The notes under the pieces were generated by a model. The model was not told where the DNA came from, did no database searches, and saw nothing but the letters and a program-made list of their open reading frames with translations. DNA of 64,000 bases from Comamonadaceae bacterium OS-4 (GTDB taxonomy: Bacteria; Pseudomonadota; Gammaproteobacteria; Burkholderiales; Burkholderiaceae_C): the NCBI GenBank assembly GCA_027924025.1, contig AP026971.1:1-64000 (forward strand), read 5' to 3'. Both the position numbers and the translations under genes were made by a program. Positions 1-64,000 of this stretch are shown here, in pieces (the first letter of the stretch is position 1; each line of letters starts with the position of its first letter).

Positions 1-24
1 CTGGGTGACCAAGGTGTCATGAAT

Positions 25-37
25 ATGAAACTTTCAT
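25..37. promoter_or_regulatory. Perfect 13-bp palindrome upstream of lysR-type gene
   Basis: ATGAAACTTTCAT is a perfect palindrome about 35 bp before the LysR start codon. It fits the general T-N11-A spacing of LysR-type operators when the flanking T is included. A role in autoregulation is inferred from position only. Confidence 0.25.
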
Positions 38-70
38 CCCTAAAAATGAGGGCACCCATAGATCACATCA

Positions 71-958
71 ATGTCTGGACTCAGCCTCCTCGCAGCCTTG
101 AAGGCCTTTGACGCAACGGCCCGAGCCGGCAGCATGACCGCTGCCGCGAGAGTGCTCGCTATTCAACAACCGACTGTTTCTTCACACATACAGCGCCTGG
201 AGGTCGACTTCGGCGTGGAGCTTTTTCATCGGCGCGGGCGGCGGCTTGAACTCACGTCCTTTGGACGCACTCTGTTGAACTACACCCGGCGTACCTTCAG
301 TGGCGAGGAAGATGCGCACGCACTGCTCGCTGCTGCGAAAAATCAATACGTAGGGCGACTGGTCATCCATGCCATCGGGCCGCACAACGTGCTGCCCGTG
401 TTGAAGCTGTTCATGAAACAGTTCCCCCAGGTCAACGTGGCTGTTGGCGTAGGCGACTCGCGAACCATCACTGAAAAGATTCTTGACTACCAGGGAGACG
501 TGGGCATGGTGCTCAATCACGTCGCTCACCCAGATCTATTTGGCGCGGCTTACCGTACCCAGCGATTGGTGATATTCGGCAACACCCAACACCCACTCGC
601 GCAACGGGCCACTCTCAAACTGCGTGATCTGCAGGGTCAGAGGTTCGTCATCCGAGAGGAAGGATCGACGACCAGACGCGTGTTTGAACAAGAACTAAAG
701 GAGCGAGGCGTCGAGGTGCAGGTGGCTCTGGAGATGGGCAGCCGCGAGTCCGTTCGAGAGGCGGTGGCGGAGGGGCTGGGCCTAGGCGTCGTGGCGGAAA
801 CAGCCTACAGGCCGGATCCTCGCCTTGTTAAGTTAACTATTTCAGACACCAGCATGGCGACACAGGTGCACTTCATCTGTAGAAAGGAGCGGCATCAAGC
901 TCCACTGATCTCGATCTTCCTGGGTTTGGCGCATAGCGTAAGTCAGAAAATTGCCTAG
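71..958 (+). CDS. LysR-family transcriptional regulator
   Basis: This 295-residue protein has the usual LysR length and layout. A winged helix-turn-helix covers about residues 9-66, with the recognition region around AARVLAIQQPTVSSHIQRLE. A periplasmic-binding-protein-like effector domain runs from about 95 to 290, including the typical GLGLGVV segment. LysR proteins usually control a divergent or adjacent operon in response to a small molecule. The only neighbour here is the 3' remnant of a convergent gene (955-1109), so the target cannot be read. The stop codon overlaps that remnant through a shared CTAG. The family is clear; the regulon is unknown. Confidence 0.9.
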   Translation: MSGLSLLAALKAFDATARAGSMTAAARVLAIQQPTVSSHIQRLEVDFGVELFHRRGRRLELTSFGRTLLNYTRRTFSGEEDAHALLAAAKNQYVGRLVIHAIGPHNVLPVLKLFMKQFPQVNVAVGVGDSRTITEKILDYQGDVGMVLNHVAHPDLFGAAYRTQRLVIFGNTQHPLAQRATLKLRDLQGQRFVIREEGSTTRRVFEQELKERGVEVQVALEMGSRESVREAVAEGLGLGVVAETAYRPDPRLVKLTISDTSMATQVHFICRKERHQAPLISIFLGLAHSVSQKIA

Positions 959-1109
959 GTATGGAACTTGGATTCCATGCAGCCGTGGGGCATGGTCCGT
1001 GCATCCACCTCTGCATCCAGCTTCGCGCCATCCTTCTCCACAAACAAAACATTCTTGGCCGCTGGGTTCATCACTGGATCTGTTGAAAGCGCTTGCTGAT
1101 GCTTGAGTA
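955..1109 (-). pseudogene. 3' remnant of an unknown gene cut by the transposon end
   Basis: An open frame on the minus strand runs from the transposon boundary at 1109 to a TAG at 955-957, giving 51 codons that include NPAAKNVLFVEKDGAKLDAE and end MESKFHT. The sequence looks coding and has no start codon appropriate for a complete gene. It ends exactly at the terminal inverted repeat that begins at 1110, so I read it as the C-terminus of a gene destroyed by the transposon. I do not recognise the family. Confidence 0.45.
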
Positions 1110-2092
1110 GGGGTCTCCTCGTTTTCAGTGCAATAAGTGACGGTACGAAAAGCTAGCACTGGTGCGGAGGTGGTGTTGGTAGATCGTTGATTTCATTGAC
1201 TTTCCTGTTCACTTTCAAATCTGCGATTCGTGGCGTCAAACCGTGGTCGGTTTCATCCATTGGTGCCAGTTATCGATGCATTTGGCCGCGAAGGCAGGAT
1301 TTGGTCAGCATAGCGGTCAACCGGGAAGCGAAACACACCCCGCAAGTTGATGCTCTCCAGCCTGGTGGGCGCAATCTTCCCGATCAGTTCCGGTGGAATG
1401 ACCTGGCGGCGGTTCGACCAGCGATCCAGGACCGCCTGCATCTGTGAGGTATTCCACGCCATCACGATGTTGGCCATCAGGCTCAACGCATCGGCCACAG
1501 CCTGCATTTCATCGACACGTTTGGCCTGCGCCGGGCTGATCCGGCCGGTATAAATGGCGCGCTTGAGGGCGTTAACAGCCTCGCCCCGATTGAGCACCCG
1601 GCGCAACTCGTTCCTGAAAGCGTCCTTGACAAAGTAGTCAGCCAAAAACGCCGTACGCAGCAACCGCCCCAATTGCACGCCAGCCTCATAGATTGGATCG
1701 CCCTGGGCGGCAGAACCGAACCGCGCAAGAGCTGCCACCGCACTGGCATGTCCGCTCATGACCGAGGCTGCCAGGTGCACCAGACTATCCCAATGCTTTT
1801 CGATCAAAGCGACGTCGACATTGGCTTCGCACACCGCAGCGATTTCTGCGGGCACTTTGGTGCCGCGTGGCACAAAGAGGTGGCGCTGTTTGAGTTCCTT
1901 CAACCGCGGGCAAAGATCAAAACCAAGCAAACGGGCATGTGACATGGCAAAGTCGGTGTAGCCATGGGTATCCACAGCAAGCTGGCTGGTCTCCAGCTTT
2001 TCTTGGCGGATGACACCTTCAATGGCCACGCCCGCCTGGCGCTCATTGAGCACAAAGGGCTGCGCATGGAAGATGCCCCACCGGTCTTTTAC
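1110..2092 (-). mobile_element. Truncated copy of a Tn3-family transposon
   Basis: This 983-bp segment matches one end of the intact transposon copies at 2993-6196 and 18369-21572, apart from a few substitutions (for example ggtgcgg here against ggcgcgg in the other copies near 1160). It begins with the same terminal inverted repeat (GGGGTCTCCTCGTTTTCAGT...). Identity stops at 2092, inside tnpA, where a second Tn3-type inverted repeat begins. It is therefore a 5'-deleted copy whose missing part was lost in a rearrangement involving the toxin-antitoxin element. Confidence 0.92.
1253..2092 (-). pseudogene. tnpA: C-terminal fragment of Tn3-family transposase
   Basis: The reading frame encodes the last roughly 280 residues of the 971-residue TnpA found intact elsewhere in the window. 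It includes the second catalytic aspartate region (VDTHGYTD) and the catalytic glutamate region (RGEAVNALKRAI). The N-terminal DNA-binding part and the first catalytic Asp are missing, so it cannot be an active transposase. It is useful mainly as a homology substrate for recombination with the full copies. Confidence 0.9.
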
Positions 2093-2260
2093 GGGTCGTC
2101 TCAGAAAACGGACAACAAAGCACGCTAAGGGCTGGCGTGTCAGGTTGAGGCCATAGACGCCGCGCCGAAGGCGTCAGGAAATGCCTGAAAAGACCCTACT
2201 CTGACGCCCTTTCGCCGCTTCGTCTGACGCCCGGTTAGGCTGTACTTCAATCGGACAGGC

Positions 2261-2542
2261 TCAACCGAAAAGCTCGCTGTGCGAGCCAAGCCGTGCCAGT
2301 CGGAGAGTGTCGGCATCCGACTTGCGGTAGATCAGCAGCAGGTCGGGCTTGACGTGGCATTCCCGATAACCTGCCCAGTCGCCGCTCAGGTCGTGATCGC
2401 GGAATTTTGCGTCAAGCGGCTGATCGGTCGCCAGGGCCACGAGAACGGGCTTCAAATCGCTATCGAGCGTAGCCCGATGCTGGCCCTTGGCCTCGCGCTT
2501 GTAGTCGCGTTTGAAGGCTGAGGCGCGATCAATCGTCCGCAT
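2261..2542 (-). CDS. YafQ-family mRNA interferase toxin
   Basis: This 93-residue protein belongs to the RelE/YafQ fold, whose members cleave mRNA on the ribosome. The family signature is visible in the second half: a DHDLSGDW segment, RECHVKPDLLLIY, and the C-terminal GSHSELF that carries the conserved His and Phe of YafQ-type toxins. The start codon overlaps the 3' end of the upstream antitoxin gene by 14 bases, the usual arrangement for coupled TA expression. All expected active-site residues appear present, so the toxin is probably functional. Confidence 0.9.
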   Translation of the reverse strand: MRTIDRASAFKRDYKREAKGQHRATLDSDLKPVLVALATDQPLDAKFRDHDLSGDWAGYRECHVKPDLLLIYRKSDADTLRLARLGSHSELFG

Positions 2543-2795
2543 GCAAGTCTGCCATCAGGTCATCAACGCTGGCGAAACGCTTGCCTTTCCCAGCCTCAAG
2601 TTCGGCAATGGCCTTGCGCGTGGTGGCGTTAGGGGCTTTCACATCGAAGGGCATCCGGCGCTCATCAGCAATGCGCAGCATCAGCAAGCGGATGGCGTCA
2701 GAGATGGACAACCCCATTGCTTCGAGCGCATCAGCGGCACGCTCCTTGGTGCTGGTGTCGATGCGAGCGCGGACATAGGTATCGGCGGTGCTCAT
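2529..2795 (-). CDS. DinJ/RelB-family antitoxin
   Basis: This 88-residue protein has an N-terminal ribbon-helix-helix of the RelB/DinJ type (about residues 8-50, with VRARIDTSTKERAADALEAM and LSISDAIRLLML). A C-terminal toxin-neutralising tail follows. I chose the ATG at 2795 because AAGGGAA lies 8 bases upstream; an in-frame ATG two codons earlier is possible. It precedes and overlaps the YafQ-like toxin gene. DinJ-type proteins neutralise the toxin and repress their own promoter, matching the palindrome just upstream. Confidence 0.88.
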   Translation of the reverse strand: MSTADTYVRARIDTSTKERAADALEAMGLSISDAIRLLMLRIADERRMPFDVKAPNATTRKAIAELEAGKGKRFASVDDLMADLHADD

Positions 2796-2828
2796 GGTCA
2801 TTTCCCTTGAAGGTTTCAGAGGCTCTAT

Positions 2829-2849
2829 TGTAGTCGCAATGTGACTACA
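2829..2849. promoter_or_regulatory. Palindromic operator of the TA operon
   Basis: TGTAGTC and GACTACA form a 7-bp inverted repeat separated by 7 bp, about 35 bp upstream of the antitoxin start. Its position and symmetry fit a binding site for the ribbon-helix-helix antitoxin. Function is inferred. Confidence 0.5.
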
Positions 2850-2909
2850 GCTTAAGGGCAATGCCGGTTTGCTTACCGTGCTTTGTTGTCCGTTTTCTGA
2901 GACGACCCC

Positions 2910-2992
2910 AGAAAGGCCCGCCAGGGCCTCGTAGCCTAGCGGCGAGGGCCACCGGCCCGGTGAGCGTCGGGAAGGCGCTGGAAGCCCGCCAG
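2910..2992. other. 83-bp GC-rich spacer between two mobile elements
   Basis: The spacer carries no gene. It contains GCCCGCCAGGG twice, once near each end (about 2917 and 2984). It separates the TA mini-element from the intact transposon and may be a relic of an earlier insertion site. Confidence 0.4.
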
Positions 2993-3098
2993 GGGGTCTC
3001 CTCGTTTTCAGTGCAATAAGTGACGGTACGCAAAGCTAGCACTGGCGCGGGGGTGGTCTGGGTAGACCGTTGATTTCATTGACTTTCCTGTTCGCTTT
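2993..3098 (+). repeat. Long terminal inverted repeat, left end of transposon copy A
   Basis: The 106 bp here match the complement of 6091-6196 at 100 positions. Classical Tn3-family repeats are about 38 bp; the conserved inner part ends 39 bp before the tnpA ATG and may include the tnpA promoter. Confidence 0.85.
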
Positions 3099-3137
3099 GT
3101 AAACGGGTATGGTGGCCTCCCACTTTTGAGGTTCACG

Positions 3138-6053
3138 ATGCAGGGTTGGCACACAACGTTTTTGGGGATGCGTGGGCTCCCCCGCGATATCAGCGACTTC
3201 GAGATGAAGGCATTTTTCACCTTCGATGGTGCCGAGCGCGACGCAATCAATGCACGCCGAGGTGATTCCCACAAGCTTGGTCTGGCGCTCCATATTGGTT
3301 TCCTGCGCATGAGTGGGCGTTTGCTCGGTGCCTTTCGGGTAATTCCAGTAGCCTTGTGGCGCCACCTTGGCAACGAGCTTGGCATTGCAGCACCAGAAGT
3401 CGCCTCGCTGAGAGCCATGTATGAACGCGGGCGCACGCTATTCGATCACCAACAAGTAGCCTGCACGGTCCTTGGATTCCAGTGGATGAGCGAGCACCAG
3501 CGCCGCTCACTGGTACGTGAACTGCGCGACGAAGTGGCGCGCTGCGCCGACCGCGATCAGCTACTCGTGCGGGCGCGTCAATGGCTGTACAAGAACAAGC
3601 TGGTGATCGTGCACGAGCGGGCAATTCGGACACTGATTGCGGCGGCACTTGCCCAGCTTGAAGTTGAAACTGGCACCGCCATCGCCGCCAGCGTTGATCC
3701 AGCAACACTTGATCGCTGGCGAGCCTCAGTTTCAGAGCTGCGCCCAGATGGACAAACCCAGCAGAGTTGGCTATGGGCTGCACCGGCGAAACACTCAACC
3801 CGCCAAATCAGCGAGGTACTGGAGCGCATCGACCTGCTTTACACGCTGGACGTTCATAAGCACCTGGCAGACATCCCCGATCTCATCTTGCGCCGCTACG
3901 CGCGCCGACTTGTCTCCAGGCCGCCCTCAGCCGGAGCCAAGATCAAAGAGCCAGCGCGCACCGTGGAGGTCGCATGCTTTCTTCGGTATTGCCTGTTCAC
4001 CACCACAGACCAGTTGATCCTTATGGTGCAGCGCCGGATCGCCGATCTGTGGCGTCAGGCTGCCGCCGATGTCCCCGCTACCGTCAATTGGGCCGCAATG
4101 TACAAAACGCTGCTCGGCGAACTTGTTGCCTTGAGCGCGCAAGGTGCGGTGCCAGATGCTGAGTTGCGTGCCCGTCTTGAAGCCTTGATCACCGAAACCC
4201 AGAAACGCAAACCACCGAGCAGGGCCTCCCTGGTCCGCGAGGGATTGATTGATGGAATTCGCCCCGTGCGGTCGTTGCTCGTCGCCATTGCAAAGCTGCC
4301 CTGGCAGGCCACCGGCGAGCATCCTGCCATCGAGTACCTTGCCAAGCTGCAAGCTTTATATCTCAAAGGATCCAGAAAGCTGCCAGTTGAAGTGGTGGCA
4401 CCAAGTCTGGGAATGATCTGGCAGGTTTCGATCTCCAGCCCAGACCGGGAACGGGCGTTTCAGGCGTTGGAGGTGGCCACCCTGTTTGCCCTGCGCCGCG
4501 CGGTGCGCAATGGCTCGGTCTGGATTGAGCACAGCCTGAGCTTTCGGGGTCGTGCGCGCTTGTTCTTCACGGACGAGCGTTGGCAGGCAGAGTCCAAGAA
4601 ACACTATGCCCGTCTATCGTTACCCAGCAAGGCTGCCACTTTCTTGAAGCCTTTGCTGGCCAGAGTAACTGCCGGTGTCGATGCGGTGGCCGCTGCAGCC
4701 CGCAGTGGCGTACTGCGCGTGGATGATGAACTCCATTTGTCGCCATTGCCCGCAGAGGACGAAGACCCAGAAGTGACCAAGCTGCGCGCGGCTTTGGATC
4801 ACCGCATCGGTGAGGTTCAATTGCCGGAAGTGATTCTGGCCGTTGACGCCCAGGTGCGCTTTAGCTGGATCATGCTCGGACGTGAGCCGCGCTCTACCGA
4901 CGAGCTGCTGATGGTCTATGCCGGCATCATGGCCCACGGCACCAGTCTGACTGCGGTCGAATGCGCGCGCATGATTCCGCAATTGTCTGCCACCAGCATT
5001 CGCCAGGCCATGCGCTGGGCGCGGGACGAACGGCGTCTGAGCCAGGCCTGCCAGGCTGTGCTGGAATTCATGCAGCGACACCCGATTGCCGCCACCTGGG
5101 GGCGGTCCGATTTGGCATCTTCTGACATGATGAGCATGGAGACCACCAAACGGGTGTGGCAAGCCCGGCTTGATCCTCGGCGCAACACACCTTCCATTGG
5201 AATCTACTCCCATGTAAAAGACCGGTGGGGCATCTTCCATGCGCAGCCCTTTGTGCTCAATGAGCGCCAGGCGGGCGTGGCCATTGAAGGTGTCATCCGC
5301 CAAGAAAAGCTGGAGACCAGCCAGCTTGCTGTGGATACCCATGGCTACACCGACTTTGCCATGTCACATGCCCGTTTGCTTGGTTTTGATCTTTGCCCGC
5401 GGTTGAAGGAACTCAAACAGCGCCACCTCTTTGTGCCACGCGGCACCAAAGTGCCCGCAGAAATCGCTGCGGTGTGCGAAGCCAATGTCGACGTCGCTTT
5501 GATCGAAAAGCATTGGGATAGTCTGGTGCACCTGGCAGCCTCGGTCATGAGCGGACATGCCAGTGCGGTGGCAGCTCTTGCGCGGTTCGGTTCTGCCGCC
5601 CAGGGCGATCCAATCTATGAGGCTGGCGTGCAATTGGGGCGGTTGCTGCGTACGGCGTTTTTGGCTGACTACTTTGTCAAGGACGCTTTCAGGAACGAGT
5701 TGCGCCGGGTGCTCAATCGGGGCGAGGCTGTTAACGCCCTCAAGCGCGCCATTTATACCGGCCGGATCAGCCCGGCGCAGGCCAAACGTGTCGATGAAAT
5801 GCAGGCTGTGGCCGATGCGTTGAGCCTGATGGCCAACATCGTGATGGCGTGGAATACCTCACAGATGCAGGCGGTCCTGGATCGCTGGTCGAACCGCCGC
5901 CAGGTCATTCCACCGGAACTGATCGGGAAGATTGCGCCCACCAGGCTGGAGAGCATCAACTTGCGGGGTGTGTTTCGCTTCCCGGTTGACCGCTATGCTG
6001 ACCAAATCCTGCCTTCGCGGCCAAATGCATCGATAACTGGCACCAATGGATGA
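3138..6053 (+). CDS. tnpA: Tn3-family transposase TnpA
   Basis: This 971-residue protein has the length and organisation of Tn3-family replicative transposases. An N-terminal DUF4158-type DNA-binding domain (LPRDISDFEMKAFFTF) is followed by a long helical region and a C-terminal DDE domain. The catalytic acids are probably the Asp in SSDMMSMET, the Asp of VDTHGYTD and the Glu in RGEAVNALKRAI. ATG 3138 is preceded by GAGG 6 bases upstream; a TTG at 3126 is the alternative. The protein is the only product of the element. One silent change at 3671 (T here; A in the coding strand of the other copy) was noticed between the two tnpA genes. Confidence 0.96.
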   Translation: MQGWHTTFLGMRGLPRDISDFEMKAFFTFDGAERDAINARRGDSHKLGLALHIGFLRMSGRLLGAFRVIPVALWRHLGNELGIAAPEVASLRAMYERGRTLFDHQQVACTVLGFQWMSEHQRRSLVRELRDEVARCADRDQLLVRARQWLYKNKLVIVHERAIRTLIAAALAQLEVETGTAIAASVDPATLDRWRASVSELRPDGQTQQSWLWAAPAKHSTRQISEVLERIDLLYTLDVHKHLADIPDLILRRYARRLVSRPPSAGAKIKEPARTVEVACFLRYCLFTTTDQLILMVQRRIADLWRQAAADVPATVNWAAMYKTLLGELVALSAQGAVPDAELRARLEALITETQKRKPPSRASLVREGLIDGIRPVRSLLVAIAKLPWQATGEHPAIEYLAKLQALYLKGSRKLPVEVVAPSLGMIWQVSISSPDRERAFQALEVATLFALRRAVRNGSVWIEHSLSFRGRARLFFTDERWQAESKKHYARLSLPSKAATFLKPLLARVTAGVDAVAAAARSGVLRVDDELHLSPLPAEDEDPEVTKLRAALDHRIGEVQLPEVILAVDAQVRFSWIMLGREPRSTDELLMVYAGIMAHGTSLTAVECARMIPQLSATSIRQAMRWARDERRLSQACQAVLEFMQRHPIAATWGRSDLASSDMMSMETTKRVWQARLDPRRNTPSIGIYSHVKDRWGIFHAQPFVLNERQAGVAIEGVIRQEKLETSQLAVDTHGYTDFAMSHARLLGFDLCPRLKELKQRHLFVPRGTKVPAEIAAVCEANVDVALIEKHWDSLVHLAASVMSGHASAVAALARFGSAAQGDPIYEAGVQLGRLLRTAFLADYFVKDAFRNELRRVLNRGEAVNALKRAIYTGRISPAQAKRVDEMQAVADALSLMANIVMAWNTSQMQAVLDRWSNRRQVIPPELIGKIAPTRLESINLRGVFRFPVDRYADQILPSRPNASITGTNG

Positions 6054-6090
6054 AACCGACCACGGTTTGACGCCACGAATCGCAGATTTG

Positions 6091-6196
6091 AAAGTGAACA
6101 GGAAAGTCAATGAAATCAACGATCTACCAACACCACCTCCGCGCCAGTGCTAGCTTTTCGTACCGTCACTTATTGCACTGAAAACGAGGAGACCCC
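6091..6196 (-). repeat. Long terminal inverted repeat, right end of transposon copy A
   Basis: This is the partner of 2993-3098. The flanking pentamer 6197-6201 reads GAGCT, the complement of AGCTC found at 21573-21577 beside the other transposon copy. Confidence 0.85.
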
Positions 6197-6705
6197 GAGC
6201 TACACCAGCGAACCGTCAATGAAGCGCTAGTTTGCGGAAATTTGAGCCGGGTACCGAGCTTCTTGGACTCCCCGCCCGATTGCAGAACTTGTCCATCCGG
6301 TGTTTCGAAGCGGGTAGGTGCGGTGGGTTGATTGTCCCTAGTCATCTCCCCTTCGAAGCCCCCGACCTTCCAGCTCATGTAGATGGGAATCCCCAAGTAC
6401 TGTGCGACCGCTTTGCAGTAGGCCTCTGTTACGGGAAAGTCCATCAGTTGCGCCGATTCGCGCCCATCAACCAGGTGATGATGCAGCTCTATGCGCTCAC
6501 GGGGGTAGCCCAGCTCCAGAAGGTGTAGCACGCAGGCCAGTGAGTCTTTGCCGCCAGAGAATCCCACGTACACCGTGTCGTAGGTCAGTAATTCAGCGAG
6601 GGTGAGTGTTGTGGGTGTGGAGTCTGTTGCCGGCGCGTCTGGTTCGAAAAGATCCAGTTGGCTAATTCGTTGAGCTCCAGGGGTTTGAATTTCTGGAAGT
6701 CGCAT
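6197..6705 (-). pseudogene. 5' half of a split PAPS-reductase-like gene
   Basis: The frame begins with ATG at 6705, with AGGAAG just upstream, and encodes about 169 residues of a phosphoadenosine-phosphosulfate-reductase-family protein. The PP-loop SGGKDS is at residues 50-55, followed by the HHHLVDGRE segment and KFPQTSASLTVRWCSS. It runs straight into the transposon end at 6196. The missing 3' half lies at 21573-22142 on the other strand. Joining the halves and removing one AGCTC restores a single frame of 357 residues across the junction. The family uses an adenylyl-activated sulfur or phosphate substrate; plasmid members are of unknown role. Confidence 0.9.
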
Positions 6706-6730
6706 TTGTCTTCCTTTCGTTTGGATGGGT

Positions 6731-6757
6731 AAAAAAAAGCCCGCTTGCGCGGGCTTC
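6731..6757 (-). terminator. Rho-independent terminator (minus strand)
   Basis: AAGCCCGC-TTGC-GCGGGCTT is followed on the minus strand by eight Ts. It lies 18 bp after the stop of the DUF932 gene and just before the ribosome-binding site of the split PAPS gene. Confidence 0.85.
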
Positions 6758-6774
6758 TTTGGATGGGTCTGCTG

Positions 6775-7620
6775 TCAATGCGCCTTGTGCTTGGCCAACT
6801 CGTCGGCCAATACAGACAGCGCCTGGTTGAGACGGACGTTTTCTGTCACGCCTTGTACCGCGCGTGTCGTCGTCCGCTTGTTCGTCGCCGTTTTGCCGGA
6901 AAGACCGCCTTTCATCAGGTTCTCTTGGACGACATTGAGGGTCGTATAGAGGTCAGATGCGCTGTCTTCATAACGGCGAACATTCAACAGCTTTGCTGGC
7001 TCAACTGGAGCCGGGCCATCCCAGCGGAGCTGGTGGGCCGCGGCAGCGAATGCAGCTGATTCATGTGGGCGTAGTTGAATGTTGGACAAACGTTCGATTT
7101 GGTCATTGACGCGGGGAATCTCACGAACGAGAGTACCTGTGCCTTCAATGATTTCATCTTGCAGCGACTTGCTGTGACGGAATTTGAGGTCTTCGATGAC
7201 GTTGCTGGCCATCAGGAGGCCGTTTTTGCAAATCATGCGGAAGACACCCATCATGAGCCGGTAGCTGGTCGTGCCGTCGTGGCTATTGATAAGCACCAGT
7301 TCTGGGACAGAGCCGTTGACTTGCTCTGCTTGTGGGAGAGCGAAGCGCAGCATGTGCTTCGTGAAGTCGGCTTTGCCTTCGATGCGGGAATTGCCTTGCA
7401 ACGCTTGGACGACTTCGAAGCCTTCCTTTCGCATCGCGCTGACAATTTCCGCTGTCGGAATGAACAGGTACTTCTGTGTCATGGCCGTCCATGGCGTTTC
7501 GGCAAATACGCTGGGGGCCGCCTTGCGAATCTGGTCATCGCTGAGTGGCGAGCGACCGTTGCCGATGCCGTTGGACATGCCGTGACGCATACGGAGGGGA
7601 GATTGTGTTGCTGGGAACAT
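6775..7620 (-). CDS. DUF932-family plasmid/phage protein
   Basis: This 281-residue protein has the features of the DUF932 family seen on plasmids and phages: SVFAETPWTAMTQKYLFIPT, the central LINSHDGTTSYRLMMGVFRMICKNGL, and a helical C-terminus. The family's biochemical role is not established. A purine-rich GAAAGAAACC precedes the start. It is followed by a strong terminator, so it is probably a single-gene transcription unit. Family assignment is strong, function open. Confidence 0.88.
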   Translation of the reverse strand: MFPATQSPLRMRHGMSNGIGNGRSPLSDDQIRKAAPSVFAETPWTAMTQKYLFIPTAEIVSAMRKEGFEVVQALQGNSRIEGKADFTKHMLRFALPQAEQVNGSVPELVLINSHDGTTSYRLMMGVFRMICKNGLLMASNVIEDLKFRHSKSLQDEIIEGTGTLVREIPRVNDQIERLSNIQLRPHESAAFAAAAHQLRWDGPAPVEPAKLLNVRRYEDSASDLYTTLNVVQENLMKGGLSGKTATNKRTTTRAVQGVTENVRLNQALSVLADELAKHKAH

Positions 7621-7686
7621 AGGTTTCTTTCGATGGTTAAGAAGCCCTCTGACGACCGGGGAGTCGTACAGGAGGCGGTTGGGGGA

Positions 7687-8370
7687 TTAGGGCAATTGAA
7701 CTGTTTTGAGCAGTTCAAACGAGAGGGCGAGGTATTTGGAAAGTCCGTTTAGAACTTCACGTGCCTGCACCTGTTGGGTTGAGGATTTCTGGGGCTGGGG
7801 GCTTGTGCTTTGAGCAACCATGACTGGTGCTGCTGTGGCGGGGTCTCCCGTGCTGCAGTACAGCGGCAGGGAGCCTTGTGCCCAGCAGTTACGCCGCCAG
7901 GTCTGTGGATACACGGCGTTGCCGTAGCTCCATAGTCCCAGTTGCTTTGCTTTGGCGTAATCCGCAGCTCCGATGATTCGTGGGTCACGCACGTACTCTT
8001 TGTAAGCATGTGCATGGCCCAATCGAGCCATTTCGAGGGAGATGTCGATGTTCTGAAAGGACACGCGACACACAGCGCGACCATGGACGTCACGCTCGTA
8101 GCACTGGGCTTTCACGTCACTGCCAATCGGCATCATGGCGGTCAGCGCAGCGCGTGAACTGGGTCCATACGGCTGGCCTGATTTGCCAGTGCCGTGATCC
8201 GTTTCAGGCGCGTCGATCTCTGCCAGCCGGACACGTTGGTTTCCGGGATGCAGGATGAACGTGTCACCGTCATCGATATAGGCAACTTGACCTTCGAGCT
8301 CAAAAGTAAATTGGGCATGGGCCCACGTGGCGGCTGCGAGCAGCACCAACATTGCGATGGCTTTTTTCAT
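7687..8370 (-). CDS. Secreted thermonuclease-like (SNase-fold) nuclease
   Basis: The 227-residue product starts at ATG 8370, giving the signal peptide MKKAIAMLVLLAAATWAHAQ with cleavage likely after AHA. An SNase domain follows (about residues 25-165) with DDGDT, VRLAEIDAPE and GRAVCRVSF, and a conserved HAHAYKEY segment. The RLAEIDAPE and GRAV motifs supply the Arg, Asp and Glu region of the active site. The last 60 residues are Ser/Gln-rich and unstructured-looking. SNase-type enzymes degrade DNA or RNA using calcium. Homologues on conjugative plasmids are common, but their role is unclear. Confidence 0.85.
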   Translation of the reverse strand: MKKAIAMLVLLAAATWAHAQFTFELEGQVAYIDDGDTFILHPGNQRVRLAEIDAPETDHGTGKSGQPYGPSSRAALTAMMPIGSDVKAQCYERDVHGRAVCRVSFQNIDISLEMARLGHAHAYKEYVRDPRIIGAADYAKAKQLGLWSYGNAVYPQTWRRNCWAQGSLPLYCSTGDPATAAPVMVAQSTSPQPQKSSTQQVQAREVLNGLSKYLALSFELLKTVQLP

Positions 8371-8449
8371 GGCTAGTTTGGGGTGAGTGATGGCTTCTTT
8401 TGGATTGCTGAATCCTTGGAAAGCCGGTTTTGTGTGCCACACTGGTGCG

Positions 8450-8680
8450 ATGGCAATTGATGATTCAACCCCTGAGAACGGCGAGGCCTCGCGGCCAGCG
8501 TTTCAGGTTATTGAGGGTGGGCGTGCGCAGTTGGAGCGCAGCGCCTTGGATGCAGTGTTTTCAGCTCCGCAGGAGCTGGATGCGCTGCTTAGGCAGCTTT
8601 CGCGGCCGGCAGTACAACTTGGCCTTGTATGCCCTGACGAGCCTCGCGCATCACACGGTCCAACATCTCCTGGTCAATAG
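8450..8680 (+). CDS. Possible small plus-strand protein
   Basis: An ATG at 8450 opens a 76-residue frame with a coding-like N-terminal stretch (RPAFQVIEGGRAQLERSALD). Its 3' third overlaps the minus-strand gene 8589-8816, which is the more convincing of the two there. It may be a truncated gene whose 3' part was lost. No family is recognised. Confidence 0.3.
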   Translation: MAIDDSTPENGEASRPAFQVIEGGRAQLERSALDAVFSAPQELDALLRQLSRPAVQLGLVCPDEPRASHGPTSPGQ

Positions 8681-8816
8681 ACCGAAGAAGTTGTTGTGTG
8701 TCGCGGCGCACTTCGGGTTCACGCAAGATGGGCAGCAGCTTTTGTAGCCTTGTCCGTGTAGCTTGCAATTGTTCTTCGCTCGCCGTTTCGATGAAACGGG
8801 CATGTTCTTTGAGCAT
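8589..8816 (-). CDS. Small helical protein of unknown function
   Basis: The 75-residue product starts at ATG 8816, with GGAG 7 bases upstream; a GTG at 8840 is possible. It is charged and almost entirely helical by inspection, with a leucine/glutamine-rich pattern suggestive of a coiled coil. It lies downstream of one of the recurrent leader elements (8884-8920). I recognise no family. Confidence 0.6.
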   Translation of the reverse strand: MLKEHARFIETASEEQLQATRTRLQKLLPILREPEVRRDTQQLLRSIDQEMLDRVMREARQGIQGQVVLPAAKAA

Positions 8817-8883
8817 GTGGTTCTCCGGTGGAATTTGCACGGGAAGAACCAGCGGCTGCAGGATCTTCGATCCCGAGCGGGTT

Positions 8884-8920
8884 GTATGAGTTGGCTGCGC
8901 AGAACGCGCTTGCCGAAAAG
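8884..8920 (-). promoter_or_regulatory. Recurrent leader element (copy 10)
   Basis: On the minus strand the order is CTTTTC, then the hairpin GCGC-GTTCT-GCGC with a 5-nt loop, then AGCCA and ACTCATAC. It lies 68 bases upstream of the start of the 8589-8816 gene. Together with copies elsewhere in the window it defines a shared 5' untranslated structure. Confidence 0.6.
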
Positions 8921-8947
8921 TAGCTACATCTTACCGGACAGCAGGCG

Positions 8948-8990
8948 AAAAAAAAAGGCCCCTTCTCGCCTTTGCGAAGATGGGGCCTTT
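8948..8990 (-). terminator. Rho-independent terminator (minus strand)
   Basis: AAAGGCCCC and GGGGCCTTT pair across a loop containing a smaller hairpin; nine Ts follow on the minus strand. It ends transcription from the 9013-9288 gene. Confidence 0.8.
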
Positions 8991-9012
8991 AGTGGATCGT
9001 GCAATCCAATTT

Positions 9013-9288
9013 CTAAGAGTGAAACTCAATTGACGCTTCGGGTGAACGCTGGATAGCTGCGATATAAAGTTCGTGCCCGCTTGAGCGCTTCACAAGCATT
9101 GACCACTCCATCCATCCGTTGGGCTTGCGCTCAGACGGGGTGATGTGGATCTCTGTGCAGTCTGCAAACTGCATACAACGAGTCCACACGGCCAACAGCA
9201 TCTGTGGGTGGATTTTGGCGAGCTCATGGTCGTGAATGTGAATTTGTGTCGTAGCGGTTTTGATGTCGCGTTGAATCGTGTCGGGCAT
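9013..9288 (-). CDS. Hypothetical protein, 91 residues
   Basis: The start at ATG 9288 is supported by AAGGAC 7 bases upstream. The protein is a small mixed alpha/beta sequence (IHIHDHELAKIHPQMLLAVW, EIHITPSERKPNGWMEWSML). It is followed by a terminator. I do not recognise the family. Codon use is like its neighbours, so it is probably real. Confidence 0.65.
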   Translation of the reverse strand: MPDTIQRDIKTATTQIHIHDHELAKIHPQMLLAVWTRCMQFADCTEIHITPSERKPNGWMEWSMLVKRSSGHELYIAAIQRSPEASIEFHS

Positions 9289-9404
9289 GTGGTGGTCCTT
9301 TATGAAAAAGTCCTCAAGGCACCTGCCCGAAGGCAGATTGCCCACGAGGGAGAGTTGTAATACAGCGGCGTTCGGCATTGAAGCCGCTGTGATCTGGGTT
9401 GTGG

Positions 9405-9917
9405 CTATGTGGCTTGCGAAGCCGCGATGCTGGATTCGATTTCCAGTATCTGGGTTTCGACAAGACGAATCCGCTCTTTGATGTACGGTTCAATCCGGGC
9501 CCGAATTTCGGTGCTCGAAAGACCCGCACGGTCTTGAAACTTCATGTGCATCGTGCCCGCTCGCACCAGGTACATAACGATGTTTCCCGAGATACGCTCG
9601 CTCATGTAGAAATGCTCAAAATCCGGCGAACAGAAGTACTGGCAAGGGTCCAATATTGCCCGCATCTGTACGAGGTAGTCAGCAGTGGTTTCGCTTACCG
9701 GTGTGATGTGCGGGGCGTCCAAGAGGCGAACCGCTTCCTGGCGGTCCATCTCCACAACAGTTCCTTTGCAATCGCTGGCAAGCTCTTCTTGGGTGCGCCC
9801 TGTATAGACACCACGCTTTGTAGCGGGGTCCACAAGGTCAAGCCATTCGAGGCGTGTCTGGTTGAAATAGACCGTCTTAATGCTGGCTGTAGATGCTATT
9901 GATGGGGTGGTGGCCAT
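9405..9917 (-). CDS. Hypothetical protein, 170 residues
   Basis: The preferred start is ATG 9917, giving MATTPSIAS. The protein is mainly alpha/beta without membrane segments or a signal peptide. It ends in a helical region with regularly spaced Arg, Glu and Ile (EIRARIEPYIKERIRLVET). A recurrent leader element sits about 100 bases upstream. A plus-strand frame over the same DNA is rejected because it lacks a start signal. Family not recognised. Confidence 0.65.
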   Translation of the reverse strand: MATTPSIASTASIKTVYFNQTRLEWLDLVDPATKRGVYTGRTQEELASDCKGTVVEMDRQEAVRLLDAPHITPVSETTADYLVQMRAILDPCQYFCSPDFEHFYMSERISGNIVMYLVRAGTMHMKFQDRAGLSSTEIRARIEPYIKERIRLVETQILEIESSIAASQAT

Positions 9918-10018
9918 GGTGATCTTTCGTGAAAAAGCCATGACTACCTCGCGCATGGCGAAGTGGCGCCATGGCAGGTGGGTGGTGAAGTCTGTAGCCG
10001 TGAGGCGTGGGACTGTGG

Positions 10019-10053
10019 GTATGAGTACTCTGCTGTTAAGCGGAGGAAAAGTG
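10019..10053 (-). promoter_or_regulatory. Recurrent leader element (copy 9)
   Basis: On the minus strand this reads CTTTTCC, a weak GCT-TAAC-AGC hairpin, AGAGT, then ACTCATAC. It lies about 100 bases upstream of the 9405-9917 gene. The hairpin is the weakest of the set. Confidence 0.45.
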
Positions 10054-10142
10054 AACCAATTCTAGGCCAGAGCGCTGGCGGACGTCCAGATTTGCGTAGA
10101 TCAGGCGAATGTGCGGTGATCAGTAGGCGGGCAGGCAACCCT

Positions 10143-11255
10143 CTAATTCGGTGCACCGCAAATCGTTATCGCGAACTGTTCCACCACGTTCGCGTCGCCG
10201 TCTATCCGAATACCCAGCTTGGCGCGGGGCATGAACCAGGCTATCAGCTCATTGACGCTCAAGGCGCTGGTAAAGCACTCGCGCTCCGGCATAGGGGTCC
10301 CGATGCTGGCTGGCAGGGATTCATCCCAGCCGTCAAACGCCATGGGGATAGGAATGATGTAGCAACCGTCGAAGTCGGCGCTGGACATTACCACCCAGCA
10401 CTCGCCGGTACCGATACCGAAGCCGAAAAACGAGGTGTTGCGCTTTTTCCAGCTCGCCCAAGCCGGCAGGCTCTGTGGCTCGATGTCGGGGGCTGGTTTG
10501 ACGGGCTCTGGCGCACTTAGGCGGCTCATGGCGAGCATGCGATTGCGTGCATCCTTGAGGGATGAAGCACGTGCCCGAGCTTGTGCGTCTTGTTCAGCAA
10601 GGAATTCCTGCTTTTGCGCATCGACAGTTGCACGGGCCCGGGAAAGTGCGCCTGCAAAGTCAGGCAGCGCGTACCAAACGAGGTCGCCAGACGCGGCCAG
10701 GTACTGCATCGCGTCCTGCTGTGTCCGCAACTGTCCCTCCGCAGGGGGCGGGCAACGGAAAACCACGGCCCCATCACACGCGTCTGCTTGTAAAGCGGTC
10801 GCTGTCTGCTCAATCTGAACGAATAGACCGATTCGGTGATTTTTGGTGCCGTCGTCGAGAAAGAACGTGGCAATCTCGTGGCCTTGCGGGGCCTGCGGGT
10901 TCCAGTCTGCAGGGAGTACATGGGTTACGGGCCATCGAAACTCCACTGACTCGCTGAAACGCTTCCAGCTGGCGTGCGCGTCCAGTGTTGTGGCACCAGG
11001 TGGCAGTGGCAGGCCATCTTGCATGCCCGCGAGGCATTCGATAGCCAGTCGGCGCAGCAAGTTGATGCTCCCCACCACGCATTCCGGCCTTTCCTGCGAT
11101 GCTTCATGAGCGAAATGCCACGAATTCACTGTGCCCTGCTTGGACACCAAAGGGCTCTGGCAGATGGGGCAGAAGCAGCCACAGCCGGCACCGCGCGGGA
11201 CATCCCCTACGAAACGGACTTTTCCCTGAGCGTCAACAGCAGCAAACGTAGTCAT
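10143..11255 (-). CDS. CoiA-like protein
   Basis: The 370-residue protein has a CoiA-like start: a cysteine cluster (Cys25, 27, 29, 32, in GCGCFCPICQSPLVSKQG), then SWHFAHE near residue 47. This arrangement is typical of the competence-associated CoiA family, predicted to be nucleases with a metal-binding N-terminus. The central part contains a long Ala/Arg/Gln-rich helix (about residues 215-245); the C-terminus is alpha/beta. It overlaps the downstream half of an operon: the upstream gene (11252-11458) ends in ATGA overlap with its start. A role in DNA uptake or processing is inferred from family only. Confidence 0.75.
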   Translation of the reverse strand: MTTFAAVDAQGKVRFVGDVPRGAGCGCFCPICQSPLVSKQGTVNSWHFAHEASQERPECVVGSINLLRRLAIECLAGMQDGLPLPPGATTLDAHASWKRFSESVEFRWPVTHVLPADWNPQAPQGHEIATFFLDDGTKNHRIGLFVQIEQTATALQADACDGAVVFRCPPPAEGQLRTQQDAMQYLAASGDLVWYALPDFAGALSRARATVDAQKQEFLAEQDAQARARASSLKDARNRMLAMSRLSAPEPVKPAPDIEPQSLPAWASWKKRNTSFFGFGIGTGECWVVMSSADFDGCYIIPIPMAFDGWDESLPASIGTPMPERECFTSALSVNELIAWFMPRAKLGIRIDGDANVVEQFAITICGAPN

Positions 11256-11458
11256 GGCGTGGATGACTCAGCAAGATCCTGGTCGGCAACCATCTCCCGC
11301 AGCGCCATGGCTACGGCTGCCGCGATCTCGTAGGAGTAGGCGGCAGGGATATTCACTTGGCGTTGGCCATCATGGAACTGGATTCCGTTTTGGAGAATCT
11401 GGGCCGGTGAGGCCTCCAATGCGGCCTGCAGCTGGTCCATGTTCATTGTGATGTGCAT
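11252..11458 (-). CDS. Small hypothetical protein, 68 residues
   Basis: The product is short, acidic and mainly helical (MHITMNMDQLQAALEASPAQ). It overlaps the CoiA-like gene downstream by 4 bases, implying translational coupling. No family is recognised. Confidence 0.6.
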   Translation of the reverse strand: MHITMNMDQLQAALEASPAQILQNGIQFHDGQRQVNIPAAYSYEIAAAVAMALREMVADQDLAESSTP

Positions 11459-11479
11459 AGTGGCGGGGTTCTTTCGTGG

Positions 11480-11878
11480 CTACTTGGACGTCCCCGGCTG
11501 AATTTCCCAAAGCTCCAGCATGGCGCGAATCCGGGCCTGTCCATCGGGCACAAGCGTGTAGAGGTCGGCACGCCCCCAGCGTAGAGCATCCAGTGCGGTG
11601 AGCATATCGTCGCTGATCGCCACATCTACAGCGCGAAGATCGAACAGGTCAAAGGAATAAGCGTGCCCGTTGTAGGTGGCCGCTATAAATTGCGCAACAC
11701 GGCGGGCCTGTCCAGTGTCGCTGTGCTGGGCGATGTCCAGCAGCCGTGCGTAGGCTTGCGCCGCCTTGGCCTGCGCCTGTGTAGCGCGCTCCGCCCAGTC
11801 CTTTTCATGGGCTGCGAGCTTGCTGAAAACGGCTGAAGCGTCCACGGATGGCGCCTGTTGCGGTTTGGGTAGGTTCAT
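11480..11878 (-). CDS. Hypothetical protein, 132 residues
   Basis: This is a predominantly helical protein with an Ala/Gln-rich N-terminal half (RATQAQAKAAQAYARLLDIA) and a more hydrophobic C-terminal half. Its start overlaps the 3' end of the ART-like gene (11875-12327) by 4 bases, so the two are probably co-translated. Given the toxin-like fold upstream, it could be a partner or immunity protein. That is speculation from gene order only. Confidence 0.6.
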   Translation of the reverse strand: MNLPKPQQAPSVDASAVFSKLAAHEKDWAERATQAQAKAAQAYARLLDIAQHSDTGQARRVAQFIAATYNGHAYSFDLFDLRAVDVAISDDMLTALDALRWGRADLYTLVPDGQARIRAMLELWEIQPGTSK

Positions 11879-12327
11879 TGGGTTTCTCCCACTCGTTTCG
11901 GTTGTAGGTTCCGAGTTTCGCAGCGATCAATGCGCAGAAACGTCGGCTGCACGCAGAGAAAGACATAGCCACGGTCATCTTGTACGAAGTCGCGCACACC
12001 CTTGAACCCCATGCTCAGTAGCTTTTCAAAAGCTTTAGTGTCGCCTTTGGCGGTGCGTATGCTTTGATAGTCAATGCGTTCCGAAGGGGGCTGGGCTTTG
12101 CAGTCACTGTCTAGGTCGAGTATTTCGTGTCGCTTTGCTTGCAGAGTGACTGTGTAGAGGTGGGCCTGACCGCATCGTGACAGAAAGTAGTCCTCAAATC
12201 GGCGGGCCACCTTCAAGTCTTCAGACAGGTACAGCCCATAGCCCAGAGCTATGCCGCCCTCGCCTTTGCCAATGTGGTCCAAGGTGAAATGCTCGAATTT
12301 GAACGGGGATGCGTGAAAAAGCTGCAT
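11875..12327 (-). CDS. ADP-ribosyltransferase-fold-like protein
   Basis: This 150-residue protein starts with LFHASPFKFEHFTLDHIGKG and continues GEGGIALGYGLYLSED. This pattern (H-x-S-P, then G-x-G, then GxGLYL) is seen in phage and plasmid domains with an ADP-ribosyltransferase-like fold. His5 and the Tyr/Leu in YGLYLSE would line the NAD pocket. A catalytic Glu cannot be assigned with confidence. It heads a coupled run of small genes (11875, 11480, 11252, 10143). It could be a modification enzyme, a toxin or a structural remnant of the fold. Confidence 0.6.
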   Translation of the reverse strand: MQLFHASPFKFEHFTLDHIGKGEGGIALGYGLYLSEDLKVARRFEDYFLSRCGQAHLYTVTLQAKRHEILDLDSDCKAQPPSERIDYQSIRTAKGDTKAFEKLLSMGFKGVRDFVQDDRGYVFLCVQPTFLRIDRCETRNLQPKRVGETQ

Positions 12328-12360
12328 GGTTTCGTTACGGATGGTGAAGTCGCCAGGAGG

Positions 12361-12861
12361 CTACCCCCATATGTCTTGTATTGCGGCGTAGAGCTGCAAC
12401 AGCATCCCCCCGCCCGCGAGGTAGCCGCCGAACGCGGTGAGTCTTGTTTTGTCACTCCACGGCAAGGGCTTCTCCACGCCATTGACCGCGATATTCATAA
12501 ACAGGGTCGATGGCAGGACGAAGAAAGCGAAGTACTTCACACCCAGGCTACTGAGTACGGCCGCGGATGGGCCAGTCGCCCAGTGCATGGCGTAGATCAT
12601 CAGGGCACCACCGCTACAGGTGAGCAGCAACAGGAATTGCCCAGCGACGTGTTCGAGCACCAATTTTTTATACCGAGGGCTCTCCACCACCAGCTGTGAA
12701 AGCACCACCATGCCCATGAGCGACATTGCCGCGCCGCAAGCGTTGAAGAACTTGTAGCCCACCAGCCCCGGATAGGCGGCCAGCTTTCCTCCCATCCACC
12801 AGCCAAAGGCCGCGTAGACGGTCATCGGCACCACGATGCGAAGCAAGGTATCGCGCGTCAT
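12361..12861 (-). CDS. Membrane protein, about four transmembrane segments
   Basis: The 166-residue product starts at ATG 12861, sharing one base with the stop of the upstream gene (TGATG). Hydrophobic segments are visible around residues 8-25, 35-55, 70-95 and 110-130, with a fifth near the C-terminus. No motif identifies a function. The overlap implies coupling to the MazG-like gene upstream. Confidence 0.65.
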   Translation of the reverse strand: MTRDTLLRIVVPMTVYAAFGWWMGGKLAAYPGLVGYKFFNACGAAMSLMGMVVLSQLVVESPRYKKLVLEHVAGQFLLLLTCSGGALMIYAMHWATGPSAAVLSSLGVKYFAFFVLPSTLFMNIAVNGVEKPLPWSDKTRLTAFGGYLAGGGMLLQLYAAIQDIWG

Positions 12862-13175
12862 CACTTGCTGGACTCCAGTTGGACTGTTCCGCACTGCTCG
12901 GATGCAAAGCGCATGAACTTTTCAACCTTGGCCTTCTTGGCGGCAATCTGCGAGCGCAATTCCTCGCCGGTGGGCATATGGATCAGCTCGTCGTTTTCCA
13001 GCATCTCCATGACGGCCAGCAGATCCACGTATTCACCCACCAGGCGCTCGGCGTTGGACAAGGGCTGTTCCGGCTGCACCTCCTGCAGGCCGAAATGCAA
13101 TGCCTTGGAAGCACGGTGCGCTATCTCGTTGCACTCAGAGCCGGCTTGAATCAGTAGGTATTCAGTGCGGTTCAT
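12861..13175 (-). CDS. MazG-like protein
   Basis: The 104-residue, all-helical protein contains ECNEIAHRASKALHFGLQEV followed by NAERLVGEYVDLLAVMEML. This is an E-x2-E ... E-x3-D arrangement like the MazG/dUTPase all-alpha NTP pyrophosphatases, which hydrolyse nucleoside triphosphates. The acidic residues expected to bind Mg2+ are present (ECNE, EYVD). Short versions are common in phages and plasmids. It overlaps the cold-shock gene upstream by 14 bases and the membrane gene downstream by one. Confidence 0.65.
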   Translation of the reverse strand: MNRTEYLLIQAGSECNEIAHRASKALHFGLQEVQPEQPLSNAERLVGEYVDLLAVMEMLENDELIHMPTGEELRSQIAAKKAKVEKFMRFASEQCGTVQLESSK

Positions 13176-13803
13176 GGCGCTGTCCTTGTGCTTGCAGACG
13201 CTTCACCAGCGCATCGAGCAGCTGGCGCACGGGTGCTGCCAGCCCCGGCCGCGTTTTCAGGAACCGCGCGATCGGAGGCGATACCGCGTAGTAGGTTTTC
13301 ACGAGAGCGCGCCCCAGCATGTGGGGCATCAGGGCTTGGTCGCGGAACATCCGCAAGGCCTGCACCTCGGGCGCCAGCGTGTCGCCGTAGACGGCCGTGG
13401 CGATAAAGCACGGTGTGAACTTGCGATGCACCGCGCCGCAGTAGGGGCAGAACGAGCGGTAGGGCTCGCTATTGCGAAAAGACATGCGGGGCACCATCTG
13501 TTTGCCGCAAGAGGCGCAGGCCTCGCGATCGTCGTGTGGGCGCTGGCCGGCGGACGGGTTGGTGCGCTCGGCATGGCGTGGTTCTTTTCGCTGCTGCGAC
13601 GCCATGGCCACCAGCACGATCTGGACCGCCTTGGGGTTCTTGTCCCGCGGGCCCGCAGGGGTGGAGGCGAACGCCACCTTGTCACCGGTGCGCAGGATTT
13701 TCAGGCCCTGGACATCAGAGCCACGGAAATAGTGATCCTCTCCATCGGTTTTGATGAAGCCAAACTGCTTACTGGAGTTGTAGAACGCAACGATGCCTTC
13801 CAT
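13162..13803 (-). CDS. Cold-shock domain / zinc ribbon / CFI-box protein
   Basis: Three modules are visible in 213 residues. First, a cold-shock (OB-fold) domain (about 1-65) with the nucleic-acid-binding pattern KQFGFIKTDGEDHYFRGSDV. Second, a four-cysteine zinc ribbon (Cys96, 99, 119, 122). Third, a CFI-box C-terminal region beginning CFIATAVYGDTLAPEVQALR. Cold-shock domains bind single-stranded RNA or DNA; CFI-box regions occur at the C-terminus of many otherwise unrelated bacterial proteins and have no settled role. The combination suggests an RNA-binding regulator. Confidence 0.75.
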   Translation of the reverse strand: MEGIVAFYNSSKQFGFIKTDGEDHYFRGSDVQGLKILRTGDKVAFASTPAGPRDKNPKAVQIVLVAMASQQRKEPRHAERTNPSAGQRPHDDREACASCGKQMVPRMSFRNSEPYRSFCPYCGAVHRKFTPCFIATAVYGDTLAPEVQALRMFRDQALMPHMLGRALVKTYYAVSPPIARFLKTRPGLAAPVRQLLDALVKRLQAQGQRHEPH

Positions 13804-13818
13804 CGTGTCTTCCTCTGT

Positions 13819-14097
13819 TCAAAAATTGTGAGCCATCCACTGCAGGATGGGGATGGCCAAAAGGCAGTGCGCCAAAGCGCATGCCCAGAAAATGGCCTGA
13901 AACCGCCCTCTTCGGGTTTTGTGGTGCACCAGGTGCTGCATGACCGCACTGGCTGGCCAGCCCCCGGCCAGCGCCAACTGAAACAGGGTTTTCTCGGCGA
14001 TGCGGTAAGCGCCGGCGCGAGCCTTGGCTTTGTCGGCCACGATAGCCAGCGCTGCAAGCACATTGATGAGCAGGTACCAAGTCGCAGCGGCAGCCAT
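13819..14097 (-). CDS. DUF1294-family membrane protein
   Basis: The start at ATG 14097 gives 92 residues with hydrophobic segments near residues 3-20, 45-60 and 70-88. The family pattern is visible: DKAKARAGAYRIAEKTL, LAGGWPASAVMQHLVHHKTRR. Full-length DUF1294 proteins are about this size or carry an N-terminal cold-shock domain. Here the cold-shock domain is encoded by the next gene, 15 bases downstream. That looks like a split version of the common CSD-DUF1294 fusion and supports a functional link. Confidence 0.75.
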   Translation of the reverse strand: MAAAATWYLLINVLAALAIVADKAKARAGAYRIAEKTLFQLALAGGWPASAVMQHLVHHKTRRGRFQAIFWACALAHCLLAIPILQWMAHNF

Positions 14098-14099
14098 GA

Positions 14100-14384
14100 T
14101 CAATCCTTGAAATATTTGGACTGGATCTGGCGCTTTTGCTCCCTGTAGAAGCGCAGGGCGAGCTTTGATCTCATAAGCTCCGATCCAACGCCAAGCAACA
14201 CCAGCAGCATGGCACCGGGCATGTCCATCCAGAGTGCGGCTACCGCCAAGAGGTAGATGGTCGCGTTGGCTGCATGCCATGCGGTTTGCTTGCGACTGAG
14301 CACCCAGATTCGAATTTGGCGCCACAGGAGAAGGGCTAGCCCCATGGTCCACAGGCTCGCGGTGATGTTGAGGATGTCGGTCAT
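14100..14384 (-). CDS. Small membrane protein, 94 residues
   Basis: Two to three hydrophobic segments (about residues 5-22, 38-55, 55-70) are followed by a basic cytoplasmic tail (RFYREQKRQIQSKYFKD). It overlaps the upstream gene by 4 bases and lies 2 bp before the DUF1294 gene. No family is recognised. Confidence 0.6.
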   Translation of the reverse strand: MTDILNITASLWTMGLALLLWRQIRIWVLSRKQTAWHAANATIYLLAVAALWMDMPGAMLLVLLGVGSELMRSKLALRFYREQKRQIQSKYFKD

Positions 14385-14914
14385 GGTTGAGATTTTGGGC
14401 TTCGGTCGAAAATCATTTGTTGGGCGCGCAGGTGTGTCTGGTTTATCCGTTCTTGCTCCAGCTTATTCGCAAAGTCGATCAGGTCTTGGATGCTGACGGC
14501 TGCCCCGCGGTGGAGGTGCATGTGAAACGTGTCTCTCCACCGACCATATTCATCCGGTGGCAGGTCCAGCTCCATGGCGCGCATGTGATGGGGAGCCGCG
14601 AATAGTTTTTTGGGATCGACTTCTTCTTTGAAGGGCGCGATCTCAAAGACTCCCATCAGATAGCAATAGGGAAAAGCTCCACAAAGGCAGACAGGTAGTG
14701 CGGCCAGCATGTAACCGACGTTGCCTTGGCGGGCCAGGAGGCCAAAGACTGCGACGCTGATGAGGGTGTAGATCACGAGCGCGGAATTTTGGCTGAGCCT
14801 GTATCGCGGCAAGTGGGCATTGATGCAGCGCCGAACGACCATATCAGCCGGAATTTCAGGGGCGTTTTGCCTGAGCGGCCCTGCCTGGGCTAAGTCCATG
14901 TTTTTGATGTTCAT
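14381..14914 (-). CDS. Membrane protein, 177 residues
   Basis: A cytoplasmic N-terminus of about 45 residues is followed by two hydrophobic segments (about 46-62 and 68-90) and a soluble C-terminal half that is helical and charged. It is the first gene of a leftward operon (14914 to about 12361). Transcription starts in the symmetrical intergenic region 14915-15168. Function unknown; the operon suggests a membrane-associated complex. Confidence 0.65.
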   Translation of the reverse strand: MNIKNMDLAQAGPLRQNAPEIPADMVVRRCINAHLPRYRLSQNSALVIYTLISVAVFGLLARQGNVGYMLAALPVCLCGAFPYCYLMGVFEIAPFKEEVDPKKLFAAPHHMRAMELDLPPDEYGRWRDTFHMHLHRGAAVSIQDLIDFANKLEQERINQTHLRAQQMIFDRSPKSQP

Positions 14915-15168
14915 GCCCCATCATAATCAAAATGTAATCTACATACAAGCCCCCAAAGCCCTATCTCCGCGCCGGCCCTACCCCCCATCCTGATAGACCT
15001 TTCTTCTCCTTTCCCCTCACTCCCACTCGGAGCGTGCGGGCCCTGTATGAGGGAAGATAAAGGGAGGACGGAGGAAGGAATAAGGGGATACCGGTCTATC
15101 AGTTAGGGGGTCTCACTTTTTGAGCTATGGTTGATTTGCGCTTATATGTAGATTACATTTAACATCCT
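14915..15168. promoter_or_regulatory. Divergent control region with nested inverted repeats
   Basis: Two pairs of inverted repeats are nested here. The outer pair is AATGTAATCTACATA near 14930 and TATGTAGATTACATT near 15145, each itself close to palindromic (ATGTA-N3-TACAT) and each within about 30 bp of a start codon. The inner pair is CTGATAGACC near 14992 and GGTCTATCAG near 15093. Between them, one strand has a pyrimidine-rich tract (14999-15027) and then a purine-rich tract (15050-15085). A shared repressor site at both divergent promoters is the simplest reading; an oriT or recombination site is possible. Confidence 0.55.
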
Positions 15169-16221
15169 ATGACTACATCGACTGATTCTGCCGGCGACGT
15201 GAGCGCCGAGCGGGTGTTTCTGGCTTGGTCCGGGATGCGCAGCGCGATCGCTATGCGCACGCTCTCTGCCGAGTCGGTCAGCGCCTACCGCTCTATCTGG
15301 TCAGGCTGGCTCGCACACCTCCTGCAGCTGGGCACCCCATGGGATGGCGCCACCAGCGAGGATGCCCGCACCTTTCTTGAAAACCTCTCCCCGTCGAGCC
15401 CTCACAAGACGTCGGTCAGTTCCGTGACCCAGAAAAGGTACTTCCGGGTGCTCAAGGAGATCTACGCCTGCGCTATGGCCAACCAGTGGATAGCGCACAA
15501 CCCCATCGACCAAGACGCCAAAGTGTCGGCCACCGAGCAGCAAGATTCCCTAGTGTTCAACCGCAATGACTGGGCTGAGCTGTTCCGTGCACTCCCGCCG
15601 GCGACCGAACAGGTAGCGCCCGAGACCCCGTGGCAAAGCGTGCGCGACCACAGCATGCTCTTGATGATGATGCAGGCGGGCTTGAGCGTGGCCGAGCTGC
15701 GCGGCCTCAATCTGGCCAGCGTCCAATCCCCTCGCCTGTCTTGGAGCGCCGAAGGTCCGGTGCTGGGGCTGGCGTTCCTGCCGTGGGAGCCTGAAGCCAT
15801 GCAGCGCACCACCCTCAGGATCGAGGGCACCCGAAAAGACCAGCTGCGCGCCCTGGTGCTGTCTGACCCGAACGAGACGATGCTGATGGCTTGGCTGCAC
15901 TTTCGGCTGCAGGGGCGTTTTCCGATGGAGCCGGACTCGCCGCTCTATGTCTCCCAGAAGCGCACATCACGCCTGTCGCCCAAGTCGATTTTTTTGGTGG
16001 CTAACGGGCATATCCGTCGAGGGTTAGCGCAGCGACACGATGTGGAGCGGCTGGCCCACGCGGGGCCCATGACCTTGCGCAATTCCTGCATCGTGCGTTG
16101 GCTCGATGCCGGCATGGAGGATGAGGACGTTTTGGAGCGCGCCGGGCTCAAGGATGCGCAGGCGCTGCGCCGCTTGCGCCAGCATGTCGTCACGGATGGA
16201 TCGCTTGGAGGTGTGAAATGA
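15169..16221 (+). CDS. Catalytically degenerate tyrosine-recombinase-like protein
   Basis: The 350-residue protein has the two-domain layout of tyrosine recombinases: a SAM-like core-binding domain (about 15-125) and a catalytic-type domain (about 140-345). The key residues do not match. Box I reads QAGLSVAELRGLN, with Ser where the catalytic Arg is expected. Box II reads TLRNSCIVRWLDAG, keeping Arg but with Asn for His. The LGH motif is replaced by AGLKD, and no Tyr follows. I infer a DNA-binding protein without strand-transfer activity. It overlaps the next gene by 4 bases and diverges from the membrane operon. Confidence 0.7.
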   Translation: MTTSTDSAGDVSAERVFLAWSGMRSAIAMRTLSAESVSAYRSIWSGWLAHLLQLGTPWDGATSEDARTFLENLSPSSPHKTSVSSVTQKRYFRVLKEIYACAMANQWIAHNPIDQDAKVSATEQQDSLVFNRNDWAELFRALPPATEQVAPETPWQSVRDHSMLLMMMQAGLSVAELRGLNLASVQSPRLSWSAEGPVLGLAFLPWEPEAMQRTTLRIEGTRKDQLRALVLSDPNETMLMAWLHFRLQGRFPMEPDSPLYVSQKRTSRLSPKSIFLVANGHIRRGLAQRHDVERLAHAGPMTLRNSCIVRWLDAGMEDEDVLERAGLKDAQALRRLRQHVVTDGSLGGVK

Positions 16222-17297
16222 CACAGGGAAATACGTTGGTCGACGGCGCCCGTGCGCTGCGCATGAGTGGCTTCTTCTATCAGACGCTCAACGGGCGAGG
16301 TTTTCGGTGCACGGTCGAGGATTTGCGCTGGGTGCTTCCGCAATTGGAGACGGAACAGTTCAACCAGGTCGAGTTGGCCATCCATTCCTTGTCCAAGGGG
16401 CACGATCAGCAGCATTACATGGACTTGGTGGCCACCCTGCGCCGCCTGTGTGATCCGGGCCTGCGATCAAGCCTGCGCAATGCCGGCATCGCCATGCGGG
16501 TGGATGTGCTGTTTGCTTTTGCTGGCGAAAACGCCAGCCGTGAAGTGCTGACCCAAGCGCTGGCGGGCCTCAGAAGCACTGACGCTGCTTTGAAGCTGCA
16601 GTCAGAAGGGAAGTTGCGTACCTGGTGCGGCACCATGCAGGCACCCGATGAATTGCCACCATTGCCGCCCCCCCTTGCGCAGGATAGCCCGGAGCCAGCC
16701 CCCGCGGAGCCCAAACCGCGTGCCGCCCGGTCGAAGGCCGCAGCAACACCGGCCGCCACCGGAAGCGCTCTTCCTGAAAAAGAGTCCCCTGCCCTGCCGG
16801 CCGAGGCCGCAATTCGGCGCAAGGCGAAGGCGTTTGGTAAGGCGGGGGCGTTGACGCTGGAGATTGCGCCCGTGCGCGATCAGGAGCACCACGCCAGTAC
16901 GGCACGCTGCACCGTGATGATCGAGGGGGCGCTGGCCACCGGCGACGGCCACTACGACTGGTCGGTGGGTTCCAAGGTGGTTTTTATGTGCACACAGCGC
17001 GAGTTGCCGCAGTTGCTGGCCGTGCTGATGGGCTGGATCTCGGAGCTGGATTTCAAGTTTCATGGGGTCACTAAGAAGAAGTCCCTGCACATAGAGCACC
17101 AGGATCACGGACTATTGGTGCACTTGCGCGACGCCACCCACAATGTGCGCGTGCCGGTGGATGACGCCGACCGCTACGCGCTGGCCATGTTGGTGCTGGC
17201 GGCCATGCACCACAACGAGCCGCATCTGGACAGCAGCGCAATCATGGCGGTGGCGCGAGCGATGGCCGTGGCACCGGCGTGGCGGCGAGCTGGCTGA
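16218..17297 (+). CDS. Hypothetical protein with disordered linker, 359 residues
   Basis: The N-terminal part (about 1-135) is helical. A Pro/Ala/Lys-rich linker follows (about 140-190, with APAEPKPRAARSKAAATPAA). A folded alpha/beta C-terminal domain covers about 205-350. Its start overlaps the recombinase-like gene (ATGA), so the two products are probably made together. I do not recognise either domain. The pair has the look of a DNA-bound scaffold and an effector, but nothing in the sequence proves it. Confidence 0.6.
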   Translation: MTQGNTLVDGARALRMSGFFYQTLNGRGFRCTVEDLRWVLPQLETEQFNQVELAIHSLSKGHDQQHYMDLVATLRRLCDPGLRSSLRNAGIAMRVDVLFAFAGENASREVLTQALAGLRSTDAALKLQSEGKLRTWCGTMQAPDELPPLPPPLAQDSPEPAPAEPKPRAARSKAAATPAATGSALPEKESPALPAEAAIRRKAKAFGKAGALTLEIAPVRDQEHHASTARCTVMIEGALATGDGHYDWSVGSKVVFMCTQRELPQLLAVLMGWISELDFKFHGVTKKKSLHIEHQDHGLLVHLRDATHNVRVPVDDADRYALAMLVLAAMHHNEPHLDSSAIMAVARAMAVAPAWRRAG

Positions 17298-17379
17298 TCC
17301 AGCACGCCTGCACCGTTGCATGCACCTCAAGCGCAACAGCGAACAACCAGAAGTTAATGAGAAAAATCAGGGCAAATAA

Positions 17380-17463
17380 ATCAGTAGTTAGTGAGAAAAC
17401 ACCGAATGGTTGTGTGAAATCCCAATCGAATCAGGGACTTACGTTTTCTCGCTAACTACTGAT
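17380..17463. repeat. 21-bp inverted repeat with 42-bp spacer
   Basis: ATCAGTAGTTAGTGAGAAAAC (17380-17400) pairs with GTTTTCTCGCTAACTACTGAT (17443-17463) with one mismatch. Short ATCAG motifs recur nearby at 17366 and about 17480. The structure lies between two convergent genes. It could be a transcription barrier, a protein-binding site or a recombination site; I cannot tell which. Confidence 0.6.
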
Positions 17464-17500
17464 TTTTCTCAAAATGAACTGATTTTTACGGCACCTGAGC

Positions 17501-17526
17501 AAAAAAAAGCCACCCGAGGGTGGCTT
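17501..17526 (-). terminator. Rho-independent terminator (minus strand)
   Basis: AAGCCACCCTCGGGTGGCTT on the minus strand, followed by a run of eight Ts. It closes the 17570-17740 gene. Confidence 0.85.
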
Positions 17527-17569
17527 GGTAAGCAGGAATGTTTCTGCAGGTTCTGACGCCGTTGTCAGG

Positions 17570-17740
17570 CTACAGAGTTTCGACCTTGTAGGTGCTTTTG
17601 GGGTCTTCAAGCCGCAGGGTGCGTGCATGGCGCTGTGCGGTACGCCGCGTATGCGCTGTGTCCCAGGTGCCGCGGTTGCGGCCCAAGCCCGCCATCACGG
17701 AGGTCTCATTTTGGGTATAGCGAACCACGTAGTAGCTCAT
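17570..17740 (-). CDS. Small hypothetical protein, 56 residues
   Basis: The start at ATG 17740 has AGGAG 8 bases upstream. The product is basic and Thr/Arg-rich (RNRGTWDTAHTRRTAQRHAR), suggesting nucleic-acid contact. It overlaps the upstream gene by 4 bases and is followed by a good terminator. No family is recognised. Confidence 0.6.
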   Translation of the reverse strand: MSYYVVRYTQNETSVMAGLGRNRGTWDTAHTRRTAQRHARTLRLEDPKSTYKVETL

Positions 17741-18132
17741 GGGGTATCTCCTATCGAAGTTGGGCAAGCTACGCCTACTGCAGGCGCTTGGCTTCCCGTT
17801 GGTTGTTCGGTCGTGACGCCAGCCCCCAGAAGCACGGTTTGACCCGCGCTGCTGATGCGGTATTCCTCTCCGCGTTTGGCCTGCAGGGCTTGGGCATCGG
17901 CCTCGATGCGTGGGCGAAGGTCGTCCGGGCAGTCGTTTTCCACCTGTAACGTCAGCGTGTCGAAATTCAAGTAGGCAAGACGCGCAAAGTCGCCACACAC
18001 GTCCCGGGCCTTGTCCGCGTAGATGATCCCTGTCGGGTATACGCCTATGAACAGGCGATCACCGTCGAAAAAGGGGTGATCTAGGTTTTCGTGCAAATTG
18101 TCGCGCTTTCTACCAAGGGTAAACCCTTGCAT
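17737..18132 (-). CDS. Hypothetical protein, 131 residues
   Basis: The product has an alpha/beta N-terminal part with a conserved-looking GDRLFIGVYPTGIIYADKAR segment and a low-complexity C-terminus. It is translationally coupled to the 56-residue gene downstream. It resembles small plasmid proteins of unknown role; I cannot name it. Confidence 0.6.
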   Translation of the reverse strand: MQGFTLGRKRDNLHENLDHPFFDGDRLFIGVYPTGIIYADKARDVCGDFARLAYLNFDTLTLQVENDCPDDLRPRIEADAQALQAKRGEEYRISSAGQTVLLGAGVTTEQPTGSQAPAVGVACPTSIGDTP

Positions 18133-18204
18133 TTTGAGACCCCGATTTAGGTATCCCTTCGCCAGTTATAGTGTTCGGCAATTGCAACCCCACAGGGAGA
18201 TGCT

Positions 18205-18368
18205 TTGGCCGGATTTCATTTGCGATTCGTCGGCTCCAAGGAGCTTCCAAAGTCCCTGTCGGACTTTGATGTCGAACAGTCTTTCAAGCTGAGTTCTGGA
18301 GACATCGCGGCAATCCGTGAACGCTTCCGGACTGACCGCAGGCTTGGGGCTGCAGTCCAGCTTGTGGT
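18205..18368 (+). pseudogene. N-terminal fragment of a second Tn3-family transposase
   Basis: A TTG start with GGGAGA upstream opens a frame whose 55 residues contain GSKELPKSLSDFDVEQSFKL and RTDRRLGAAVQLVV. This is the DUF4158-type N-terminus of a Tn3-family transposase clearly different in sequence from the tnpA copies here. The frame is interrupted at 18368 by the transposon copy B end. The rest of this gene is not in the window, so it was deleted or displaced during rearrangement. Confidence 0.65.
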
Positions 18369-21300
18369 GGGGTCTCCTCGTTTTCAGTGCAATAAGTGAC
18401 GGTACGAAAAGCTAGCACTGGCGCGGAGGTGGTGTTGGTAGATCGTTGATTTCATTGACTTTCCTGTTCACTTTCAAATCTGCGATTCGTGGCGTCAAAC
18501 CGTGGTCGGTTTCATCCATTGGTGCCAGTTATCGATGCATTTGGCCGCGAAGGCAGGATTTGGTCAGCATAGCGGTCAACCGGGAAGCGAAACACACCCC
18601 GCAAGTTGATGCTCTCCAGCCTGGTGGGCGCAATCTTCCCGATCAGTTCCGGTGGAATGACCTGGCGGCGGTTCGACCAGCGATCCAGGACCGCCTGCAT
18701 CTGTGAGGTATTCCACGCCATCACGATGTTGGCCATCAGGCTCAACGCATCGGCCACAGCCTGCATTTCATCGACACGTTTGGCCTGCGCCGGGCTGATC
18801 CGGCCGGTATAAATGGCGCGCTTGAGGGCGTTAACAGCCTCGCCCCGATTGAGCACCCGGCGCAACTCGTTCCTGAAAGCGTCCTTGACAAAGTAGTCAG
18901 CCAAAAACGCCGTACGCAGCAACCGCCCCAATTGCACGCCAGCCTCATAGATTGGATCGCCCTGGGCGGCAGAACCGAACCGCGCAAGAGCTGCCACCGC
19001 ACTGGCATGTCCGCTCATGACCGAGGCTGCCAGGTGCACCAGACTATCCCAATGCTTTTCGATCAAAGCGACGTCGACATTGGCTTCGCACACCGCAGCG
19101 ATTTCTGCGGGCACTTTGGTGCCGCGTGGCACAAAGAGGTGGCGCTGTTTGAGTTCCTTCAACCGCGGGCAAAGATCAAAACCAAGCAAACGGGCATGTG
19201 ACATGGCAAAGTCGGTGTAGCCATGGGTATCCACAGCAAGCTGGCTGGTCTCCAGCTTTTCTTGGCGGATGACACCTTCAATGGCCACGCCCGCCTGGCG
19301 CTCATTGAGCACAAAGGGCTGCGCATGGAAGATGCCCCACCGGTCTTTTACATGGGAGTAGATTCCAATGGAAGGTGTGTTGCGCCGAGGATCAAGCCGG
19401 GCTTGCCACACCCGTTTGGTGGTCTCCATGCTCATCATGTCAGAAGATGCCAAATCGGACCGCCCCCAGGTGGCGGCAATCGGGTGTCGCTGCATGAATT
19501 CCAGCACAGCCTGGCAGGCCTGGCTCAGACGCCGTTCGTCCCGCGCCCAGCGCATGGCCTGGCGAATGCTGGTGGCAGACAATTGCGGAATCATGCGCGC
19601 GCATTCGACCGCAGTCAGACTGGTGCCGTGGGCCATGATGCCGGCATAGACCATCAGCAGCTCGTCGGTAGAGCGCGGCTCACGTCCGAGCATGATCCAG
19701 CTAAAGCGCACCTGGGCGTCAACGGCCAGAATCACTTCCGGCAATTGAACCTCACCGATGCGGTGATCCAAAGCCGCGCGCAGCTTGGTCACTTCTGGGT
19801 CTTCGTCCTCTGCGGGCAATGGCGACAAATGGAGTTCATCATCCACGCGCAGTACGCCACTGCGGGCTGCAGCGGCCACCGCATCGACACCGGCAGTTAC
19901 TCTGGCCAGCAAAGGCTTCAAGAAAGTGGCAGCCTTGCTGGGTAACGATAGACGGGCATAGTGTTTCTTGGACTCTGCCTGCCAACGCTCGTCCGTGAAG
20001 AACAAGCGCGCACGACCCCGAAAGCTCAGGCTGTGCTCAATCCAGACCGAGCCATTGCGCACCGCGCGGCGCAGGGCAAACAGGGTGGCCACCTCCAACG
20101 CCTGAAACGCCCGTTCCCGGTCTGGGCTGGAGATCGAAACCTGCCAGATCATTCCCAGACTTGGTGCCACCACTTCAACTGGCAGCTTTCTGGATCCTTT
20201 GAGATATAAAGCTTGCAGCTTGGCAAGGTACTCGATGGCAGGATGCTCGCCGGTGGCCTGCCAGGGCAGCTTTGCAATGGCGACGAGCAACGACCGCACG
20301 GGGCGAATTCCATCAATCAATCCCTCGCGGACCAGGGAGGCCCTGCTCGGTGGTTTGCGTTTCTGGGTTTCGGTGATCAAGGCTTCAAGACGGGCACGCA
20401 ACTCAGCATCTGGCACCGCACCTTGCGCGCTCAAGGCAACAAGTTCGCCGAGCAGCGTTTTGTACATTGCGGCCCAATTGACGGTAGCGGGGACATCGGC
20501 GGCAGCCTGACGCCACAGATCGGCGATCCGGCGCTGCACCATAAGGATCAACTGGTCTGTGGTGGTGAACAGGCAATACCGAAGAAAGCATGCGACCTCC
20601 ACGGTGCGCGCTGGCTCTTTGATCTTGGCTCCGGCTGAGGGCGGCCTGGAGACAAGTCGGCGCGCGTAGCGGCGCAAGATGAGATCGGGGATGTCTGCCA
20701 GGTGCTTATGAACGTCCAGCGTGTAAAGCAGGTCGATGCGCTCCAGTACCTCGCTGATTTGGCGGGTTGAGTGTTTCGCCGGTGCAGCCCATAGCCAACT
20801 CTGCTGGGTTTGTCCATCTGGGCGCAGCTCTGAAACTGAGGCTCGCCAGCGATCAAGTGTTGCTGGATCAACGCTGGCGGCGATGGCGGTGCCTGTTTCA
20901 ACTTCAAGCTGGGCAAGTGCCGCCGCAATCAGTGTCCGAATTGCCCGCTCGTGCACGATCACCAGCTTGTTCTTGTACAGCCATTGACGCGCCCGCACGA
21001 GTAGCTGATCGCGGTCGGCGCAGCGCGCCACTTCGTCGCGCAGTTCACGTACCAGTGAGCGGCGCTGGTGCTCGCTCATCCACTGGAATCCAAGGACCGT
21101 GCAGGCTACTTGTTGGTGATCGAATAGCGTGCGCCCGCGTTCATACATGGCTCTCAGCGAGGCGACTTCTGGTGCTGCAATGCCAAGCTCGTTGCCAAGG
21201 TGGCGCCACAAGGCTACTGGAATTACCCGAAAGGCACCGAGCAAACGCCCACTCATGCGCAGGAAACCAATATGGAGCGCCAGACCAAGCTTGTGGGAAT

Positions 21301-21572
21301 CACCTCGGCGTGCATTGATTGCGTCGCGCTCGGCACCATCGAAGGTGAAAAATGCCTTCATCTCGAAGTCGCTGATATCGCGGGGGAGCCCACGCATCCC
21401 CAAAAACGTTGTGTGCCAACCCTGCATCGTGAACCTCAAAAGTGGGAGGCCACCATACCCGTTTACAAAGCGAACAGGAAAGTCAATGAAATCAACGGTC
21501 TACCCAGACCACCCCCGCGCCAGTGCTAGCTTTGCGTACCGTCACTTATTGCACTGAAAACGAGGAGACCCC
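18369..21572 (-). mobile_element. Intact Tn3-family transposon, copy B
   Basis: This copy is 3204 bp, the same length as copy A (2993-6196) and in opposite orientation. I noticed only one substitution between the tnpA genes. The outer flank at 21573-21577 is AGCTC, the partner of GAGCT at 6197-6201; the inner flank is GTGGT. Copies A and B are therefore the products of one replicative event, with the intervening 12.2 kb inverted. Confidence 0.95.
18512..21427 (-). CDS. tnpA: Tn3-family transposase TnpA (copy B)
   Basis: This is the same 971-residue protein as at 3138-6053, with the same start choice (ATG preceded by GAGG). The silent difference noted between them lies at 20894, corresponding to 3671 in copy A. 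Both genes appear intact, so either could supply transposase for both elements and for the truncated copy's end. Confidence 0.96.
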   Translation of the reverse strand: MQGWHTTFLGMRGLPRDISDFEMKAFFTFDGAERDAINARRGDSHKLGLALHIGFLRMSGRLLGAFRVIPVALWRHLGNELGIAAPEVASLRAMYERGRTLFDHQQVACTVLGFQWMSEHQRRSLVRELRDEVARCADRDQLLVRARQWLYKNKLVIVHERAIRTLIAAALAQLEVETGTAIAASVDPATLDRWRASVSELRPDGQTQQSWLWAAPAKHSTRQISEVLERIDLLYTLDVHKHLADIPDLILRRYARRLVSRPPSAGAKIKEPARTVEVACFLRYCLFTTTDQLILMVQRRIADLWRQAAADVPATVNWAAMYKTLLGELVALSAQGAVPDAELRARLEALITETQKRKPPSRASLVREGLIDGIRPVRSLLVAIAKLPWQATGEHPAIEYLAKLQALYLKGSRKLPVEVVAPSLGMIWQVSISSPDRERAFQALEVATLFALRRAVRNGSVWIEHSLSFRGRARLFFTDERWQAESKKHYARLSLPSKAATFLKPLLARVTAGVDAVAAAARSGVLRVDDELHLSPLPAEDEDPEVTKLRAALDHRIGEVQLPEVILAVDAQVRFSWIMLGREPRSTDELLMVYAGIMAHGTSLTAVECARMIPQLSATSIRQAMRWARDERRLSQACQAVLEFMQRHPIAATWGRSDLASSDMMSMETTKRVWQARLDPRRNTPSIGIYSHVKDRWGIFHAQPFVLNERQAGVAIEGVIRQEKLETSQLAVDTHGYTDFAMSHARLLGFDLCPRLKELKQRHLFVPRGTKVPAEIAAVCEANVDVALIEKHWDSLVHLAASVMSGHASAVAALARFGSAAQGDPIYEAGVQLGRLLRTAFLADYFVKDAFRNELRRVLNRGEAVNALKRAIYTGRISPAQAKRVDEMQAVADALSLMANIVMAWNTSQMQAVLDRWSNRRQVIPPELIGKIAPTRLESINLRGVFRFPVDRYADQILPSRPNASITGTNG

Positions 21573-22142
21573 AGCTCCTACGGAAAAATACAAATCTCTG
21601 CGGCGTCGATCATTGGGCAAGAGCGCTTCCTGAACAAGCGAACACTGGTAGTTACCGGTGAACGTGCGCAGGAGTCATCGAACCGGGCGAAGTATCTGAC
21701 ATTCGAGCCTCACAGGACCGATGCCAGGACAGGGCGCCTCAAGCGGCATGTGGACCACTACCGCCCAGTTCATGGGTGGACCGAGGAACAAGTCTGGGCC
21801 ATCATAGAACGGCATGCCATACGACCCCATTACGCATATATGGCGAATTGGGGGCGTCTATCCTGTGCTTTATGTATTTTTGGCAATAAGCACCAGTGGG
21901 CAACTGCTCGTAAAGTGTTGCCTGTGCAGTTTGTACGGGTCAAAGACTACGAAGCAAAGTTCGGTGTCACCATTCACCGCACCTTGGATGTGCAGACGCT
22001 GGCGGACAGCGGCACCCCTTATGCGAATGCGACTGACGACCTCATTGTTAAGCTTCGCGCTACGACATACGACGAGCCGATCATGATGGTCCCTTGGGTT
22101 CTACCTGCAGGTGCTTATGGTGATACCACCGGATCGCCTTAA
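21573..22142 (+). pseudogene. 3' half of the split PAPS-reductase-like gene
   Basis: Read in frame from the transposon junction, this encodes SYGKIQISAASIIGQERF, then TLVVTGERAQESSNRAKY and HRTDARTGRLKRHVDHYRPV. It continues through WTEEQVWAIIERH and the paired cysteines of RLSCALCIFGNKHQW to a TAA at 22142. These are the C-terminal hallmarks of PAPS-reductase-family proteins. The N-terminal half with the PP-loop is at 6197-6705. An internal ATG at 21750 could give a 130-residue product, but it lacks the active site. A terminator follows directly. Confidence 0.88.
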
Positions 22143-22151
22143 CAAGCTTTC

Positions 22152-22183
22152 AAGCCAGCCTTTAAACAGGCTGGTTTTTTTTT
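22152..22183 (+). terminator. Rho-independent terminator
   Basis: AAGCCAGCCT-TTAAAC-AGGCTGGTTT with a run of nine or more Ts, 10 bp after the stop of the split PAPS gene. Confidence 0.88.
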
Positions 22184-22212
22184 GACCTTTTTTGTTGCGT
22201 AGAAATAGCCAG

Positions 22213-22286
22213 AGCTTCCGTTTAAACAGAAAAATGAGTCAATTTGTTCACTTAATGAAACCAAAACGCACAAAAACGGAAGCTAA
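22213..22286. repeat. 11-bp inverted repeat
   Basis: AGCTTCCGTTT near 22215 and AAACGGAAGCT near 22275 are inverted copies about 50 bp apart, in the region just upstream of the non-coding transcript candidate. It may be an operator; function unknown. Confidence 0.4.
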
Positions 22287-22299
22287 TGCATAAAATTCA

Positions 22300-22550
22300 T
22301 GCTGACAAGGAAGTTTTTCTTTAGCAGGACTTGTTCCTCACTGGCGAGTTACGCGACTCATACACCTTACTTGTCACTCAGCGATCGGGTTCGGTCGTTC
22401 AGCTCTTCGGGGCCTGAGTCTTCCTGTGCAATCCGGGATAGATAACCTGCGATCACCAGCCCGGACTGGCCGCAGTAAAACTGGCGTTTGTGGCACAGCA
22501 CGGCGCACAAAACTCTCACCTCGGCCCAACTTCGGTTGGGCCTTTTTTTT
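22300..22550 (+). ncRNA. Candidate non-coding transcript with recurrent leader element (copy 8)
   Basis: The segment contains a leader element (CTTT, hairpin GCG-AGTTA-CGC, then ACTCATAC at 22356-22363). It is followed by about 160 bases with several possible hairpins and ends in a textbook terminator at 22523-22550. No ATG-started frame with a ribosome-binding site is present on the plus strand. A possible -10 (TAAAAT, 22291-22296) lies upstream, but no good -35 is visible. I infer a stand-alone RNA of roughly 250 nt. Confidence 0.4.
22523..22550 (+). terminator. Rho-independent terminator
   Basis: GGCCCAAC-TTCG-GTTGGGCC with a UUCG-type tetraloop and eight Ts. This is one of the strongest terminators in the window, and no protein gene lies directly before it. 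Confidence 0.92.
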
Positions 22551-22560
22551 AGCAAAGCTC

Positions 22561-22590
22561 TTGGCAAAGCAGGGACGCAAGCTCTACAAT
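22561..22590 (+). promoter_or_regulatory. Probable sigma-70 promoter
   Basis: TTGGCA (22561-22566) and TACAAT (22585-22590) are separated by 18 bp. The promoter lies upstream of the leader element and of the 22660 gene. Confidence 0.6.
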
Positions 22591-22618
22591 GAACGGGTGT
22601 TTTCACCTGCGCAAGCAG

Positions 22619-22650
22619 CTTTTCCAGGGTTCTAGCAACCCAACTCATAC
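22619..22650 (+). promoter_or_regulatory. Recurrent leader element (copy 1)
   Basis: CTTTTCCA is followed by the hairpin GGGTT-CTAGC-AACCC with a 5-nt loop, then one A and ACTCATAC (22643-22650). The start codon of the next gene is only 9 bases later, the shortest spacing of any copy. The element must therefore overlap or lie next to the ribosome footprint. Confidence 0.65.
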
Positions 22651-22659
22651 CTAAGAAAA

Positions 22660-22887
22660 ATGATCTTTCCAAATCCCAACAAGAAGGGGTCTGGCAAGCT
22701 CACAATTGCCGAACGTGAACAACTAGGTTCCGCGCTCGTAGAGCTAGGCCACGATCCCAAAAAAGAAATCGCTGCGACGGACGTCATGCAAGCAATGCTG
22801 CTCAATGCAGCAAAAGAGCACGACAAACAACATCCAGGCAGCAACCAGGTTAAAGCGGCCCGCAATTTCCGCAACAACCACCAATAA
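22660..22887 (+). CDS. Small hypothetical protein, 75 residues
   Basis: The product is Lys/Asn-rich and helical (NKKGSGKLTIAEREQLGSAL). A purine stretch (AAGAAAA) replaces a classical ribosome-binding site. A leader element precedes it and two terminator-like hairpins follow before the PRTRC genes. It may be the first gene of the PRTRC region. Family not recognised. Confidence 0.6.
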   Translation: MIFPNPNKKGSGKLTIAEREQLGSALVELGHDPKKEIAATDVMQAMLLNAAKEHDKQHPGSNQVKAARNFRNNHQ

Positions 22888-22900
22888 ACCAATCCCTAAG

Positions 22901-22935
22901 CGCCGCAGACGTCTCCTGACGTAAGCGGCGTTTTT
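22901..22935 (+). terminator. Rho-independent terminator
   Basis: CGCCGC...GCGGCG with an inner ACGTC/GACGT stem and five Ts, 14 bp after the stop of the 75-residue gene. Confidence 0.8.
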
Positions 22936-22959
22936 ACATCGGCTCACAGAGCCACCAGT

Positions 22960-22998
22960 GATCGCAAAGACCTTCCCCGAGGTCCTGCGATTTTTTTT
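22960..22998 (+). terminator. Second terminator or attenuator before PRTRC E
   Basis: ATCGCA...TGCGAT with an inner GACCT/AGGTC stem and eight Ts ends 20 bases before the PRTRC E start codon. A terminator placed here, after one already present at 22935, suggests controlled read-through into the PRTRC operon. Confidence 0.7.
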
Positions 22999-23018
22999 CG
23001 TTCTCGAAAGGACAACCC

Positions 23019-23540
23019 ATGTTAGTTAACACACTCTGCGGCCTCGCCGAAGTGGCCCAAAGCGTCCAGCTTCACATTATGCAAGTGGGCCAGGAATTCC
23101 AAGTGGTAATTCAGCCCAGCATGCAACTGGCAGAAAAGTTTCCTGCACTTGCCCAGCCCCTGATGGTGACAGCAAGTAAGGAAAAGCTGGAAGCCGAATT
23201 GATCGAAGCGTTGACATCGTTCACGCCCATGATCCAGTCGGCAAGCAGCAACTTGGCGCAGATCCAAGAAAATTTGGATGCAGCGCAAAAAGCAGCTCGC
23301 GATAAAGGCAAGAAGACCACTCCCGTCGCACCGGCCAAGCCTGGCTCGGTGCAAGGCTCCACCACCACCAATGGTGTCAAGCCGCCCGCGGCGATGGAAA
23401 AAGGTACCGAATCGGCTCCGGATCTTTTCAGCACTACACCGGTTGAACAAAGCACTACACCGGTTGAAACTGGTGTCGTGTCGACCGCCTCGTCTGATGA
23501 TGATGCGGAAGACGCTCTGCCAACTCTCCCGGGCATGTGA
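23019..23540 (+). CDS. PRTRC system protein E
   Basis: This 173-residue protein has a folded N-terminal part (about 1-90; ALAQPLMVTASKEKLEAELI, EALTSFTPM) and a long disordered tail rich in Ala, Thr, Pro and acidic residues. That layout matches PRTRC E, a member of the ParB-Related ThiF-Related Cassette found on plasmids. Its biochemical role is unknown. AAAGGAC lies 8 bases before the ATG. It opens the cassette and is followed at 8 bp by protein C. Confidence 0.75.
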   Translation: MLVNTLCGLAEVAQSVQLHIMQVGQEFQVVIQPSMQLAEKFPALAQPLMVTASKEKLEAELIEALTSFTPMIQSASSNLAQIQENLDAAQKAARDKGKKTTPVAPAKPGSVQGSTTTNGVKPPAAMEKGTESAPDLFSTTPVEQSTTPVETGVVSTASSDDDAEDALPTLPGM

Positions 23541-23548
23541 GGTGTGAA

Positions 23549-23746
23549 ATGGCCATTCAAACAGTCAAACGCACCATCAAGTTCGAAAACCGCACTCTGC
23601 AGGACATCAGGGGCATGACCCCTGAACAACTGCGCGTGCACTACACCAACATCTACCCCGAGTTGGCGACGGCCACCACTGAAGAAGATGTGACTCCCCA
23701 AGGAATCACCATCACCTTCACTACTGGCTACAAATCCAAGGGCTGA
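23549..23746 (+). CDS. PRTRC system protein C, ubiquitin-like
   Basis: The 65-residue product starts at ATG 23549, after GAGGTG. It has the compact PRTRC C pattern: a beta-hairpin start (TVKRTIKFENRTLQDI), then MTPEQLRVHYTNIYPELATA, and a final strand ending GYKSKG. PRTRC C corresponds to the Prok_Ub (prokaryotic ubiquitin) family, with a beta-grasp fold and a C-terminal Gly that an E1-like enzyme could activate. Here the last residue is that Gly, so no processing would be needed. The E1-, E2- and JAMM-like partners are all downstream. Confidence 0.8.
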   Translation: MAIQTVKRTIKFENRTLQDIRGMTPEQLRVHYTNIYPELATATTEEDVTPQGITITFTTGYKSKG

Positions 23747-23766
23747 GTTTCAAATCCCAACCCTTA

Positions 23767-23796
23767 AAGGCAAGCCGATGGCTTGCCTTTTCTTTT
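23767..23796 (+). terminator. Hairpin with U tract between PRTRC C and F
   Basis: AAAGGCAAGC-CGAT-GGCTTGCCTTT followed by TTCTTTTT. It is immediately followed by GGAG and a GTG start, so terminator and ribosome-binding site are almost fused. Confidence 0.7.
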
Positions 23797-23807
23797 TGGA
23801 GCCCACC

Positions 23808-24017
23808 GTGGACAAAACCGTATTCCAACAACTCTGCCGTGAGCAACTGCAAAAGCCTCCCGGCAAGCGCGCCCCTTTGGGGGTCGCAGGCATTAAACCC
23901 AGCAAGGACCATCAAAAATGTCTCTCGCAACTCCCGAAACTTCTAACCGTGCACCACAACGATCGCAGCCCACGCCTAAGCATGCCAAGCAGCATGTTGC
24001 CGCCGATGCCGTACTGA
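23808..24017 (+). CDS. Possible small overlapping gene, 69 residues
   Basis: A GTG start 7 bases after TTTTTGGAGC opens a 69-residue frame (VFQQLCREQLQKPPGKRAPL) that overlaps the first 100 bases of PRTRC F in another frame. The ribosome-binding site is the same TTTTTGGAG sequence used by the genes at 43703 and 59447. The second half of the frame looks less like coding sequence because PRTRC F shares it. A coupling peptide for F is possible. Confidence 0.35.
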   Translation: MDKTVFQQLCREQLQKPPGKRAPLGVAGIKPSKDHQKCLSQLPKLLTVHHNDRSPRLSMPSSMLPPMPY

Positions 24018-25261
24018 CACCGCCGCCTGGTTGTGCCATTGATCTGCCGGTGCTGGATCAACACATACCGACGACCATCACTCTGAGCTTTGAGACCAAA
24101 GGACTCGGGTTTTTGACCGATTCCATGCTCAACCTTGCTTTGCTTGGCAGCGAAATGCCACGCTTCAAGCTGCAGCAGGACAAGACATTCGTCCAAAACG
24201 TCATCCTCGCAGCAGATTACCGACTACATCAGGCCATTTCCCCTCTCAAGAACAGTATCAAGCTGCATTGGTGGGGCAGCGCCTTATCAGCAGCACAAGG
24301 TAGCAACCGGATTGAAATTGGCGAAGAGAACATCGTCGTCAATTCACAAACGGAAAAGCACCCTGGCGCTGACGTAGTTGTCGAATTCGACCTCAAAGAT
24401 GACGGAGAGGTGCACTACGCCACCACTCTGCTCAACAGTTCCGAACGCTTAGCTGAATGCGAAAGCATTTGCCCGGGCTTCACTCATCTGCTTTACACCG
24501 TACTCGAACGTGTGAACGCCGCCATCTGGCCAATATTCACGCCTCGAACCCTATGGAACGAGATGCGTTGTTACCACGGTTGGGATTACATAAAAAAAAT
24601 GTGTGATGCCGATGTGGCTTTCGACGAACTCAGTGAGAACTTCGAGCCGGATGAACTGGCTGAAAAGTACGGACTCAACGACTTTGACGATATGGACCCT
24701 GCAAACGCGGTCGCAATCTATGAAGAAGAGGTTGGAGGTATTCTGCCTAGCAGTTTCATTGCCAACTTCGGCCGCGCAGCTGTCGGGGAATGGGAGCTAC
24801 ACCCGGACTCTGAACAAGAGTCCATTCCAAACCCTGTTGTCAGCGTCAAAGCCGATATCTGCGCCGTTATGGCCAGCATGGAAGCTCGCTTGACCTGGTG
24901 CCCCATAGCGCCAATTGCACTGCAACACTTGGAAGTCATGCACCGTATTTCCAGTCTCATCGCCAGCGGCGCGAGATTGGCAAAAGGTGCCAACGATTTT
25001 CAACAACCCAGCACCTCCGCGATTCACGTCCTCCGGTTCAACCATGGACGTGAGTCAACAGCATTTCATCGTGCTCTGGACGACCTCGGCAGGGGGGCCA
25101 TGGAAAACGGCGACGCCACCGAATCAACCGGCTGGTTTCGTTCAGATATGTCTGACCTCGATAAGGCGACTCAAGCCATTTCAAAACTGGAGCAGGGCGT
25201 GTTGGTACTTCAAACCACATGCACGCTTCTTCTTGACCTTTTTTACGACCCCCAATCATGA
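23918..25261 (+). CDS. PRTRC system protein F
   Basis: This 447-residue protein lies in the position and context of PRTRC F. AAGGACC precedes the ATG by 8 bases. It has a disordered first 40 residues and a large alpha/beta body. A central HGWDYIKKMCDADVAFDELS segment follows, then a C-terminal helical region. I see no catalytic motif. Its 3' end overlaps the start of protein B by four bases (ATGA). The assignment rests on gene order plus general similarity and is less certain than for A, C and ThiF. Confidence 0.65.
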   Translation: MSLATPETSNRAPQRSQPTPKHAKQHVAADAVLTPPPGCAIDLPVLDQHIPTTITLSFETKGLGFLTDSMLNLALLGSEMPRFKLQQDKTFVQNVILAADYRLHQAISPLKNSIKLHWWGSALSAAQGSNRIEIGEENIVVNSQTEKHPGADVVVEFDLKDDGEVHYATTLLNSSERLAECESICPGFTHLLYTVLERVNAAIWPIFTPRTLWNEMRCYHGWDYIKKMCDADVAFDELSENFEPDELAEKYGLNDFDDMDPANAVAIYEEEVGGILPSSFIANFGRAAVGEWELHPDSEQESIPNPVVSVKADICAVMASMEARLTWCPIAPIALQHLEVMHRISSLIASGARLAKGANDFQQPSTSAIHVLRFNHGRESTAFHRALDDLGRGAMENGDATESTGWFRSDMSDLDKATQAISKLEQGVLVLQTTCTLLLDLFYDPQS

Positions 25262-25995
25262 ACCAAACAGGCTTCGTGTCGGACGCAAATCCGACTCCCG
25301 AACTGACGCAAGCATTACTGGTCTGGACACTCTCCGGCCGGCCTGCGTTTGCCAGCATTAACTCCGTCCAAAAGGGCGTGATTCAACATCAAAAGGACCC
25401 TATCACCAGCAAGCAACTGCTGGCATTCACTCAACAAATCATTAACCCACTCCGAATGGAAGCCAGCCGAGATCGTCAGGTGGAAATCACGCCTGCACGG
25501 GTGCTGCTGAGCGATCCGGTTAATGACCTGACCGTTTGGTGGAGACAAGCACAGCCCACACCTCAGTTTTTTGACTGCGATGAATTGGGTGCTATTCAAG
25601 GTGTATGCCACATGCCTAGTCTGGTTTTCGCTCAACACGGAACCGGTCTGTCTATGTGTGCAGTAGCCGGTAACCAGCGCCCCACAAACGACTCCAAAGT
25701 CTTCCACGCCCCGATGTTCAACACCTATACCGATGGTGGTGTATGCCTGGGTGAGGTATCCCTCCGCTCGATCACAAAGTGGACCGACATGGATGCCAAT
25801 GAGAACAACTTCCTTCGGGGAATCAACACCCATCCCAACGGTGGACACGTCAAGACAAAGTACCCCACGGGCATTTTTGCTCTCTGGCGTGACCTAGTGA
25901 ATGACCCGCAATTGAAATGGGACGATAGTTGGTTAGCCCCAATGCGCACTACAGGCCTCGATCTTCAGCAATGGATAAAGGAGTGCGTGCGATGA
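25258..25995 (+). CDS. PRTRC system protein B, E2-like
   Basis: The 245-residue protein is the PRTRC B component, which contains the Prok-E2_D domain related to ubiquitin-conjugating enzymes. The likely core is residues 95-200: AVAGNQRPTNDSKVFHAPMF then TYTDGGVCLGEVSL, where Cys163 is the best candidate for the E2-type nucleophile. Cys107, Cys117 and Cys134 are alternatives. Start and stop overlap the F and A genes by four bases each, so the three are translated as a unit. The E2 role is known only by homology for this family. Confidence 0.75.
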   Translation: MNQTGFVSDANPTPELTQALLVWTLSGRPAFASINSVQKGVIQHQKDPITSKQLLAFTQQIINPLRMEASRDRQVEITPARVLLSDPVNDLTVWWRQAQPTPQFFDCDELGAIQGVCHMPSLVFAQHGTGLSMCAVAGNQRPTNDSKVFHAPMFNTYTDGGVCLGEVSLRSITKWTDMDANENNFLRGINTHPNGGHVKTKYPTGIFALWRDLVNDPQLKWDDSWLAPMRTTGLDLQQWIKECVR

Positions 25996-26633
25996 GCATC
26001 GACACCGCGGAACTGGACGCTTCGCTGAAAAGTGAGCTGCCCCTGATCGAAGTCGGGATTTACACCCCGTTCGAACCGCTGCAGGAACCTGGTGCGCGCC
26101 TCTTGCTGACAGCCCAAGGGCTGATGCTTGAATCGTGCAACGGTGTTTTCCATGCGATCACTCCACTGGGGACCTACACGTCAACAGTCCGCCTGCCATA
26201 CGGCAAGGTGACAGCAGGCGTTACGACGCTGGACAAGGAAGCCGCCACCCAACTCTACGCCCATGCACGGGATTTCCTGGCAGTTGCTGCAAAGCACGCG
26301 CCCTTGGAAACCATCATGCTTGTGGTGAAGGCGCCGGGGCGGCCAATGCGTTGCATCCATCCAGCGCTCAATGAGACCAATGCATCACTGGACTACCAGG
26401 ACTGGGTACACATGGAGGAGGGCGAACACGTCATCCTCGATATCCACAGCCACGGCGCCTTTGAAGCATTTTTCTCATCCACCGACAACGAGGACGATGG
26501 CCGGTTTCGCGGACATCTCAAAACGAGTTGCGTCATCGGCCACGCCGACCAATCCAGCCCGCTTCAAGTGCAACGCTGGGTAAGTCGTGGTCACATTTTT
26601 TCCGAAACAACGCCCGCAGCAGTGGGCATTTAA
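25992..26633 (+). CDS. PRTRC system protein A, JAMM-type metalloprotease
   Basis: The 213-residue product starts at ATG 25992, overlapping the stop of B. The C-terminal half is a JAB/MPN domain with an intact zinc-binding signature: His152, His154, Ser162 and Asp165 in the HxHx7SxxD arrangement (HSHGAFEAFFSSTD). This is the active form seen in deubiquitinases such as Rpn11. The N-terminal half contains a separate alpha/beta region. In this setting it would process or remove the ubiquitin-like protein C. Confidence 0.85.
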   Translation: MSIDTAELDASLKSELPLIEVGIYTPFEPLQEPGARLLLTAQGLMLESCNGVFHAITPLGTYTSTVRLPYGKVTAGVTTLDKEAATQLYAHARDFLAVAAKHAPLETIMLVVKAPGRPMRCIHPALNETNASLDYQDWVHMEEGEHVILDIHSHGAFEAFFSSTDNEDDGRFRGHLKTSCVIGHADQSSPLQVQRWVSRGHIFSETTPAAVGI

Positions 26634-26644
26634 GGAGGGCATTT

Positions 26645-27460
26645 ATGCTCGTTCATCAATTCAGAACCCGTGTTGGCACACCGCCAAGCCTGGTGATGAC
26701 CTACAACACCATCCACCTCATTGGTGCTGGTGGTAACGGCGCCCCCATGCTCATGCGCTTGCACAAGATCCACACGACGTTACGCGCCCTCGGGCGCAGC
26801 GGTCTGCAGGTCATTGTGTGGGACATGGACACGGTATCGCCCTTCAACATCGGCCGGCAGCCTTTCTACCCTGCAGACGTCGGCCGCAACAAAGCTGACC
26901 TGCTGATTTCGCGCCTCAAAATGATTGACCCATCGATCAAGAGTTGGGAAGCTCGGCAAGAACGATTCACTGCAGATACCACCATCAGCACTGCGCTGAT
27001 GGTGATTACGTGTGTGGACAACAAGGAGGCCCGGCGCGGTGTTCACAAGGCAGTCTTCGAAAAGGAGCGCTCTTTGTACTGGCTTGACTTGGGCAACGAA
27101 TCCGATTCCGGACAAATTGTCTTAGGTGAGGCTACGCATCGCTCCCGTAAGTTGCGCCTGCCCGTGGTGACTGAGCTTTTCCCAGAAATTCTGGATGAGT
27201 CCATCCCTGAGGATGATTCGCCCAGCTGCTCGACGGAAGAGGCCATCGAAAAACAAGGACTTTTCGTCAATGAAATCGTGGTCGGCCATGCGGCAGACCT
27301 ACTCTGGGGAGCCCTACACCACGGCATAGTGACAAAACCTGTTGTCTACGTGAGCACCAAGCATCACACGGTCAGCAGTGTTGGCATCAACCAGGACTTC
27401 TACAAGCGTAAAGGCATCAAAACAGGCCGGCGAAACAATCCACTAATCGTGGAAATGTGA
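26645..27460 (+). CDS. PRTRC system ThiF/E1-like protein
   Basis: The ATG at 26645, preceded by AAGGAGG, gives 271 residues. The nucleotide-binding GAGGNG is at 27-32, followed by DMDTVSPFNIGRQPF (acidic and Arg residues that contact ATP). Cys195, in DDSPSCSTEEAI, sits where E1-like enzymes carry the catalytic Cys. ThiF/E1 proteins adenylate the C-terminal Gly of a beta-grasp protein. Together with C, B and A it completes the pathway. A terminator follows. Confidence 0.88.
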   Translation: MLVHQFRTRVGTPPSLVMTYNTIHLIGAGGNGAPMLMRLHKIHTTLRALGRSGLQVIVWDMDTVSPFNIGRQPFYPADVGRNKADLLISRLKMIDPSIKSWEARQERFTADTTISTALMVITCVDNKEARRGVHKAVFEKERSLYWLDLGNESDSGQIVLGEATHRSRKLRLPVVTELFPEILDESIPEDDSPSCSTEEAIEKQGLFVNEIVVGHAADLLWGALHHGIVTKPVVYVSTKHHTVSSVGINQDFYKRKGIKTGRRNNPLIVEM

Positions 27461-27478
27461 GTCAGTACTTCAACAAAA

Positions 27479-27502
27479 CCACGCCCCGGCGTGGTTTTTT
27501 TT
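27479..27502 (+). terminator. Rho-independent terminator
   Basis: CCACGCC-CC-GGCGTGG with eight Ts ends the PRTRC operon 18 bp after the ThiF stop. Confidence 0.85.
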
Positions 27503-27515
27503 CGCCCAAATTTTC

Positions 27516-27544
27516 TTGCGGGCAACACCAGCAGCCAATAAAAT
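27516..27544 (+). promoter_or_regulatory. Probable sigma-70 promoter
   Basis: TTGCGG (27516-27521) and TAAAAT (27539-27544) with a 17-bp spacer, directly upstream of a leader element. Confidence 0.65.
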
Positions 27545-27550
27545 CAAGGC

Positions 27551-27581
27551 TCTTTCGTACAGCGCTCAGCTGCACTCATAC
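27551..27581 (+). promoter_or_regulatory. Recurrent leader element (copy 2)
   Basis: CTTTCGTA, hairpin CAGC-GCTCA-GCTG with a 5-nt loop, then C and ACTCATAC. Two further hairpins follow before the start codon at 27664: CGCGG...CCGCG near 27588, and ACCCAC-CAGGG...CCCTG-TGGGT near 27610-27640. Confidence 0.65.
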
Positions 27582-27663
27582 ATCTCTCGCGGAACCCACC
27601 GGTACCGCGCACCCACCAGGGCCCATTGCCCTGTGGGTCATGGGCTTTCAACCACGAAAACCC

Positions 27664-28035
27664 ATGAACGACACCCTTACCCAATTCCCTTTTCCGCTAC
27701 GCCTTGTCCAGACCGTTCATGGCCCGCGCCTTGGATGGTTCCAGGATGGCAAGTTAACCAGTCTTGGTATTGATGCCAAAAGCATTGAACAACACAAGCT
27801 GACACTCACCGACGCCCAGATCGAAGCCATCAGCGAGATGAACTACACGATCGGGGACGCCGCAGCCACTGCGCACAGCGCAGCCAGCCGCGTCATCGCC
27901 AAGACTCTCGGCAATGACAGCACTTTCTCCCTCAACTCGAACCCACTCACGATGGATCTTTTCCGGGAATCCATCATTGAAGGAATCGTGAACTCCATCA
28001 ACCATCAAACGGTGACAAAGGCCACGCCGGCCTAA
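27664..28035 (+). CDS. Hypothetical protein, 123 residues
   Basis: The start at ATG 27664 follows a structured leader rather than a strong ribosome-binding site. The protein is mostly helical, with a compact alpha/beta N-terminus (PFPLRLVQTVHGPRLGWFQD) and helices containing TAHSAASRVIAKTL. It lies between the PRTRC operon and the DndC-like gene. No family is recognised. Confidence 0.6.
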   Translation: MNDTLTQFPFPLRLVQTVHGPRLGWFQDGKLTSLGIDAKSIEQHKLTLTDAQIEAISEMNYTIGDAAATAHSAASRVIAKTLGNDSTFSLNSNPLTMDLFRESIIEGIVNSINHQTVTKATPA

Positions 28036-28085
28036 GACGCCTTTTCTCATCCAACCCTTGCGGTCATGTTCACCGCAGGGTGTGC

Positions 28086-29813
28086 ATGGCCGCATACACG
28101 GCACACAACATGCAAACCATTGATTTTTGGACACCCAGCAACCTCGTTGCCGCGACGTCCCAAATAGGTTCCCTTGAGGAACCCTACGCCCGGGCCCGCC
28201 GGCGCATTAAGTCGGTGCTCAGCGACGGGCATCCAGCAATACTCGCGTATAGCGGTGGGAAAGACTCAAGCACCCTTGTGAGCATCGCCCTCCTTGTCGC
28301 GCGAGAGCTGATTTCCGAAATGGATATTTGCCCGCCCATCGTCCTTGTTTCCGCCAACACCGGCGTTGAACAACCGGAACTGGTGGGCCTCGTGACATCG
28401 GAGATCCGCAAAATGAAGACCTATGCCAAACGGCACGGTATCCCGCTCAGTTGCCACATCAGTCATCCCGAACTGTCAGACACGTTTGGTGTGAGAGTGA
28501 TTGGCGGGCGTGGACTTCCATCGTTCCCGGACACAAGAGGGGACTGCTCGGTAATGTGGAAAATCAAACCCAACGAACGCACGGTGCGCCAGGTATTCAA
28601 GGCCCTTGGCCAGCAGAAAATCTGGGCAGAGCCTGTGATCTTTACTGGTGTCCGTGAGCAGGAATCACTGGCCCGCGATCAACGGATAGCCGCTCGTGGA
28701 GAGAAAGCGGAGGGCTTGTGGTCAACACAGGAAGGCAATCTCCATGCCTCGCCCATACTGGACTTCGATTCAAGTGATGTCTGGGAGCATATTGGCCTGT
28801 GCAACGCCGGCGAGCGAGACAGCTTTTCAGACTTCAGTGATGTCATGCGAATCTACGCGAGCTCAGGTGGAGACAATTGCGTCATCGTTGCCGACCTGAA
28901 ATCTGCAGGCAACAACAAACCGTGCGGAACTCGAACAGGTTGCTTTATGTGTACTCGTGTCGGTGAAGACCGGTCCATGCAAAACATGATTGCCAGCGAT
29001 TCGCAGCGATACGGCCACTTGAAGCCGCTAGCAGCGTTGAGAGATTTTGTCAGCCGCACACAATACGACTGGTCCAGACGGCATTTCGTGGGAAGAACAA
29101 TCAACGCCGACGGATTTATTACCATCCAAGCTGATGTTTACAGCCCCCCTATGCTGGAGGAATTGCTACGGTACACCCTGAGTGCCCAGGCACTTTCGGG
29201 TGTTGAAATCATTCCTCTGGAACAGCTCATCGGAATTGATGCGCGTTGGAGCCAATATGGCCTTTTTCCTCCTTTTTCTGCTCTGAAAATCTACTTCGAA
29301 GTGGAAGCTGGCGACATACGTGTTGCACCGGAGGTTACCCGATTCCCCAAAACAGAAGTCCCGCGAATCGGGTTGATTCGTGTCGGTGGCGAAGACTACG
29401 CTGACACCTTGCGCGGGGAAGTTTCCGGGCTGCGACACCTAGCCATGGAAATGCACCACGAGAGCTGTGGCTTCGGATTGCGGACTCTGAATGACGGGAG
29501 CATGGTTATCGACGTAGAAACCCAGGACAACTTCACAGTTGACCCTGAGGGTGCTGCAGAATTTCTAACCTTTGTTGCTGAGGAAAAGATTGCCAGCTAC
29601 TGCCACGAAAGCTGCACAGACTGGACATTTGGCTTCAAGACCTATCTGGAATACGGAACGGTCGGGCTACGCAAGGGCCGGTCCAGTCAATGCCATGAGA
29701 TCCTGCAACGCTCGCAATGGCGCCAGGCGCAACGACTCCATGGTCATCGCACGGTGGCCGAATTGGAGGCTCGATGCGATGTACTCTTCAGTCGGCAAAT
29801 TGGACTGATTTAA
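28086..29813 (+). CDS. DndC-like PAPS-reductase-family protein
   Basis: The 575-residue protein has an N-terminal PP-loop ATPase domain (SGGKDS at 56-61) and GDCSVMWKIKPNERTVRQVF. It carries a cysteine cluster, Cys280, Cys286 and Cys289, in CGTRTGCFMCTRVG followed by EDRSM. That cluster pattern is like DndC, the iron-sulfur sulfurtransferase of DNA phosphorothioation. No dndA, B, D or E homologues are adjacent, and the C-terminal half extends beyond the usual DndC. It may modify DNA alone, act with chromosomal partners, or have another sulfur-transfer role. The start could instead be GTG 28080 or ATG 28110. Confidence 0.7.
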   Translation: MAAYTAHNMQTIDFWTPSNLVAATSQIGSLEEPYARARRRIKSVLSDGHPAILAYSGGKDSSTLVSIALLVARELISEMDICPPIVLVSANTGVEQPELVGLVTSEIRKMKTYAKRHGIPLSCHISHPELSDTFGVRVIGGRGLPSFPDTRGDCSVMWKIKPNERTVRQVFKALGQQKIWAEPVIFTGVREQESLARDQRIAARGEKAEGLWSTQEGNLHASPILDFDSSDVWEHIGLCNAGERDSFSDFSDVMRIYASSGGDNCVIVADLKSAGNNKPCGTRTGCFMCTRVGEDRSMQNMIASDSQRYGHLKPLAALRDFVSRTQYDWSRRHFVGRTINADGFITIQADVYSPPMLEELLRYTLSAQALSGVEIIPLEQLIGIDARWSQYGLFPPFSALKIYFEVEAGDIRVAPEVTRFPKTEVPRIGLIRVGGEDYADTLRGEVSGLRHLAMEMHHESCGFGLRTLNDGSMVIDVETQDNFTVDPEGAAEFLTFVAEEKIASYCHESCTDWTFGFKTYLEYGTVGLRKGRSSQCHEILQRSQWRQAQRLHGHRTVAELEARCDVLFSRQIGLI

Positions 29814-29931
29814 AGTCCTCATATTTGGACCGGCAATAGTCAGTTCGCACTAAAATGGTTCACCCATGCGGTGGCACAACAACTTGAACGGAAAAGCAAT
29901 TTTTCCGACGCCTCCCTAGAAGAACAATAAC

Positions 29932-29977
29932 AAATCGCCCCTCATGGTACTGACCGTGAGCGGGCGATTTTTTTTGC
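29932..29977 (+). terminator. Rho-independent terminator
   Basis: AAATCGCCC-CTCA ... TGAG-GGGCGATTT with a long T run, roughly 120 bp after the DndC-like gene. Confidence 0.85.
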
Positions 29978-30051
29978 CTTATCCACGCCAGCAACCAATG
30001 GCATTGCATCCACCCCCCGGACCTTGAGCTCGGGTATGCATTGCTACTTCC

Positions 30052-30783
30052 TTGGGCGTCGCCTGTGTTGTAACAGGCTCAAGTTGGAAAAAGCTAGTGA
30101 AAGATTTCTGCACTACAAAAGGGTTTGTTGACTCCGTTTTCACGGAGATCGAGGTGGATCGGTTACCAGAGTTTCTGTCATCACTGGAGCGGCATGAAGT
30201 GCATGCTCTCGTTGTCTTGGGTCCCGATATCAACTCAGAAGCGCCTAACGGCCGCAAGCTACTGACGATGCATCCTTGGGCTCTCCACCGGGCTGCAAGG
30301 GCCATCATCGCCAGTGATGCAGCGGTGGATGTTCAGTACGAAAGTGCGCCACTCGTTTCGTGGATCAGCCTTTTGGACACCTCGCTCCAGTCATCTAATT
30401 GGGGGGACATGTGGCGGTGCTACGGGTATCGCAGTATGTTGACGGTCAAGATTCCGATTGCAATGGGCCGGCACTTTGAATGTCTGTTCTTCTCCAAAAT
30501 CGAAGAACACTCCACAGACAGCGCTGCGGCTATCGCTTACGAAACGATGCAGGAGTGGCCCCGCATCAAACATGAACTGGTCGGCAAGCAGCAACTGCTG
30601 ACCAGAACAGAGCAATTGGTACTCCGTCTCTCGGCCCACGGCGCAACGTCACAACAGGCCGCCGAGCGCTGTGACACCAGCGAACGTATGGTGAATTTTC
30701 ACATCGGCAACAGCTTGAGGAAGCTCAACGCTCCGAACAAGACAGCCGCAGTGCTCAAAGCAATCATGATGGGCATCCTCTGA
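30052..30783 (+). CDS. LuxR-type transcriptional regulator
   Basis: The 243-residue protein has an N-terminal domain in the position of the autoinducer-binding fold (about 15-170, WGDMWRCYGYRSMLTVKIPI). A C-terminal LuxR helix-turn-helix covers about 182-240: LTRTEQLVLRLSAHGATSQQ, AAERCDTSERMVNFHIGNSL and RKLNAPNKTAAVLKA. Both parts match the quorum-sensing LuxR family in order and length. No luxI-type synthase is in the window, so it could be an orphan. The start is uncertain: TTG 30052 gives the longest frame and GTG 30097 is an alternative. Confidence 0.78.
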   Translation: MGVACVVTGSSWKKLVKDFCTTKGFVDSVFTEIEVDRLPEFLSSLERHEVHALVVLGPDINSEAPNGRKLLTMHPWALHRAARAIIASDAAVDVQYESAPLVSWISLLDTSLQSSNWGDMWRCYGYRSMLTVKIPIAMGRHFECLFFSKIEEHSTDSAAAIAYETMQEWPRIKHELVGKQQLLTRTEQLVLRLSAHGATSQQAAERCDTSERMVNFHIGNSLRKLNAPNKTAAVLKAIMMGIL

Positions 30784-30842
30784 TGCTCGACCTCGATCCG
30801 ACTTGGGTAGCATCTTCTTGCGAGATGCCGTAAAATTTAGGC

Positions 30843-30878
30843 ACTTTCACGTTGCGGCTCTGCTGCAATCACTCATAC
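30843..30878 (+). promoter_or_regulatory. Recurrent leader element (copy 3)
   Basis: ACTTTCAC, hairpin TTGC...GCAA (with an internal mismatch, small loop), TC, then ACTCATAC. A possible -10 (TAAAAT) lies at 30831. Two more hairpins follow before the next gene, one of them GTGTTCCC...GGGAGCAC. Confidence 0.6.
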
Positions 30879-30932
30879 AACCTTCGGGATCACTCCCGTT
30901 CGGTTGTGTTCCCTTCTGCCGGGAGCACAACC

Positions 30933-31139
30933 TTGAATTTTCTATTCACCATCATTGCAGATGGTCGAATCGTCGGCACTACAGCCGCCCCCTGTGACAT
31001 TGAGGCATTGGCCCAGGCACAGCGCGGACTCAGCCGTCAAACGCAATCCAAAGACAGCGAGGCATGTGACTACACAACTGTGACGGTCACGCTACTCAAC
31101 CCTGCCGCGACTCCTTCGCCGGCTTTGCATTTCCTGTAG
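30933..31139 (+). CDS. Small hypothetical protein, 68 residues
   Basis: A TTG start with GGGAG 8 bases upstream gives LNFLFTIIADGRIVGTTAAP and further. The start sits at the end of the leader structure, so part of the ribosome-binding site (GGGAGC) is paired in the second hairpin. The product is small and soluble, with a Thr/Val-rich C-terminus. Family not recognised. Confidence 0.5.
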   Translation: MNFLFTIIADGRIVGTTAAPCDIEALAQAQRGLSRQTQSKDSEACDYTTVTVTLLNPAATPSPALHFL

Positions 31140-31250
31140 CCATTTCGGGCTACATCCCCCCCCAAACACGCACATCCTCCAGTTGGCTGCCAACTGTGCG
31201 CATTGGGTTTTCTTCAATAAATGGGGCTTCGGCCCAGAGATGGAGTTTTT

Positions 31251-31667
31251 ATGGGCCAGTCCCGTCTGGACTCGTTATTCGAGTCGCTTACCAACATAGG
31301 AATCGGCTATGCCGTGGCATTGCTCGCTCAGTTGGCAATTTACCCTGCATATGGAATGGACCTTCCATTCGTACTCAATATGCAGATCGGCGCATGGTTC
31401 ACTCTGGTGAGCCTGGTGCGCAGTTACGCGATTCGTCGCTGGTTCAATGCACGCTTTCTGTTTCAAACCCGCATGGGTTCGCTTGCAGAAGCCGCATTCA
31501 ATGTAGCCATTGGCTTCATTGTTGCGCTGGCGGCGCAGATGGCCATCTTTCCCGCTCATGGAATCGATGTGCCACTCAACACACATTTGCAAATCGGCTT
31601 CTGGTTCACCCTTGTGAGCCTGGCGCGCAGTTACACCATCCGTCGCTGGTTCAACGCACGGACCTAA
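31251..31667 (+). CDS. Membrane protein with internal duplication
   Basis: The 138-residue product starts at ATG 31251. It consists of two homologous halves of about 65 residues, each with two hydrophobic segments and ending in IRRWFNAR: first SLVRSYAIRRWFNAR, then SLARSYTIRRWFNAR. The pattern (GY.VALLAQLAIYP...G) is typical of short plasmid/phage membrane proteins normally present as a single unit. The duplication is visible at DNA level too (31432-31454 against 31639-31661). Function unknown. Confidence 0.7.
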   Translation: MGQSRLDSLFESLTNIGIGYAVALLAQLAIYPAYGMDLPFVLNMQIGAWFTLVSLVRSYAIRRWFNARFLFQTRMGSLAEAAFNVAIGFIVALAAQMAIFPAHGIDVPLNTHLQIGFWFTLVSLARSYTIRRWFNART

Positions 31668-31698
31668 GTTTTCTCAACTTCCAAAAGGCGACGCAAGT

Positions 31699-31738
31699 CG
31701 CCCCCTATGAGCTCCGCCAATGAACTCATAGGGGGCGG
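31699..31738 (+). promoter_or_regulatory. Strong leader hairpin
   Basis: GCCCCCTATGAG pairs with CTCATAGGGGGC across a short loop, upstream of the 31767 start codon. Unlike most terminators here it lacks a T run, so it is more likely a translational or stability element. Confidence 0.5.
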
Positions 31739-31766
31739 CTTGCTCGACAACCTTTTGGAGTTCAAC

Positions 31767-32126
31767 ATGGTTACTTTTGCTAACGACACTCAGACAGCCA
31801 ATCAACAAGCCGGGATCCGTCTCGGTATGGCGGTCAGCCTTAATGCGGTCCGGAACTCCACCTCGCCAATGCCCCCCGGCTATCAGAAACTGATCGGGGA
31901 ACTGAAGGAGGAGTTTGCTGCACTCGACCAGATCCAACGCCAAAAACGCATAGGAGCGCTACCTGCAAGGGGGCCAGCTCCTGTGTACAACAATGGGGGC
32001 CAGGATTTTCGAATTCCTCCCGTCCCCAAGCCATTGCGTGATCTGATCGCCAAACAACAAGCAGCTCGACTCGCTGCGGCATTGGAAGCTTGGGCCCAAC
32101 GTGCTCCTGCTGACACTTGCAATTAG
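31767..32126 (+). CDS. Hypothetical protein, 119 residues
   Basis: ATG 31767 with TTTTGGAG 7 bases upstream is preferred over ATG 31707, which falls inside the leader hairpin. The product is Ala/Gln/Arg-rich and largely helical (LRDLIAKQQAARLAAALEAW). It is followed by a terminator. No family is recognised. Confidence 0.6.
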   Translation: MVTFANDTQTANQQAGIRLGMAVSLNAVRNSTSPMPPGYQKLIGELKEEFAALDQIQRQKRIGALPARGPAPVYNNGGQDFRIPPVPKPLRDLIAKQQAARLAAALEAWAQRAPADTCN

Positions 32127-32148
32127 CATATGAATTACCTCATCGTTA

Positions 32149-32178
32149 AGGAGACCTACAAGGTCTCCTTTTTTTTTA
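32149..32178 (+). terminator. Rho-independent terminator
   Basis: AAGGAGACCT-ACA-AGGTCTCCTT with nine Ts, marking the boundary between the backbone and the restriction-type operon. Confidence 0.9.
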
Positions 32179-32350
32179 ACCGGAAAAAGGTATGAACTAA
32201 ACACTAACCGCATAACATTGATTGACGCAACAGGTGGAGACAAAGCGAGCACGTCAATGAATGAAATTCGGTTTTTGTGACCCCTGTTAGCACGCGGTAG
32301 TAGGCAGAGATTAAGTGAGCAAATGTGCTTGGCGCACGAACAAGGAAAAA

Positions 32351-35128
32351 ATGAACGCGGTAGAAATCGAATCAGCGGTATCGGATCTGGCCAGTGGCCC
32401 TTTCAATGCGAAGGAATTTGCCTTCGATTTTTTAATGGCCTTCGGGAACAAGGATGTCGCCATTAAGCGTTTGCGTACTGGTAGCAACAACAGTTCCGAC
32501 GTTCCTGGTGGAGTTCTCCAGCGAAACAACATCCATATCGCCGTTTGCGACGTCGGAAATGTAAGTGAAACCTTGGCAGCACTGTTGGCAAGCCCCGCGA
32601 CCGCCAAGGCGAGGGCCAAATTTGTTTTGGCCACCGATGGCAATGACTTCGAAGCAAAAGACCTCATCAGCGATGAGTTGCTGGTATGCCCTTACCAAGA
32701 CTTCCCGAACTACTTCGGGTTCTTTCTACCGCTGGCAGGAATTTCAACCGTCCGAGAGATCAAAGACAACCCAATTGACGTCAGGGCGACAGGGCGGCTC
32801 AATAAACTCTATGTAGAGCTTCTACGTGAAAACCCAGACTGGGCCACCGAAAAGCGGCGTCCTGACATGAATCACTTCATGGCTCGGCTCATTTTTTGTC
32901 TTTTTGCCGAAGACACAGGAATTTTCAACCGCACCAGCTTGTTCACCCAAACAATCGAGCAGATGAGCGAGCGCGATGGCTCCAACTCCCACGAAGTATT
33001 GGAGACCATTTTCCGCGCAATGAACATAAAGTTCAACGAACGCGAAAACGCTAATCCGCGTCTGCCAATCTGGGCAGCGGGCTTTCCATACGTCAATGGT
33101 GGTCTGTTCTCAGGTGGGACAGAGGTTCCACGCTTCACTCGTATTGCCAGAACCTACCTCAGCCACGCCGCCAACCTTAACTGGAAAGAGATCAACCCCG
33201 ACATCTTCGGCTCCATGATCCAGGCAGTGGCCGACGACGAAGAGCGTGGCGAGCTGGGCATGCACTACACAAGCGTGCCAAACATCTTGAAGGTACTCAA
33301 CCCCTTGTTTCTGGACGAAATACGAGCGCAACTGGAGAACGCCGGGGACAACAAGACCAAGCTGCTCAACTTACGCAAACGCATCGCACGCATTCGCGTG
33401 TTTGATCCTGCTTGCGGGTCTGGAAACTTCCTGGTGATTGCATACAAGCAGCTGCGCGAAATCGAGGCAGAAATCAACCGTCGCAGGGACGAAATCCATT
33501 TGCGAAGCGAAATCCCACTGACCAACTTCCGAGGCATTGAGCTGCGAGACTTTCCGGCAGAGGTTGCGCGGCTGGCTCTGATCATTGCCGAATTCCAATG
33601 CGATGTGCTTTACCGCGGCCAGCAAGACGCTCTGGCTGAGTTCCTACCGCTGAACACCGAAAACTGGATTGTGAGTGGCAATTCACTGCGTCTGGACTGG
33701 CTCAGCATTTGCCCGCCCACCGGGACTGGGGTAAAGGTGCGCGGCGATGATCTATTCAATACGCCCTTGGACCAGACCGAGATTGACTTCGCCAATGAAG
33801 GCGGCGAGACCTACATCTGTGGCAACCCTCCCTATCTGGGCAGTACTTGGCAGTCGGTTGAGCAAAAGGATGACCTGCGGGCCATTTTCGACCATCGCAC
33901 CACAACCTGGAAGTCTCTGGACTATGTAGCTGGCTGGTTCATGAAGGCTGCGGACTACGGAACCCATACAGATGCGACTGCCGCATTTGTATCTACTAAC
34001 TCAATTTGCCAAGGTCAACAAGTCCCATTTTTTTGGCCACTTGTCCTTGAGCTTGGTCACCAGATCGTGTTCGCACACACGAGCTTCAAGTGGTCAAACC
34101 TAGCAAGCAACAAGGCGGGTGTCACCGTTGTAATAGTTGGCTTTACAAAAAAGGCTGGCGGAACTCGGACACTCTATTACCAGACTGACGAAGGCGTCTC
34201 AGTTGCAAAAAGCGTTTCCAACATTAATGCCTATCTTGTAGCAGGACCTAATGTCATTGTTGAAAAGGCAATGCGCCCCCTCACACAAGTCAGCGTCATG
34301 GACTTCGGAAACAAGGCCGATGATGGTGGGCACCTGACATTACTTCCGCATCAGCTTGAAGACATGCACCTTGAGCGCAGTGCCAACAACAAGTTCATTA
34401 AGCAGTTTTATGGCTCAAAGGAATTCATTAACGGTGAAACAAGATACTGCCTTTGGATCAAAGACGAAGACTTAAACGCTGCTTTGGCAGTGCCAGCGAT
34501 TGCAAATCAAGTTGAGCTCGTACGCAAAGCCAGACTTAGCAGCAAAGATGCTTATGCACGCAGCTTAGCGACCAGAGCTCACCAGTTCAAAACACCTCGC
34601 CTAGCCACGAGTAGCGTCATTGTTACGCCACGTGTTAGTTCTGAGGACAGGCCATACCTGCCGGTTGGCTTGCTAAGCAATTCAAGCGTAATTGGTGACC
34701 GAAACTTCGCTCTATACGATGCCCCCCTATGGAACATGGCCATCATTGCGTCACGCCTTCACTGGATCTGGATCGGAGCTGTGTGCGTTCGGCTTGAAAT
34801 GCGCTTCTCATATTCCAACACCCTGGGTTGGAACACTTTTCCGATGCCGACGCTGACAGAGCAGAACAAAATGGACCTTACAGAGTGTGCTGAGGCCATC
34901 TTGTTGGCCCGTGAAGCACACTTTCCCGCCACCATTGCTGACCTCTACAACCCGGAGACCATGCCCGAAAATCTCCGCATGGCGCATGAGCGCAACGACG
35001 AGGTGATCGAACGCATCTACATTGGCCGACGCTTCAAAAACGACACCGAGCGTCTGGAAAAGCTCTTCGACATGTACACAAAAATGACGGCCACAGCTGT
35101 CAGCGCTAAAAAGGGGAAGAAGAAATGA
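32351..35128 (+). CDS. MmeI-like class I DNA methyltransferase
   Basis: The 925-residue protein (ATG 32351, AAGGA 5 bases upstream) has the organisation of MmeI-type DNA methyltransferases: N-terminal domain (about 1-190), helical spacer, Rossmann catalytic domain with SAM motif DPACGSGNF near residue 353, and motif IV NPPYLGS near residue 490. A target-recognition and C-terminal region follows (about 620-900). NPPY marks N6-adenine (or N4-cytosine) amino methylation. No obvious nuclease domain is visible at the N-terminus. The next two genes, each overlapping, supply helicase and nuclease. I infer a restriction or phage-defence operon. Confidence 0.88.
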   Translation: MNAVEIESAVSDLASGPFNAKEFAFDFLMAFGNKDVAIKRLRTGSNNSSDVPGGVLQRNNIHIAVCDVGNVSETLAALLASPATAKARAKFVLATDGNDFEAKDLISDELLVCPYQDFPNYFGFFLPLAGISTVREIKDNPIDVRATGRLNKLYVELLRENPDWATEKRRPDMNHFMARLIFCLFAEDTGIFNRTSLFTQTIEQMSERDGSNSHEVLETIFRAMNIKFNERENANPRLPIWAAGFPYVNGGLFSGGTEVPRFTRIARTYLSHAANLNWKEINPDIFGSMIQAVADDEERGELGMHYTSVPNILKVLNPLFLDEIRAQLENAGDNKTKLLNLRKRIARIRVFDPACGSGNFLVIAYKQLREIEAEINRRRDEIHLRSEIPLTNFRGIELRDFPAEVARLALIIAEFQCDVLYRGQQDALAEFLPLNTENWIVSGNSLRLDWLSICPPTGTGVKVRGDDLFNTPLDQTEIDFANEGGETYICGNPPYLGSTWQSVEQKDDLRAIFDHRTTTWKSLDYVAGWFMKAADYGTHTDATAAFVSTNSICQGQQVPFFWPLVLELGHQIVFAHTSFKWSNLASNKAGVTVVIVGFTKKAGGTRTLYYQTDEGVSVAKSVSNINAYLVAGPNVIVEKAMRPLTQVSVMDFGNKADDGGHLTLLPHQLEDMHLERSANNKFIKQFYGSKEFINGETRYCLWIKDEDLNAALAVPAIANQVELVRKARLSSKDAYARSLATRAHQFKTPRLATSSVIVTPRVSSEDRPYLPVGLLSNSSVIGDRNFALYDAPLWNMAIIASRLHWIWIGAVCVRLEMRFSYSNTLGWNTFPMPTLTEQNKMDLTECAEAILLAREAHFPATIADLYNPETMPENLRMAHERNDEVIERIYIGRRFKNDTERLEKLFDMYTKMTATAVSAKKGKKK

Positions 35129-37260
35129 GCCAACACACAGGAAACCCGACCAACACTTACACGGTGCCGTCGGTCTCTATCAAAACTGCCCGCACTGGCG
35201 CGAACAACAAGGCCAATGAACTGGGCATGCGCACCATGCAGGAGCGGGCCTACGCCAAGCGCGGCGAACAGTACCTGCTGATCAAGTCCCCACCCGCATC
35301 GGGCAAATCACGCGCCCTGATGTTCATTGCCCTGGACAAACTCCACAACCAGGGCCTCAAGCAGGCCGTGGTTGTAGTGCCCGAGCGCTCCATTGGCAGC
35401 AGCTTTGCCGATGAAGCGCTGACCCAACACGGTTTTTACTGGGATTGGAAGGTCGCGCCCCAATGGAATCTGTGCAATGCCCCAGGCGTCGATGAAACCC
35501 GCATCGCCAAATCCAAGGTGGAATCGGTGCGCAAGTTCCTTGAATCGCAGGACAAGGTGCTGGTCTGCACCCATGCCACCTTCCGTTTTGCAGTAGAAGA
35601 GTTGGGTATCCAAGCCTTTGATGACCGTCTGATCGCCGTCGACGAGTTCCACCATGTCTCCAGCAATCCGGACAACATCCTGGGCAGCCAGCTCACGGTC
35701 CTGATCGCTCGCGACAAGACCCACCTGGTGGCCATGACCGGTTCCTATTTCCGTGGAGACAGTGAAGCCGTGCTGGCGCCGACCGACGAGTCACGCTTCG
35801 AGACGGTCACTTACACCTATTACGAACAGCTCAATGGCTATTCTTGGCTCAAATCGCTCGACCTGGGCTACTTCTTCTATACCGGCCCCTACGTCGAAGC
35901 CATCCATAAGGTGCTCGATCCCAGCCTCAAGACCATCGTTCACATCCCCAATGTGAATGCCCGCGAGTCCCTGAAGGACAAGGAGCGCGAGGTCAACGAA
36001 ATCATGGAAGGCTTGGGCAAGTGGGAAGGCGTGGATGAGAAAACCGGCTTTCATCTGGTCAAAACACCGGACGGGCACGTTCTGCGAATTGCTGATCTGG
36101 TTGACGATTCCAATCCGGCCCAGCGAACCAAGGTGCTCACCGCGCTCAAAGACCCCGTCCACAAGAATGACCGCGACCACGTGGACATCATCATTGCTCT
36201 GGGCATGGCCAAAGAAGGGTTCGACTGGATTTGGTGCGAGCACGCTTTGACGGTGGGCTACCGCTCCAGCCTTACCGAAATCGTCCAGATCATCGGCCGC
36301 GCCACCCGTGATGCCAAGGGAAAGACGCGCGCGCGCTTCACCAACCTCATTGCCGAGCCCGCCGCTGATCAGTCACTGGTTACCGAAGCCGTCAACGACA
36401 TGCTCAAGGCCATCTCTGCAAGCCTGCTCATGGAACAGGTACTGGCACCGCGCTACGAATTCACGCCTAAGGATGCGGGCCCCAAGGAAGGATTCGATTA
36501 CGGCCCCGAGGGGTATCAGCCCGGCCAATCGAATGTCGGCGTCAATGAATCCACCGGCCAATACCACGTTGAAATCAACGGCCTGACCACACCAAAAAGC
36601 AAAGAAGCCACCCGTATCTGCAAGGAAGACCTCAACGAAGTAGTGACGACCTTCTTGCAAGACAAATCCGCTCTTGAACAAGGGCTGTTTGACAAGGAAA
36701 ACGTCCTGCCGCAGGAACTTACCCAGCTGCGCATGGGCAAGATCGTACGCGAACGCTATCCCGACCTAAGTGAGACGGACCAGGAAGCGATTCGCCAGCA
36801 CGCCATTGCGGCCATGAACGTCACCCAACAGGCCAAGCTGGAATTGTCCAAGATGGCTGAAGCTGGCCAGCAGGATGTGCTGGGGGAGGGCGAAGAGCTC
36901 AAGGGTTCCACCGCCTTGCTCGACGGCGTGCGCAAGTTCGTCAATGTGAGGGAGCTCGACATCGAGCTGATCGACGCCATCAACCCGTTCGAAGCCGCCT
37001 ATTCCGTGCTGTCAAAATCGATGGATGAGAAGCTGCTGCGCCAAGTGCAAGCAGCCATCGAAGCCAAGAAGGCCAACATTCCCGAGGAAGAGGCGAAGGA
37101 ACTGGCTAAGCGAGCCCTGGTGTTCCTGAAGGAGCGCGGTCGACGACCTGACATTAAATCCAACGACGCATGGGAAAAGCGTTTGGCAGAGGGAGTAGCC
37201 GCATTGGCGCGCTACGTGGCACAAGCCAAAGCAGAACAGGAGAAGAAAACCAATGGCTGA
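35125..37260 (+). CDS. Superfamily 2 DEAD/DEAH-type helicase
   Basis: The 711-residue protein overlaps the methyltransferase by four bases. Motifs are in order: Walker A SPPASGKS (55-62), the DEAH-type box DEFH (173-176), motif III (MTGSYF), and motif VI (QIIGRATRDAKGKTRARF). The C-terminal 250 residues are helical and probably mediate contacts. Paired with a methyltransferase and a nuclease, it resembles the translocating or remodelling subunit of a restriction complex. Confidence 0.85.
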   Translation: MSQHTGNPTNTYTVPSVSIKTARTGANNKANELGMRTMQERAYAKRGEQYLLIKSPPASGKSRALMFIALDKLHNQGLKQAVVVVPERSIGSSFADEALTQHGFYWDWKVAPQWNLCNAPGVDETRIAKSKVESVRKFLESQDKVLVCTHATFRFAVEELGIQAFDDRLIAVDEFHHVSSNPDNILGSQLTVLIARDKTHLVAMTGSYFRGDSEAVLAPTDESRFETVTYTYYEQLNGYSWLKSLDLGYFFYTGPYVEAIHKVLDPSLKTIVHIPNVNARESLKDKEREVNEIMEGLGKWEGVDEKTGFHLVKTPDGHVLRIADLVDDSNPAQRTKVLTALKDPVHKNDRDHVDIIIALGMAKEGFDWIWCEHALTVGYRSSLTEIVQIIGRATRDAKGKTRARFTNLIAEPAADQSLVTEAVNDMLKAISASLLMEQVLAPRYEFTPKDAGPKEGFDYGPEGYQPGQSNVGVNESTGQYHVEINGLTTPKSKEATRICKEDLNEVVTTFLQDKSALEQGLFDKENVLPQELTQLRMGKIVRERYPDLSETDQEAIRQHAIAAMNVTQQAKLELSKMAEAGQQDVLGEGEELKGSTALLDGVRKFVNVRELDIELIDAINPFEAAYSVLSKSMDEKLLRQVQAAIEAKKANIPEEEAKELAKRALVFLKERGRRPDIKSNDAWEKRLAEGVAALARYVAQAKAEQEKKTNG

Positions 37261-38446
37261 ACTGAGCAACGAAGAGCTGCTTGACGCACTCGGCGTTGAG
37301 GTGGAGCCCATTAAGACCAATGGCCGCACACCGGTCGAAGAACGCATCATCGCCGGATTCGAAGACATCCAACGCTTCGTAGACCATCGCCAGAGCCAGC
37401 CTGTCAATCAAGCGGGGCGAGACATCTTTGAGCGCATATACGCGGTGCGTCTGGAGCAACTGCGCAAAAACCCGCAGGCACGCGCCATTCTGCATGGACT
37501 GGACACCGGTGGACTGTTAGGTGAGGTATCCGTGGACAAGGTTGCGATCGACAATCTGAGCGAAGAGGATCTGCTGGCAGAGTTGGGGGTGAGCGTGCAA
37601 ACCACGCCCAGCGAAGACAACGGGGACATCACCGTACTCCGACACGTTCGCACCAGCACTGAGAGGCGTGATGCCGAGCAGATTGCGGATCGTATGCCTT
37701 GCAAGGACTTTGCCCAATTCAAGCCCCTGTTCGAGCAGGCCCAGCGTGAACTAGACAATCAGACTCGCAAAGCACCGCGGTTCGGGCGCGATGCCACCAT
37801 TCAAGAGCTTGACTTCTTCATTTTGGAGGGGCAGTTTGCCTACGTGGCCGAGATGGGCGAAAGCATTACCATGCCCAGTGGCCACCACGATGCCCGACTG
37901 CGGGTCATCTATAGCAACGGCACCGAGAGCAACCTGCTATTGCGCTCCCTACAAAAAGCGCTGTGGCGTGATGACACCGGTCGTCGCCTTACCGCCCCCA
38001 GCGCGGGGCCTCTGTTCTCAGATGAGCCCGAGCATGATGACATCGAAACTGGAACAATTTATGTCCTGCGAAGCAACTCCAATCATCCTTACGTAGCTCA
38101 GCACCGTGAACTGATTCACAAAATCGGGGTGACTGGAGGGAAGGTGGAAAATCGTATATCCGGGGCGGAGAAAGACGCGACCTACTTACTTGCTGGGGTA
38201 GATGTTGTTGCCACCTACAAGCTGCACAACATAAACCGCGTGCGCATGGAAAACCTTTTTCATAAGATTTTCAGCAGCGCACAGATCGACATAAGCATTG
38301 ATGATCGCTTCGGCAACCCGGTGAAACCGCGTGAATGGTTCCTTGTGCCTCTTCATGCCATCAACGAAGCTGTTGAGCGAATTTTAGATGGCTCAATCAC
38401 TCAATTCGCCTACGACACTCAAAAGGCAAGCATGGTTCGACTCTAG
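37253..38446 (+). CDS. GIY-YIG (T5orf172-type) nuclease
   Basis: The 397-residue protein overlaps the helicase by eight bases. The N-terminal part (about 1-230) is a family-specific region with acidic repeats (EELLDALGVEVEP, EEDLLAELGVSVQ). The C-terminal part (about 266-385) is a GIY-YIG nuclease of the T5orf172 group: GTIYVLRS, HKIGVTGGKVENRI, then a conserved Glu in VRMENLFHKIF. GIY-YIG enzymes cut DNA with a single metal. It probably provides the cutting activity of the three-gene system. Confidence 0.85.
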   Translation: MAELSNEELLDALGVEVEPIKTNGRTPVEERIIAGFEDIQRFVDHRQSQPVNQAGRDIFERIYAVRLEQLRKNPQARAILHGLDTGGLLGEVSVDKVAIDNLSEEDLLAELGVSVQTTPSEDNGDITVLRHVRTSTERRDAEQIADRMPCKDFAQFKPLFEQAQRELDNQTRKAPRFGRDATIQELDFFILEGQFAYVAEMGESITMPSGHHDARLRVIYSNGTESNLLLRSLQKALWRDDTGRRLTAPSAGPLFSDEPEHDDIETGTIYVLRSNSNHPYVAQHRELIHKIGVTGGKVENRISGAEKDATYLLAGVDVVATYKLHNINRVRMENLFHKIFSSAQIDISIDDRFGNPVKPREWFLVPLHAINEAVERILDGSITQFAYDTQKASMVRL

Positions 38447-39115
38447 ACTGGCGCTCAGACTGTTTTGCGAAATTGCTGTACTGTTACTGATACAGCAGCA
38501 ACGATTCAGGGGGACACAGCGCCGCCTGCTTTTTGAGAATGCTGCGGACATAGATGTTTTTGAAAACCTCAAGGCAGATCAATGACGTTGAACCTGGAAG
38601 AAATTCGATCTGAAGACTAGCCCCGAAGATGGAGCGTCATCAATCTAAGGCGGTGTTTTGCAAATTGCAGTCAACGGACTATGTATCCAATCATTGGGAT
38701 TTTCGGCGACACATGGCCGATAACACTGATGACGAGTCCGACATTCAGTCACGTCGCCATCACAGACTCCGATAGCGAGCAGATGCATCGTAGTGAGTTG
38801 TCTGCGCGTGAAGCTGGGCTTTGAGCAATTTACATCGTTGTAGTTGAAGTTGTCCTTTTGGCCGCTATTGCATTTGTTAACGTTTGAATTTTTCGGCGAC
38901 AAGAACTCGTCGGCGCAGTCCTTGGTTACCCTTAACGCCAACGCCTCTAAGCCGTTGGCGAGACTAGCCATCCACGCCAGACACGTTACCCCGGGCTTCC
39001 GGCGGAAGGGTCCCGAGTTTGCTGTCATCAAGGAGGTCATTCCAATCTATTTAGTTGCTCCTTACGAATTAGCAACATGCATCCCTCGCATGGACACCAA
39101 AATACGTCTCAAGGG
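38447..39115. other. 669 bp without a convincing gene
   Basis: Frames on both strands are short and lack starts or ribosome-binding sites. Longest candidates are a 104-residue plus frame and a 131-residue minus frame over the same DNA, which cannot both be real; neither looks convincing. The segment probably marks the junction between the restriction-type operon and an older insertion. Confidence 0.5.
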
Positions 39116-40130
39116 CTATGCCGCGGTCGGCTGGCCTTCAGTGGAGTCGCCAATCTGATCGGGGTCAGGGTGGGGAATCTCCGCCATGACTTCTTCCGGG
39201 TCGCAATTGTCTATGAAGAAGTACAGCGTCGAATCGACAATTTTGACGCGACGCGTACCGGGATCAAAATCGAAGAGTGGCGGCACGATATTCTGATTCG
39301 CCTGAAGCACAGCCAGGCGAGACAGCATGCCAGTTACATCAGATGTTCTTACGTTGTCCGGCGTTTTATGTTCGTCCTTGATCAACTGCTGCAGGGTCTT
39401 ACGCTCAATCCCATCCTTTAACTCGTTGTAAGTGCGATGCACCATAACTCGTACAAGATGGTAGGGAAGAAATAGCGCGGCTGATTCTTCTGTCGCGCGG
39501 CGCACGCGAGAACCCGCAGCGATCGATTCGAGGCTTCGAACGTGCCGTGCTGCGTACTCGGCTACCTTGACTTCTATGGCATCTTGAAGTTGCGCAAGGT
39601 CAGCGAGATCACTTTCCGGCTTGTCGTCGGGAATGGTTTCAGTGATTCCTGCCCGCTCGCAGAGCTTCTTCAACAGTTCTTGGACAACGGCAACTGAGCC
39701 ATGTGCTTCAGTGAAAATGCGCGCGCGCACATCGGGCGAAAAAATAATGCGTAAGATATTTGAGCCCCTGTCCACGATGCGCTGAAAGTCAGGTTCTTCC
39801 CACGGCTCCACAGGTACTTCCGCGATTCGGTCTTGAAGGTCTCCGTTGTATTGAACCAAGCGGTTGCGTTCGCGCCAAACCCCCAGAATGACAAACCTCA
39901 GCCGCATTTCCTCGAAGGTCCGTAAGTCGAACGCCATTTGACGTTGAACATCATCGGTCAGGTAGTGAAAATTCTCCAGCACATGGAAAAAAACCTGCGA
40001 ACCTTCAACCTTATGCAGTAACTCACCAACGTCCTGAGCATTTGCGAGGTTGAACTCAATTGCCTTTCGCTTCTCATCCGATTTGCTTCCTGTCTTAGCC
40101 TCGCCATTCAACTCGGCGCTTCCATTGCTA
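39116..40130 (-). pseudogene. ATPase lacking its N-terminus
   Basis: The frame encodes about 330 residues of an AAA/STAND-like ATPase: a Walker-B-like strand (QVFFHVLENFHYL), then RLRFVILGVWRERNRL (sensor-like), a winged-helix-like middle, and a C-terminal beta-rich part. No Walker A is present. The first codons of the open frame derive from the tandem repeats at 40167-40353, not from the gene family. The original 5' end was therefore replaced. It is likely non-functional unless it acts with a separate subunit. Confidence 0.65.
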
Positions 40131-40166
40131 AAGAAAGGGTGCGTATTCCAACCAAATCCACCACAA

Positions 40167-40353
40167 GTTCCAATCCAAAGCAGCCACCTGTTCCAACTTA
40201 AAAGCGCCACCCAGTCCAATCCAAAGCAGCCACCTGTTCCAACTTAAAAGCGCCACCCAGTCCAATCCAAACCAGGCCACTCGTTCCAACTTAAAAGCGC
40301 CACCCAGTCCAATCCAAACCAGGCCACTCGTTCCAATTTAAACCCACCACCGA
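40167..40353. repeat. Four tandem repeats of 46-47 bp
   Basis: Repeat starts are at 40167, 40214, 40260 and 40307. The units share CCAATCC...CGTTCCAACTTAAAAGCG or a close relative. Units 1-2 carry AAAGCAGCCACCTG and units 3-4 carry AAACCAGGCCACTCG, so the array consists of two pairs. The last unit is degenerate at its end. Repeated motifs of this kind occur at the ends of IS21-family elements, but no transposase is present. Confidence 0.8.
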
Positions 40354-40749
40354 ACGCGATCGCCATCTAGCCGGTCCGGCATTGTTCAATTTGGAATGGC
40401 TCTCTCCGACACTCTTTGAAGATGAATGACAAATAGTGGTAGGCCCAGTGTCATTCCCCATTGCCTGTAAAGAACGATTGCCACAGCACGGCCAACCCTT
40501 GGAGACTCAAAAATACGACTTCTTTGCACTTTTATTTAATTTCTAGTGTCATACTAAGTATTATTAGTGTGATGCAAAATTAACCCATGGAGAACGCTAT
40601 TTACGAACAAATCCAACAAAATAGACTTTCAAACGATGTCGCAAGCGTAATGATTCGCATTCGTTTTTAATGCTCATCGAGCGAAATTACAGCCACCGCC
40701 TCCTAGACAGAGGTAACTCCGCATTCAACAGTCACCCCATGGAGCTCAA
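40354..40749. other. 396 bp without a recognised gene
   Basis: The segment is AT-richer than its surroundings (for example 40520-40570) and contains no convincing frame. GGAG at 40741 is the ribosome-binding site of the integrase. Nothing else is supported. Confidence 0.5.
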
Positions 40750-42918
40750 GTGACAGCAGCTGAACCTGATCCACAGCAAGAAACAGCACGCCGCGGCAGG
40801 CCTCTTGGCTGGCGCATGCCAACCATGGCGGACATCAACGGCCTGACGCTGGAAGACTTCGCATTTATCCGCGGAGTTATCAGTGGCATTGAGCCCACCA
40901 AGGCATTTGAGCGCTACTACGCCAACCGTCATTTCGACGCCAATGGCGACCCATACATCCCGCATGGTTTGAGCGTGAACAAGCTGGCGCGGGACCTCGA
41001 AAACCGCCTCCTGCAAGCTGCTAAAGCGTCAGCGCATTCGGATACGACTTCGGCGGCAGAGACCCTAGCCGCACCCGTTCCCGAAGACGACGCGGTGGAA
41101 TCCCTCAAAGTCCAAACGCACATGGACTTTACGGATTGGTCCGAATCACTGCCAGACGGCATCTACTCTGAAAACGAGCTACCTGAGCGGTACCAGGAGT
41201 ACTTGGAGAGTCTTGGCGACACAGCCAGCGCACCACAAATCAAGGTGCTCACCAGAGCACAAGCCATTGAGCGGCGCGTTAAGGCAGTCAATTACCTACA
41301 GACCCAACTTGCCCAGCGCCCCCAAGGCCACCAGACCGTTGAAATTTGGTTTGCACGATCCATTTCTAGGTCCCTCAAAAAGCGGGGCAAGGAAACCATG
41401 GCCGACTTCGTGGCTCTTGTTGGCAGCGAGGGGCGCCACTGGTATCGAAACATTCGGGGTCTTGGCCCTGGGCGAGCATTGAGAGTTGAAGCATGGCTGG
41501 ACGATCATGCCGAAACAGTTGGCGCCATTGATCGCAGCGGCCCCCAGTGGCAGGCCACCCCCGTGTTGTCGACCAGCCTTCGCCCCCTGCAGCGGGTACC
41601 TGAGTTTCAAGAGTTGCTACCTGTGGCCGGCACGGCGCTAGTCGCGCCTGGAAGCGAGCTGATGCAGCGCCGTTTTGGCATCGCCCCACTGGAGCTACTG
41701 GCCGTACCCATGGAACTGGATGGGCGCAACGGTATGTTTCGCACCACCACGCCCAACCATCTTGGCGCGCGGAATGACTACGAAGCCATCCAGAGTTGGC
41801 TAGGCACCTACCTGAGCGCAGGAAAGACGCGCACACTGGAGGCATATCGCCGTGAGGTTGAGCGCTTCTACATGTGGTGCTTGTTAGAAGTCCGTACACC
41901 GTTGTCCTCGATCGCACTCAGCCATGCTCAGGCTTACCAGGCCTTTCTTGGGCGGATACCCGATCGCTACATTGGCGATAAGCGCGTCACACGTGAGCAC
42001 CCGGATTGGCGGCCATTCCGTGGCCAGCTCGATCCCAAGTCCCAGAACTACGCGCTGGGCGTGATCGAGCAGCTATTCACTGCCCTGCACAAGAATGCCT
42101 ATGTGACCGGCAATCCTTTTCAAAGTATTCGTCCGAACAGTGCCGGCGCAAAGCTACGCACCATGGATACCACTCGCACATTGCACGCGGGCGACCTGGA
42201 GTTGGTTCGTGAGCGACTAGAAAAGCTGCCTGGTCTGCAGTCAAAAGACTTGCGAACAGCCGCACTGGCACGCAGGACGCGCCTGATATTGCATCTGGCG
42301 GTCACCACAGGTCTGCGCCTAAGTGAAATCGCCAGTACCAACCTATCCACCTTGCGCCGCGCCATCATCGACCATGCGGAAACCGATGACTGGATGATTA
42401 CTGTGATCGGCAAGGGCTCGAAGCCGCGGGACGTCCCCCTGAATCCCATGGTGCTGGAGGCTATTCGTGCTCATCACGAAGACTGGAAGGCCCTGCTCCC
42501 TACTATGGCCCATGTTCGTGCTTCAGCCTTTGATAAAGCCCCTCCCTTGATTGCAGCACTTCAAGCCCCGGTCCGTAGTTCAAGCCAGGCGATTACAGAC
42601 ATGACGGTACTGGCCCATGACAATGCCGCCCTCGGCCGCGATGGCATTGCTCGAACTCTGAAGACCTTCTTTCGCCAGCTGGCGTCCACCATAGAAGATG
42701 AACGTCAGCGCGCCCGCGTGAGTAGTTTCAGCACCCACTGGCTCCGTCATACGTTCGCGCATGAAGTCTTGCGCGCCAATGAAGGTGACGAGGGTCTGAA
42801 GCTCACCCAGCAGCTGCTTGGCCATGTATCAATTTCAACAACTGCGGAATACATGAAGCAAGACGAGTCAGCCAAGGTAATGGCTGCAAAGAAGATCAAT
42901 CCGCTCGGATTAGGTTGA
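40750..42918 (+). CDS. Tyrosine recombinase (site-specific integrase)
   Basis: The 722-residue protein has a GTG start with GGAG 5 bases upstream. It has an extended N-terminal region (about 1-330) of the type found in large phage/plasmid integrases (DUF3701-like). A SAM-like core-binding domain (about 350-450) and a catalytic domain follow. The catalytic set is complete: Arg in TTGLRLSEIAS, Lys in GKGSKPRDVPL, His and Arg in HWLRHTFAHEVL, His in LLGHVSISTT, and Tyr in TAEYMK near residue 701. It is likely active, in contrast to the degenerate protein at 15169. Confidence 0.9.
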   Translation: MTAAEPDPQQETARRGRPLGWRMPTMADINGLTLEDFAFIRGVISGIEPTKAFERYYANRHFDANGDPYIPHGLSVNKLARDLENRLLQAAKASAHSDTTSAAETLAAPVPEDDAVESLKVQTHMDFTDWSESLPDGIYSENELPERYQEYLESLGDTASAPQIKVLTRAQAIERRVKAVNYLQTQLAQRPQGHQTVEIWFARSISRSLKKRGKETMADFVALVGSEGRHWYRNIRGLGPGRALRVEAWLDDHAETVGAIDRSGPQWQATPVLSTSLRPLQRVPEFQELLPVAGTALVAPGSELMQRRFGIAPLELLAVPMELDGRNGMFRTTTPNHLGARNDYEAIQSWLGTYLSAGKTRTLEAYRREVERFYMWCLLEVRTPLSSIALSHAQAYQAFLGRIPDRYIGDKRVTREHPDWRPFRGQLDPKSQNYALGVIEQLFTALHKNAYVTGNPFQSIRPNSAGAKLRTMDTTRTLHAGDLELVRERLEKLPGLQSKDLRTAALARRTRLILHLAVTTGLRLSEIASTNLSTLRRAIIDHAETDDWMITVIGKGSKPRDVPLNPMVLEAIRAHHEDWKALLPTMAHVRASAFDKAPPLIAALQAPVRSSSQAITDMTVLAHDNAALGRDGIARTLKTFFRQLASTIEDERQRARVSSFSTHWLRHTFAHEVLRANEGDEGLKLTQQLLGHVSISTTAEYMKQDESAKVMAAKKINPLGLG

Positions 42919-42942
42919 CCGAAAACCTGCGCGCCATACAAT
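42915..42942 (+). promoter_or_regulatory. Probable sigma-70 promoter
   Basis: TTGACC (42915-42920) and TACAAT (42937-42942) with a 16-bp spacer, overlapping the stop of the integrase gene. A leader element follows. Confidence 0.65.
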
Positions 42943-42948
42943 CTCTGC

Positions 42949-42995
42949 ACCTTACGGCTTCATGCCGATGCACCCTACGCGGGTGTTACTCATAC
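42949..42995 (+). promoter_or_regulatory. Recurrent leader element (copy 4)
   Basis: CCTTACGG, an extra small hairpin, then CACCC-TACGC-GGGTG with a 5-nt loop, TT and ACTCATAC (42988-42995). About 130 bases of structured leader separate it from the next start codon. Confidence 0.65.
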
Positions 42996-43125
42996 CCCCT
43001 TTGTTGGTCGGCCGCTCACGCTGCAGGTCAACAAATTCCCTCCGACCATCTGGTCTTCAACTGACGCCCCGGGCAAATTCTTGCCCGCCGGCATCAATTT
43101 GAACTGGGCGTTTTCTTTACGAGAA

Positions 43126-43632
43126 ATGCCTATGAAAATCTTTGAATTCGGTACCGGCCCGCAAGCAACTGCTTTGGGCTATTACCTGGACAAACTGGTC
43201 CACAAAACAGACGCCGACTTGCAAGCCGAGCACGCCACAGAAAATCTGATTTTCGTTCGCGGCCCGACAGTCCAAGGCCAAACCGGTGTTTTTGAGTTCG
43301 CACTATTCAAACCGGTTCAAAAATACATGGTGCGTTCCTTACTGGCCTCGCCTGACTGGATCCAAAAGGCCCAAGAAGCCTGCTTGAAGGTCCACTCTGA
43401 ACGGCCTTTGTTCAGCGAGCGTTATCACATCGTGCGCGACGCTTCCGATAACCGTGTCACTCTGACTCAAGCCAACGGACGCGACATACCCTTGGATGCT
43501 TTTGGACTGGATGACTCCCGGCGTGCCATCCTCTATCAGCTGCACCGTGCTGGACTCCTGAGCCCCGATCTGCCGAAGGGTCGTTGCCTCGCCCAGCCCA
43601 TGGACGCCACAAATCAAGCCGTAGTGGCGTAA
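43126..43632 (+). CDS. Hypothetical protein, 168 residues
   Basis: The start is ATG 43126 or ATG 43132; ACGAG lies just upstream. The protein is alpha/beta, with no membrane segments, and contains ENLIFVRGPTVQGQTGVFEF. It lies behind a long structured leader. The next two genes follow closely, suggesting a small operon. Family not recognised. Confidence 0.6.
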   Translation: MPMKIFEFGTGPQATALGYYLDKLVHKTDADLQAEHATENLIFVRGPTVQGQTGVFEFALFKPVQKYMVRSLLASPDWIQKAQEACLKVHSERPLFSERYHIVRDASDNRVTLTQANGRDIPLDAFGLDDSRRAILYQLHRAGLLSPDLPKGRCLAQPMDATNQAVVA

Positions 43633-43702
43633 GTCACTGCACTCTTTCACCCGCGGGAATCGCTTGCCCGCAGGGCAAGTGGTTCTCATTTTTGGAGCCT
43701 AT

Positions 43703-44365
43703 ATGCCCGAACAACTCAAGAAATTCCGTTTTGCATACACCCGTCCTGTCGGGGTTTGCTCAGAAGACAAACGAACAGGGTTCTTCTTTCTCGAACTCAC
43801 CCAAGCTGAATTCGAGGACTATCAGCACCTGAAGACGCGTATCCACCATGAGCTCGACGTAATCGGAATCCCCGCTCACGAATCAGCTCACTGGTATGAA
43901 ACACCTGAGATCAGCGACGATCTATTGGTGAAGTTGCGCGAAGCCTTCGGAGCCGACACAGAAAGTATGTTGATTCCTTACTATCCACATGGCTGGCGTC
44001 ACAGCTCCTACCGGGAGGCAATCGTAGACGGCACGCGATACCTCTACATGGGGTTTCAAAATGGCCGATTTATCAAGTTCTCTTGCGATATCGAGCAACC
44101 GCCACCAACCTGCTCGTCGCTGTTCGATGGTCCGATAAAGATGCACGATCATGGACACATCAAGACGCCAGAACATGCGTCGCTGTTCAAGACCGGCGAG
44201 TTGGATCTGCCTGGCCAGAACCCTCGTTGCGTGAAAGTACGGTTTGCCAATTTCGCTTTCAACGATGCACAAAAGCGGTTCGATGCAGTGTTTGAAGCGT
44301 TGGACGCTCACGGCCAACATGTCGGTCATTACTTCGCCAGCGCGTTTCGGAGCCTGGTGCTATGA
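43703..44365 (+). CDS. Hypothetical protein, 220 residues
   Basis: ATG 43703 is preceded by TTTTTGGAGCC, the same ribosome-binding context as at 23808 and 59447. The upstream leader contains a CTTGCCC...GGGCAAG hairpin. The protein is alpha/beta with several His and Tyr residues (LIPYYPHGWRHSSYREAIVD). Its stop overlaps the next start (ATGA). No family is recognised. Confidence 0.6.
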   Translation: MPEQLKKFRFAYTRPVGVCSEDKRTGFFFLELTQAEFEDYQHLKTRIHHELDVIGIPAHESAHWYETPEISDDLLVKLREAFGADTESMLIPYYPHGWRHSSYREAIVDGTRYLYMGFQNGRFIKFSCDIEQPPPTCSSLFDGPIKMHDHGHIKTPEHASLFKTGELDLPGQNPRCVKVRFANFAFNDAQKRFDAVFEALDAHGQHVGHYFASAFRSLVL

Positions 44366-44637
44366 GCCTCACCACTGAACAAGTCAAAATCTTGGAGCAG
44401 ACGAGGCTTGCACAGCTCTTCTGGAGCGAGCTGTCTGACAGCTCGGACTCATTGGGAGCCATAGCGGAGCAACACGGTGTCCGCACATTGGCCTACCTGT
44501 TCTACCTGCAAAACGCCATTCTTGACGATGGATTCATAGAGCTAACCAAAGATGATCCGGGAACTCCCGTATTAGCTGTGGTCCACGAACTGCCGAGCGC
44601 CAATCTTTGGGCGAAGCACATTCGGTCCATCGACTGA
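44362..44637 (+). CDS. Hypothetical protein, 91 residues
   Basis: This is a small helical protein (LEQTRLAQLFWSELSDSSDS) coupled to the upstream gene by a four-base overlap. A terminator follows 12 bp after the stop. No family is recognised. Confidence 0.6.
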   Translation: MSLTTEQVKILEQTRLAQLFWSELSDSSDSLGAIAEQHGVRTLAYLFYLQNAILDDGFIELTKDDPGTPVLAVVHELPSANLWAKHIRSID

Positions 44638-44649
44638 ACAAGAAACAAA

Positions 44650-44673
44650 CCCAGCCACGGCTGGGTTTTTTTT
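44650..44673 (+). terminator. Rho-independent terminator
   Basis: CCCAGCC-AC-GGCTGGG and eight Ts between the small operon and the convergent XRE gene. Confidence 0.85.
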
Positions 44674-44693
44674 CGCCTGTACTTTGCGCTTAC

Positions 44694-44951
44694 TTATGAG
44701 GGGGTCTGTTTTTTACCCGTCAGCACATAGTGCATATCAAGCCCCAGTGCGTGGGCTTGATTCACATACGTGATCGGAGGGAAAGTTTGATCCTTGTCAC
44801 CCGTGGGTTTCTCGTACCTGAGTTGGGTATAGCGCGCAATTCTCAGCGCCTTCGCCAATGCAGCTTGTGAAAGCCCTGCGGCCTCCCTCACTTGGGCAAG
44901 GCGAGAGCCGAAGTCTTCGAGCAGAAAAGGTAGGAAAAATTGTTGTTGCAT
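44694..44951 (-). CDS. XRE-family helix-turn-helix repressor
   Basis: The 85-residue protein carries one HTH domain (about residues 13-70): SRLAQVREAAGLSQAALAKA with the recognition helix IARYTQLRYEKPTG. This is the size of a P22 Cro/C2-type repressor. Two GTCATA...ATGAC operators sit at its start codon and in the divergent promoter, implying autoregulation and control of the 45033 gene. One operator overlaps the ATG, so the transcript must be nearly leaderless. Confidence 0.85.
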   Translation of the reverse strand: MQQQFFLPFLLEDFGSRLAQVREAAGLSQAALAKALRIARYTQLRYEKPTGDKDQTFPPITYVNQAHALGLDMHYVLTGKKQTPS

Positions 44952-44990
44952 GTCATATTTTTATGACTATAATTGAGTCATAAATTAATG
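44944..44990. promoter_or_regulatory. Divergent promoter with two operators
   Basis: Operators GTCATATTTTTATGAC (44950-44965) and GTCATAAATTAATGAC (44975-44990) share the inverted repeat GTCATA-N4/5-ATGAC. TTGCAT (44944-44949) and TATAAT (44966-44971) with a 16-bp spacer form a plus-strand promoter, and the first operator fills the spacer. Repressor bound there should block both directions. Confidence 0.75.
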
Positions 44991-45032
44991 ACATTTTAGC
45001 GCGTAAGCAAGGCGGATCAAGGAGTTCACACC

Positions 45033-45674
45033 ATGAAGCAAGACGAGATTGAAACAGGCAAGGTCTACACGAATATCGCTTCGGAAAACCGTCGTGTCCT
45101 TCGTATCAGCACCGGCGCTGACGGTGTTCCCATGGTTCGCTACCAAGCTATGCCTTGGATGATGGCCCCCGATCAGTACCTGAACCACTTCAAACAGTTG
45201 GCCCCCCTCCCCTCCCCTACTGAATTCCGCAACAAGACTCGTATTGCGCCTGGCGTGCTGTATGCAGATATGCCGTTGAGCAAGTTCGCTCACTGGGCCA
45301 AACAGGAGCGCGCACCACACCAAAAGCTAAATGCTCCTGGCCGAACAATGGCTTCACAGGTCATCGAAATTGTTATGCGCAAGCAGTACACCAGCCGCTC
45401 TGTTGAGCGCACCTTCTACTCCGAGTGCTCAACCCGCGAAAGCTACATCACGCTCGGACCTTCATCGTGCCACTGGGTCTACACAATGCCTGACGGCTCA
45501 CGGATCGGCTTCATGGCTCCAGTCATCATGGCTGAGCTTGACGACAACGGGTGCCCTGTGTTGGAAGGGCATCACCAGCTCGATCTCCACCAGAGCTTCG
45601 CATTCGGGGACATCCCCAAAGTGCTAGATGCTGAACAGCGTCTTTGGATCGAAGCAAACCGCCCTTTCGCATAA
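45033..45674 (+). CDS. Hypothetical protein, 213 residues
   Basis: The ATG is preceded by AAGGAG 9 bases upstream. The product is soluble alpha/beta (TMASQVIEIVMRKQYTSRSV). It is divergent from the XRE gene and probably regulated by it. No family is recognised. Confidence 0.65.
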   Translation: MKQDEIETGKVYTNIASENRRVLRISTGADGVPMVRYQAMPWMMAPDQYLNHFKQLAPLPSPTEFRNKTRIAPGVLYADMPLSKFAHWAKQERAPHQKLNAPGRTMASQVIEIVMRKQYTSRSVERTFYSECSTRESYITLGPSSCHWVYTMPDGSRIGFMAPVIMAELDDNGCPVLEGHHQLDLHQSFAFGDIPKVLDAEQRLWIEANRPFA

Positions 45675-45725
45675 GGTGGCTGTATTTCTAGCACCAACAA
45701 TAATTGAGCCAAACAACGATTGAAC

Positions 45726-46679
45726 ATGAAAAAACACCGCTACTCCCCTGCCCTGCTCTTGGTGATCGGCCTGCTCTCTGCTAGTCACTCACATGCGATT
45801 GACCCTTTTTCAGCGATCAATAAGTCTGATCCTGCAACGGTGGAATGGCGCGTTGTAGGCCAGTGTTTGATAACACCTAGGGTCCAACATTGGATACCTG
45901 TGGCATGGGTTGAAACCTCGCCGGCGGGAAACTTTTCGTACATTGATGGCGTACCAACATCTGAGGAAAAAACGAGCGTGCTCCGGTCGTCAGGGCTTGA
46001 ATCTTCCAGCTCCGCGCGCGTGCTCAATTTCACGAATGATCTCTGGCGTTCCTCCAATATTGCCAACGCTTATCAGCAGCAGGTATGCAACGTGTGGGAC
46101 GCAGCAGTCCCGGCGATGTTGGAAATACCATCGGGTGGTTCAGAGTGCGAAAGTGTCATCACGATCAAGGCTGCTCTGCGCCAACTCGAAATCGTCTTCC
46201 GTGCGGCCACCCCCCCGTTCATGCTTCTGGCCTACGACAGCAGCACGGACACCGGCTGGACGAGTGGATGCCGTGACAAGGCGCTTGTCGATGCCGCTGT
46301 AGCCGCGAATATGCGCTGCAGTACAGACATGCTTTCCTCTACCCTGCAGCCGGGTGGTGCCGCAGCGAGTGCACTTGCGCAGCAAAACTGCATCGGCCGG
46401 TGGGGTTCGGTGATCCCTCGCCAGTCCAGAGAGATCGGATTGACTGGACCACTTGCATCAGCGAAGACGGCTCTCCGAGCAATGTCTACGGCTCGCGTCC
46501 ACCTCGATAAATTTCCATACCCCGTGGATACAAACGGCAAGATGCAACTCGCAGCTCCCGTGGTTAGCCGATCTTTCGCACCAGGTGATAGCCCCCTGCC
46601 CTCCTCCATTCAACCCAATGCAGAGCGACGCTATGGGTGGATCTATTGGCGCAAGGTCACCTGTTGCGTGGGAAATTAA
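45726..46679 (+). CDS. TraU-like conjugative-transfer protein
   Basis: The 317-residue protein starts at ATG 45726 with a signal peptide (LLLVIGLLSASHSHA). The mature part begins IDPFSAINKSDPATVEWRVV and continues GQCLITPRVQHWIPVAWVET. It ends YGWIYWRKVTCCVGN, which parallels the C-terminus of F-type TraU (YLMWRKRNCC). Several conserved cysteines would form periplasmic disulphides. TraU proteins act in pilus assembly and DNA transfer. No other transfer genes are in the window, so it may be the end of a transfer region outside it, or an orphan. Confidence 0.6.
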   Translation: MKKHRYSPALLLVIGLLSASHSHAIDPFSAINKSDPATVEWRVVGQCLITPRVQHWIPVAWVETSPAGNFSYIDGVPTSEEKTSVLRSSGLESSSSARVLNFTNDLWRSSNIANAYQQQVCNVWDAAVPAMLEIPSGGSECESVITIKAALRQLEIVFRAATPPFMLLAYDSSTDTGWTSGCRDKALVDAAVAANMRCSTDMLSSTLQPGGAAASALAQQNCIGRWGSVIPRQSREIGLTGPLASAKTALRAMSTARVHLDKFPYPVDTNGKMQLAAPVVSRSFAPGDSPLPSSIQPNAERRYGWIYWRKVTCCVGN

Positions 46680-46719
46680 GTAGCGTCGTCCAACCCAAGT
46701 TGGCGCCCAACAAGCCAAA

Positions 46720-47152
46720 TTGTGCCGGCACAACTCAGGCTGAATAGAATTCACTGCTGAGCGCAAAGCCACGCCATAACTGCGAACCCTCTTTAATTGT
46801 GCCGGCACAATTAAGAGCGCCCTAACCCAGAGAAGCCTTGCCGGGCAGCACATGAATGCCGGCACCATTGGCACTCCAGCAAAGTAAGCCAAGCCTTTGC
46901 TTGCCGCTGGTTGTGCCGGCACAACCGGTTGAGTCATATTGCAAGCAAGACTGTTGGCCAAACATTGCAACCAACAGGTGCAGCGCAATCTGCAAGCGCG
47001 TGCAACGTGCAACGTGCAACGTGCAACAGAACAAATCACCTATCCATAGCTACTGATTGTGCCGGCACAACCAGTAGCCTAGTGGCATGACTCATGGCCC
47101 TGTACTCCGTACAGGCGGTGCATATGCTGAATTCAAAATTGTGCCGGCACAA
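46720..47152. repeat. parS-like centromere: five copies of TTGTGCCGGCACAA
   Basis: Exact copies of this perfect 14-bp palindrome start at 46720, 46797, 46911, 47057 and 47139. They lie directly upstream of parA and parB. An array of identical palindromes beside a par operon is the expected ParB-binding centromere. I did not find the palindrome elsewhere in the window by eye. Confidence 0.85.
47000..47027. repeat. Four tandem GTGCAAC heptamers
   Basis: GTGCAAC repeats four times without interruption between the third and fourth parS copies. It shares TGCAAC/GTGC flavour with the palindromes but is not symmetrical. It may be a spacer, a bend or an additional binding site. Confidence 0.75.
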
Positions 47153-47293
47153 ACGCTGATACAACAACGCACCAAATAGATGCCCCAATAGATCAGATGC
47201 GCTGAGGATTTCGTCGATAGGCATTGGTAAATACCAATAAAATCTGCGCCAAAAATCCTAAAGAAACCCGCTCATTATTGAAACAACCACCAT

Positions 47294-47299
47294 ATAATT
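47294..47299 (+). promoter_or_regulatory. -10 element of parAB
   Basis: TATAAT lies 24 bases before the parA start codon, which has GGAGGT 7 bases upstream. The -35 is less clear. Confidence 0.45.
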
Positions 47300-47323
47300 T
47301 CAGAAACATATGGAGGTATTTCT

Positions 47324-47989
47324 ATGATTGTTATGGTTGGCAACGGTAAAGGCGGAGTAGGAAAGTCGCGTGTAGCTATACATCTAGCAGCGCTTGCGGT
47401 TACTGCTGGGGTAGACACCGTTCTGCTGGACACCGATGTGATTCAGGGATCGTCCGCATCCTGGTCGCGAATCAGAAACGATGAAGGCATTACCCCTCCT
47501 GTCCCTGTGATGGTTTTGCCTGCGAACCCTCTAAGAGAGTTGGTAAACCTCTCACAAAAATACGATCTTGTTGTTGTGGATATCGGAGCTCAAAACTACA
47601 AAACAATGACAGAGTGCGCAGCGGTGAGCGACCTAGTTCTCGTACCGTGTGGGAATGACCAACAAGAAATGGAAGCAACGGAAATTGTCTTCAAACACCT
47701 AGACGCTATTGGCCCACAGCATAGAAACGGCAAAGTACCAGCTCACGTTGTATTGACGCGGGTGAGCACCAATGAGCGCGCAAAATCGACTCAAGAACTA
47801 CGCGAGGTCTTTGAAAGTATGGGTATGCCAGTGCTTCAAACAGTACTGCCCATGCGATCAGCCTGGGCAGCAACCGGCAAAACCGGTCGCGCTCTTCACG
47901 AACTCCGCGGGAAAGACAAGTCAGAGCGAGCCACTGCCGAAATGCAGGCCCTGTTCGATGAAGTCCAACAACTTTGCAATGAGGGCTAA
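47324..47989 (+). CDS. parA: ParA partition ATPase
   Basis: This 221-residue protein is a small (type Ib) ParA. The deviant Walker A is at residues 7-16 (GNGKGGVGKS), the A' motif is LLDTDVIQGSS, and Walker B is VVVDIGAQN. It lacks the N-terminal HTH of type Ia ParA proteins, so promoter control would come from ParB or another factor. ParA forms dynamic gradients on the nucleoid that move ParB-parS complexes. It is followed 4 bp later by parB and preceded by the palindrome array. Confidence 0.93.
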   Translation: MIVMVGNGKGGVGKSRVAIHLAALAVTAGVDTVLLDTDVIQGSSASWSRIRNDEGITPPVPVMVLPANPLRELVNLSQKYDLVVVDIGAQNYKTMTECAAVSDLVLVPCGNDQQEMEATEIVFKHLDAIGPQHRNGKVPAHVVLTRVSTNERAKSTQELREVFESMGMPVLQTVLPMRSAWAATGKTGRALHELRGKDKSERATAEMQALFDEVQQLCNEG

Positions 47990-47993
47990 TTAG

Positions 47994-48953
47994 ATGGCTA
48001 ATTTCAAGCGACGTCCTGTAGACCCAACCACTATTGATGCCATTCGCAATGCGGCAAAAGACATTCCGGCGGGAGTAGGGGAGGTTATTGATGGGTTGGA
48101 GACAAAGACCCCACCAACTGTTCAGCCAGTAAATACTCCCCTCGCGTACGAAGTGGGCCAGATCTACGATGTACCACTACAACTGATCGAGTCGAACCCG
48201 CTTAATCCGCGCGTTCTATATCCAGCTCAGGACGTCGACGACATGGCGATACTCCTACGCGACCATGGGCAAAGAATCAGCGCCACGGGATATCTCGGGG
48301 ATAACGGCACGGTGGTACTGATCGAAGGTGAGACCCGCCTAAGGGCATCACGCCAAAACGCTGTTCGGACCCTACGCATTGAAATCAAGAACAAGCCTAT
48401 TGATGAAAAAGCGTTGTACGAAGAGGCCCGTTCCGCAAACACTGATCGCCGGAACCAGACCCCGCTGGATGATGGCCTCAAGTGGAATGATCTCATCAAT
48501 AACCGTCAAGTCTATGCCTCACAGAAGGAACTGGCAGAACGTCTGGGCATTGAAGAAGATGTGGTGAGCAGGTCAATCTCACTCACTCGCCTCAGCTCGC
48601 GTGTATTGAACACGGTTGCGGAGTATCCAGAAATGCTGAATTTGCGGATGCTCATTGCGATCCGAACCTTTTGGGAATCCACTGGTGATGATGACACCTT
48701 GGAGCTAATTGCTGAGATAGCAAAGAAAGGACTTGGCTCAAGAGACGTAATGGCTCGGGCAAAGGATGCCAAGAAAGAACCCACGCGGAAACCACGATCT
48801 TCATCAGAAAATGTGATATTCCGGTCAGGCAAAGGCGTCCTGAAATCATTCCCTGACCGTGTAGAGCTTTCTGTTAGCGGCCTAAGTGCAGCCCACGTGG
48901 AAAGTCTTACGGACGCTATTCGTCGCGCAATGGCAGAACAGGCGTCACTTTAG
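47994..48953 (+). CDS. parB: ParB-family centromere-binding protein
   Basis: The 319-residue protein has the ParB N-terminal domain (about 60-150; LIESNPLNPR, then GQRISATGYLGDNGTVVLIE and GETRLRASR). A central helix-turn-helix region follows (about 175-260; QKELAERLGIEEDVVSRSIS). A C-terminal dimerisation region is expected. The GETR and PLNPR segments are the CTP/ParB-box signature. It should bind the TTGTGCCGGCACAA sites upstream. It is not adjacent to the PRTRC cassette, although many PRTRC cassettes carry their own ParB-like gene. Confidence 0.9.
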   Translation: MANFKRRPVDPTTIDAIRNAAKDIPAGVGEVIDGLETKTPPTVQPVNTPLAYEVGQIYDVPLQLIESNPLNPRVLYPAQDVDDMAILLRDHGQRISATGYLGDNGTVVLIEGETRLRASRQNAVRTLRIEIKNKPIDEKALYEEARSANTDRRNQTPLDDGLKWNDLINNRQVYASQKELAERLGIEEDVVSRSISLTRLSSRVLNTVAEYPEMLNLRMLIAIRTFWESTGDDDTLELIAEIAKKGLGSRDVMARAKDAKKEPTRKPRSSSENVIFRSGKGVLKSFPDRVELSVSGLSAAHVESLTDAIRRAMAEQASL

Positions 48954-49000
48954 CAAGCTAGTTGTAGCAGGTAGTACCAAAGCTTCTATTCAAGCCTCGT

Positions 49001-49039
49001 GAGCGCTTAGCCAGGGAAATTCCAGACTAAGCGCTCTTT
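49001..49039 (+). terminator. Rho-independent terminator
   Basis: GAGCGCTTAG...CTAAGCGCTC with a short T run, about 50 bp after parB. Confidence 0.75.
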
Positions 49040-49100
49040 AGGAATTACACATACGAAGGCTAACGCCTGCTGGAACGCCTCCACAGTGCAGTACCGTCAC

Positions 49101-49116
49101 AGGTGACCGTTTATGG
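49101..49116 (-). repeat. Inverted outlying iteron
   Basis: AGGTGACCGTTTATGG is the complement of the iteron consensus and lies 135 bp before the main array. An inverted copy can mediate handcuffing or autoregulation in iteron plasmids. Confidence 0.65.
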
Positions 49117-49250
49117 TGAAGCTTCTACCTAATGACCTCAAAGTGACTATTGAGGTGGTCACTAAAGCATAAAAAATGGCGAAATCAAGGCGAAAAAGGG
49201 CAGGGCACCCCCAAAATTAATGCCTTACGACAGGAAAAGACCAGCCAGCC

Positions 49251-49988
49251 CCCATAAAAGGTCACCTAACTCCCATCCCATAAAAGGTAACTTATTGCGA
49301 CATTGATGACGGGGCGACTGCATCAATGGGATAAATGGTTGTAGAAACCGTTACGGGCATCGACGCACCGCTTACGTGGGCGGGAAAAGAAGAGCAATCG
49401 ATACAATTCGAACTGTGCCCCATAAACGGTCACCTTTGATATTTCCCATAAACAGTCACCTTAGGATGCGTTCCACACTACCACCATCCCATAAAAGGTA
49501 ACTTAACAAGCCAAACGCTCAGAAATAGGGCACATCCGTAGTGCAATGCTCCCATAAACAGTCACCTATGGACTGTTGAGAGTGGCTAATCCCCCATAGC
49601 CTTCCACCTTCATAGGTGGAAAAAAAGTGGCAGGGGGCTTCTTCATGACCTAATCCATCCCATAAACGTACACCTTAATAACCTAGATGACCTTCGGACG
49701 ACCCCGTGGAGACCACAAAGACACCATAAGTGCCCCCAAGTGGCAGCGAAGAGGCCCAGAGTGAACTTAAAGCGGCCACTACTAGACCAACGGCGAACCA
49801 TAAACGGTCACCTATAGAAAAATTGACAAGCGCATATCCCATAAATGGTCACCTAAACTGAATCCCATAGATGGCGACCTGTATCCCATATCCACATACC
49901 TTACGTCCCATAGACAGTCACCCATCTCCCATATCCACATACTTTAGCTCCCATAAAGGTACACCTAGCGTCCCATAACTTTCCACCC
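49251..49988 (+). repeat. Iteron array, probable origin of replication
   Basis: Sixteen copies of a 17-bp motif (consensus CCCATAAANGGTNACCT) start at 49251, 49277, 49419, 49445, 49488, 49551, 49593, 49659, 49797, 49838, 49864, 49885, 49907, 49928, 49950 and 49972. The last six are spaced 21-22 bp, two helical turns, and alternate in sequence type. Copies near the left are closest to consensus. The array lies upstream of a Rep_3-type initiator gene. It is the expected oriV. Confidence 0.9.
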
Positions 49989-50140
49989 AAGTGGCCGTAA
50001 GTCATTGTCAGCATTGGATAAATCAGCCACTAAAGGTATTAAAGATTTCAAAGTGTTCATAAAACACAAGTGGCCTGTTGCCATAGGGTTGTATAGATAA
50101 ACAGGTTTCAGAATGGGCCGAATCGCGGTACGATCACCAA

Positions 50141-50176
50141 AATTTCCACCATTCCACTATTCCACCATTCCACTCG
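50141..50176 (+). repeat. Tandem ATTCCACY repeats at the rep start
   Basis: ATTCCACC and ATTCCACT alternate as four 8-bp units right up to the rep ATG at 50177. No purine-rich ribosome-binding site can be seen between them and the start codon. Confidence 0.65.
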
Positions 50177-51490
50177 ATGGCAACACAAGGTAAGCGCCAC
50201 AGCAAGGATCTAGGACAGGTATCGCTCTTCCAAGCATCAGAAGTACCAGAGCCGTTTCGCAAAGCTGTCCAAGTAGTACACAGCAAGCCACATGTCCAAA
50301 TGTCACTGCTGGAAAGAAAGATCAGCAATGCGTGGATAAAAAACGCAATGGACCAAAAGCCAGACGAAGAAGGCTGGTGGTACATCACCCTATCCCACAT
50401 GGGTGACCAAATAGGTTTCGACTCGAACAATATGGGCTACCTCAAAGAGGTATCCCGCCGGGTAATGACAATCCGCTTTGAATGGGATGTGCTCGCTAAA
50501 GAGGGGAAGGGTATTGGATGGAAAGCCTCTGTGCTTTTCCCAGAAGTGGAAATAAGGGGTGACCATCTCCGATATCAAATCAGTCGGCAGCTTCGTGCGC
50601 AAATCCTGCAACCCACGATGTACGCGATGCTGGACATGTCAGTAATCCGGAAGTTCAAACGGACTGCAGCTTTAGGACTTTACGAGCATTGCATCCGCTT
50701 TGAAAACATAGGGCAGACTGCACGACTTCACTGGACGCAACTTAGAGACATCCTCCTGGGCGAAGACACTTCAAGCACCTCGTATCACGACTTCAAATAT
50801 TTCAACGCGAAAGTGATCAAACCGGCTGTAGCAGAGGTGAATGCGGTAAGTGAAATTGTGCTGGAGACCCACACAGCTCGAATGGGGCGCACTATCACCG
50901 ACATATGGTTCACCATTGCAAAGATCATAGAAACTGCGCCAGAGGACCGTATTGAATCAGCAGAACAGCTTCAAGCAGTTGGAGAGATGGTCAAAATTGG
51001 CATGCCTCAATCAGAAGCGAAAAAGCTCATCCGCGAACACGGAGTCCCAAATGTAAATGCTGCGCTGGATTACACCCAACGACGTGCAGCCGACAAAAAG
51101 CAAACGCCGCTTGATAACAAAACTGCTTATTTCAGATCAGCGCTTGTTCAAAGATGGGGCGTGATTGATGACGAGCAAACCCCAAAGCAAAAAGTACGGA
51201 CGGAACCCAAACCCAAAGGCAAATCGCTCCTTGACGCATTGAAAGAAAAGAGGACGAAAGACGCAGAGGGATACTTCAAAGAACTTGATGCACCGGATCA
51301 AGCGGAGTTCATCACCAAGTACAACCAGGGTCAAGAAATTGACTCGCTGCGAATCAAGAAAAACAAGGTCTTAAAGGCAGCGGAGGCGTCATTTTTTAGA
51401 TGGCTAGCCGTAGCTGTTTGGGGCGAGCCTACGCAAGCAGAAACACTGGAATTTGCTACCGAAGTGTTCGCATCCAAAGGACTGTTGTAA
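50177..51490 (+). CDS. Rep_3-family replication initiator
   Basis: The 437-residue protein has the two winged-helix domains of Rep_3 initiators (about 30-250): SLLERKISNAWIKNAMDQKP, then ISRQLRAQILQPTMYAMLDM and RTAALGLYEHCIRF. The C-terminal region (about 260-437) is Lys/Gln-rich and helical. It is immediately downstream of the iteron array, and the start lacks a Shine-Dalgarno. Initiators of this group bind iterons as monomers and repress their own gene as dimers. The window has no other Rep gene. Confidence 0.88.
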   Translation: MATQGKRHSKDLGQVSLFQASEVPEPFRKAVQVVHSKPHVQMSLLERKISNAWIKNAMDQKPDEEGWWYITLSHMGDQIGFDSNNMGYLKEVSRRVMTIRFEWDVLAKEGKGIGWKASVLFPEVEIRGDHLRYQISRQLRAQILQPTMYAMLDMSVIRKFKRTAALGLYEHCIRFENIGQTARLHWTQLRDILLGEDTSSTSYHDFKYFNAKVIKPAVAEVNAVSEIVLETHTARMGRTITDIWFTIAKIIETAPEDRIESAEQLQAVGEMVKIGMPQSEAKKLIREHGVPNVNAALDYTQRRAADKKQTPLDNKTAYFRSALVQRWGVIDDEQTPKQKVRTEPKPKGKSLLDALKEKRTKDAEGYFKELDAPDQAEFITKYNQGQEIDSLRIKKNKVLKAAEASFFRWLAVAVWGEPTQAETLEFATEVFASKGLL

Positions 51491-51565
51491 CGATCGCATA
51501 GAGCCCTCATGGGCCAATAGGGCAGGCAACCAGAGCCCAGATTCAACACTCGATCAGCTGCAGTA

Positions 51566-51593
51566 TTGCGTAGCTGATCATGAATGTTATAAA
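51566..51593 (+). promoter_or_regulatory. Probable sigma-70 promoter
   Basis: TTGCGT (51566-51571) and TATAAA (51588-51593) with a 16-bp spacer, upstream of a leader element. Confidence 0.55.
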
Positions 51594-51601
51594 CTGTCGG
51601 C

Positions 51602-51642
51602 ACTTTCAGGCTTTACGCCACGCGCATTCGCGCAACTAATAC
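51602..51642 (+). promoter_or_regulatory. Recurrent leader element (copy 7, divergent)
   Basis: ACTTTCAGG, a hairpin CGCG-CATT-CGCG, CA, then ACTAATAC, one base different from the consensus ACTCATAC. The leader goes on for about 100 bases with hairpins such as CGCGGG...CCCGCC before the ATG at 51750. Confidence 0.5.
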
Positions 51643-51749
51643 TCTCTATCACCCGCGCGGGATTTCATCCCGCCAGGGCTGAACTCTTTTCTGTCGCTCG
51701 GGTTATCCCACGATTCACCCGCAGCAGAACGGGCAGAAGGAGCTTTCAC

Positions 51750-51953
51750 ATGATCTCAAGCACAGCAGTTATGGACATCCGGTCTAACAAGGCCGCCATC
51801 AACTCTTACAGCCCCGAATTCCGGGGTGACATCAAGGCCGCTCAACGCTTTCTGTCCGCTCTCCGCATGGAGTGCGAGCAAAAACGCATGGCATGGCAGG
51901 TCTACCGCGCTGTGAAGCGCGAGGCCAAAAAAGCTGGACTTATTCCCCAATAA
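51750..51953 (+). CDS. Small hypothetical protein, 67 residues
   Basis: ATG 51750 has AGAAGGAG 6 bases upstream. The product is basic and helical (AAQRFLSALRMECEQKRMAW and AVKREAKKAG). It is the first gene after rep, transcribed from its own promoter and leader. No family is recognised. Confidence 0.65.
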   Translation: MISSTAVMDIRSNKAAINSYSPEFRGDIKAAQRFLSALRMECEQKRMAWQVYRAVKREAKKAGLIPQ

Positions 51954-52003
51954 GCCCGGTTTTCTCTTTTTTACTTTCTCCCAACTATCGAAAGGAGCCC
52001 GTC

Positions 52004-52105
52004 ATGGGTTTGGTTATCTGCGCTATTGCTTGCACTGGCTTTGCACTCGGTATGTCTATCGTCAAGGTAGGCCGCCGGCTGTCTCTGCCTGGATTCGCAA
52101 TTTAA
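52004..52105 (+). CDS. Tiny membrane protein, 33 residues
   Basis: ATG 52004 has AAAGGAG 7 bases upstream and encodes one hydrophobic segment (LVICAIACTGFALGMSIV) followed by Lys-Val-Gly-Arg-Arg. The good ribosome-binding site and tight packing between two genes support it despite its size. Confidence 0.55.
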   Translation: MGLVICAIACTGFALGMSIVKVGRRLSLPGFAI

Positions 52106-52118
52106 GGGAGCACGAAAG

Positions 52119-52565
52119 ATGATTCACGTCGTCATGAGTGTTATCGCCCTCATCCTGGGCGCTTTGGCAGCAATGTCCAATGCATCAGGATTTTGGACCG
52201 GATGTTTTGTTGGTGCCGTAATGGCTACCAGCGGACTCAAATGGGCCAAGCACGCTTGGTCTGAAGCCCTCAAGGCTCAGGCCCTGAAAGAAATGCAACT
52301 TGCAGCGCGGGAAGCCGCACTGCAAAAAGCAGTTCAGAAAATGGAAGCGGATAAAGCTGCAGCGTCCACAACGCCAAAGCAAGCAGCAGCTCCAGCTGTT
52401 GCTACTCCACCTCCACCCCCTCCACCACAAACCGTGAAGATGAAACCTCCAGCAGAGGTGACGCCTAAACCCGGTCCAGCCCCGCTTCCGGATGAAGCTT
52501 TCGAACCGGCCATGAACTGGCCGAAACTAACGGGAGGCCCAGCTTTTGAGCTGCCACCCCACTAA
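52119..52565 (+). CDS. Membrane-anchored protein with Pro-rich tail, 148 residues
   Basis: The N-terminus has two hydrophobic segments (about 1-20 and 25-42). A helical Ala/Lys/Gln/Glu-rich region follows (about 45-90). A Pro-rich tail then carries PPPPPPP near residue 97. It looks like a small inner-membrane protein with a cytoplasmic, possibly protein-binding tail. A terminator follows. No family is recognised. Confidence 0.6.
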   Translation: MIHVVMSVIALILGALAAMSNASGFWTGCFVGAVMATSGLKWAKHAWSEALKAQALKEMQLAAREAALQKAVQKMEADKAAASTTPKQAAAPAVATPPPPPPPQTVKMKPPAEVTPKPGPAPLPDEAFEPAMNWPKLTGGPAFELPPH

Positions 52566-52582
52566 CCCCCGTCGAAAGACAT

Positions 52583-52608
52583 AAGGCCGCGTAAGCGGCC
52601 TTTTTTTT
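52583..52608 (+). terminator. Rho-independent terminator
   Basis: AAGGCCGC-GTAA-GCGGCCTT with eight Ts; the next ribosome-binding site starts 12 bases later. Confidence 0.88.
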
Positions 52609-52632
52609 AACTATAGATAGGAGAGTAAAACG

Positions 52633-53637
52633 ATGTCCGAATCTATGACGCGAGGTGCGCCACTCATGGCCCTGCAAGGGACCAGGATGCGTCATGACGT
52701 AGGCACGCTGTCAGTGAATAGCGAGCTTCCGGTAGCAGTTGGAAAAGACCATCCAGTTATGGTCAATCCACACATCTTTGCCGGCTTGCTGGATATTGGC
52801 ATTACCGCCATCACGGTGCATAAGAACGCACTGGCCATCACCACCCAAACAGGAATGGAAGCAAAGGTACCTGTGATTCCAGACCCCCACCGGGTCATGG
52901 AATTGCGCTTGAGCGAGGGAGGATCCGAAGTCGAGGCTTCGCTGTTTGTCGAATGGCTGAATCAGTCTGTCGCAATCGGCAAAGCTATTGGTCGTCATTC
53001 AGGGGTCGTGTACACATACCGCTCGAACGCCTTTGTGTTTAATTCAAGCGTGATGATTGCTGCACGGCTTTCCAAAGGGTGGCCTGTTCAGTGCACAGCC
53101 AACCCCAAATTGCTCGCCAACATCATTGCGCAATCGGCGCAGGATGAAGTGAAGCGAGCGATTTGCAGCGATACGGAAGTCCTCGTAAAAACCGCATCTG
53201 GAACGGTTCTCCGAGCCGAATCCGCCGAGGACCAGCTACCACAGCAACCGATTGAAATGCTCGCGCGTTTCAAGGCGCACACCGCGCCGCCACTACAGGT
53301 ACTCAATGCCGGGGATCTCCGAGACGCAGCAATGCAACTTAGTCTGATCTCCGAAGCCTTTGGGCCGAGTGTGGCGAATGCAGAAGTACACATGACTGCA
53401 GACGCCAAGGGTGTGACAGTGAAGCTGCTTGACAGCTTGGTCCACTTTGCCTGCGAAGGATGGAAGCTGGGAAACCTCAACGTTCCAATGCGCTCGTTCC
53501 TGACGCTACGTGCAATACCTGTCGAATGCAACGAAGCCCAAATCGTGGCTTCACCCACGCCAGGTAGCCAATCACCATTGGTCCTACGCGCTGGCAATCT
53601 CACCTTCTTTATGGCGGCTGCCGCCCAGGGAGACTGA
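52633..53637 (+). CDS. Possible second sliding-clamp-like protein
   Basis: The 334-residue protein has no clear motif. Its layout of repeated beta-alpha-beta units, the SDTEVLVKTASGTVLRAESA and EVHMTADAKGVTVKLLDSLV segments, and the C-terminal AGNLTFFMAAAAQ resemble bacterial beta clamps in overall pattern. An undoubted clamp gene lies at 58116. It heads a closely packed set (53639, 53932, 54450) that includes SSB-like and primase-like proteins. The clamp similarity is a weak inference; a structure prediction would decide it. Confidence 0.4.
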   Translation: MSESMTRGAPLMALQGTRMRHDVGTLSVNSELPVAVGKDHPVMVNPHIFAGLLDIGITAITVHKNALAITTQTGMEAKVPVIPDPHRVMELRLSEGGSEVEASLFVEWLNQSVAIGKAIGRHSGVVYTYRSNAFVFNSSVMIAARLSKGWPVQCTANPKLLANIIAQSAQDEVKRAICSDTEVLVKTASGTVLRAESAEDQLPQQPIEMLARFKAHTAPPLQVLNAGDLRDAAMQLSLISEAFGPSVANAEVHMTADAKGVTVKLLDSLVHFACEGWKLGNLNVPMRSFLTLRAIPVECNEAQIVASPTPGSQSPLVLRAGNLTFFMAAAAQGD

Positions 53638-53638
53638 G

Positions 53639-53935
53639 ATGTTGCAGTTGTTTAGTTCTGTGCCGGAAGGCCAAAGTAAAGCAGACAAAGCGGCCCCTGA
53701 CCCTCACACATCCTTTCGGGATTTGCAAGGCCAGGATGTCGTCCTGTTTGCCAACACCATCTACGAATCCAACTTTGCAAAGGTTGCCGCCGACCCTACC
53801 GACGCTGAAGCGTTGGCGTGGTTTGCCTCCGACGAACGGGAACAGCTCTCGTTCTTGCACTGCTGCGAAATTTTCAACATTGATCCTGACGCCGTTCGTG
53901 CGTCGCTACACACATTCAGAAGGAAAACCCCATGA
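53639..53935 (+). CDS. Hypothetical protein, 98 residues
   Basis: The ATG immediately follows the stop of the previous gene (TGAGATG), and the stop overlaps the next start (ATGA). The protein is small, acidic and helical (SDEREQLSFLHCCEIFNIDP). It is part of the replication-like operon. No family is recognised. Confidence 0.65.
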   Translation: MLQLFSSVPEGQSKADKAAPDPHTSFRDLQGQDVVLFANTIYESNFAKVAADPTDAEALAWFASDEREQLSFLHCCEIFNIDPDAVRASLHTFRRKTP

Positions 53936-54438
53936 GCAATCAAATTGAGTTGCGCGGTGTCATCACCCATGTCGCATTACGCCCCAACAGCCTCTTCATG
54001 ACAGTCCGTGAAGAGATTCGCGGGAACGCCTCTCACGGCGCCCAGCACACCGTCAAGGCTTACGCTCCGCGTGAATCTCAGGAGCCACCAGAAATGTGGG
54101 CCCAGCGCTTGCAACACCTTGAAAAGGGGATGACTGTTCTGGTCCAAGGCAAGCAGTCGTCGGAGCGTGAAACGCGCCGCGATGAAAGTTCGGGCGAATA
54201 CATTCCCATTCGCCATCCACATCAGGAACGTGATTTGTACGTGCCCTACATTTGGGCCTTCCAAATTGACGCCATTTTCGATCCGTCACTGCACATGAAG
54301 CGTAGCCAACAACCAGCAAGTCAGCAACGTCCTCAAGCACCACAAGCACCAGCTCCGCGGCCGGCAGAAAAGACGCAACCTCCCACTGGGGAGGATGACT
54401 TGCCACCTATGCCTACCAGCAATGTTGCCTGGAACTAA
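53932..54438 (+). CDS. SSB-like OB-fold protein
   Basis: The 168-residue protein begins with a beta-rich region (about 1-115; IELRGVITHVALRPNSLFMT, GMTVLVQGKQ, YVPYIWAFQIDAIFD) compatible with an OB fold. A Gln/Pro/Ala-rich linker and an acidic tip (EDDLPPMPTSNVAWN) follow. That domain order, OB fold plus disordered linker plus acidic tail, is characteristic of single-stranded-DNA-binding proteins. The tip differs from the canonical DDDIPF. The neighbours support the assignment. Confidence 0.6.
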   Translation: MSNQIELRGVITHVALRPNSLFMTVREEIRGNASHGAQHTVKAYAPRESQEPPEMWAQRLQHLEKGMTVLVQGKQSSERETRRDESSGEYIPIRHPHQERDLYVPYIWAFQIDAIFDPSLHMKRSQQPASQQRPQAPQAPAPRPAEKTQPPTGEDDLPPMPTSNVAWN

Positions 54439-54449
54439 GTCGCTGAGCC

Positions 54450-55541
54450 ATGTACACGGGTGAAGGTGAAGACGTATTCAAGGAGGCCAAAGAACGCTCT
54501 TTGACCGATTACCTTGAAGCTGCACTTGGCGTAACCGCTTACAAGAGCGGTAGTCAAGTACGAATGGATGCTTGCCCCAACCCTGCCTGTGGTCACTCAG
54601 CTGCGGGGTCAGGCAAAGTCCGTTTGAAGGGCGATCGCACCTGGCATTGCTACTCGTGCAATCAGTTTGGCAGCATCATCGATGCGGCAATGTGGTTGAC
54701 ACCAGGTTGCGGGACTCCGCTTTTAGCCGCAAAGGATATCGTCTACGGGAACACTCCACCGGCGGTATCCCCACAGGAAAAACAAAGGCAGATTGAAGCC
54801 GATCAGCGCAAGGTTGAGTGGCAAGTCTGGGTTAACCAACGGATCTATGAGGCAACTCGCCAAAAGTTCGAACCCGCGGTATGGGAATACCTTCTAAAAA
54901 CTCGCGGCCTCAATCCTGAGGTTGTCACACAGGGTTGGAAGAGGGGAATATTCGGAACCATGCCGCCCAATCGTGAACAGGCCACTTTGTGGCTCAAAAG
55001 CGTTGTGGGCGACACTGAGCTCCATTACGCCGGGCTTTGGAAAGAGGACTCGCCAAGTCCATGGATAGCAGGACGGCCACTTGTGCAATTCGTCGACAGC
55101 CAACAATATGCGGAGTTCCGTGTGTTGTTCAAACCGACGAATAGCAAGACCAAGAAATCATTGGCAGTCGGACGGCCGGGGGTGCCTTACTTTTGGAAGG
55201 GTGAAGATCCTGCGAAGTGTCTGGTAACCGAAGCTTGCCTTGAAATGTGCGCCGCGAGGTCCCTCGGATATACCGGCAGCATTATCGGAATGGCTGGTAC
55301 CGGCTCATGGCGAACCTCATGGTTCAAGGGTCTTGCAGCTCAGGGCGTTCAAACGTTCGAGCTGGCCTTTAACAATGATCACCGCGTTGACGAAGACGGG
55401 GAAATCAAAAACCCCGGGCAACAAAACCAGCTACTGCTGGCGCGAGAACTGCAGGCCCTTGGCCTGCATTGCTCGGATGCCAGCCCCAAGGAAGTTGGAG
55501 ACATCAACGACGTACTGCTGAGACGGAAAGGAATTCAGTAA
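54450..55541 (+). CDS. DnaG-like primase
   Basis: The 363-residue protein has a CHC2-type zinc finger at the N-terminus (Cys42, Cys47/His49, Cys67, Cys70; ACPNPACGHS and WHCYSC). A Toprim-like region follows in the C-terminal half (LVTEACLEMCAARSLGYTGS, IIGMAGTGSW, LAFNNDHRVDEDG, GDINDVLL). The acidic residues in TEA and NNDHRVDED occupy the positions of the Toprim Glu and Asp-x-Asp. DnaG-type enzymes make RNA primers. The protein is shorter than DnaG and lacks its C-terminal helicase-binding domain. Confidence 0.75.
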   Translation: MYTGEGEDVFKEAKERSLTDYLEAALGVTAYKSGSQVRMDACPNPACGHSAAGSGKVRLKGDRTWHCYSCNQFGSIIDAAMWLTPGCGTPLLAAKDIVYGNTPPAVSPQEKQRQIEADQRKVEWQVWVNQRIYEATRQKFEPAVWEYLLKTRGLNPEVVTQGWKRGIFGTMPPNREQATLWLKSVVGDTELHYAGLWKEDSPSPWIAGRPLVQFVDSQQYAEFRVLFKPTNSKTKKSLAVGRPGVPYFWKGEDPAKCLVTEACLEMCAARSLGYTGSIIGMAGTGSWRTSWFKGLAAQGVQTFELAFNNDHRVDEDGEIKNPGQQNQLLLARELQALGLHCSDASPKEVGDINDVLLRRKGIQ

Positions 55542-55543
55542 AC

Positions 55544-55588
55544 ACCGCTCGGGTGGCCCTTTGGGGCCATTCGAGCGGTTTTTTTTTG
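55544..55588 (+). terminator. Rho-independent terminator
   Basis: ACCGCTCG-GG-TGGCCC-TTTG-GGGCCA-TT-CGAGCGGT with eight or more Ts. It ends the clamp-like to primase operon. Confidence 0.92.
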
Positions 55589-55632
55589 GTCTCTGCCTTG
55601 ACGTCATAGTCCATTTTTGGCAGACTAAGAGT

Positions 55633-55662
55633 ACTTTCAGACCCCTTGCGGGTTACTCATAC
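55633..55662 (+). promoter_or_regulatory. Recurrent leader element (copy 5)
   Basis: ACTTTCAG, hairpin ACCC-CTTGC-GGGT with a 5-nt loop, T, then ACTCATAC. A further hairpin (CGAGCGGA-ATCC-TCCGCTCG) follows. TTGACG at 55598 may be the -35; the -10 is poor. Confidence 0.65.
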
Positions 55663-55720
55663 CATCCCGAGCGGAATCCTCCGCTCGCGCTGACGGACTC
55701 CCTCCAAATCAGGAGAATTT

Positions 55721-56575
55721 ATGGAGGCCGTCAAACCCCAACAAGAAGACCATCTTTTCGTGGCTACCCACGAAGAACTCTCTTCGCAGGCGTATCACGA
55801 GGAGCGTGGCCACGTCAGCTCGTCACAGCTGATTCACGTGCTACGCACACCTGCGCACTTTCTCTACCACTCGCTGGAAGGCAGTTCGGAAGAGTCGGAT
55901 CTGATGCGCATGGGAACCGCTGTGCATTGCATGGTTCTGGAACCTAAAGAGTTCCAGAATCGCTACGTATTTGCTCCGCGTAACTACGACAAGCGCTACA
56001 AGGTCGATCAAGCTGAAGCTAAGGCAATTGCTGAAAGTTATCCAGGCAAGATCATCCTTGAGCAGCGTGACCAAATCACGCTGAAAAAAATTGTCGCTGG
56101 ATTGCAAAACCACGCTATGGCACGCCAACTTCTGGCGGCCGAAGGTCAACCGGAACTCTCCATCTTCTGGAGAGACGACTTGACTGGGCTTGATTTGAAG
56201 GTCCGAATCGACCGATTTGTCAAATTGGGATCAACGGGCGTCATGCTTGAGGTCAAGTCCACTGACAACGCTTCACCAGAAGCCTTCGGACGAAAAATCG
56301 TTGACATGGATTACGACCTTCGGGCCGTGATGTATGCAGACGGACTGAAACGAGCATATGGCTTCACACCATCGATCGTCTGGCTTGTGATTGAGCGAGA
56401 AACCGGATTCGTTGCGCTTTACCAACCGACGCCAAAAATGCTCACCAGAGCGTGGCGTCGTTACGAAGAAGCACGGATCGCATTGGCCCATGCCAAAAAA
56501 TTCAATTCCTGGCCCGCGTATCAAACAGGTGAGTCAATCGAACCGATTGATCTGCCACGCTGGATCAGGAACTAA
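55721..56575 (+). CDS. RecE-like PD-(D/E)xK exonuclease
   Basis: The 284-residue protein belongs to the RecE (exonuclease VIII)/DUF3799 group. GTAVH at 66-69 is the motif that precedes the active site, Asp164 sits in KVRIDRF, and Glu177 and Lys179 in MLEVKS give the D...ExK triad. RecE-type enzymes degrade one strand of double-stranded DNA from an end, leaving single strands for a RecT-type annealing protein. That partner is the next gene. A structured leader, not a strong Shine-Dalgarno, lies upstream. Confidence 0.85.
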   Translation: MEAVKPQQEDHLFVATHEELSSQAYHEERGHVSSSQLIHVLRTPAHFLYHSLEGSSEESDLMRMGTAVHCMVLEPKEFQNRYVFAPRNYDKRYKVDQAEAKAIAESYPGKIILEQRDQITLKKIVAGLQNHAMARQLLAAEGQPELSIFWRDDLTGLDLKVRIDRFVKLGSTGVMLEVKSTDNASPEAFGRKIVDMDYDLRAVMYADGLKRAYGFTPSIVWLVIERETGFVALYQPTPKMLTRAWRRYEEARIALAHAKKFNSWPAYQTGESIEPIDLPRWIRN

Positions 56576-56599
56576 AACTGCCGCAAGGCGCAACCCACA

Positions 56600-56627
56600 C
56601 GGGCGCGCTTTGCGCCCGTTTTTTTTA
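56600..56627 (+). terminator. Rho-independent terminator
   Basis: ACGGGCGCGCTTTGCGCCCGTTTTTTTT, ending 12 bases before the RecT-like start codon, so the next gene's leader is almost nothing but the terminator. Confidence 0.85.
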
Positions 56628-56638
56628 CTGAAAACACT

Positions 56639-58039
56639 ATGAAAACCATCTTTTTCCAATCCCCTGAAATTTTCGCCCGCATGGAAGCTTTGGCAACCAT
56701 GCTCGCAAACTCAAGCTTTGGTGTGCCTGAGGCATATCGTGGTGATGTTGGCTCGTGCTTCAACGCAGTGGACATTGCTTACCGCCTGGGTGTGAGCCCT
56801 CTGGTTGTCTTGCAAAACTCGCGTGAAATTGACGGGAAACCGGCATTCACTTACCAGTTCGCCAAGGCGCTGATCGAAGACTCCGGTTTGATTACAAGCT
56901 TGCTGCAGTACGAAACGGAAGGCGAACTCCGCTCAGACGGCCAATCCGGCGAAGGGCCCGCCTATCGCATCCGCGCTTATGGCGAGACTAGCGCCGGCAC
57001 ACGGCTCTATGGACCATGGATCAACTGGAAGATGGCTCAAATGGAACGCTGGACTGACAATCCAGCGTATATCTCGATGCCAGAGGTCATGTTCCGCGCA
57101 CGCGCAACTACCTTCTTCTTCAACCAGCATTGCTCATCACTCTTGATGGGCTTTCAGATCGAAGGCGATCCAGCCATTGGTGCATCCAAGAATGCGCCAG
57201 CAACAGCCAGCCTGACGGATTTCAAACTTCCTGCGGCGGCAACAGAGGCGGCCGGTGATCATTTCGCAACTGCACTGAGTGCAACGACGACAGCCGATCC
57301 GGTTGCAGTTGTTGCTTCCGCAGCGCAGTCAATCCAGGCTGCAACGGCCGACGTCAAAGCTGAATCGAATGGTTCTATTGCGGACACGGCCAGCACCAAA
57401 CCAGCTTCGCCTGCGGAGTCTCCAAAGCCCCGCGGTCGCAAGCCGAAGGGCGCAGACCCTGCTCCACAGAGCACCACTCCTGCAGCCGAAAAGCAAACGC
57501 CACCGCAACCGCCCTTGACTGAAACGCCGCCGGCTACGCTTGCGACAGATCAGGCATCCGAGCAACAGTCGTTGATTCATGATGGGATCACTGATTCGGT
57601 AGGCCAGCAAAACCTGGAAACCGATACACCAGCTACTTTGCCTCCTATGGCAGAGCAGGGCACTCAAAGTGCCGGTCAGCGTGAAGCGTTCGACAATTTC
57701 AGCATCGCGTTCGCAAAAGTGGACGCTCTTGCCCCGTCAGGCGAATCGTTGAAAGAGTGCATGGCGCTCGCCAACACCTTTGCGAAGGAGGAGGCCAATG
57801 ACCTGTACCTCGTACTGTTGAGCAATGCTGAACGCATCTTGACGGGATTCGTTGGTACGGGACGCAACCTGACCGCGGAAGAAGGTGCGTTCGCTGCAGC
57901 GGTGCGTGAGTTGTACTCCGCGACGAAAGAACAGGCCAGCCAGAACACGGACCTGAACGATCGCCGTAAAGATTTGTACGGTGCCTACACCGGATTGCTC
58001 GCGCACCTGAACAAAACGCAGGCAGCCGCATCCGCGTAA
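56639..58039 (+). CDS. RecT-like single-strand annealing protein
   Basis: The 466-residue protein has a RecT-type core (about 1-185): GDVGSCFNAVDIAYRLGVSP, NSREIDGKPAFTYQFAKALI and MPEVMFRARATTFFFNQHCS. A long Ala/Thr/Pro/Gln-rich disordered region follows (about 190-345), then a helical C-terminal region (about 350-466). RecT anneals single strands generated by RecE. The extended C-terminus is larger than in phage RecT and may recruit other proteins. A terminator-like hairpin separates it from recE, so expression may be uncoupled. Confidence 0.85.
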   Translation: MKTIFFQSPEIFARMEALATMLANSSFGVPEAYRGDVGSCFNAVDIAYRLGVSPLVVLQNSREIDGKPAFTYQFAKALIEDSGLITSLLQYETEGELRSDGQSGEGPAYRIRAYGETSAGTRLYGPWINWKMAQMERWTDNPAYISMPEVMFRARATTFFFNQHCSSLLMGFQIEGDPAIGASKNAPATASLTDFKLPAAATEAAGDHFATALSATTTADPVAVVASAAQSIQAATADVKAESNGSIADTASTKPASPAESPKPRGRKPKGADPAPQSTTPAAEKQTPPQPPLTETPPATLATDQASEQQSLIHDGITDSVGQQNLETDTPATLPPMAEQGTQSAGQREAFDNFSIAFAKVDALAPSGESLKECMALANTFAKEEANDLYLVLLSNAERILTGFVGTGRNLTAEEGAFAAAVRELYSATKEQASQNTDLNDRRKDLYGAYTGLLAHLNKTQAAASA

Positions 58040-58065
58040 GCATTTCACTAAAAACTCAACCTTTT

Positions 58066-58099
58066 AGGCCGGCGCTCCCTTGTGGAGTGCCGGCCTTTT
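58066..58099 (+). terminator. Rho-independent terminator
   Basis: AGGCCGGC-GCTCC...GGAGT-GCCGGCCTTTTC; its right arm ends about 16 bases before the clamp start codon. Confidence 0.8.
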
Positions 58100-58115
58100 C
58101 TTTAGGAACATCGAA

Positions 58116-59255
58116 ATGACAATCCTTTCCGAAAACATGCAATCAGCTCTCGCGCTTGCCAGGGGAAATCGTGGTCGCGCTAAAGGTGATGATGCGCGGT
58201 CCCATATCCTGCTGCGCCCATCCGATACGGGGCTGCTTAGTGTGCTGTGTGCTGATGGAACGACGCAAACAGAGGTCGTTTTCCAAGGCAGCATTGACCA
58301 GCCGGTAGCAGTTGCCCCACAGTTGTTTGAACTCGTCCAGACACTGAAGGCCGGGGTAAACATCAAACTCACCCCGACCGATTCGGCGACCTGCAAAGTG
58401 CAGACCGGTAAATCCCGCTTCACATTGCCAACGCGCCCAGCGGCTGATTTTCCGCTGCTGGAGTCCGAGGGAACAGAAACGGCTAAGTTCTCCATCAAAG
58501 CACATTCGCTGGCCAAAGCCTTGGAGTCGGCCTCGCGCGGGATGGGTAAGCCGGTACCGGCTAAACCCTTCACTGGTGGTGTTCTTCTCAAGTGCACAGA
58601 CAAGGGCGTCTACCTGGTGGGCACCAGCGGATTCACACTGGTAAACGTAGGTGTCGGTGCGCAAGTCCAGCCAGGTACAAAAACACAATCAGGGGTTATA
58701 CCCGAGATGGGCATTAGCCAGATTCAACGCCTTGCGAGTACGGCTGCGGCCGATCAGCGCATTGAGTTCGAACTTGGTGATCGTCAAGTGACAGCGAAGC
58801 TTGGTGGCGCCACTGTGCGCTCGCGCTTAATCAGCTGCAAGTTTCCAGACTACGAGCAAGTAACCGCTGTACAGGACCCCTTTAGCTTGGAGCTTTCCCG
58901 CTCCAGTCTGCTGGAAGTACTCAAGCGCGTTGGTCTGTTTGTGCAAGAGTCCAGCCCCTTTGTTTCAATCAAAGTGGAGAAAGCAGAAACCGGCGAATGG
59001 AAGCTCGTATGCAGCGTGAAAACGCCGCAGGGCGAGTGCGTGGAAAGTATTGATTTGGTCCCCGGAAAAATCAAACTCCGCTCCGATGGATTGCCCTCTG
59101 CAGAAGCGCACCTCAACATTACCTACCTCGCGTCGATCCTCGATGCGATGCCCGATGACAGCGTAATTGCTGACTTCAGTAAGAACACATTGCGGGTGCG
59201 TGGTGCAAGCCAAACCCTGAATGTTGTCGGTATCGCGGCTTATTACCGCGCTTAA
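58116..59255 (+). CDS. DNA polymerase III beta sliding clamp homologue
   Basis: ATG 58116 gives 379 residues, close to the usual 366-380 of DnaN. The three-domain clamp pattern is visible. The strongest marker is GKSRFTLPTRPAADFPLLE (about 120-140), matching the DnaN GRSRF...LPAxDFP motif. Further markers are ISCKFPDYEQV near residue 250 and NITYLASILDAMPDDSVIAD near 335. Clamps tether polymerases and other factors to DNA. A plasmid-encoded clamp could redirect the host replisome or act with the RecE/T pair. Confidence 0.88.
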   Translation: MTILSENMQSALALARGNRGRAKGDDARSHILLRPSDTGLLSVLCADGTTQTEVVFQGSIDQPVAVAPQLFELVQTLKAGVNIKLTPTDSATCKVQTGKSRFTLPTRPAADFPLLESEGTETAKFSIKAHSLAKALESASRGMGKPVPAKPFTGGVLLKCTDKGVYLVGTSGFTLVNVGVGAQVQPGTKTQSGVIPEMGISQIQRLASTAAADQRIEFELGDRQVTAKLGGATVRSRLISCKFPDYEQVTAVQDPFSLELSRSSLLEVLKRVGLFVQESSPFVSIKVEKAETGEWKLVCSVKTPQGECVESIDLVPGKIKLRSDGLPSAEAHLNITYLASILDAMPDDSVIADFSKNTLRVRGASQTLNVVGIAAYYRA

Positions 59256-59260
59256 CAGAA

Positions 59261-59311
59261 ACACCTCCAAATACTGGGCTTCGGCCTGTATTTGGGGGTG
59301 TTTTTTTTTCA
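59261..59311 (+). terminator. Rho-independent terminator
   Basis: ACACCTCCAAATAC...GTATTTGGGGGTGT with nine Ts after the clamp gene. Confidence 0.88.
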
Positions 59312-59333
59312 TCTATATGGCAAAATTAAAGGG

Positions 59334-59371
59334 CTTTTCGAGTTGCGATCACGTCGCAGCTTCACTCATAT
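59334..59371 (+). promoter_or_regulatory. Recurrent leader element (copy 6)
   Basis: CTTTTCGAG, hairpin TGCGA-TCACG-TCGCA with a 5-nt loop, GCTTC, then ACTCATAT. Two long hairpins follow (CACGGGGAAC...GTTCCCCGTG and GGGAAACTCATGGTGTTCCC), then TTTTTGGAG and the ATG at 59447. Confidence 0.65.
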
Positions 59372-59446
59372 TTTCATCCCACGGGGAACACCAGTTCCCC
59401 GTGGGGAAACTCATGGTGTTCCCCGTTCCTTTTTGGAGCGCCCCCC

Positions 59447-62400
59447 ATGAGAACTATCGCCAAACGGCGGCCTACTGCTGACTTCAGCACGATGTCGCTT
59501 TTCGACTCGGCACCTGAGCAACATTCAGTTGCGGTGATCCGTGTTGACACTACAACCCCCATTGGTGACGACGAACTCCCTGAGTTCGACTTCACTGCGT
59601 TTCTACAGGCCGATTCAGCTACTCATGCTCTGCATGAAGTGGTCAAGGCCATCACAGAGCCTGTTGCTCAAGAGCCTTTAACCATATCGCGTCGCGTAGT
59701 TGCAAACCAGCTACCTCAGATTCGCAATGGTCGGAACTTGCGGTTTTCAACGGCAGACATCCCAAGCGGCCGCGAGGCTCGCATTAACGCCAACCTCGAA
59801 GCTTTGGAGATCCGCAAGGAACTTCAAAACAGCGGTGCTGTAGCGAGTGATCAACAAAAGTCTGTCTTGGCCCGTTACTCGGGCTGGGGTGGCTTGAGTA
59901 ACGCATTTGTCGCAAGCTCCAAACATTTCGAGCGAATTAAGGGTGTTCTTTCTGAGCCAGAAATTGAAGCGGTTCGCAGTGGCGTGCTTACCCAGCACTT
60001 CACGCCTGATGTCGTCGTTGACTTTATCTACCAAGCCCTCATTAAGCTTGGAGTGAAGCCGCAACGCATCTTGGACCCTGCAGCTGGAAGTGGGATATTC
60101 GCATCGCGAGTGCCCGCTGAGTGGAAAGATAACGTGACGATCTACGCCACTGAAATCGACCCTGTACTGGCGTCTATCACAGCCCATTTGCTGCCCGATG
60201 TGACATTGCATGCCAGCGCGTTCCAGAAAGTCAAATACCCTGACAACGCTTTTGATTTAGTGGTTACAAACGTCCCGTTTGATGCCACGAAGATCTATGA
60301 CAGCGAGTCGCCCGACCAGAAGTTGAGCTTGCATAACTTCTTCATCGCCAAAGCATTGCGCAAGGTTCGACCAGGTGGTGTCGTGGCAGTCGTCACAAGC
60401 ACCTACACGTTGGACGCCAAAGAACCCCGCGTGCGTGAAATGTTCGCAGACTCTGCAGACCTGATCGCAGCTGCGCGCCTGCCGGACTGGTTGTTCAGTG
60501 GCACTGCCTCAACGGAGGTGTCATCGGATGTACTGATCTTCCGGCGCCGTGAGGAGCATGAAATGCGTCCGCTCGATCCTTCTTGGGTCGATAGTGAATA
60601 CCGGGAAAACGCCCTCATCAACAACGCCATGGCCGACAACGACCACTGGTGGATGGGAGAGCGTGGCCAAACGCGCACACAACACGCAATGCGTTGGGTC
60701 GCCAAAGCCGAAGAATCAGAGCTTGAGCCGCTTTTGAACAAATGGCTTGAAGCGCTGCCCGCCGGTAAATGCAGCCTGAAAAATCTTGATGCCCGTCAAG
60801 GGCAGAACGTCGATCAGCAAATCCAACTAGAGCACTTGCGCAAATTGCGTCCCGGCTCATTTGCTGAACACCAAGGTCGTGTGGTGGAGGTGCAATCAGA
60901 TGGCGACGTCGTGGAGTTAAACCATGCCGAAGCCAAGTTGCAACGAATCCGGGCCTACATTCGTTTACGTGACGCGGCTCGCAAGCTGCTACTCACGCAA
61001 GCAGAAAGCCACGACGATGCTCCCGTATCGTCCGCGCGCTACGAACTTAACGTTCGCTACGACGCATTCGCTGCCCAATATGGTGCAGTAGGTGCTCGGT
61101 TCAATCGGTCCACACTGAAGAACGATCCGGACTACCCCCTGGTGAGCGCTTTGGAAATCTTTGATCACGAAGCGCAGACCGCAACGAAGTCACCGATCAT
61201 GGTACGGCGCACGCAGCGGCCCCGACAAGAAGCAAAGTCCGCGGATTCCCCGCTGACAGCCTTGCTTCTGGTTTTGAACGAGCGTGGTTGTCTTGATATG
61301 GACCGCATTGCACAGTTGTGCGGTCAGACAGTTGATCAGGTTGAGGTTGACCTGCAAGAAAAAGGAAGGATCTACAAAAATCCAGAAACCCAGAGCTGGG
61401 AGCTCGCCGAGATGTACCTTTCGGGGAACATCCTCACAAAGCTCGAAGCTGCTCAGCTGGCCGCGATGGAATCCACCGAATACGTGGCCAACGTCGAGGC
61501 TCTACAAGCGTCCATGCCAGAACGGATTCCCTTCAAGGACATCTCGTTGCAACTGGGCGCCACCTTCGTGAACCCCGCGTTCATTGAGGACTTCATCGAC
61601 CACCTCATGGATAACGTCGGTCAGAAAATCCGTGCGGCTACTGTTCACCATCTGCCGGGCATTGCCCGATGGAAGGTGGAGCCAAGCCGTACCGAATATG
61701 GCAACGACAAGTCCAAGTGGGGCACATCACGCCTCTCAGCTCGCGTGCTGGTTGGGATGTCACTCAATATGATGACCCCGACAGTACGTGACAAGAAACT
61801 GGTTGATGGCTTTGAGCGCTATGTCGTGAACGCTGATGAAACTTTGTCAGCGCGTGAAAAGCAGATGTCCATTCAGGAAGAGTTCAAGACGTGGGTCGGA
61901 CTCGATGAGGTGCGTGTCAATGAAATTGAAGAGCGTTACAACCGCGAATTCAATGCTTGCCGTGCCTTGAACCTGGTGGGGAGTCATTTACAGCTCCCGG
62001 GCTTGAGTGACGCCATTACGCTGCGCGATAGCCAAAAAGACAGTATTTGGCGCAATCTACTGGGGGGTAACTCTCTGGTGGGCCATTGCGTTGGTGCTGG
62101 TAAAACCCTGATCGGTATCTGCACGGCCATGGAGGCCAAACGCTTGGGTATTCGTAAGTGCACGTTGCTCACAACGCCTGGCAGTGTTCTCGGCCAGTTC
62201 GCACGCGAATTTATCTGGGCTTACCCTTGCGCCAATTTGCTGGTGATCGATGCGTCGGACAAAAAGGAGCGTGAGCGCTTGTTGGCACGTGTGGCCACGG
62301 GTGATTACGATGCCGTCATCATGTCCCATGACACCTTTGGATCCTTCGGGGTCTCTGAGGAACAGCTGTTGAAAGTCGTGCAACCGATGTACAAGGCGAT

Positions 62401-64000
62401 CAACCGGCAGCTAGCAGGGGCCTCCGAAAGGGTCTTGATTAAAGAGCTGGAACGTCGTAAGCTGGCGTTGGATGAGATGGTTGAGAAGACGCTGGACGAC
62501 GCAAAGAAGTCCGGAATAACGTTTGATCAGCTAGGTTGCGACAGCCTCATCGTCGACGAGTCCCAATGCCACAAAAATTTGTGGTACACGACATCCATGG
62601 ACCCGATCCCGGGTCTACCCACAGCGTTCTCCCGTCGAGCCTTCGACATGTTCATCAAAGTGCGCGCACTTTCGGCGAACAATAAGGAACGCGGTGGAGT
62701 GACTTTTATGTCGGCAACGCCAATAGCCAACACGGTCGCTGAAATGTTCCATCTGATGCGCTACATGATCATGCCCACACTCATCGAGAAGGGGCTAGAT
62801 CAATTCGATGCTTGGGCCGCCAATTTCGGACGAACAGTAGTCAATGTCGAGACAACACCGGATGGTGGTGGGTTCCGGCTGCAGACGCGCTTTGCCCGTT
62901 TTGAAAACGTCCCTGAGTTAATGGCTCTGTTTGCCCAATTTGCAGACATCCAAACTAAAGAAGACCTGAAGTTACCTGTTCCAAAGATTGCGGGGGGGAA
63001 ACCTACCGTGATTGCGGTGCCGCCAAGCGCAGCACTGAAGGCCTACGTCCAGTCTCTCGCCGCACGCGCCGAGAAAATCCACTCTACTGACCGAAAAGTC
63101 AGACCGCATCCTAGGGATGACAACATGCTGAAGGTTACGACCGACGGCCGGTTGGCAGCATTGGACATGCGAATGGTGGGTGGCGTGGATGAACAGGGCA
63201 GCAAGGTCAATGTTTCCGTAGACAACGTTTACAGGATCTGGGAGGAAACCAAAGCACGACGCCTGACGCAGCTTGTGTTCTGCGATATTGGCACGCCGGG
63301 TAACATTCGGTGCGATATCTACCAGGACATCAAAAGCAAGTTGCTGTTGAAAGGTGTGCCAGAAAACGAAATAGCTTTCGCTCACGATTACGACACTCCA
63401 TCGAAACGTGTGCTGCTTGATGCACGCATGAATCGTGGTGACGTTCGCATCACGCTTGCTTCCACCGAACGCATGGGCGTTGGACGGAACGTTCAGCGAC
63501 TTCTTTACGCGCTGCATGAGTTGGACTGCCCATGGCGGCCCGACCAGGTGGAGCAAAGGGGAGGCCGTATCGAGCGTCAGGGCAACTTGAATGAGGAAAT
63601 CCTGATGTTCCGCTACGTAGTAGAGCAGAGCTTCGATGCGTACAACTGGAACTTGATTGAGCAAAAACTGCGGTTCATTCTGCAGGTGATGTCCAGCAAG
63701 TGCGTGGTGCGCAGTATCGAAGACATTGAAGTTCGTGCGTTGACAGTGGCCGAGGTGAAAGCTTTGGCAACAGGCAACCCGAAGATTGTCGAGCGAGCAT
63801 TACTGCAACAACGGGAGGCCCGACTGACAGCGCTTAGCCGCACGTTCTATTCCGATCAATCGGCTGCCCGTGTGCGGGCCAGCAATGCGAAGCTCAACCT
63901 TGTACAAGTTCAGGACAACCTTGAGCAAGTTCTGGAAGACGTAGCAACAGCTGCTGCAAATCCTGAGGAAATGCAGATCCGGATTGGACGGAAGCTCTAT
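59447..64000 (+). CDS. DarB-like DNA methylase-helicase, 5' part
   Basis: The frame stays open for 1518 codons and leaves the window. The N-terminal half is an adenine-type methyltransferase: LARYSGWGGL near 130, motif I DPAAGSGIF near 209, and motif IV TNVPF near 274, with Val replacing the first Pro of NPPF. The second half is a superfamily 2 helicase: Walker A HCVGAGKT near 878, DESQ box near 1035, MSATPI, and motif VI QRGGRIERQG near 1370. Such giant proteins are encoded by phages (P1 DarB) and large plasmids. They are thought to protect incoming DNA from restriction. Confidence 0.85.
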   Translation, partial: MRTIAKRRPTADFSTMSLFDSAPEQHSVAVIRVDTTTPIGDDELPEFDFTAFLQADSATHALHEVVKAITEPVAQEPLTISRRVVANQLPQIRNGRNLRFSTADIPSGREARINANLEALEIRKELQNSGAVASDQQKSVLARYSGWGGLSNAFVASSKHFERIKGVLSEPEIEAVRSGVLTQHFTPDVVVDFIYQALIKLGVKPQRILDPAAGSGIFASRVPAEWKDNVTIYATEIDPVLASITAHLLPDVTLHASAFQKVKYPDNAFDLVVTNVPFDATKIYDSESPDQKLSLHNFFIAKALRKVRPGGVVAVVTSTYTLDAKEPRVREMFADSADLIAAARLPDWLFSGTASTEVSSDVLIFRRREEHEMRPLDPSWVDSEYRENALINNAMADNDHWWMGERGQTRTQHAMRWVAKAEESELEPLLNKWLEALPAGKCSLKNLDARQGQNVDQQIQLEHLRKLRPGSFAEHQGRVVEVQSDGDVVELNHAEAKLQRIRAYIRLRDAARKLLLTQAESHDDAPVSSARYELNVRYDAFAAQYGAVGARFNRSTLKNDPDYPLVSALEIFDHEAQTATKSPIMVRRTQRPRQEAKSADSPLTALLLVLNERGCLDMDRIAQLCGQTVDQVEVDLQEKGRIYKNPETQSWELAEMYLSGNILTKLEAAQLAAMESTEYVANVEALQASMPERIPFKDISLQLGATFVNPAFIEDFIDHLMDNVGQKIRAATVHHLPGIARWKVEPSRTEYGNDKSKWGTSRLSARVLVGMSLNMMTPTVRDKKLVDGFERYVVNADETLSAREKQMSIQEEFKTWVGLDEVRVNEIEERYNREFNACRALNLVGSHLQLPGLSDAITLRDSQKDSIWRNLLGGNSLVGHCVGAGKTLIGICTAMEAKRLGIRKCTLLTTPGSVLGQFAREFIWAYPCANLLVIDASDKKERERLLARVATGDYDAVIMSHDTFGSFGVSEEQLLKVVQPMYKAINRQLAGASERVLIKELERRKLALDEMVEKTLDDAKKSGITFDQLGCDSLIVDESQCHKNLWYTTSMDPIPGLPTAFSRRAFDMFIKVRALSANNKERGGVTFMSATPIANTVAEMFHLMRYMIMPTLIEKGLDQFDAWAANFGRTVVNVETTPDGGGFRLQTRFARFENVPELMALFAQFADIQTKEDLKLPVPKIAGGKPTVIAVPPSAALKAYVQSLAARAEKIHSTDRKVRPHPRDDNMLKVTTDGRLAALDMRMVGGVDEQGSKVNVSVDNVYRIWEETKARRLTQLVFCDIGTPGNIRCDIYQDIKSKLLLKGVPENEIAFAHDYDTPSKRVLLDARMNRGDVRITLASTERMGVGRNVQRLLYALHELDCPWRPDQVEQRGGRIERQGNLNEEILMFRYVVEQSFDAYNWNLIEQKLRFILQVMSSKCVVRSIEDIEVRALTVAEVKALATGNPKIVERALLQQREARLTALSRTFYSDQSAARVRASNAKLNLVQVQDNLEQVLEDVATAAANPEEMQIRIGRKLY

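Follow-up and report, generated by a model that had tools for sequence, protein, structure and literature searches.

About 20 genes of one large plasmid appear to begin their mRNAs with the same structured tag, consisting of CUUUC, a hairpin of variable sequence and the octamer ACUCAUAC. This is suggestive of joint control of the tagged genes by the plasmid, through the starts of their RNAs. The motif, the pairing of its stems, its coupling to promoters and its confinement to this plasmid among the genomes searched can all be seen in the sequence. We consider it an even proposition that the tag is a plasmid-specific, 5'-terminal cis-regulatory RNA on about 20 mRNAs, read in trans by a putative factor.

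Distribution of the leader on the plasmid

We found 20 instances of the octamer ACTCATAC on the plasmid (305 kb) and 27 on the chromosome (3.76 Mb), a roughly ninefold higher density on the plasmid. The 64,000-nucleotide stretch that was analysed (the window) holds eight exact copies against 0.78 expected, and none of 100 shuffles reached eight. When sites were picked by the octamer alone, and all 20 exact plasmid octamers were kept, including the one at 22356, a hairpin was found just 5' of the octamer at 16 of the 20 plasmid sites versus 5 of 27 chromosomal ones (Fisher p 3e-5), and CTTT(T)(T)C 5' of it at 13/20 versus 1/27 (Fisher p 6e-6).

In agreement with the original prediction, whose ten quoted places all contain the content described for them, we found one common leader in front of genes without a shared family. 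We counted nine leaders in the window (Table 1) and 20 on the plasmid; the other eleven lie on the plus strand at C2:115-151 kb, and a degenerate leader is also present at C2:134350. The octamer is exact in 16 of the 20 leaders and has one mismatch in four, two of which are in the window (ACTAATAC at 51635 and ACTCATAT at 59364). CTTT is kept across the copies, and the full CTCTTT only in part of them; in leader 42949 the 5' motif is degenerate (ACCTTAC). The predicted 5-nt loop is common, but it is not general; by our reading it is present in about six of the nine window copies and 11 of the 20 plasmid leaders. The copy at 22330-22363, said to have no gene, does contain the octamer, but we regard it as doubtful, since both a gene and a correctly spaced −10 box are missing. 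At three more plasmid positions (105899, 190969 and 284911) an exact octamer has neither CTTTC nor a hairpin above threshold and looks like a chance occurrence. These three, together with 22356 and 134350, are omitted from the set of 20 leaders used for the promoter, folding and accessibility counts below. The 75-aa ORF at 22660-22887 (+) heads the PRTRC genes.

Table 1. Leaders in the window and the ORFs that follow them
Feature	Position	Strand	Sequence elements	ORF downstream	Promoter
Leader	8884..8920	-	CTTTTC; GCGC-GTTCT-GCGC inside GGC..GCC; ACTCATAC	75 aa (8589-8816 -)	−10 TAAGAT 7 nt upstream
Leader	10019..10051	-	CTTTTC; CTC-c-GCT-TAAC-AGC-a-GAG; ACTCATAC	178 aa (9405-9941 -)	−10 TAGAAT 7 nt upstream
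Doubtful copy	22330..22363	+	octamer	none	no −10 box at usual spacing
Leader	22619..22650	+	CTTTTC; GGGTT-CTAGC-AACCC; ACTCATAC	75 aa (22660-22887), 9 nt downstream	TTGGCA-18-TACAAT, 28 nt upstream of CTTT
Leader	27552..27581	+	CTTTC; CAGC-GCTCA-GCTG; ACTCATAC	123 aa (27664-28035)	TTGCGG-17-TAAAAT
Leader	30844..30878	+	CTTTC; GTTGCGGC-TCT-GCTGCAAT; ACTCATAC	DUF7220 (31221-31667, start uncertain)	
Two-hairpin leader	42949..42995	+	CGGC-TTCAT-GCCG; GCACCC-TACGC-GGGTGT; ACTCATAC	168 aa (43126-43632)	TTGACC-16-TACAAT
Two-hairpin leader	51603..51642	+	GGC-TTTAC-GCC; GCGC-ATTC-GCGC; ACTAATAC	67 aa (51750-51953), adjoining rep	
Leader	55634..55662	+	CTTTC; GACCC-CTTGC-GGGTT; ACTCATAC	DUF3799 PD-(D/E)XK nuclease (55721-56575)	
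Leader	59334..59371	+	CTTTTC; GTTGCGA-TCACG-TCGCAGC; ACTCATAT	N6-methylase/helicase (59447-64492)	

Promoter coupling and folding

The leaders had been proposed to lie 10-35 nt behind good promoters. Sigma70-like promoters are indeed found directly upstream, but mostly not at that distance: in 16 of the 20 leaders exactly 7 nt separate the end of the −10 box from CTTT, and any other spacing occurs in at most three. CTTT starts were placed by hand; with starts misplaced by 3, 1 and 2 nt for 115318, 51635 and 42988, respectively, the 7-nt spacer is counted in 14 of 20. The exceptions are 22643 (TACAAT 28 nt upstream), 42988 (register uncertain), 55655 (CAGACT, three of six letters) and 147810 (8 nt). 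A search for promoter, 7 nt and CTTT that was blind to the octamer returned 15 sites, comprising 12 known leaders, the degenerate one at 134350 and others. The coupling of the element to the predicted transcription start is almost fixed, and stronger than originally claimed. Since the −10 box stands at a set 7 nt before CTTT, the transcript should begin with the element at its very 5' end. The promoters themselves fit ordinary double-stranded −35/−10 elements with 17-bp spacing.

The segment from CTTT to the octamer folds far better than its shuffles (energy z −10.2 over the 20 leaders, 0/1000 shuffles), which supports the earlier statement that the stems vary in sequence and keep their pairing. 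Taken singly, 13 of the 20 leaders are below p = 0.05 in segment energy, and by hairpin score alone only five beat their shuffles at that level. Covariation can be read only between paralogous copies, because no relative was found in the other genomes searched. Eight leaders have two hairpins between CTTT and the octamer (in the window, 42988 and 51635), and those with one hairpin before the octamer carry more hairpins after it. The predicted fold of leader 42949 lacks the hairpin adjoining the octamer. For leader 8884 the segment that was folded starts 7 nt inside the leader. The gap between CTTTC and the octamer ranges from 20 to 39 nt with no helical phase, and this variability, together with the free sequence of the stems, argues that the element is read as RNA rather than as DNA.

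On average the octamer is 85% unpaired in the predicted folds, although in leader 141908 it is mostly paired. With its letters shuffled it is 84% unpaired, so its openness is owed to its place and not to its letters.

Relatives and known systems

Comparison with Rfam 15 (radC, STAXI and others) gave no match at the gathering cut-off in the window or in L008-L010, where all 20 leaders lie. Under relaxed thresholds, no match involved a leader at E <= 5 in the window or at E <= 1 for 13 of the 20 leaders, searched as cut-outs. The suspicion that the element belongs to no named RNA family was therefore borne out. The expected enrichment in related plasmids, on the other hand, was not seen, as no relative with several copies turned up among the genomes and plasmids searched, which included 12 other plasmids and samples of the genus, family and order. 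Scans of viruses and across GTDB, with a pattern that fits the two-hairpin form only, also found no multi-copy relative; their three GTDB matches were each lone. Among the five plasmids whose rep genes are nearest, two lone pattern matches were seen, neither a leader by eye, and the reversed control was matched as well in two of these plasmids. Matches in G001 and G018 hardly differ from one another and, judged by eye, lack the leader layout, G014 has three octamers on one contig at the start codons of reverse ORFs, and the single match in G097 has one octamer in its 3-kb locus. Inspection of the regions 5' of genes in related plasmids revealed other repeated hairpins, none of them this element. 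Within the genomes searched, the element is confined by sequence to this plasmid. A first covariance model (R1), built from five N-padded copies, overfits them, and its successor (R2) is mainly a sequence model, since only three base pairs are kept. In the family search R2 recovered only four copies of its own plasmid, so that the negative result in relatives speaks only against multi-copy sets of closely similar sequence.

Regulatory sequences common to one plasmid are already known. In the published description of the pLS20 family, EGeRS1 and EGeRS2 likewise repeat one kind of sequence with inverted repeats before several operons of a plasmid; pLS20 has five EGeRS1 copies of 420-750 bp without a detectable constitutive promoter, and EGeRS2 contains its promoter, with the operator TTATCCCnnTTATCCC (PMC8708921). 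As far as that description goes, the leaders are set apart by their length of about 35 nt, their place directly behind a promoter, their 20 copies and their betaproteobacterial-type plasmid. Another large plasmid with its own global RNA-binding regulator, according to the account in PMC9928087, is pQBR103 (RsmQ; Hfq homologue pQBR0137), which had no match to R2. RsmQ sites are described there as GGA at hairpin tops (PMC9928087), whereas GGA is absent from the leader loops: a search of the 20 leaders for CsrA/Rsm sites (GGA in a hairpin loop) found none, and the only GGA in a CTTT-to-octamer segment (1/20, 147810) is located in a stem. The radC and STAXI motifs are also candidate structured RNAs, STAXI lying near DNA-handling and antirestriction genes; in the descriptions available STAXI is a repeated pseudoknot (PMC2864571; Rfam), while the leaders match no Rfam family.

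Alternative readings and proposed mechanism

An unlikely, though still sizeable, alternative is that the hairpins merely protect the mRNAs from 5'-end-dependent decay, CTTTC and the octamer being remnants of a copied promoter-leader cassette. A few nt separate the predicted 5' end from the start of the hairpins, and five leaders form a related group whose common sequence reaches far past the octamer. A parallel is offered by p576, where the short inverted repeats that follow promoters are presumed to extend the half-life of the RNA (PMC8708921). The other leaders, however, have diverged in stems and flanks and yet keep the octamer.

We find it improbable that the leaders act by processive antitermination or antipausing in cis, binding their own polymerase like HK022 putRNA, which works through the zinc-binding domain of the enzyme, or loading a factor like nut, so that downstream terminators are passed. 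The lambda nut site has a similar order (boxA, a boxB hairpin often with a 5-nt loop, and a further conserved single strand), and we take the CTCTTTC of the leaders to resemble boxA; the boxB bound by N has a fixed sequence, however, whereas the leader stems are free. Intra-operon terminators first made this explanation attractive. Strong terminators were seen by eye just 5' of the start codons at 52601, 56619, 58096 and 23788, and terminator density in the plasmid backbone is twice that of a chromosome sample. However, terminators followed by a gene start were not enriched over the chromosome control (3/27 in the backbone versus 6/39 in 400 kb of chromosome; accessory part 1/8, inverted block 1/3), in a scan that requires a Shine-Dalgarno-like string and misses the by-eye cases 56619, 23788 and 145671. 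Nor does the plasmid encode a NusG paralogue: a search of the whole genome for an RfaH/LoaP-type one found a single NusG, which is chromosomal, and no N-like protein is among the family matches listed for 95 plasmid proteins. HK022 putL is likewise a structured, stem-looped RNA, located at the very start of its transcript as is predicted for the leaders, and no member of a host family has to be invoked to explain it; putRNA spans residues U2-U74 with two stem-loops (PMC9378689). By that account, the put RNAs have two long stems in about 70 nt and act on RNA polymerase (PMC9378689), while the leaders combine short free stems with fixed single-stranded motifs.

Very improbable is a single putative small RNA, aided by the plasmid's Hfq (C2:108904-109173), with ACUCAUAC as its seed site. 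The octamer is mostly open in the predicted folds, and an intergenic GTATGAGT lies on the minus strand at 22356, but all remaining perfect complements that the plasmid has outside its leaders are within ORFs, and no Rfam RNA was matched at any of the 27 sites on the chromosome (20 compared at gathering, 7 at E <= 1). Three intergenic complements on the plasmid need G-U pairs. The antisense RNA suggested earlier was sought as a perfect octamer complement within a plausible small RNA gene, and no convincing candidate was found. Least credible of all is a DNA operator beside the promoter, with CTTTC and ACTCATAC bound by a repressor or activator and the hairpins incidental: CTTT does stand at a fixed distance from the promoter, and plasmid regulons under promoter-near operators such as EGeRS2 of p576 are described (PMC8708921), but the distance between the motifs follows no helical phase and the hairpin is kept as a structure while its sequence is free.

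For a 5'-terminal RNA read in trans, we propose that transcription would start at or beside the C of CUUUC, and that next would come one or two short hairpins whose sequence is free and whose pairing is kept, behind which ACUCAUAC would remain mostly single-stranded. The hairpins may be a spacer by which CUUUC and ACUCAUAC are brought close to one another, so that a plasmid-specific factor could read both unpaired segments and control mRNA stability, translation or early elongation as one regulon. Transcription, recognition in trans and effect are what we infer here; one candidate for the factor is the Hfq encoded by the plasmid itself. The putative regulon comprises PRTRC, DNA-metabolism and unknown genes, and no leader was found at 60-115 kb of the plasmid, the region of identified transfer and pilus genes. 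More tentatively, and with somewhat less than even confidence, CUUUC and ACUCAUAC joined by an interchangeable hairpin may be a 5' RNA address with a plasmid-exclusive reader, uniting about 20 units in one RNA-level regulon apart from the transfer genes.

The element is small, well defined and easily tested. If the proposal is true, the start-coupled RNA module, whose stems are free and whose single-stranded motifs are fixed, would with its roughly 20 copies on one replicon amount to an RNA regulon spanning the plasmid, and a new RNA-binding factor or polymerase contact would be indicated. Were the leaders read as an address, a mobile element could in this way keep its expression independent of host regulators.

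Plasmid copies of the octamer and their flanks

The original prediction placed ten sites in the 64-kb window, each combining CTTTC or CTTTTC, a hairpin and the octamer ACTCATAC, mostly before genes. In the window ACTCATAC exceeds chance, with 8 occurrences against 0.78 expected. The plasmid C2 holds 20 copies of the octamer and the chromosome C1, twelve times its size, 27 (Poisson p 3e-13). Among over-represented 8-mers in C2:22-152 kb it ranks second, behind T8 only, and its 16 copies there all share one strand. For the comparison of flanks, sites were picked by the octamer alone (all 20 on C2, all 27 on C1). A hairpin over threshold was present at 16/20 sites on C2, 5/27 on C1 and 18% of random positions (Fisher p 3e-5), CTTT(T)(T)C at 13/20, 1/27 and 6%, respectively (p 6e-6), and both together at 12/20 and 1/27 (p 2e-5). 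The flanking features go with the plasmid copies, not with the octamer as such.

C2 carries 20 leaders, 16 with an exact octamer and four with one mismatch. Every leader in C2 22-152 kb lies on the + strand, and none was found in C2 60-115 kb, the region that contains the identified transfer and pilus genes (about 74-97 kb). Two copies of a Tn3-family transposase gene, inverted relative to each other, enclose the two minus-strand leaders, which were therefore probably turned over along with the enclosed block. The copies of this gene (975 aa) at window 2993-6196 and 18368-21572 are 99.97% identical and have identical flanks, and three further copies elsewhere on C2 show >99.9% identity.

Positions of the leaders (by octamer) and associated genes on C2; L008 is a stretch of C2 beyond the window
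Feature	Position	Remark
Leaders in the window	8884(-), 10019(-), 22643, 27574, 30871, 42988, 51635, 55655, 59364	
Leaders past the window	C2:115318, 120174, 122357, 124363, 127436, 138551, 141908, 146465, 147810, 148817, 151012	
Degenerate leader copy	C2:134350	octamer region reads ACTCAACC
Rep3-type initiator	window 50177-51490	
Plasmid Hfq	C2:108904-109173 (L008:4904-5173)	89 aa; outside the window

A Pfam scan of the first ORF after each of the 20 leaders (E up to 0.01) assigned a family to three (DUF7220; DUF3799/PD-(D/E)XK; an N6-methylase with helicase domains), and no family was common to these ORFs. Leader 22643 is followed by PRTRC_E as second gene and, further along, by PRTRC_B, PRTRC_A and PRTRC_ThiF. 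Start codons were picked from ORFs and are uncertain for 30871, 115318, 127436, 146465 and 151012.

Promoter coupling and predicted RNA structure

Relative to the C of CTTT, the leaders share TTG at -36 (first T in 15, second T in 14 and G in 14 of the 20) and, after a spacer of 17, a -10 box spanning -13 to -8, followed by 7 nt and then CTTT. At least four TATAAT letters are found at spacer 7 in 16/20 leaders, a count that depends on the hand-set CTTT starts (14/20 with the first setting, 16/20 with the later one), and in at most 3 at any other single spacer from 3 to 15. When both strands of the plasmid were searched for promoter-7-CTTT, blind to the octamer, 15 sites were recovered: 12 known leaders, one degenerate leader and two sites without octamer. 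The backbone (C2:22-152 kb) has 318 promoter-like sites on the + strand; CTTT follows 12 of them at spacer 7, compared with 1.3 expected, and no more than 2 at any other single spacer between 3 and 14. Transcription usually starts 6-8 nt past the -10 box. Since CTTT lies 7 nt past it, CUUUC is predicted to form the extreme 5' end of the leader RNA. Strong terminators lie shortly upstream of seven leaders (T-run to octamer, 63-100 nt). The density of intrinsic terminators in C2:22000-152000 is roughly double that of 400 kb of sampled chromosome (20.8 vs 9.8 per 100 kb).

Stem sequences vary between copies. The energy of the CTTT-to-octamer segments, summed over the 20 leaders, is -187 kcal/mol, against -99 in dinucleotide shuffles (sd 8.7; z -10.2), with 0/1000 shuffles as stable and 13/20 leaders singly at p <0.05. 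The hairpin score alone gave a weaker signal (mean 13.2 vs 8.3 in shuffles; 5/20 singly at p <0.05). Two hairpins are present in eight leaders; the first of the two is mostly GGC-5 nt-GCC with an outer pair that is mostly C-G, U-A or A-U and in some unpaired. Ensemble prediction leaves the octamer 85% unpaired (>80% in 15/20 leaders, only 31% in 141908) and CTTTC 83%, compared with 42% for the part between them. Whole-leader folds of eight window copies (91-148 nt) gave z from -1.5 to -7.3; the predicted fold of the leader starting at 42949 is without the octamer-adjacent hairpin.

Five two-hairpin leaders (C2:120140, 122324, 124328, 127402, 150976) are alike over some 150 nt, ACTYATACAGCC included, and carry a late CCTTGGGCTTC-like block close to the start codon. 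Another fold is conceivable at window 59334-59460, where the GGGGAACACC arm of the large hairpin could also pair with GGTGTTCCCC further down, ahead of a T-rich stretch.

The plasmid and the search for relatives

The genome is complete in two contigs (4.07 Mb), and C2 (305,179 bp), whose opening 64 kb form the window, is a plasmid as judged by its gene content. Besides the Rep3-type initiator, it carries a PRTRC cassette, a ParB-like protein scoring below curated cut-offs, TraC-, TraD/G-, TrbI-, TraU- and TraE-like transfer proteins, and type IV pilus proteins; most of C2 22-140 kb is encoded on the + strand (summed length, ORFs of at least 120 aa). The nearest rep relatives, the best five of 430 records, are betaproteobacterial plasmids with 37-47% identity. 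For TraC, identity to the PLSDB matches listed is 20-25%, and a megablast search of PLSDB with window 22200-34000 gave no match, so C2 represents a lineage that has no close kin in that database. A row of TCCCATAAA-CGGTCACCT-type repeats at window 49251-49977, upstream of the Rep3-type gene, likely constitutes the iterons of the replication origin. Window 32315-38446 encodes, in a row, an MmeI-type restriction-modification protein, a DEAD/ResIII helicase-like protein and a T5orf172-domain protein.

No Rfam family matches the leaders. In openly licensed PubMed Central papers, the listed matches to 'ACUCAUAC' included no bacterial gene-regulation paper, and no listed title on PRTRC, plasmid Hfq, untranslated regions or conserved plasmid leaders describes the element. 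Within the genus, covariance model R1 matched 3 of 61 genomes (its own and two lone matches), and the pattern TCTTTY-N8-38-ACTCATAC gave 8 matches in its own and at most 2 in any other of 103 genomes. Across 399 genomes of the family, model R2, which finds only 4 copies in its own genome, gave one match in one other; across 399 of the order, the pattern gave 6 in its own and at most 3, scattered, in others. The two-hairpin pattern, used alone, yielded three lone matches in GTDB species genomes and none in viral contigs. Twelve plasmids gave one match (E 1.75); they were related through rep, exonuclease or helicase, or were similarly made up (pQBR103). For now, the element is known from one plasmid. 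Sulfuricystis pSTJ2 and a Delftia plasmid carry different hairpins repeated before many genes (for example CAACCCC-..GCGGGG-..-CCCCGC..GGGG, directly upstream of a Shine-Dalgarno site), possibly a parallel case.

A putative 5' leader RNA

Because the coupling to the start is fixed, the fixed motifs are open and the hairpin is of indifferent sequence, we suggest that the leader would be read as RNA at its 5' end. CTTTC and octamer are 20 to 39 nt apart, and hairpin formation would shrink this gap to a short distance. A trans factor would be the simplest reader; candidates are the plasmid Hfq, another plasmid protein or RNA polymerase itself, the last by likeness to putRNA. The plasmid Hfq has KSAIST where the host protein has KHAIST, and a chromosomal Hfq is also present; we found no link from any of these candidates to the element. 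As alternatives, antitermination draws no support from the terminator control, and a role in stability only would leave the octamer without explanation. A DNA operator would not account for the free stems and free spacing.

The leaders form a real, well-defined, promoter-coupled family on one plasmid, which did not turn up in the sources searched, whose RNA character is indicated by sequence tests and whose function is putative.
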